This document shows, one piece after another, positions 1-27,221 of a stretch of DNA of 27,221 nucleotides; the stretch's first letter is position 1, and every line of letters begins with the position of its first letter. The DNA lies in assembly GCA_033816765.1 (NCBI GenBank), contig JAVSIV010000024.1, positions 1-27,221 on the forward strand, given 5' to 3'. This stretch comes from Nothopassalora personata (Eukaryota > Ascomycota > Dothideomycetes > Mycosphaerellales > Mycosphaerellaceae). The notes beneath the pieces were generated by a model. It ran no database searches. It was not told the origin of the DNA and saw only the letters and a program-made list of their open reading frames with translations. The translations under genes were made by a program, and so were the position numbers.

Positions 1-650
1 TAGCTAAGGCATTAATAGTATCGTTCGCGGTCTAAGGTCGTCGGGCTCTACTTACTTTACTAGGGGCGGGTGTTCCCCGTTTACTCTATTGGTCTCCTAT
101 TATAGAGGGCGTTTAAAGCTATTAGGTTTAGTATAACCTAATAATATTATAAGTTAAGAAGATAAGCTTAATCGGGTTTATTCTCGGGCCGATAGGAAGT
201 TAAGGGAGAGTAATAAAGTAGTAGCTATCTTATCTCGTAGAGACTAAGTAGCAGTAAGGTAGAGGTTATGTTATAGTATATTCTAAATAGTAATATTAAA
301 TAGTAAGTTAAACGCCTCGAAGCTATAAGGGCATCTCGACGTTCCTAAATACATAGGAGAATGCTTCTAGCTCGAAGCTCTTAGTAGGCGCGCTATATTG
401 CGCTAGCTCGATATATCGTAGGCTCGATAGTCGTCGCGCTATTATAGCGTCGCGCTACGTTTTATTAGCTTATGCCGTCTCTATAAGCTATAAGGCATCG
501 ATTAGTTAGACGGGAGTCTTCGCTATATCGATCCGTAACATTTAGATAATAAGCTAGTAAGTACGATAGCTAGTAAAGTATTAGTTAAGAAGGTAAAGGA
601 AGAGCGTACGAGTCTAGCTACGAGTTAAATTAGAGAGATTAAGAAGGAGT

Positions 651-737
651 CCTTAAGCGAGACTATAGTAGTAACTAGTACCTTAAGCGAGTTAGTAGTA
701 ACTAGTACCTTAAGCGAGTCTATAGTAGTAACTAGTG
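651..737 (+). repeat. Imperfect 27-30 bp tandem repeat, three units
   Basis: Units start at 651, 681 and 708, each with CCTTAAGCGAG and then GTAGTAACTAGT. In one frame they encode variants of TLSE-(T/S)IVVTS (10, 9 and 10 residues), so the length change is a whole codon. The repeat therefore sits inside a formerly translated frame of the RIP relic, and expansion preceded its decay. Confidence 0.7.
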
Positions 738-1678
738 CTTCGATAATTATATAGCTAGACTCGTAGCTAGACTTATAGCTATTACTTTAGAGTCTACCTA
801 ACGTTAACTAGCGTATAAAGGCACCGAGAAATAGGCTTATTATTAAGCTATCTACGAGGTAGCTAAGACCGAAAAAGTAGAGGGAAGTATAGACTCGTAG
901 TATATAGATAGGAGGTAGACTACTTAATATTATATTATTAAGTGTAAAATATAGCGACTAACTCGCTACCTAGTAGACGGCTAATAAATTTAATTAAGCA
1001 GCTAATAGTACCCTCTAATTACTAAATACAATCCTCCGCCGCGACTAAGTAAGTCGATATATTATTAGTAGGGCGAGTACTAGACTCGCTAGCCTTACTA
1101 ATCTTACTAGCCTCGCTAGCCTCGCTAGAAGTAGTTAAAACACCCTCGAAAGCCTTAAATAAACTATTACTAGACTTACTAGACTCGCTAGGCTCCTTAA
1201 CTAATTTACGAGAGTTATAGCGAGCCTTCGCGTAACGTTACGCTTATAATACGCGTAAGTCTTATTAGCATTAGTAGTAAAGACTATATAGTATATACTA
1301 GCTCTCTTATACGTATCGTAGTCCGTCTAAGCCGGCTTACCTATTAATATAAGTTAGTATATATAGTATAGCAAGTCTACTATAAGACATATACCCTCTT
1401 TAGTCTCTATAATACGGCTAGCCTAGTTAAACTTACGTAAATTATTCTTCGTAACCTTTATACTACCCTTATCTATCTTCTACGAGTCTCCTAGCTATTA
1501 TGCCTATATCGACTCGCTTACGTAGTAGAAATCGTTAGTACCGGCGGTACGAGGGCGTCGGTACATACTATAGGTTTATTAGTCTACCTACGTACGCCTA
1601 ACGAGTCGGAATCGTACTTACGCTATCGTAAGCTATAGTAATAACCGCGTTTATAAGGGTAAGCGCGGATTAGGTGTA

Positions 1679-1720
1679 CTATCGCTATTGCTATCGCTAT
1701 CGCTATTATTATTGTTATTC
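1679..1720. repeat. GATAGC-type short tandem repeat
   Basis: A run of imperfect CTATCG/CTATTG hexamers followed by ATT triplets, in the RIP-degraded tract. Mirrored at 26886-26927. Confidence 0.7.
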
Positions 1721-1845
1721 TAAGGCTAATATCGCTAAGTAAGTCGTCTATAGTTAGATTTATATATATTGATAAGTATAGAGTTAAAGAAATAGTAATA
1801 GCAGTAGAAGTTAATATACCCGCCGCTATAATATAACAATAGTAA

Positions 1846-1900
1846 GTAAGGTAAGCTCCTTAATACTTACTATCTACTATTATTAAGGAGCCTAACTTAC
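1846..1900. repeat. Inverted repeat (hairpin) at the edge of the RIP tract
   Basis: The left stem ends in GCTCCTTAATA near 1864 and the right stem begins TATTAAGGAGC near 1881. The stem is about 20 bp with two mismatches, around a loop of roughly 15 bases. It lies where the CA-depleted sequence gives way to normal sequence, so it could be a terminal structure of the decayed element. Confidence 0.6.
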
Positions 1901-2252
1901 CTACGTAGTAGGAGGAATAGGCCACCGCCGCAACTCGCTACGATTGTAGGCGACAATAGCGAGTCGCAGTAGTATTGCTATTATTAATATTATTGTTGAG
2001 GAAGAGCGAGTGCAGCGAGTGAGGATTTCGAATAAGCGTAATTGCCGGTTTTGTAAGCCTAGGCCACCGTCTGCGGAGCATTGCCGGAGAATTGCCTTTG
2101 GATTCGCTTGCTCTTCGAGCTGGTCGCCCTCATTCCATTCACGTCTTTGCTCAATCATTGTCTAAAGAATCACTGCCTCAGTCATAACGAATACTCCTCG
2201 CTCTCGCTATGCAGTTCGTCAGCTCCAACACCATCAAAGCGACGCGACCGAA

Positions 2253-2258
2253 ACGCGT
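2253..2258. promoter_or_regulatory. ACGCGT element upstream of the 2309 start
   Basis: The palindrome ACGCGT, the known core of the MluI cell-cycle box bound by MBF in fungi, lies 50 bp before the chosen ATG at 2309. A single six-base match is weak evidence, and a second ACGCGT occurs inside the gene near 2464. Use as a hint only. Mirrored at 26348-26353. Confidence 0.2.
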
Positions 2259-2308
2259 CAAAGACATTACTTGCGCCGGCTGACAGCACTTGTTCCACCA
2301 CCGCAAAG

Positions 2309-3625
2309 ATGCCACGAACACTTCCATGGCTTACGGAGCCTTCAGCAAAAAAAGCCGCACCACGCAAAGCACAGTCAGAACGCAAGCGCTCCTCCTCCCC
2401 AGGCGATCTGGTCAATTCGGATCTCGAACCGATAGGCAGCAGCAGTCCGCAGCGCAGATCCAGGACGCGTGATACCCATCGCGAACCGTCCAGCTCTCCT
2501 CCCACGTCGGTGAAAGTCGCTCCCACGGTCGAGTACATGCGCGAGGGCTTCACCATGGACGACAGGTACATGATGGTCGAGGACGAGTTCACAACCACCG
2601 CTCGACTCTTCTCTTTGCCGTTGCACCAAGACGAATACGAGCGAACTAGGCGTCGTGCGAAAGCTCGTGGTACAGATACTTTGAAGTTGATTGGGCATGG
2701 CACTGATGGGAATGCGGGGAGTAGGGCGCTGAGGTTGAGGATGGAGGCGGAGGAGAGGGCGAAGAAGAGGAAGGCTGTTGCTGCGGATGATAGTGATGAC
2801 GAGGAGGAAGAGTACATGGCGGATCCGCAGCTTGCTGGGTTGATGACAGCCAGTCAGAGCACGCCGAGGAAGAGCTTGAGGGGGTTTGCGAGTAACAGTC
2901 AGAGAACGCCGAGAATTGCGGGCGGGAGGACGAGGGATGTGGTAGGGGCGGAGAGGGTTTACAGGAGGGCGGACATCTCTGCAATTGAGGCAGACGTCGA
3001 GACGGAAGATGAGGACGAGGACGATCTCGATGTCTTGGCGCCCAAGACAAGGCCGACTGCGAGCGCATCTACGAAACACCGTGGCAAGGCCATCGAGGAG
3101 CGAACAACACCTGAGCCCGTCAAGAAGTCCGGCGTCTTCAAGCAGTTCACCAACTCAGTGCAGGCCGAGCGTGAGCCGAAGAGGAGTCAGAGGCCGAGAA
3201 CAAGATCGCGATCCCGAAGCTTTACACACCGCAACGATGACAAGCCCCCAGCGGTGCGCGAGCCGTGTCCACTTTCGATTGCCTCTCACAACGAGAACGA
3301 TACAGAACCCCAGCCGAAACCCATCAAGATGTCAAGGACAGCCGCCATCCTTGCAAAACGACGAGAAGCGGAAAAGAAAGCCAAAGAAGATGGCATCTCG
3401 CCGGAGAAGCAGATCAAGCAAGAGCTAAAGTCACAAGTCCGCACGAAAGAGGAGCTAGCTAGCCAGACTCAAGGCAGACAGATCAAGCGGGAGCCATGTC
3501 CGTCGCCTGTCCGACAAGCTTTGGCGTCCAAATCCATGGCTCAACGCAGAGCGGCGCGAGCAAAGCAACAAGCAGAAGAGAAGCAAAGGAGCAAGATCGA
3601 TGACATTCCAACTTTCTTGTATTGA
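2309..3625 (+). CDS. Unrecognised basic/acidic low-complexity protein, probably nuclear (438 aa), left copy
   Basis: I do not recognise the family. The frame is open from an ATG at 2081, but I chose the ATG at 2309 (context CAAAGATGCC). The 76 upstream residues look like translated leader, and the region from MPRTLPWL onward has the composition of a real protein. In 438-residue numbering: residues 71-118 form the one folded-looking block (EYMREGF, DDRYMMVEDEF, then LHQDEYERTRRRAK). Acidic runs follow at about 160-170 and 229-240, an Arg/Ser stretch at about 295-304, and charged helices at about 344-359 and near the C-terminus. Basic clusters such as KKRK could be nuclear signals, and IKQE and IKRE fit the SUMO consensus. 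It ends 118 bp from the convergent dehydrogenase gene. There is no intron and no RIP damage. It is probably a conserved ascomycete nuclear protein of unknown role. Confidence 0.75.
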   Translation: MPRTLPWLTEPSAKKAAPRKAQSERKRSSSPGDLVNSDLEPIGSSSPQRRSRTRDTHREPSSSPPTSVKVAPTVEYMREGFTMDDRYMMVEDEFTTTARLFSLPLHQDEYERTRRRAKARGTDTLKLIGHGTDGNAGSRALRLRMEAEERAKKRKAVAADDSDDEEEEYMADPQLAGLMTASQSTPRKSLRGFASNSQRTPRIAGGRTRDVVGAERVYRRADISAIEADVETEDEDEDDLDVLAPKTRPTASASTKHRGKAIEERTTPEPVKKSGVFKQFTNSVQAEREPKRSQRPRTRSRSRSFTHRNDDKPPAVREPCPLSIASHNENDTEPQPKPIKMSRTAAILAKRREAEKKAKEDGISPEKQIKQELKSQVRTKEELASQTQGRQIKREPCPSPVRQALASKSMAQRRAARAKQQAEEKQRSKIDDIPTFLY

Positions 3626-3743
3626 GAGGATTTTGGATAAGGTACTGTCTGTTCTGGATGGAATATGCTAAAGATACTCCCACTGCCAAAGCTCTGACGA
3701 AATGCATTCCTTCCAATTTCCAGCATCCATCTCAATCTCCCAT

Positions 3744-4487
3744 CTACCACTTCTCCAACATAGGCCTAATGTCAATCTCATTCGTAAAACACCGTCGACT
3801 CTGCGTATGCAAATTCCAATAACTCTCCGCAATATCGTCCGCCCCAATCTTCGCCTCCGGTGGCGAGTCCTTCAACCACTCCTTCGTACGTGGAATGTCA
3901 ATAATTCCATCAATCACCGCATGTGCGACGTGGACGCCCTTGGAAGCAAACTCTTTCGCGATGGAGGTGGAGAGGGCTCGTAAAGCGAATTTAGAGGATG
4001 CGAACGAGCTCATCAGAGCGTTGGCTTTGACGGACGCGGTGGCGCCGGTGAAGATGAGGGTTGGTGGGTACTGCGCCCCCTTGTCCTCTGCATGCTTCAA
4101 CAGTAATGGCAGTGCATTCTGCGAGAAGATAAATGCGCCTTTTACGGAGACTTCATGACCCTGTTGGAATTCTTCCACACTCTGTTCCAGGATCCCTTTC
4201 CGGACGAAGTTGCCAGAGGCATTGAAGATTGCTGCCGCTGCTGGGGCATCGCCGTATTCTTGTCTTATTTTGGAGAAGGCGTTCTTTACGGACTCCTCGG
4301 AGGAGACGTCGGTGCTGATTCCGATGGCTTTTCCGCCATTGCTGTTGATCTCTTGCGCGAGAGATTCGTAGTTCTCGGCGGAGCGGGCAAGAAGCACGAC
4401 TGGGTAGGATTTGGAGAAGCGCCGGGCTACTGCTGCGCCGGTTCCAGGACCGACGCCCGCGACTATGGCGATGGCTTTGGTGGTCAT
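3744..4487 (-). CDS. Short-chain dehydrogenase/reductase (247 aa), left copy
   Basis: A classical-size SDR, probably a soluble NAD(P)-dependent oxidoreductase; the substrate cannot be read from sequence. In 247-residue numbering: the Rossmann glycine motif is G11-V-G-P-G-T-G17, Asp60 follows the third strand, NAS at 89-91 replaces the usual NAG, and Ser152 is in FTGATAS. The YxxxK site reads F162-A-S-S-K166, so the usual catalytic tyrosine is phenylalanine. I recall the same FASxKFALRAL pattern, followed by GVHVAHAVIDG, in a known SDR subgroup, so this is probably a subgroup trait, not damage. The frame opens at 4694, but I chose the ATG at 4487 (ACAACCATGACC). The 69 residues upstream are Ser/Thr-rich and come from a CT-rich stretch typical of fungal leaders. 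A mitochondrial presequence is a weaker alternative. It lies downstream of, and co-oriented with, the secreted-protein gene. Confidence 0.88.
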   Translation of the reverse strand: MTTKAIAIVAGVGPGTGAAVARRFSKSYPVVLLARSAENYESLAQEINSNGGKAIGISTDVSSEESVKNAFSKIRQEYGDAPAAAAIFNASGNFVRKGILEQSVEEFQQGHEVSVKGAFIFSQNALPLLLKHAEDKGAQYPPTLIFTGATASVKANALMSSFASSKFALRALSTSIAKEFASKGVHVAHAVIDGIIDIPRTKEWLKDSPPEAKIGADDIAESYWNLHTQSRRCFTNEIDIRPMLEKW

Positions 4488-4818
4488 GGTTGTTGTTACG
4501 GGTGTGAGGTGGAGGGAGAGTTGGGTTATGCGGGGATGAGTGGTGGAAGACAGGTTGATGGTGGGTGTGGTGGAGATATTGGGGTGGTATGAGGGAGAGG
4601 TTGAGTACGAGGTGACTTGCCTATAAGAATGTAAAGCTGTGGTGGAGCTCGATGAGATGAGGTCACTGCTACCCCGGTTGAAGGATCGGACCATTAGTCT
4701 TTCCGTGACGGACAGGTTTCGATGTTGTTCACACGGTCGAGGGCGACGACGCTGAGTTCAATTGCTTTGTGCTTTGCTACCCGTATCTATAACGTTCTCA
4801 CGCAACGCCACACAGCAA
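4488..4818. other. Intergenic gap between dehydrogenase and secreted-protein genes
   Basis: This 331-bp gap holds the 3' end of the secreted-protein gene and the promoter/leader of the dehydrogenase gene, both on the minus strand. On that strand the part next to the dehydrogenase ATG is strongly CT-rich, a common feature of fungal transcription starts. I see no separate gene. Confidence 0.6.
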
Positions 4819-5472
4819 CTATGAAGATGAGGCACCCTGGCCGCCCGAACCATTCGCGAGCCTTCCACCAGGGCAGTACGTGCTAATCTGGAACGTGTCC
4901 ACAGCCCAAGCAATGCTGTTGAACTCGAACAGGGACTTGTAAATCTGGCCGTTTCTATCTAAGTACAGCTTTTGGATGCCACTGACCGGGTATCGCCCAC
5001 TGCCAACGACAGTCAATTCCCACGACCAGATAATGACCGTGCCTGCGCAAAGGATTTCCTTCGTCTTGAGGCCATCGTATGGCGGTGGCTTGAAAGTGTT
5101 GGCTCGCTGGATGTTGCTGATCCACTCTGTGCGGTTATTGGACTCTGGTGTGCCGTCGAGCTGCGAGAGGAGATTAGCACCGAGTCGATCCGTCTTGGGG
5201 AAGCAGCGTACAGGTTCACCGAGTAGCGAGCGAACAGACTCGCTGAAGTCTTGGTAGTTGGGTGCAATGATCTGTTGGGCGAGCTGGTATGGCGTCTTGC
5301 CGTTGTATGAGTCGTTGCGGAGGATTGATGCATATTTGTCGATGATCACGCCGGCGTTCTGGCAGGCTTGCTGATCACGACCACCGCCGTGGTCGACGCC
5401 ACCGTACCTGGGAGGTGAGAGTGATGTTGCTGCAGCGAGAGCGCCGAGGGAGAGCGTGAGGAGGAACTTCAT
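4819..5472 (-). CDS. Secreted NTF2-like domain protein (217 aa), left copy
   Basis: The N-terminus MKFLLTLSLGALAAATS is a good signal peptide, with likely cleavage around residues 15-18. The mature part resembles the small secreted NTF2-like proteins common in ascomycetes: a helix with CQNAGVIIDKYASIL at about 37-51, then the YQLAQQIIAPNYQDFSESV segment (62-80), then strands ending in the conserved-looking SLFEFNSIAWAVD (180-192). Cysteines 37, 90, 142 and 200 could form two disulphides. Asn53 (NDS), Asn113 (NRT) and Asn207 (NGS) are N-glycosylation sequons. The Gly/Ser tail after 201 looks disordered. NTF2-like folds bind small ligands or act as enzymes; no active site is evident. A TATA-like box lies about 90 bp upstream. 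A transposon sits 255 bp upstream of the ATG. Confidence 0.85.
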   Translation of the reverse strand: MKFLLTLSLGALAAATSLSPPRYGGVDHGGGRDQQACQNAGVIIDKYASILRNDSYNGKTPYQLAQQIIAPNYQDFSESVRSLLGEPVRCFPKTDRLGANLLSQLDGTPESNNRTEWISNIQRANTFKPPPYDGLKTKEILCAGTVIIWSWELTVVGSGRYPVSGIQKLYLDRNGQIYKSLFEFNSIAWAVDTFQISTYCPGGRLANGSGGQGASSS

Positions 5473-5560
5473 GGTATGGATCTTATGATCTCAGCTGCGG
5501 ACGAAATTGGTCGCGGAGAGATGATATCGACAACATGAAGGCGGAAGAATGGCTGCACCT

Positions 5561-5570
5561 CTTATATTCC
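5561..5570 (-). promoter_or_regulatory. TATA-like box of the secreted-protein gene, left
   Basis: On the minus strand this reads GGAATATAAG, about 90 bp before the ATG at 5472, a plausible TATA distance for a fungal gene with a short leader. It lies inside the short interval between the gene and the transposon. Confidence 0.4.
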
Positions 5571-5727
5571 ATCTTCTGGGCGGCAGCTCGTGCCATGTGA
5601 GGACACTGCACCGCATCATGGCAACAAAATTTCGTCGCCATCTCAAAGCTTCGAGGCTGACTTGACGAGCTTGAATTAATAGAGTTGCTACATGAAACTC
5701 GGAAGCGGATGAAGCGCAATTTAACTA

Positions 5728-5753
5728 TTCGAGTGAGCAAAAGGGTCGGGACT
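5728..5753 (+). repeat. Transposon terminal inverted repeat (5' end), left copy
   Basis: Begins TTCGAGTGAGC after TA. It matches the complement of 10066-10091 (which reads TTCAAGCGAGC) with two transition differences. Confidence 0.88.
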
Positions 5754-5932
5754 GCGGGGATTCGGACCTACCCAGTTAGTTAGCAAATCGATCTTGAGCC
5801 TCCCATACCTTATTATCGTTGTATCTCTTCATTTTGAAGCCTTAGTACCACCAGTTTTGCCAGAAATAAGGTGTTGTTGCTCGCTCTATCCAGCGCACTC
5901 GTTGTCTACGTGTCCGGAGCCTTCGCCGTCGT

Positions 5933-6057
5933 TGCGCGACCCCCTATAGCGCCATTATCCGTCCAAGATCAGAACCTTATTTAATAGTGTCTCGAAGACG
6001 ATTAGGCTAGACCTGCAGTAGTTCAGTTGTTGTTAGCAGATAACAGGGGGTCGCGCA
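5933..6057. repeat. 13-bp perfect inverted repeat inside the transposon
   Basis: TGCGCGACCCCCT at 5933-5945 recurs as its exact complement at 6045-6057, 99 bases apart. It overlaps the start of the transposase reading frame. It could be chance in GC-rich leftovers, a sub-terminal transposase site, or the trace of a small nested element. Mirrored at 22549-22673. Confidence 0.5.
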
Positions 6058-6971
6058 GTGCTATCTAGTTGCGAATCAAGCGCTTTAAAGAGACTAGAAC
6101 AGTATAGCTAGCTAAGGGCGGTAGACCACGGTTAATCGAACCATATATACGCGACTGGTTACTAGATCTAGTCGTAGAAAAGAGCACATATTAGGCCGAG
6201 GAATTGGTGTACTTCTTACACGCTGAATTCGGTGTTCTCGTGTCGAAATAGACTATAAGTCGACTACTAGGCAGTAAGGACTTTACGAAGAAGAAGATCT
6301 TACGCATTACGGAGTAGCGTAACCCTATGGTGAGGGCGATGTTCGAAGGCCTGTTACAGCAACATAAGGAGGACTAATTGGTGTATATCGATAAGACATA
6401 CTATAGTAATAAGCTAGCCTATCGGACACGTAGTTAGAGTCCTCGAGGCATGCCGGTATACGATCCTTAACACCTTTACTACAGCGAGCGATTTACCGTG
6501 TTGCCGGTATATAGTGTTAAGGGATATCTAGCGAATCCGCTAATTAAGCCTAGTAGCGTAAAGAAGGTAGATTTCATCGAATAGTTAATGCTATACGTGC
6601 TACCGTAGTGTAGCCGCTACCCTACGCCACGGTTAGTCATTGTTATAGACAACTGCGTAACATACGATCGTGTCGATATCGAAGCTATATGTTAAGAGGC
6701 TAGCGTAAGGATACTGTTTCTACCGCCGTACTTACCGGATTATAATCTAATTAAGAAGACGTTTCGCTTACTAAAAAGGTGGATTAGGCAGCATGCTTAT
6801 ATAATGCCGGAGTATAGTGAACATAACTAGTAGGCTAAGTTCAAGGTGTTTCTTAAGGCGGCCTATAAAGACTAGTCGCACGGCATCGACTATAGCGCGA
6901 TCTTTCGCAGTTGTTACGTTCTTAAGGAGGGCTATACGGTCGATCCGGCGCTTTTAACGATAGATTTGTAA
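5946..6971 (+). pseudogene. RIP-inactivated DD34E (Tc1-like) transposase, left copy
   Basis: One frame runs without frameshift to TAA at 6969-6971, interrupted by more than a dozen stops that are all TAG or TAA. Recognisable parts: a helix-turn-helix-like region with the GGRPRLIEPYIRDWLLD segment (near 6118-6170), VYID at 6381-6392 (first catalytic Asp codon 6390), VIDNC with the second Asp at 6648, and LPPYLPDYN before the third catalytic position at 6753. The spacing from second to third catalytic residue is 34 residues, as in Tc1 elements. The third residue, expected to be Glu, is Lys (AAG), a G-to-A change of the kind RIP makes. The residue after the first Asp is also Lys where Glu is usual. 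The start is not certain. Confidence 0.88.
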
Positions 6972-7798
6972 TGAATAAGGTAGAAGTTAATACGGTAAAT
7001 CTAGCGTAAGTTGTATTAAGTTAGTTAGAGTTGTAGTAGCCGCGATATTAACCTTACTATCGCTAGTACTTTATCTAAAGCTACAGTTACGGCTTGCCCC
7101 GGCTAGCGCGCTTTACGGCGATCCGCTAGGCTTCGCGCAACACACGAAGGTGTTGTAACGACATATGTATTCATTTTAAACGCGCAATCATCTTAAATAT
7201 GTCGTCGGTAAATTATAAAAAAACCGCTTGTTTATATCTACTATAGTTATGTTAATCTCGAATCGTCTTATAAAAAGTTATGCCCTAAAGCCGTACCTTA
7301 GTCGTAGTTCGAGCTAGAGTTGAAGTTACAAGCTTACTAGCTAGGGTCTAAAACAATAGATTTTAAGAACTCGACAACTATAGTAGCTACGAACGTAATT
7401 ATTTTTTTATTTTATACGCACTACACTTAATCGATGCGTGAAACGTATTTCATAATAAAGAGTTGTGTTGTGCGGTGCTAGTGTAGCTACGAAGATGCAA
7501 AAAGCCGGCTTCGCGCTAGTGTCGGGCTTACCCGTTAGGGTCTAGATAGGTCTTAGCTCCCTAGTTAATGCCTCGAGGCTACGCTTATAACACTATAGCT
7601 AGCCTACCCTATGAGAATAACATAACTATAACCACTGGAGAAATATACATTGTATGCTCACTATATATTTCGATACCGCTAAAGAAGCTCGTATTGTCCG
7701 TTTGTTTATATGATTTTTTTCTATGTCGTAGTAATGCGAGAAACATCTTAAATCTAGCAAGCCGTAACGCTACCTCATGACCCTACAATAGCGTACCC
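6972..7798. other. Non-coding middle of the transposon, left copy
   Basis: AT-rich, RIP-marked stretch between the convergent 3' ends of the transposase and the second frame. It includes runs of A and T near 7215-7225 and 7401-7412. The copied fragment found in the loop starts within it, at 7461. I see no gene, only short chance frames. Confidence 0.6.
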
Positions 7799-9976
7799 TT
7801 AACTTACAAATAGGCCGTCGTTACTGCTTATTAACTAAGCGATATCCCTAGCACCTTTAGTAGCGATATATCGCGGCAACTGCTTATAGATTACGTCTCT
7901 TATACCCTTCTGTTTAATAAGCTTTACTAACTTACTATCCGTCTCTTTCTTTAGTATTAAGAGGGTGTAGAACTCCTTAAATAGCTTCTCCTTTATAGTA
8001 AGGATTGCCGGAGCTATATTACTGTTACGTTTAGCTATCTAGTTATAGAAAGAGCGCACTTCTTAGCGTGTTTCTATGTTGATGCCCTAAGGCGGCGGAG
8101 ACGATTTATCGTATCGTTATTAAGTTAGATAAGGAGTCAGATAGTTAGTTAGATAAGCTAGTAACGTTACTAAGGGTAATTAAGGTAGCTAGCTACTATA
8201 ATATTACGGTATCATAGGCGGATACTAATAGCTATAATATAGTAGTACCGGAGGTACTGCGGACGGCGTAGATGCTACAATAGGTTCACTACCTACTATC
8301 GACGGTGTTAGCGTGTCGTTAGGTGAGTTATTCTTACTTCTCCTTAGTATAGAAGTCTTATACATGCCTCTAACTTTAACTGCAATATTAGAAGGCATTA
8401 TAGATAGTAGAACCTTAGCTACGCCGTCCTTACTAGATTCACGTGCTACCTTAATGCGTCTATACTATTCTTGCATGTGACCGCCTTTAATAGCATAGTG
8501 CTTACCTTCCTTAATAAGATAGCCTATTAGACCAGTGCCCTTAGACTTCTTATTATTGTACTACTTGTCTTCGTAGCGATGCATAACTAGGAGCTTCTAA
8601 TAGTCCTTACGTGTTATTAGTGTCTTGTCGAACGCGTTAATAATAGCTATGTTAGCCTTCGTAGTTTGCTTCTTATTTAGCTGCTTCGTAGTAGGCTCCG
8701 GTTATAAGGACTCTTCGAATGTCTCTTACGGTAACAGCGGTAGCGACGAGCCTAGTACAGTAGGTACGTTAGTCTATTTCTTAGTAATATAGAGTGTTAT
8801 AGAACGCTTTATGTTCTACTATAACTTAAGGAAGGGTTCTACATTAATCGTGAAGTTAATAGACTTAGTAAGTTTAAACTAGTTAGTATCTACTACGTAG
8901 CCGTGCTTCTTAGCCTTAAGTAACGCTAGCCTTAATAACATGAAGTATTACATGCCCTTAGAGTCTACGTATACCTTCGCTTAATGCTCTAACTTCCTTA
9001 TAAGCCTAGTAATAGCACTAATATCGCTATAGTAGATGCTACTAATAGGGGGAAGTTCCTTCTTATTAAACACAACTGTTAACTTAACACGGACTAGATC
9101 TAATTACGGCGTTAATGGAGCTAGCGTTGCTAAGGGTCGTAGCGTTACTAAAGGCCGAGTAGCGATTAAGGGTGCGGGTGTTACCGTAATAGACTTAGCT
9201 CTAGTTAATGAAATAATAGGTTCTTTCGGCGGCGATGGTAGACGCATTTCTTAACCGTTTAACTTGCTTCTTAATAGGGCGACATACTGCGATTGTGTAG
9301 ATGATACCTATGTTTTTCTAGACTTCTTAGGCTTCTTAGTTAATAGTTCCTTACTAGGTAGAGCTAGCCTCTTTTCCGCTGTTAGAGGGGTCGGTTATTA
9401 AGGCTTAATCGACGTAGTAACAACTAGCTGCTTACTAAGCTTCAACTTCACCGGCTTCGCGCTACTAGCCACGGGTGTCGCGTATGCCTCAGAGCCTGAT
9501 TTAGCCGTGTTTTTCGCTAGTTCTAATACACCCTGCCTAAGCTAAGTCTCTGCTAGGGCAGCCATTCTTCGAGTATGCATTCTACGCTAATAATCCTTAT
9601 CTAAATCGTCGCTCGTGTCGTCCTTAAGCCAGCGCAACTGGTTACGTTGTAATGCGTCTTCTACAGGATCGTAGGACTGCCTAGGAGTAGGTAGTTCTTA
9701 ATTAGACTCTAATAGCTCTTCCTCGTACTTAAACTATGTCTCCGGAGGCAGCGGTGGCAGCGAGAAGTCGCACAACTGTGTGTTCGTGAAGCCCTGAGTC
9801 TCGGCGATAGTGCGTGTTGCGTAGCCAGGAGGCAATGGAGGTAGTGAGGAACGGGTAAGATCGTGTATCTTCGAGGTATGCGCCGGGGGTGTTAGTGGGC
9901 TGAAATCTGGACCTTTTGGACTACTTTTTCTTTCTGTGGCCTTAGACAACGTAGTACAATCGGAATATGTAGTCAT
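7799..9976 (-). pseudogene. Second transposon ORF, about 725 codons, RIP-inactivated, function unknown, left copy
   Basis: From the ATG at 9976 a single minus-strand frame stays in register to TAA at 7799-7801 with no indel, broken only by TAG/TAA codons. The first 80 codons (9734-9976) are open and un-RIPed: a Ser/Pro-rich start with two LPPLPP motifs. Then come an Arg/Leu/Glu-rich segment, Pro/Ala/Thr-rich and lysine-rich linkers (KKPKKSRK, a possible nuclear signal), and a part with YNNKKSKGTGLIGYLIKEG. The last 90 codons, from about 8,070 down, look like a charged helical domain (IKEKLFKEFYTLLILKKE, then IYKQLPRYIATKG). I recognise no family. It could be an accessory DNA-binding or nuclease-helper protein, or an unrelated passenger gene caught between the ends. 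Confidence 0.7.
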
Positions 9977-10065
9977 TTGTGTGTGTAGAGGTCGTTATTG
10001 TGGTGCGCTATGTGTAGGAAGTTTCTATGTAATTACGCTGAGACATGGGTTACCCTACATGGAGG

Positions 10066-10091
10066 AGTCCCGACCCTTTTGCTCGCTTGAA
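10066..10091 (-). repeat. Transposon terminal inverted repeat (3' end), left copy
   Basis: Complement of 5728-5753 with two transitions, followed by TA at 10092-10093. Confidence 0.88.
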
Positions 10092-10093
10092 TA

Positions 10094-10459
10094 GGGACCG
10101 AGCAGCATGAAGCGCCGAGAGTGACAGCACGCCGAAGAAGCTCAACGACAAGCTCAATGCCAAGAGTTGGACTAATTGGCTTCACAGCGCCAGGCTGTAA
10201 GAGACGCTGGCGGCTTCATTGATGATAACGAGTTTTAGCGGATCGCGCAACCCTCTGCTGCACTGTCCCATCACCAAATCCATCGACAATGATCATGAAA
10301 TCCTAACCTTTCATCTGTGGATCACAAATTTGGTATTTTAGAATAGTTTCAACGGCGGCCGTTGGCACTAAAGTCCGGTGTTCGACAGCAAGTTTGCCAC
10401 GGAGTCCAGAGTGCTGATTACGGTCTGCCATTTGTTGTGAATCAGGTGACCAAGGTCTA
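10094..10459. other. Un-RIPed spacer between transposon and Copia LTR, left
   Basis: 366 bp with normal CA/TG content, between the TA after the DNA transposon and the TGTTA start of the Copia LTR. It is probably original host intergenic DNA into which both elements inserted. I see no reading frame, RNA gene or repeat in it. Confidence 0.6.
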
Positions 10460-10605
10460 TGTTAGTCAGGACTTGGCACACACACACTATATCACACTGT
10501 TTTCTGTAGCTAGATAGTCTCACACCTTGTGGCAATTCATAAGGGTTACTAATCTACCCTATCGTTTCAATCTAGAAGCTTATACTCGTTAAATACCTAT
10601 CTACA
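10460..10605 (+). repeat. Putative Copia 5' LTR (146 bp), left copy
   Basis: Begins TGTTAG and ends CTACA, the TG...CA ends of LTRs, and contains a TATA-like CTATATCACAC. It is directly followed by a primer-site-like sequence and then by Copia gag. The 3' LTR is not in the window, so the boundaries cannot be confirmed by comparison. Confidence 0.55.
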
Positions 10606-10606
10606 A

Positions 10607-10622
10607 TAGGTTATAAGCCCGG
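10607..10622 (+). other. Putative Copia primer-binding site, left
   Basis: TAGGTTATAAGCCCGG immediately after the LTR resembles the initiator-tRNA type site of Copia elements (GGTATCAGAGC), with a likely RIP change. Mirrored at 17984-17999. Confidence 0.4.
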
Positions 10623-10689
10623 GTGCTCCTCTGCCTATCCAATTTGAAACCTGAATCGTTATCGAAGCTCCATTAAGGATTAGCTTGCC

Positions 10690-11993
10690 TTGCTAGCGGA
10701 CTCGTATTTGTTTCACGGACAACGGACAACTACCTAATCGATTTAAGAACTACTATAGGAGATCGGCACTAAGCACTAGTACTGTGGTACAGCATCTAAA
10801 AGAGCTAGACTAGGTATAGAGTTTAGAAACAACACCTCTAGCAACCTAGTAAGATCCGCTAAGGACAACTAGGTACTTAGGAAAGGCGTGTAGTTCTAGG
10901 CATAGAAATCTATACTAATTAGCGTACTGCTAGAGAAGGATCTAGTTAGATACGTGATCCATAATCTAGACTAGGTTGACCTAAAGTACGCTCTAAATAG
11001 GGTAGCTTATAATCAACCCTAAGATGTAACTAAGAATGTCTAAGATAAGACTGCCTAGAATAAAGCCCCTTAGGACATCACTAGTAGTGTAGGATACAAA
11101 GCTACCTATAAGCGATAGAAGAAAGAGGACATATAAGTATATAGCATTATCATAGCTAGATTGGATTCTACCCTAAGGCTAAACTTTAGAGATGTAGACA
11201 AGTTAGCTAAGGAATTGTATGATTTGATTAAGGCAATATATAAGCTAGTTATTACAATTGATCTATATAATACTCTAAAGGCAGTTAGGCACATTAAACT
11301 AGATGCTGCAAGACCTAATACATTAAAGTACTATAAAGACTTTTAAGCATAGGTAAATAATAACAAGACTACTATAGAGCAATTCATTAGATCTTCCCTA
11401 GTTAATAACAAGTTAAGGCTCAAATCCTCTTTTGTCCTCCTAGATAGCATCTACAGATTGTACTTTATTAAAGGTCTAACCTATGTCGAATAGCTTAGGA
11501 CATAGAGACACAATAATCCCCTAGAATTAACTACCCTAGAGAGAATGTTCACAACTCTTAGGAAGGAGTAAGTACCTACCACCTATAAGCCTAGTAATAG
11601 CTTTGTTAGAGCATTCTTAAGCAAGAATAATAATAAGCAGTACATACAGTACTTACATAAGCACACTAACGCGAACTGCTATAAGTAGTATCTAGAGAAG
11701 AATCCTAGGAACAGGTCTAAGAAGGGTAAAGACACCCTAAAGGATAGGGTAAAGAAGGTAAAGGGTAGCAAATCCCCTAGGAAGAGGATTGCTGCAGCAA
11801 TTAATAACTAGTTAGACTTATTATCTAATTAGGAGCATAGCTCTAATAGTAATAGGGACTAGAGATAACTACATAGGAGGTCTAGAGTAGCTATTGTAGT
11901 TACATAACTAGTGTGCATAGGAAGGACAGTAGCTGCCGCATTAAACCTAATATTAATAGACAAAGTCTATAATATAGGCACATCCTTCTATAT
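10690..11993 (+). pseudogene. Copia gag region, RIP-damaged, left copy
   Basis: The region from 11161 to 11993, and for some distance upstream, reads in one frame with only TAG/TAA interruptions. Recognisable gag features are the VYSIIIARLDSTLRL and VDKLAKELYDLIKAIYKLV segments (typical of the Copia gag helices), a later helix with FVRAFLSKNN, the HKHTNANCY remnant of the knuckle region (near 11656-11680), and a lysine-rich linker. The frame reaches the protease start at CIGRTVAAALNLILID, where the younger LTR interrupts it at 11994. The exact gag start is not resolved. Confidence 0.75.
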
Positions 11994-12030
11994 TGTTACG
12001 GTTCGGTTCAGGAAGAACCCACAGCCACTC
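11994..12030 (-). repeat. 37-bp remnant of the solo LTR at the left-arm breakpoint
   Basis: Complement of 16576-16612, the terminal 37 bases of the solo LTR, starting TGTTACGGTT after ATATA. It stops abruptly at 12030, where the 1,416-bp deletion of the left arm begins. Confidence 0.93.
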
Positions 12031-12893
12031 GAGGTTTGGATGTAAAGTATATAAACATAACGACAATTACACTAAGTCTAAAAAGTTCTCTATAAGGGCG
12101 GACATATAGTAGTATATAGGATTCTAGGGTAGTTTATTAACTAACTACCTACTGTGGAAGCTATAGTAGGAGAAGGGAAAATAGGTCTATAAGATAACCT
12201 ATTCCCCCTATATAACTTTTAATAAAGATTTCTTATAGAACTCGCAATACTAAATCCCTGTAGGTAAGTAGGTTGCTTAGGGGGAGTAGATAGGGTAGAC
12301 TGTTAAGAGCTCCTAGCTTACTGCTAGTAATAAGCATGCTGTCCTAGATAACGAGATCACCTTCCTTAGACATCCCTATAATAACCCTAAGGACCCTTAC
12401 TATAAAGGTATTTATATGCCTCATAAAGGGCTACACGAGCTAGAAGCGAGTTACTAACCCTATAAACCTTTAAGGGGAGCTGTGCAGCTAGAGGGGGAGC
12501 TACAGCAGCATAGTAACTAACCTAAAACATAAAGGGCTTCGTAACAAGACTCCCCTAACTAAGATTAGTCTTAGGGGGAGTATAGGATAGAAGATTTACG
12601 TCTACGATTTAGAGACATATCTACCTAGCTCTAGGAACAGTCTCCTATAGAGCACACCTAGCTCTAGGAACAATCTCCTATAGAGCACACCTAGCTCTAG
12701 AAACAATCCCCTATAGAGCATAAGCCTTAGACTTTATAGTCTAAAGAGCCACACTAAGAAGACATAGCCCTAGCTATGTAAGAAGACCCTAATTAGGCTA
12801 TGACACTATTCTACCCTACCCTACACATTAGTAAGAGGAAGAGAGATGGGACTTATAAGCCTATAAAGACTAAACAAGCCAAGGTCTATCCTA
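12031..12893 (+). pseudogene. Copia region between integrase and reverse transcriptase, RIP-damaged, left copy
   Basis: A single frame from 12032 (RFGCKVYKH) to 12893, about 287 codons, is broken only by TAG/TAA at positions that read naturally as glutamine. RFGC.VY, KSKKFSIRADI and the following FNKDF match the stretch after the Copia integrase core. Then comes a low-complexity linker with an 11-residue triplicate, ending in KRKRDGTYKPIKTKQAKVYPK. The reverse transcriptase and RNase H expected next are missing: at 12894 the sequence jumps to the copied transposon fragment. Positions 12031-12394 recur inverted at 14796-15159; 12395-12893 have no second copy. Confidence 0.8.
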
Positions 12894-14795
12894 AGTTGTG
12901 TTGTGCGGTGCTAGTGTAGCTACGAAGATGCAAAAAGCCGGCTTCGCGCTAGTGTCGGGCTTACCCGTTAGGGTCTAGATAGGTCTTAGCTCCCTAGTTA
13001 ATGCCTCGAGGCTACGCTTATAACACTATAGCTAGCCTACCCTATGAGAATAACATAACTATAACCACTGGAGAAATATACATTGTATGCTCACTATATA
13101 TTTCGATACCGCTAAAGAAGCTCGTATTGTCCGTTTGTTTATATGATTTTTTTCTATGTCGTAGTAATGCGAGAAACATCTTAAATCTAGCAAGCCGTAA
13201 CGCTACCTCATGACCCTACAATAGCGTACCCTTAACTTACAAATAGGCCGTCGTTACTGCTTATTAACTAAGCGATATCCCTAGCACCTTTAGTAGCGAT
13301 ATATCGCGGCAACTGCTTATAGATTACGTCTCTTATACCCTTCTGTTTAATAAGCTTTACTAACTTACTATCCGTCTCTTTCTTTAGTATTAAGAGGGTG
13401 TAGAACTCCTTAAATAGCTTCTCCTTTATAGTAAGGATTGCCGGAGCTATATTACTGTTACGTTTAGCTATCTAGTTATAGAAAGAGCGCACTTCTTAGC
13501 GTGTTTCTATGTTGATGCCCTAAGGCGGCGGAGACGATTTATCGTATCGTTATTAAGTTAGATAAGGAGTCAGATAGTTAGTTAGATAAGCTAGTAACGT
13601 TACTAAGGGTAATTAAGGTAGCTAGCTACTATAATATTACGGTATCATAGGCGGATACTAATAGCTATAATATAGTAGTACCGGAGGTACTGCGGACGGC
13701 GTAGATGCTACAATAGGTTCACTACCTACTATCGACGGTGTTAGCGTGTCGTTAGGTGAGTTATTCTTACTTCTCCTTAGTATAGAAGTCTTATACATGC
13801 CTCTAACTTTAACTGCAATATTAGAAGGCATTATAGATAGTAGAACCTTAGCTACGCCGTCCTTACTAGATTCACGTGCTACCTTAATGCGTCTATACTA
13901 TTCTTGCATGTGACCGCCTTTAATAGCATAGTGCTTACCTTCCTTAATAAGATAGCCTATTAGACCAGTGCCCTTAGACTTCTTATTATTGTACTACTTG
14001 TCTTCGTAGCGATGCATAACTAGGAGCTTCTAATAGTCCTTACGTGTTATTAGTGTCTTGTCGAACGCGTTAATAATAGCTATGTTAGCCTTCGTAGTTT
14101 GCTTCTTATTTAGCTGCTTCGTAGTAGGCTCCGGTTATAAGGACTCTTCGAATGTCTCTTACGGTAACAGCGGTAGCGACGAGCCTAGTACAGTAGGTAC
14201 GTTAGTCTATTTCTTAGTAATATAGAGTGTTATAGAACGCTTTATGTTCTACTATAACTTAAGGAAGGGTTCTACATTAATCGTGAAGTTAATAGACTTA
14301 GTAAGTTTAAACTAGTTAGTATCTACTACGTAGCCGTGCTTCTTAGCCTTAAGTAACGCTAGCCTTAATAACATGAAGTATTACATGCCCTTAGAGTCTA
14401 CGTATACCTTCGCTTAATGCTCTAACTTCCTTATAAGCCTAGTAATAGCACTAATATCGCTATAGTAGATGCTACTAATAGGGGGAAGTTCCTTCTTATT
14501 AAACACAACTGTTAACTTAACACGGACTAGATCTAATTACGGCGTTAATGGAGCTAGCGTTGCTAAGGGTCGTAGCGTTACTAAAGGCCGAGTAGCGATT
14601 AAGGGTGCGGGTGTTACCGTAATAGACTTAGCTCTAGTTAATGAAATAATAGGTTCTTTCGGCGGCGATGGTAGACGCATTTCTTAACCGTTTAACTTGC
14701 TTCTTAATAGGGCGACATACTGCGATTGTGTAGATGATACCTATGTTTTTCTAGACTTCTTAGGCTTCTTAGTTAATAGTTCCTTACTAGGTAGA
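12395..14795. other. Loop (spacer) of the palindrome
   Basis: These 2,401 bp separate the two arms. The first 499 bp (12395-12893) continue the left Copia element and have no second copy in the window. The remainder is a fragment copied from position 7461-9363 of the left arm in direct orientation. Neither junction carries terminal inverted repeats or a target-site duplication, so the loop is not an inserted transposon. Confidence 0.9.
12623..12721 (+). repeat. 33-bp tandem repeat, three units, in the Copia frame
   Basis: Units at 12623-12655, 12656-12688 and 12689-12721 differ by a few transitions. In the Copia frame each encodes TQL*(E/K)QSPIEH with the stop in place of Gln. Unit length is a multiple of three, so it expanded while the frame was coding. 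Confidence 0.9.
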
Positions 14796-14796
14796 G
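12894..14796 (+). repeat. Copied fragment of the DNA transposon (equals 7461-9363)
   Basis: 1,903 bp identical in all stretches compared to 7461-9363 (offset 5,433), and inverted relative to 19243-21145. Both ends fall at arbitrary places: the left within non-coding sequence, the right in the middle of the second transposon frame. There are no inverted termini and no TA duplication, so it is a templated copy, not a transposition. It carries the same RIP changes as its source. At 14796 the final G is shared with the first base of the right arm. Confidence 0.95.
13232..14796 (-). pseudogene. Truncated copy of the second transposon ORF in the loop
   Basis: It corresponds to the C-terminal part of the frame at 7799-9976; the N-terminal 200 or so codons are missing because the copied fragment ends at 14796. 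It has the same internal TAG/TAA stops and ends at the same TAA. It cannot be functional. Confidence 0.75.
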
Positions 14797-15159
14797 TCCT
14801 TAGGGTTATTATAGGGATGTCTAAGGAAGGTGATCTCGTTATCTAGGACAGCATGCTTATTACTAGCAGTAAGCTAGGAGCTCTTAACAGTCTACCCTAT
14901 CTACTCCCCCTAAGCAACCTACTTACCTACAGGGATTTAGTATTGCGAGTTCTATAAGAAATCTTTATTAAAAGTTATATAGGGGGAATAGGTTATCTTA
15001 TAGACCTATTTTCCCTTCTCCTACTATAGCTTCCACAGTAGGTAGTTAGTTAATAAACTACCCTAGAATCCTATATACTACTATATGTCCGCCCTTATAG
15101 AGAACTTTTTAGACTTAGTGTAATTGTCGTTATGTTTATATACTTTACATCCAAACCTC
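14796..15159 (-). pseudogene. Copia post-integrase segment, right copy
   Basis: Complement of 12031-12394. Here it is still joined in frame to the integrase region (LRNVRRFGCK across 15160), which shows that the right arm keeps the original order and that the left arm suffered the deletion. Confidence 0.85.
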
Positions 15160-16271
15160 CTTACATTCCTTAAGTCTATCTCTTTAACATTAATGCCTAG
15201 GTCGTTCTTAAAGTTAATCTATAGTACATTTTTTGTTATTAAGTTAAAGAGGCGGTTCGTAATATAGTATGCGAAATCCATAGCCTGGGGCTAGAGGTTC
15301 TATAGTAAGCTAGAGTCTATAAGTATAGCTCTAGCCTTGTTAATAATAACTTTATTCGAAGGTTTAGCAATTCTATTCTACTTAGGTGTATATAGTGATG
15401 CAAAATCCCATCTAATCCCTTTATGTTAGGCATGTGTTCTAAGTTTAATGTTGTTGAATTCCCTACTACTATCTAAGAACCAGATCTTAGGTTTCTTCTT
15501 ATAGTGGTTCCATATTATAGTAAGCCAAGTCTTAATTGCTATTAAAGCATCACTTTTCTTTAGAAGTAGTAAGCACTATCTCATCCTAGTTTTAGTACAC
15601 GTAAGTATAAGGCAATATGCGTAACTATTATAAGAGAGTAGAGTGATTAGACTAACTAGGTTAGTATGGATTTTATCTAATGCCTCTAGTGCAGGTCTCC
15701 TAGGGATTCTTAAAATAACTCTTTATAACCTTATAAGCTTACAAGTCTTACAATGCCCTAACTCTATAGTATTAACATCTTCTAGGCCCTTAACTGCTTC
15801 TTTTGTAGTATTGAGTAATGTGCTCCTAATATACCTAAGCCTTTAATGCCATCTAACTGTGTTAGTTCTTAGCTTAGTAAATGTAAGAGTAGTAAGTCCT
15901 TTTAGTACTAATCTATCTTCATTCTTCCTAGAACCCCTCTTAACCCTAAGGTTCCTAAAGACAATAACATTTTTCATTATCTTAACTAAGCCTACCGGCT
16001 TGTCCTTCTAGAGCAGCATTTTAGATGGTCTGTCTAGGTAAACTCTATGTTTCTTATATAGGAGTTCTATAGAGATTAGTGTTGCATCTAACTCTAGTAA
16101 GTAAAGTACATTACGAAGGAGGAGGGTAGTCTCTTAACTAAGATAGTTCTTTATAACCTACTCCAATTCTCCTTTAGTCGTAAGAGATCCTTACCTAACG
16201 GCCTGTAAGAAGCATATAGGCCTTAGTCTTAGCCTAACATTCTAAAGGTCTGTAAGATTATTGTAGATATA
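15160..16271 (-). pseudogene. Copia protease-integrase region, RIP-damaged (right arm only)
   Basis: Read on the minus strand from 16271: the end of the protease (VLYLLELDATLISIELL), then pre-integrase (VRWH, then GHCKTCKL at about 15736-15755, the CxxC of the zinc motif, and IPRRPALEALDKIH). The integrase core follows. The first catalytic Asp of the usual HxDLV reads Asn (about 15660). The second Asp is present in FLDSSREF (15471-15473). The catalytic Glu, 36 codons later in the IA-E-R position, reads Lys (15363-15365). Both changes are G-to-A, as RIP makes, alongside many TAG/TAA stops. The left arm has lost this segment completely. Confidence 0.85.
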
Positions 16272-16612
16272 TGTTGCGGTTGGGCCTTGTCCCTCGTCAC
16301 GTGGGTGGCCTAGGAAGTGTCGATCCTCGATATGTCTCTAAAGTAGTGTGAACGAGAGTTCACTACAAGGTTGCAACTTAACACAAGAGTGTTGATTTGA
16401 GTTGAGCACGAGGCTCCTATCTACTCGTAAAGAAGCGTCGTCTATATAGTGCCATGTCTTGGCGTAACTGATCAGACTGAGCAGACTGATCACTGAGCAG
16501 ACTGAGCGAACTGATCACTGAGCTGATCAGTCTGAGCGAAGTCGACCTGCTCAGTTTCGGTCCTTCCCGAAGAATGAGTGGCTGTGGGTTCTTCCTGAAC
16601 CGAACCGTAACA
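16272..16612 (+). repeat. Solo LTR (341 bp) nested in the Copia element
   Basis: It starts TGTTGCGGTT and ends AACCGTAACA (inverted ends with one mismatch) and is flanked by a perfect 5-bp duplication ATATA (16267-16271 and 16613-16617). No internal retrotransposon region belongs to it, so it is a solo LTR left by recombination between two LTRs. A TATA-like TCTATATAGT (16441-16450) suggests plus orientation, opposite to the host Copia. CA/TG content is normal, unlike its surroundings, so it inserted after RIP had damaged the Copia element. Confidence 0.88.
16468..16554. repeat. GATCA/CTGAG-rich imperfect repeat inside the solo LTR
   Basis: Interleaved CTGATCA and CTGAGC(G/A) motifs recur about ten times, several of them self-complementary (TGATCA, CTGATCAG). 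It could fold into hairpins in LTR RNA or arise from replication slippage. It explains the Ser/Leu-rich chance frame across this stretch. Confidence 0.7.
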
Positions 16613-17916
16613 ATATAGAAGGATGTGCCTATATTATAGACTTTGTCTATTAATATTAGGTTTAATGCGGCAGCTACTGTCCTTCCTATGCACACTAGTT
16701 ATGTAACTACAATAGCTACTCTAGACCTCCTATGTAGTTATCTCTAGTCCCTATTACTATTAGAGCTATGCTCCTAATTAGATAATAAGTCTAACTAGTT
16801 ATTAATTGCTGCAGCAATCCTCTTCCTAGGGGATTTGCTACCCTTTACCTTCTTTACCCTATCCTTTAGGGTGTCTTTACCCTTCTTAGACCTGTTCCTA
16901 GGATTCTTCTCTAGATACTACTTATAGCAGTTCGCGTTAGTGTGCTTATGTAAGTACTGTATGTACTGCTTATTATTATTCTTGCTTAAGAATGCTCTAA
17001 CAAAGCTATTACTAGGCTTATAGGTGGTAGGTACTTACTCCTTCCTAAGAGTTGTGAACATTCTCTCTAGGGTAGTTAATTCTAGGGGATTATTGTGTCT
17101 CTATGTCCTAAGCTATTCGACATAGGTTAGACCTTTAATAAAGTACAATCTGTAGATGCTATCTAGGAGGACAAAAGAGGATTTGAGCCTTAACTTGTTA
17201 TTAACTAGGGAAGATCTAATGAATTGCTCTATAGTAGTCTTGTTATTATTTACCTATGCTTAAAAGTCTTTATAGTACTTTAATGTATTAGGTCTTGCAG
17301 CATCTAGTTTAATGTGCCTAACTGCCTTTAGAGTATTATATAGATCAATTGTAATAACTAGCTTATATATTGCCTTAATCAAATCATACAATTCCTTAGC
17401 TAACTTGTCTACATCTCTAAAGTTTAGCCTTAGGGTAGAATCCAATCTAGCTATGATAATGCTATATACTTATATGTCCTCTTTCTTCTATCGCTTATAG
17501 GTAGCTTTGTATCCTACACTACTAGTGATGTCCTAAGGGGCTTTATTCTAGGCAGTCTTATCTTAGACATTCTTAGTTACATCTTAGGGTTGATTATAAG
17601 CTACCCTATTTAGAGCGTACTTTAGGTCAACCTAGTCTAGATTATGGATCACGTATCTAACTAGATCCTTCTCTAGCAGTACGCTAATTAGTATAGATTT
17701 CTATGCCTAGAACTACACGCCTTTCCTAAGTACCTAGTTGTCCTTAGCGGATCTTACTAGGTTGCTAGAGGTGTTGTTTCTAAACTCTATACCTAGTCTA
17801 GCTCTTTTAGATGCTGTACCACAGTACTAGTGCTTAGTGCCGATCTCCTATAGTAGTTCTTAAATCGATTAGGTAGTTGTCCGTTGTCCGTGAAACAAAT
17901 ACGAGTCCGCTAGCAA
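16613..17916 (-). pseudogene. Copia gag region, RIP-damaged, right copy
   Basis: Mirror of 10690-11993. It adjoins the complete solo LTR at 16272-16612; the protease-integrase part of the same element resumes on the other side at 16271. Confidence 0.75.
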
Positions 17917-18000
17917 GGCAAGCTAATCCTTAATGGAGCTTCGATAACGATTCAGGTTTCAAATTGGATAGGCAGAGGAGCACCCGGGCTTATAACCTAT

Positions 18001-18146
18001 TGTAGATAGGTATTTAACGAGTATAAGCTTCTAGATTGAAACGATAGGGTAGATTAGTAACCCTTATGAATTGCCACAAGGTGTGAGACTATCTAGCTAC
18101 AGAAAACAGTGTGATATAGTGTGTGTGTGCCAAGTCCTGACTAACA
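18001..18146 (-). repeat. Putative Copia 5' LTR (146 bp), right copy
   Basis: Mirror of 10460-10605, with the Copia body continuing leftwards from it. Confidence 0.55.
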
Positions 18147-18512
18147 TAGACCTTGGTCACCTGATTCACAACAAATGGCAGACCGTAATCAGCACTCTGG
18201 ACTCCGTGGCAAACTTGCTGTCGAACACCGGACTTTAGTGCCAACGGCCGCCGTTGAAACTATTCTAAAATACCAAATTTGTGATCCACAGATGAAAGGT
18301 TAGGATTTCATGATCATTGTCGATGGATTTGGTGATGGGACAGTGCAGCAGAGGGTTGCGCGATCCGCTAAAACTCGTTATCATCAATGAAGCCGCCAGC
18401 GTCTCTTACAGCCTGGCGCTGTGAAGCCAATTAGTCCAACTCTTGGCATTGAGCTTGTCGTTGAGCTTCTTCGGCGTGCTGTCACTCTCGGCGCTTCATG
18501 CTGCTCGGTCCC
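18147..18512. other. Un-RIPed spacer between Copia LTR and transposon, right
   Basis: Mirror of 10094-10459; ordinary composition, no gene seen. Confidence 0.6.
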
Positions 18513-18514
18513 TA

Positions 18515-18540
18515 TTCAAGCGAGCAAAAGGGTCGGGACT
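18515..18540 (+). repeat. Transposon terminal inverted repeat, right copy (second-ORF end)
   Basis: Starts TTCAAGCGAGC after TA; mirror of 10066-10091. Confidence 0.88.
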
Positions 18541-18629
18541 CCTCCATGTAGGGTAACCCATGTCTCAGCGTAATTACATAGAAACTTCCTACACATAGCG
18601 CACCACAATAACGACCTCTACACACACAA

Positions 18630-20807
18630 ATGACTACATATTCCGATTGTACTACGTTGTCTAAGGCCACAGAAAGAAAAAGTAGTCCAAAAGGTCCAGA
18701 TTTCAGCCCACTAACACCCCCGGCGCATACCTCGAAGATACACGATCTTACCCGTTCCTCACTACCTCCATTGCCTCCTGGCTACGCAACACGCACTATC
18801 GCCGAGACTCAGGGCTTCACGAACACACAGTTGTGCGACTTCTCGCTGCCACCGCTGCCTCCGGAGACATAGTTTAAGTACGAGGAAGAGCTATTAGAGT
18901 CTAATTAAGAACTACCTACTCCTAGGCAGTCCTACGATCCTGTAGAAGACGCATTACAACGTAACCAGTTGCGCTGGCTTAAGGACGACACGAGCGACGA
19001 TTTAGATAAGGATTATTAGCGTAGAATGCATACTCGAAGAATGGCTGCCCTAGCAGAGACTTAGCTTAGGCAGGGTGTATTAGAACTAGCGAAAAACACG
19101 GCTAAATCAGGCTCTGAGGCATACGCGACACCCGTGGCTAGTAGCGCGAAGCCGGTGAAGTTGAAGCTTAGTAAGCAGCTAGTTGTTACTACGTCGATTA
19201 AGCCTTAATAACCGACCCCTCTAACAGCGGAAAAGAGGCTAGCTCTACCTAGTAAGGAACTATTAACTAAGAAGCCTAAGAAGTCTAGAAAAACATAGGT
19301 ATCATCTACACAATCGCAGTATGTCGCCCTATTAAGAAGCAAGTTAAACGGTTAAGAAATGCGTCTACCATCGCCGCCGAAAGAACCTATTATTTCATTA
19401 ACTAGAGCTAAGTCTATTACGGTAACACCCGCACCCTTAATCGCTACTCGGCCTTTAGTAACGCTACGACCCTTAGCAACGCTAGCTCCATTAACGCCGT
19501 AATTAGATCTAGTCCGTGTTAAGTTAACAGTTGTGTTTAATAAGAAGGAACTTCCCCCTATTAGTAGCATCTACTATAGCGATATTAGTGCTATTACTAG
19601 GCTTATAAGGAAGTTAGAGCATTAAGCGAAGGTATACGTAGACTCTAAGGGCATGTAATACTTCATGTTATTAAGGCTAGCGTTACTTAAGGCTAAGAAG
19701 CACGGCTACGTAGTAGATACTAACTAGTTTAAACTTACTAAGTCTATTAACTTCACGATTAATGTAGAACCCTTCCTTAAGTTATAGTAGAACATAAAGC
19801 GTTCTATAACACTCTATATTACTAAGAAATAGACTAACGTACCTACTGTACTAGGCTCGTCGCTACCGCTGTTACCGTAAGAGACATTCGAAGAGTCCTT
19901 ATAACCGGAGCCTACTACGAAGCAGCTAAATAAGAAGCAAACTACGAAGGCTAACATAGCTATTATTAACGCGTTCGACAAGACACTAATAACACGTAAG
20001 GACTATTAGAAGCTCCTAGTTATGCATCGCTACGAAGACAAGTAGTACAATAATAAGAAGTCTAAGGGCACTGGTCTAATAGGCTATCTTATTAAGGAAG
20101 GTAAGCACTATGCTATTAAAGGCGGTCACATGCAAGAATAGTATAGACGCATTAAGGTAGCACGTGAATCTAGTAAGGACGGCGTAGCTAAGGTTCTACT
20201 ATCTATAATGCCTTCTAATATTGCAGTTAAAGTTAGAGGCATGTATAAGACTTCTATACTAAGGAGAAGTAAGAATAACTCACCTAACGACACGCTAACA
20301 CCGTCGATAGTAGGTAGTGAACCTATTGTAGCATCTACGCCGTCCGCAGTACCTCCGGTACTACTATATTATAGCTATTAGTATCCGCCTATGATACCGT
20401 AATATTATAGTAGCTAGCTACCTTAATTACCCTTAGTAACGTTACTAGCTTATCTAACTAACTATCTGACTCCTTATCTAACTTAATAACGATACGATAA
20501 ATCGTCTCCGCCGCCTTAGGGCATCAACATAGAAACACGCTAAGAAGTGCGCTCTTTCTATAACTAGATAGCTAAACGTAACAGTAATATAGCTCCGGCA
20601 ATCCTTACTATAAAGGAGAAGCTATTTAAGGAGTTCTACACCCTCTTAATACTAAAGAAAGAGACGGATAGTAAGTTAGTAAAGCTTATTAAACAGAAGG
20701 GTATAAGAGACGTAATCTATAAGCAGTTGCCGCGATATATCGCTACTAAAGGTGCTAGGGATATCGCTTAGTTAATAAGCAGTAACGACGGCCTATTTGT
20801 AAGTTAA
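18630..20807 (+). pseudogene. Second transposon ORF, about 725 codons, RIP-inactivated, right copy
   Basis: Mirror of 7799-9976. The frame from ATG 18630 stays in register to TAA at 20805-20807, with the intact first 80 codons followed by repeated TAG/TAA interruptions. If the last TAA was itself a RIP product, the frame would end at TGA 20829-20831. The function is not recognised. Confidence 0.7.
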
Positions 20808-21634
20808 GGGTACGCTATTGTAGGGTCATGAGGTAGCGTTACGGCTTGCTAGATTTAAGATGTTTCTCGCATTACTACGACATAGAAAAAAATCATATAA
20901 ACAAACGGACAATACGAGCTTCTTTAGCGGTATCGAAATATATAGTGAGCATACAATGTATATTTCTCCAGTGGTTATAGTTATGTTATTCTCATAGGGT
21001 AGGCTAGCTATAGTGTTATAAGCGTAGCCTCGAGGCATTAACTAGGGAGCTAAGACCTATCTAGACCCTAACGGGTAAGCCCGACACTAGCGCGAAGCCG
21101 GCTTTTTGCATCTTCGTAGCTACACTAGCACCGCACAACACAACTCTTTATTATGAAATACGTTTCACGCATCGATTAAGTGTAGTGCGTATAAAATAAA
21201 AAAATAATTACGTTCGTAGCTACTATAGTTGTCGAGTTCTTAAAATCTATTGTTTTAGACCCTAGCTAGTAAGCTTGTAACTTCAACTCTAGCTCGAACT
21301 ACGACTAAGGTACGGCTTTAGGGCATAACTTTTTATAAGACGATTCGAGATTAACATAACTATAGTAGATATAAACAAGCGGTTTTTTTATAATTTACCG
21401 ACGACATATTTAAGATGATTGCGCGTTTAAAATGAATACATATGTCGTTACAACACCTTCGTGTGTTGCGCGAAGCCTAGCGGATCGCCGTAAAGCGCGC
21501 TAGCCGGGGCAAGCCGTAACTGTAGCTTTAGATAAAGTACTAGCGATAGTAAGGTTAATATCGCGGCTACTACAACTCTAACTAACTTAATACAACTTAC
21601 GCTAGATTTACCGTATTAACTTCTACCTTATTCA
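20808..21634. other. Non-coding middle of the transposon, right copy
   Basis: Mirror of 6972-7798; no gene seen. Confidence 0.6.
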
Positions 21635-22660
21635 TTACAAATCTATCGTTAAAAGCGCCGGATCGACCGTATAGCCCTCCTTAAGAACGTAACAACTGCG
21701 AAAGATCGCGCTATAGTCGATGCCGTGCGACTAGTCTTTATAGGCCGCCTTAAGAAACACCTTGAACTTAGCCTACTAGTTATGTTCACTATACTCCGGC
21801 ATTATATAAGCATGCTGCCTAATCCACCTTTTTAGTAAGCGAAACGTCTTCTTAATTAGATTATAATCCGGTAAGTACGGCGGTAGAAACAGTATCCTTA
21901 CGCTAGCCTCTTAACATATAGCTTCGATATCGACACGATCGTATGTTACGCAGTTGTCTATAACAATGACTAACCGTGGCGTAGGGTAGCGGCTACACTA
22001 CGGTAGCACGTATAGCATTAACTATTCGATGAAATCTACCTTCTTTACGCTACTAGGCTTAATTAGCGGATTCGCTAGATATCCCTTAACACTATATACC
22101 GGCAACACGGTAAATCGCTCGCTGTAGTAAAGGTGTTAAGGATCGTATACCGGCATGCCTCGAGGACTCTAACTACGTGTCCGATAGGCTAGCTTATTAC
22201 TATAGTATGTCTTATCGATATACACCAATTAGTCCTCCTTATGTTGCTGTAACAGGCCTTCGAACATCGCCCTCACCATAGGGTTACGCTACTCCGTAAT
22301 GCGTAAGATCTTCTTCTTCGTAAAGTCCTTACTGCCTAGTAGTCGACTTATAGTCTATTTCGACACGAGAACACCGAATTCAGCGTGTAAGAAGTACACC
22401 AATTCCTCGGCCTAATATGTGCTCTTTTCTACGACTAGATCTAGTAACCAGTCGCGTATATATGGTTCGATTAACCGTGGTCTACCGCCCTTAGCTAGCT
22501 ATACTGTTCTAGTCTCTTTAAAGCGCTTGATTCGCAACTAGATAGCACTGCGCGACCCCCTGTTATCTGCTAACAACAACTGAACTACTGCAGGTCTAGC
22601 CTAATCGTCTTCGAGACACTATTAAATAAGGTTCTGATCTTGGACGGATAATGGCGCTAT
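21635..22660 (-). pseudogene. RIP-inactivated DD34E (Tc1-like) transposase, right copy
   Basis: Mirror of 5946-6971 with the same stops and the same Glu-to-Lys change at the third catalytic position. The sharing of all decay marks shows that RIP preceded the inverted duplication. Confidence 0.88.
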
Positions 22661-22673
22661 AGGGGGTCGCGCA
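22549..22673. repeat. 13-bp perfect inverted repeat inside the transposon, right copy
   Basis: Mirror of 5933-6057: arms at 22549-22561 and 22661-22673. Confidence 0.5.
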
Positions 22674-22852
22674 ACGACGGCGAAGGCTCCGGACACGTAG
22701 ACAACGAGTGCGCTGGATAGAGCGAGCAACAACACCTTATTTCTGGCAAAACTGGTGGTACTAAGGCTTCAAAATGAAGAGATACAACGATAATAAGGTA
22801 TGGGAGGCTCAAGATCGATTTGCTAACTAACTGGGTAGGTCCGAATCCCCGC

Positions 22853-22878
22853 AGTCCCGACCCTTTTGCTCACTCGAA
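22853..22878 (-). repeat. Transposon terminal inverted repeat, right copy (transposase end)
   Basis: Mirror of 5728-5753, followed by TA. Confidence 0.88.
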
Positions 22879-23035
22879 TAGTTAAATTGCGCTTCATCCG
22901 CTTCCGAGTTTCATGTAGCAACTCTATTAATTCAAGCTCGTCAAGTCAGCCTCGAAGCTTTGAGATGGCGACGAAATTTTGTTGCCATGATGCGGTGCAG
23001 TGTCCTCACATGGCACGAGCTGCCGCCCAGAAGAT

Positions 23036-23045
23036 GGAATATAAG
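23036..23045 (+). promoter_or_regulatory. TATA-like box of the secreted-protein gene, right
   Basis: GGAATATAAG about 90 bp before the ATG at 23134; mirror of 5561-5570. Confidence 0.4.
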
Positions 23046-23133
23046 AGGTGCAGCCATTCTTCCGCCTTCATGTTGTCGATATCATCTCTCCGCGACCAAT
23101 TTCGTCCGCAGCTGAGATCATAAGATCCATACC

Positions 23134-23787
23134 ATGAAGTTCCTCCTCACGCTCTCCCTCGGCGCTCTCGCTGCAGCAACATCACTCTCACCTCCCAGGT
23201 ACGGTGGCGTCGACCACGGCGGTGGTCGTGATCAGCAAGCCTGCCAGAACGCCGGCGTGATCATCGACAAATATGCATCAATCCTCCGCAACGACTCATA
23301 CAACGGCAAGACGCCATACCAGCTCGCCCAACAGATCATTGCACCCAACTACCAAGACTTCAGCGAGTCTGTTCGCTCGCTACTCGGTGAACCTGTACGC
23401 TGCTTCCCCAAGACGGATCGACTCGGTGCTAATCTCCTCTCGCAGCTCGACGGCACACCAGAGTCCAATAACCGCACAGAGTGGATCAGCAACATCCAGC
23501 GAGCCAACACTTTCAAGCCACCGCCATACGATGGCCTCAAGACGAAGGAAATCCTTTGCGCAGGCACGGTCATTATCTGGTCGTGGGAATTGACTGTCGT
23601 TGGCAGTGGGCGATACCCGGTCAGTGGCATCCAAAAGCTGTACTTAGATAGAAACGGCCAGATTTACAAGTCCCTGTTCGAGTTCAACAGCATTGCTTGG
23701 GCTGTGGACACGTTCCAGATTAGCACGTACTGCCCTGGTGGAAGGCTCGCGAATGGTTCGGGCGGCCAGGGTGCCTCATCTTCATAG
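23134..23787 (+). CDS. Secreted NTF2-like domain protein (217 aa), right copy
   Basis: Identical to 4819-5472: signal peptide, NTF2-like core, four cysteines and three sequons. The start ATG at 23134 is the first in the frame and directly yields the signal peptide. Its promoter, like the left copy's, is limited to the 255 bp between the ATG and the transposon end at 22878. Confidence 0.85.
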   Translation: MKFLLTLSLGALAAATSLSPPRYGGVDHGGGRDQQACQNAGVIIDKYASILRNDSYNGKTPYQLAQQIIAPNYQDFSESVRSLLGEPVRCFPKTDRLGANLLSQLDGTPESNNRTEWISNIQRANTFKPPPYDGLKTKEILCAGTVIIWSWELTVVGSGRYPVSGIQKLYLDRNGQIYKSLFEFNSIAWAVDTFQISTYCPGGRLANGSGGQGASSS

Positions 23788-24118
23788 TTGCTGTGTGGCG
23801 TTGCGTGAGAACGTTATAGATACGGGTAGCAAAGCACAAAGCAATTGAACTCAGCGTCGTCGCCCTCGACCGTGTGAACAACATCGAAACCTGTCCGTCA
23901 CGGAAAGACTAATGGTCCGATCCTTCAACCGGGGTAGCAGTGACCTCATCTCATCGAGCTCCACCACAGCTTTACATTCTTATAGGCAAGTCACCTCGTA
24001 CTCAACCTCTCCCTCATACCACCCCAATATCTCCACCACACCCACCATCAACCTGTCTTCCACCACTCATCCCCGCATAACCCAACTCTCCCTCCACCTC
24101 ACACCCGTAACAACAACC

Positions 24119-24862
24119 ATGACCACCAAAGCCATCGCCATAGTCGCGGGCGTCGGTCCTGGAACCGGCGCAGCAGTAGCCCGGCGCTTCTCCAAATCCT
24201 ACCCAGTCGTGCTTCTTGCCCGCTCCGCCGAGAACTACGAATCTCTCGCGCAAGAGATCAACAGCAATGGCGGAAAAGCCATCGGAATCAGCACCGACGT
24301 CTCCTCCGAGGAGTCCGTAAAGAACGCCTTCTCCAAAATAAGACAAGAATACGGCGATGCCCCAGCAGCGGCAGCAATCTTCAATGCCTCTGGCAACTTC
24401 GTCCGGAAAGGGATCCTGGAACAGAGTGTGGAAGAATTCCAACAGGGTCATGAAGTCTCCGTAAAAGGCGCATTTATCTTCTCGCAGAATGCACTGCCAT
24501 TACTGTTGAAGCATGCAGAGGACAAGGGGGCGCAGTACCCACCAACCCTCATCTTCACCGGCGCCACCGCGTCCGTCAAAGCCAACGCTCTGATGAGCTC
24601 GTTCGCATCCTCTAAATTCGCTTTACGAGCCCTCTCCACCTCCATCGCGAAAGAGTTTGCTTCCAAGGGCGTCCACGTCGCACATGCGGTGATTGATGGA
24701 ATTATTGACATTCCACGTACGAAGGAGTGGTTGAAGGACTCGCCACCGGAGGCGAAGATTGGGGCGGACGATATTGCGGAGAGTTATTGGAATTTGCATA
24801 CGCAGAGTCGACGGTGTTTTACGAATGAGATTGACATTAGGCCTATGTTGGAGAAGTGGTAG
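24119..24862 (+). CDS. Short-chain dehydrogenase/reductase (247 aa), right copy
   Basis: Translation identical to 3744-4487, including the G-x-G-x-G-x-G cofactor motif, Ser152 and the F162-A-S-S-K166 variant of the active site. The ATG at 24119 is preferred to the upstream ATG at 23912 because it follows a pyrimidine-rich leader and gives the usual SDR length. It converges on the unrecognised gene ending at 24981, leaving 118 bp between the stop codons. The 331-bp gap after the secreted-protein gene (23788-24118) must hold that gene's terminator and this gene's promoter. Confidence 0.88.
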   Translation: MTTKAIAIVAGVGPGTGAAVARRFSKSYPVVLLARSAENYESLAQEINSNGGKAIGISTDVSSEESVKNAFSKIRQEYGDAPAAAAIFNASGNFVRKGILEQSVEEFQQGHEVSVKGAFIFSQNALPLLLKHAEDKGAQYPPTLIFTGATASVKANALMSSFASSKFALRALSTSIAKEFASKGVHVAHAVIDGIIDIPRTKEWLKDSPPEAKIGADDIAESYWNLHTQSRRCFTNEIDIRPMLEKW

Positions 24863-24980
24863 ATGGGAGATTGAGATGGATGCTGGAAATTGGAAGGAAT
24901 GCATTTCGTCAGAGCTTTGGCAGTGGGAGTATCTTTAGCATATTCCATCCAGAACAGACAGTACCTTATCCAAAATCCTC

Positions 24981-26297
24981 TCAATACAAGAAAGTTGGAA
25001 TGTCATCGATCTTGCTCCTTTGCTTCTCTTCTGCTTGTTGCTTTGCTCGCGCCGCTCTGCGTTGAGCCATGGATTTGGACGCCAAAGCTTGTCGGACAGG
25101 CGACGGACATGGCTCCCGCTTGATCTGTCTGCCTTGAGTCTGGCTAGCTAGCTCCTCTTTCGTGCGGACTTGTGACTTTAGCTCTTGCTTGATCTGCTTC
25201 TCCGGCGAGATGCCATCTTCTTTGGCTTTCTTTTCCGCTTCTCGTCGTTTTGCAAGGATGGCGGCTGTCCTTGACATCTTGATGGGTTTCGGCTGGGGTT
25301 CTGTATCGTTCTCGTTGTGAGAGGCAATCGAAAGTGGACACGGCTCGCGCACCGCTGGGGGCTTGTCATCGTTGCGGTGTGTAAAGCTTCGGGATCGCGA
25401 TCTTGTTCTCGGCCTCTGACTCCTCTTCGGCTCACGCTCGGCCTGCACTGAGTTGGTGAACTGCTTGAAGACGCCGGACTTCTTGACGGGCTCAGGTGTT
25501 GTTCGCTCCTCGATGGCCTTGCCACGGTGTTTCGTAGATGCGCTCGCAGTCGGCCTTGTCTTGGGCGCCAAGACATCGAGATCGTCCTCGTCCTCATCTT
25601 CCGTCTCGACGTCTGCCTCAATTGCAGAGATGTCCGCCCTCCTGTAAACCCTCTCCGCCCCTACCACATCCCTCGTCCTCCCGCCCGCAATTCTCGGCGT
25701 TCTCTGACTGTTACTCGCAAACCCCCTCAAGCTCTTCCTCGGCGTGCTCTGACTGGCTGTCATCAACCCAGCAAGCTGCGGATCCGCCATGTACTCTTCC
25801 TCCTCGTCATCACTATCATCCGCAGCAACAGCCTTCCTCTTCTTCGCCCTCTCCTCCGCCTCCATCCTCAACCTCAGCGCCCTACTCCCCGCATTCCCAT
25901 CAGTGCCATGCCCAATCAACTTCAAAGTATCTGTACCACGAGCTTTCGCACGACGCCTAGTTCGCTCGTATTCGTCTTGGTGCAACGGCAAAGAGAAGAG
26001 TCGAGCGGTGGTTGTGAACTCGTCCTCGACCATCATGTACCTGTCGTCCATGGTGAAGCCCTCGCGCATGTACTCGACCGTGGGAGCGACTTTCACCGAC
26101 GTGGGAGGAGAGCTGGACGGTTCGCGATGGGTATCACGCGTCCTGGATCTGCGCTGCGGACTGCTGCTGCCTATCGGTTCGAGATCCGAATTGACCAGAT
26201 CGCCTGGGGAGGAGGAGCGCTTGCGTTCTGACTGTGCTTTGCGTGGTGCGGCTTTTTTTGCTGAAGGCTCCGTAAGCCATGGAAGTGTTCGTGGCAT
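24981..26297 (-). CDS. Unrecognised basic/acidic low-complexity protein (438 aa), right copy
   Basis: Identical translation to the left copy at 2309-3625, in mirrored position and orientation. All the features listed there (central EYMREGF block, acidic runs, basic clusters, charged C-terminal helices) are present. The longer frame would begin at 26525, but the ATG at 26297 is preferred for the same reason. The absence of any stop, frameshift or C-to-T style damage in either duplicate of this 1.3-kb gene shows that RIP has not acted on the pair. Confidence 0.75.
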   Translation of the reverse strand: MPRTLPWLTEPSAKKAAPRKAQSERKRSSSPGDLVNSDLEPIGSSSPQRRSRTRDTHREPSSSPPTSVKVAPTVEYMREGFTMDDRYMMVEDEFTTTARLFSLPLHQDEYERTRRRAKARGTDTLKLIGHGTDGNAGSRALRLRMEAEERAKKRKAVAADDSDDEEEEYMADPQLAGLMTASQSTPRKSLRGFASNSQRTPRIAGGRTRDVVGAERVYRRADISAIEADVETEDEDEDDLDVLAPKTRPTASASTKHRGKAIEERTTPEPVKKSGVFKQFTNSVQAEREPKRSQRPRTRSRSRSFTHRNDDKPPAVREPCPLSIASHNENDTEPQPKPIKMSRTAAILAKRREAEKKAKEDGISPEKQIKQELKSQVRTKEELASQTQGRQIKREPCPSPVRQALASKSMAQRRAARAKQQAEEKQRSKIDDIPTFLY

Positions 26298-26347
26298 CTT
26301 TGCGGTGGTGGAACAAGTGCTGTCAGCCGGCGCAAGTAATGTCTTTG

Positions 26348-26353
26348 ACGCGT
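26348..26353. promoter_or_regulatory. ACGCGT element, right copy
   Basis: Mirror of 2253-2258, 50 bp upstream of the chosen ATG at 26297. A single hexamer, so only a hint of an MBF-type site. Confidence 0.2.
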
Positions 26354-26705
26354 TTCGGTCGCGTCGCTTTGATGGTGTTGGAGCTGACGAACTGCATAGC
26401 GAGAGCGAGGAGTATTCGTTATGACTGAGGCAGTGATTCTTTAGACAATGATTGAGCAAAGACGTGAATGGAATGAGGGCGACCAGCTCGAAGAGCAAGC
26501 GAATCCAAAGGCAATTCTCCGGCAATGCTCCGCAGACGGTGGCCTAGGCTTACAAAACCGGCAATTACGCTTATTCGAAATCCTCACTCGCTGCACTCGC
26601 TCTTCCTCAACAATAATATTAATAATAGCAATACTACTGCGACTCGCTATTGTCGCCTACAATCGTAGCGAGTTGCGGCGGTGGCCTATTCCTCCTACTA
26701 CGTAG

Positions 26706-26760
26706 GTAAGTTAGGCTCCTTAATAATAGTAGATAGTAAGTATTAAGGAGCTTACCTTAC
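26706..26760. repeat. Inverted repeat (hairpin), right copy
   Basis: Mirror of 1846-1900, at the same boundary between RIP-depleted and normal sequence. Confidence 0.6.
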
Positions 26761-26885
26761 TTACTATTGTTATATTATAGCGGCGGGTATATTAACTTCT
26801 ACTGCTATTACTATTTCTTTAACTCTATACTTATCAATATATATAAATCTAACTATAGACGACTTACTTAGCGATATTAGCCTTA

Positions 26886-26927
26886 GAATAACAATAATAA
26901 TAGCGATAGCGATAGCAATAGCGATAG
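26886..26927. repeat. GATAGC-type short tandem repeat, right copy
   Basis: Reverse complement of 1679-1720: AAT/AAC triplets followed by GATAGC/AATAGC hexamers. Confidence 0.7.
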
Positions 26928-27221
26928 TACACCTAATCCGCGCTTACCCTTATAAACGCGGTTATTACTATAGCTTACGATAGCGTAAGTACGATTCCGA
27001 CTCGTTAGGCGTACGTAGGTAGACTAATAAACCTATAGTATGTACCGACGCCCTCGTACCGCCGGTACTAACGATTTCTACTACGTAAGCGAGTCGATAT
27101 AGGCATAATAGCTAGGAGACTCGTAGAAGATAGATAAGGGTAGTATAAAGGTTACGAAGAATAATTTACGTAAGTTTAACTAGGCTAGCCGTATTATAGA
27201 GACTAAAGAGGGTATATGTCT

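Follow-up and report, generated by a model that had tools for sequence, protein, structure and literature searches.

A palindromic contig of Nothopassalora personata as a probable piece of a recent tandem and inverted segmental amplification

The window analysed here, a stretch of 27,221 nucleotides that makes up the whole of contig C19 in the 54.5-Mb genome of Nothopassalora personata, is probably one contig of a segmental amplification that arose recently and in place, with inversions of a template-switch-like kind and reshuffling of the copies by recombination. The repeat unit of the array is 17,565 bp long, and all bases of the window are assigned to four blocks of this unit with no substitutions and no indels. 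Near-identical head-to-tail copies and both native flanks are present, as in an in-place tandem amplification. An amplification intermediate was among the readings offered in a preliminary description of this DNA, and it proved the useful lead, contig C19 being one piece of an amplified array.

The window begins with unit positions 1 to 12030 in the forward orientation (1-12030, + strand), of which 1-1384 are without a partner within the contig and 1385-12030 form the left palindrome arm. The right arm (16576-27221, - strand) runs from unit 12030 down to 1385 and is the exact reverse complement of the left (100% over 10,646 bp), position x pairing with 28606-x. Joint J2 (12030-12031, +), which is also found in C40, carries unit 12030 directly into unit 13447; 1,416 bp are deleted there, and the overlap is 0 bp. 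There follow the inner left arm (12031-12394, +) and, beyond the loop, the inner right arm (14796-15159, -; unit 13810 down to 13447), which are unit 13447-13810 in both directions (364 bp; x pairs with 27190-x). The change of pairing offset comes from 1,416 bp (unit 12031-13446) that are missing from the left arm but present in the right, at 15160-16575 (-; unit 13446 down to 12031). Both arm pairs realigned at 100% and the mirrored reading frames of the arms are identical, so the near-perfect palindrome with two offsets and its matching translations stand as first described. The loop had been placed at 12395-12893, which is unit 13811-14309 (+), but it also takes in 12894-14796 (+), a 1,903-bp templated insertion that matches unit and window 7461-9363 at 100%, with overlaps of 2 bp at its left joint (J3a) and 1 bp at its right joint (J3b). 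What had been taken for a nested transposon in the loop is therefore a slice of the array unit, both ends of which lie inside an older repeat and are not known repeat ends, and insertion of a whole element was rejected. Nor can the palindrome be followed past the window, as had been claimed, since position 27221 is the contig end and the right arm is not visible beyond it.

Head-to-tail copies of the unit are found in contigs C33 and C34. At a spacing of 17,565 bp, C33 matches itself at 19,506 of 19,507 bases (37,072 of its 40,744 bases were read) and C34 at 2,885 of 2,885. The array consists of twelve stretches, ten small contigs and two parts of scaffold C9, all resolvable into unit blocks. 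The blocks, in maps partly taken from search hits, sum to 359,232 bp, or 20.45 unit equivalents, a copy number that depends, as does the more distant portion of the right arm, on the assembler; the figure is 16.8 if C30, C32 and C34 are dropped, which by the block map are contained in the orders of C40, C31 and C33, respectively, and may be redundant. Unit 9364-10432 is present in 26 complete copies and one partial copy, all 100% identical as rounded (three of the 26 score slightly lower), and only on C9, C19-21, C30-34, C39 and C40 (33 of 33 candidates scored). Divergence among the copies amounts to five substitutions and six indel entries in 148,720 compared bases, a count made without C32, which is rich in indels, and without C34, from which the unit was taken; one of the five substitutions lies in the J4 overlap and another at the ragged end of C39.

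The native flanks are located on C9, where 20947/20948 adjoins unit 16283 and 553348/553349 adjoins unit 16282. Both unit borders are ancestral, because copies elsewhere of both flanking repeats cross the border points uninterrupted. The C9 piece that carries one of them, flank X, terminates in a (TTAGGG)n telomere at C9:540974, some 520 kb from the flank (flank X and the telomere end were read). This telomere now faces inward, at a 100-N scaffold join, and the telomere and the 100 N led us to drop two other readings, C9:541 kb as another home of the unit in the genome and an inversion of 520 kb. We infer the order flank-array-flank from two array-ended pieces of an array that is not assembled end to end; no unit-sized block was found elsewhere in the genome among the scored candidates. 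Flank X passes without a break into 20.9 kb of array, which is longer than one unit and spans the 16282|16283 joint, so that some of the array, if not all of it, is chromosomal. This continuity weighs against a partly extrachromosomal array, in which a 17,565-bp circle would replicate, recombine and re-integrate, and to which the closure of the unit on itself and the ten array contigs without a chromosomal flank in the block map would lend themselves; we consider such a circle unlikely.

The basic tandem joint, unit 16282|16283, lies between two different repeat elements and has 0 shared bases. The other joints read comprise five distinct inverted joints, with loops of 0.5-6.9 kb, two deletions and the one 1,903-bp templated insertion of the palindrome loop. 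The block map holds 14 occurrences of the tandem joint and 13 of inverted joints (two of the 13 approximate), and copy number peaks inside the unit. J2, J3a and J3b all fall within 2.8 kb, combining serial switches and a templated insertion in one joint. Of the six composite joints, four are found again in another neighbourhood: J1 in C40 and C31, J2+J3 in C19 and C40, J4 in C31 and C39, and J6 in C9 and C20 (in C20 from search hits). J5 (C31, C32) has one context only, J7 is a single occurrence, and J8 and J9 are located in poor consensus.

The recurrence of these joints bears directly on whether the palindrome is an artefact, with fold-back or chimeric long reads, or chimeras of whole-genome amplification, built into the contig. 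Long-read data are described as containing chimeric and artificial palindromes (PMC12870357, PMC6218980), and the perfection of the arms, the end of the contig within the right arm, and the presence in C40 of only 1,132 bp of right arm are all compatible with such an origin. On the other hand, the arms are asymmetric by the 1,416-bp deletion, the loop carries a templated insertion, and the three-step palindrome joint is found again in C40 with a different upstream joint. Moreover, all ten array contigs are built from the unit of a single locus, where chimeras of amplification would be expected to come from all over the genome (this comparison is confined to the ten; there are 17 further small contigs). 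The recurrence of four of six composite joints in different contexts argues against a fold-back artefact; a simple one is unlikely, and the artefact explanation as a whole very much so.

The preliminary description had also offered the centre of a fold-back chromosome arm, an isochromosome or a dicentric-derived structure. A breakage-fusion-bridge or isochromosome origin, in which a broken end fused to its sister, re-broke and left a fold-back arm, could account for inverted joints with kilobase loops, their near parity with tandem joints and the copy-number peak within the unit, and breakage-fusion-bridge with dicentric intermediates is reported in Candida albicans (PMC7371428). Distal loss is nevertheless not seen: both native flanks are kept, and the piece with flank X has its telomere. 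The unit is also without a long inverted repeat, the longest exact one being 19 bp and the longest imperfect one 64 bp at 78% (1842-1904 with itself). The fold-back or dicentric reading also fits poorly with an array that holds five different inverted joints and two deletions. We regard this origin as highly improbable, and isochromosome and classical breakage-fusion-bridge are not needed as explanations. Least probable is a transpositional origin of the duplication, by alternative transposition or through a mobile cargo element: the unit ends both lie in repeat elements and one side of J4 (unit 15724-15727) falls 3-6 bp beyond a solo long terminal repeat, but the basic joint lies inside two different repeats that are continuous in the flanks, the other 16 of 17 compared breakpoints are at least 37 bp from known repeat edges (mapped in part), no unit-sized block is present elsewhere among the scored candidates, and two genes of the unit have consecutive locus numbers in other fungi, as would an ordinary chromosomal pair.

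In the in-place amplification that we favour, a tandem duplication of the 17,565-bp stretch at its own chromosomal site would come first. The path that generated the palindrome would have run forward to 12030, skipped 1,416 bp and continued forward through 13447-14311, then jumped back to copy 7461-9363, turned at 13810 and run backward, and a replication fork or repair synthesis that changed template several times would make such jumps. In a later step, homologous recombination among identical copies would have multiplied and reshuffled the rearranged units, as is suggested by the four joints that sit in different neighbourhoods. The amplification would be recent and would have taken place in mitotic growth, since the copies are nearly free of differences and the gene island is without RIP. 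Neither microhomology nor short inverted repeats could be upheld as a driver. Overlaps at nine joints total 9 bp where chance predicts 6.3 (P = 0.21), which does not establish switching driven by microhomology, and 7-bp inverted repeats lie near five of 10 breakpoints versus 39% of random sites. The joints would also agree with an end joining of fragments. A common core under selection, placed at unit 8819-11388, was likewise rejected, since the overlap among the three closed inverted segments is no greater than chance (P of a shared point 0.54), and no core is singled out.

Several known systems offer points of comparison. DUP-TRP/INV-DUP rearrangements and microhomology-mediated break-induced replication show a forward-inverted-forward order, a second switch back and templated insertion. 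The same order occurs here as J4 then J5, together with a templated insertion, although within a long tandem array and with microhomology not above chance. In industrial strains of Penicillium chrysogenum, the penicillin cluster is amplified interstitially and head to tail, with 5-14 copies in the strains detailed, in units of about 57-106 kb that are joined at a conserved TTTACA, and one strain is reported to carry a single opposite-orientation unit (PMC7312703). As in that account, a native gene-bearing region of a filamentous ascomycete is amplified interstitially; unlike there, the unit is 17.6 kb, TTTACA and its complement are absent within 40 bp either side of 16282|16283, and several joints are inverted, deleted or template-inserted. 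The inverted SUL1 triplications of yeast (ODIRA), as outlined in PMC4689423, have inverted joints at short interrupted inverted repeats. They share with the present array an interstitial position, inverted units and a retained distal chromosome, and differ from it in that loops here reach kilobase size and short repeats accompany breakpoints at the frequency given above. Complex copy-number variants of Candida albicans are high-copy, stepped, inverted amplifications in a fungus, as here, but they involve long native inverted repeats (3-4 kb in one example) and a proposed loss of telomeric fragments (PMC7371428), neither of which is seen in this array.

These observations imply that a large recent tandem and inverted amplification can exist in a fungus with RIP-scarred repeats, and that it may show in an assembly mainly as unplaced contigs and palindromes. 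Array contigs risk being written off as artefacts, and scaffolding can run straight across a telomere, both of which call for caution. The joints keep a record of successive copying errors, which makes mitotic amplification in filamentous fungi testable.

Three genes are predicted on the unit. The first (2309-3625, +; mirror 24981-26297, -) encodes a 438-amino acid protein of no assigned function with 67% identity to Fulvia fulva CLAFUW4_12450 and no Pfam family at E 0.01. The second (3744-4487, -; mirror 24119-24862, +) encodes a 247-amino acid short-chain dehydrogenase/reductase (SDR; PF00106, 2.1e-27), the best protein match of which is 92% identical; it and the 438-amino acid gene have consecutive locus numbers in three other Dothideomycetes. 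The third (4819-5472, -; mirror 23134-23787, +) encodes a 217-amino acid protein with a signal-peptide-like start, as judged by eye, the sole match of which is a Teratosphaeria nubilosa NTF2-like protein (50% identity over 75% of its length), and again no Pfam family was found at E 0.01. Four frames tested in unit 8819-11388 gave no Pfam family at E 1, the window yielded no tRNA and no Rfam match, a search of a plasmid collection gave no match, and no 5.8S rRNA was found in the genome among the 39 of 1541 candidates scored.

Most of the repeats have high RIP indices, and those of the gene island at 2251-6000 are low. The lack of RIP dates the array only if RIP still acts in this strain, and would not date it otherwise. 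Such dating is weakened by the family of the solo long terminal repeat (unit approximately 15530-15721, with TCCAA on each side by eye), because its other copies, as listed from 40 scored of 149 candidates, are rich in GC and 99-100% alike; RIP may be inactive in the strain at present. With regard to function, we tentatively raise the possibility, somewhat doubtful in our view, of an active gene accordion, in which the locus keeps duplicating and flipping in clonal growth through serial template switches, giving an array of direct and inverted units with some 20 or more copies younger than the last RIP and a raised predicted dosage of the conserved gene pair and the secreted-protein gene. The older repeat that holds the source of the loop copy probably spans about 5725-10093 as a single element, and the relatives detected, 83-85% identical and located on C2 and C5, are of its two ends only.

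The giant palindrome of the preliminary description holds at its reported extent: its arms are exact over 10,646 bp (1385-12030 against 16576-27221), and a second arm stretch of 364 bp pairs 12031-12394 with 14796-15159 at a register shifted by 1,416 bp, the right arm containing 15160-16575 and the left arm lacking it. The loop consists of 499 bp (12395-12893) and, after them, an exact copy of 7461-9363 (1,903 bp). The window is an entire contig (C19; 27,221 bp, with 27221 the contig end) of a 54,548,678-base assembly in 40 contigs. It is composed of blocks of a 17,565-bp unit that shares its position 1, namely +1-12030, +13447-14311, +7461-9363 and -13810-1385 (signs denote forward or reverse reading), with 0 substitutions and 0 indels. 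Window 5725-10093, which spans the slice reused in the loop, is probably an older low-copy element, with relatives at C2:2336448-2341160 and C5:673097-691191 that are 83-85% identical at its two ends.

Two contigs, C33 and C34, consist of the unit repeated head to tail, with self-identity at a 17,565-bp shift of 19,506/19,507 and 2,885/2,885 bases, respectively. The same blocks make up 10 small contigs (C19, C20, C21, C30-C34, C39 and C40; 10 of the 27 contigs C14-C40, the other 17 being covered by their lengths and 60-base starts) and two stretches of scaffold C9. Reading was complete for C40, C39, C34, C32 and C19 and covered part of the other array stretches, the remainder of which was mapped by search hits. 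The blocks total 359,232 bp, or 20.45 units. The block orders of C30, C32 and C34 are nested within those of C40, C31 and C33, and should these three be redundant, the total falls to 16.8 units. The count is firmest for unit 9364-10432, which is present in 26 complete copies and 1 partial copy (33 of 33 candidates scored). In the block map, coverage peaks at 29 inside 7461-9363, and complete gene copies number 13 for a 438-aa protein gene, 15 for the region of a short-chain dehydrogenase/reductase (SDR; 3747-4572) and 17 for a secreted-protein gene. The array is of a known gene-amplification kind, and unusually legible; it has part of its picture in common with Penicillium cluster amplification, yeast ODIRA triplications and Candida complex CNVs, but in each comparison one tested defining feature does not hold here.

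The basic tandem joint, 16282/16283, has 0 bases in common by eye. Joints J1 (-5933/+3160; C40, C31 and, via search hits, C30), J2 (12030/13447; C19, C40) and J6 (a deletion, 3059/5821; C9 and, via search hits, C20) have overlaps of 0 bp. J3 (14311/7461-9363/-13810; C19, C40) overlaps by 2 bp and 1 bp, J4 (+11388/-15727; C39, C32, C31) by 3 bp exactly or 7 with one mismatch, J5 (-8082/+4113; C32, C31) by 1 bp, and J7 (-5588/+12475; C21) by 2 bp. Two further inverted joints in C31, at about +11906/-15296 and -8819/+3260, are approximate, lying in poor consensus. The consensus of C32 (L024-L026) and of C31 at ~50.3-57.2 kb is rich in single-base indels or low in identity, as thinly covered contigs would be; J4 and J5 are exact against other contigs despite this. 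The block map holds 14 tandem and 13 inverted joint occurrences.

The array probably arose in three steps. The first would be a tandem duplication with a blunt joint, the product of which is observed, and the second would be serial jumps by replication template switching. Template switching is the best account of the three jumps inside 2.8 kb at J2-J3, with the back-copy of 1,903 bp and a turn among them, and of the forward-inverted-forward order at J4-J5. End joining of broken pieces may nonetheless have made the joints, since their overlaps do not exceed chance length (9 bp observed versus 6.3 expected, P 0.21). On one side, J4 falls 3-6 bp beyond the end of a solo long terminal repeat; the remaining 16 of 17 breakpoints are at least 37 bp from repeat edges known here. 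In a third step, suggested by the reuse of joints, recombination between identical copies would have shuffled the rearranged units. J1 is followed by J4 in C31 and by J2-J3 in C40; J4 is followed by J5 in C31 and C32 and occurs without it in C39; J6 is preceded by flank X, native sequence bordering the array, in C9 and by a unit in C20 (via search hits); and J2-J3 is preceded by J1 in C40 and by an ordinary unit in C19. J5 has a single context in two contigs, and J7 is found in one contig. These varied contexts imply that rearranged pieces were copied into new neighbourhoods, or else that the assembler misjoined identical copies more than once.

On the reverse strand of C9, outside sequence (flank X, 20948 and up) passes into unit 16283, runs past 17565 to 1, and continues to 3059/5821 and a second unit. 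C9:541075-553348 corresponds to unit 4007-16282 and is followed by outside sequence (flank Y). Copies elsewhere in the genome of the repeats at both array borders continue straight across the border points; thus both borders are ancestral, and only 16282/16283 is new. A TTAGGG run ends at C9:540974; after it come exactly 100 N, and unit 4007 begins directly behind them. The best reading is a scaffold join in which the first 541 kb run backward. With this piece turned round, the inferred order is telomere, 520 kb (mostly unread), flank X, array, flank Y. Inside three scaffolds (C9:540975-541074, C1:556407-556506 and C2:2540211-2540310), telomere repeats lead into 100 N, and scaffolding appears to have linked pieces there by their telomeres. 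A family search of the assembly returned no 5.8S rRNA among the 39 of 1541 candidates scored, and rDNA may be missing from this assembly.

Array copies differ by 5 substitutions and 6 indel entries over 148,720 compared bases, a comparison that sets aside both C34, the reference, and C32 (4 substitutions, 35 indels). The J4 overlap accounts for one of the substitutions and the ragged C39 end for another; the other three are C:G to T:A. A G>A at unit 9281 common to C33:20488 and C32:20414 hints at shared descent inside the array. The composite index of RIP, the repeat-mutating process of fungi, is -0.3 to -1.2 in the gene island (unit 2251-6000), -0.2 at unit 9751-10500, and +0.75 to +2.3 in every other stretch (up to 750 bp each). 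RIP is premeiotic and targets repeats, with tandem duplications reportedly struck more than dispersed ones (PMC10823647). That so large an array is unmutated suggests that it was amplified after RIP last acted, a dating weakened by an unmutated long terminal repeat family. The unit's solo long terminal repeat (~15530-15721; L018:2792-2983; 64% GC) has, with 40 of 149 candidates scored, at least 23 copies outside the array that are 99-100% identical, at least seven pairs of which lie ~7.2 kb apart, as would an element's two ends (for example, C3:1585185-1592595 and C1:6665193-6672603). This is apparently a young element family untouched by RIP, and since some genomic repeats other than the array are also free of visible RIP, the process may be inactive now in this fungus.

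With regard to the genes, the 438-aa protein, for which a Pfam search returned no family, matches Fulvia fulva at 67% and Dothistroma septosporum at 60%; both of these nearest named species belong to the Mycosphaerellaceae. The product of the secreted-protein gene, 217 aa with a signal-like start, has an NTF2-like protein of Teratosphaeria nubilosa as its sole match. The 438-aa gene and the second gene, the SDR (247 aa), lie at window 2309-4487. In three other Dothideomycetes the locus numbers of their homologues are consecutive: Vermiconidia calcicola (012129, 012128), Meristemomyces frigidus (003907, 003908) and Cladosporium fusiforme (006815, 006816). The two genes therefore look like old chromosomal neighbours.
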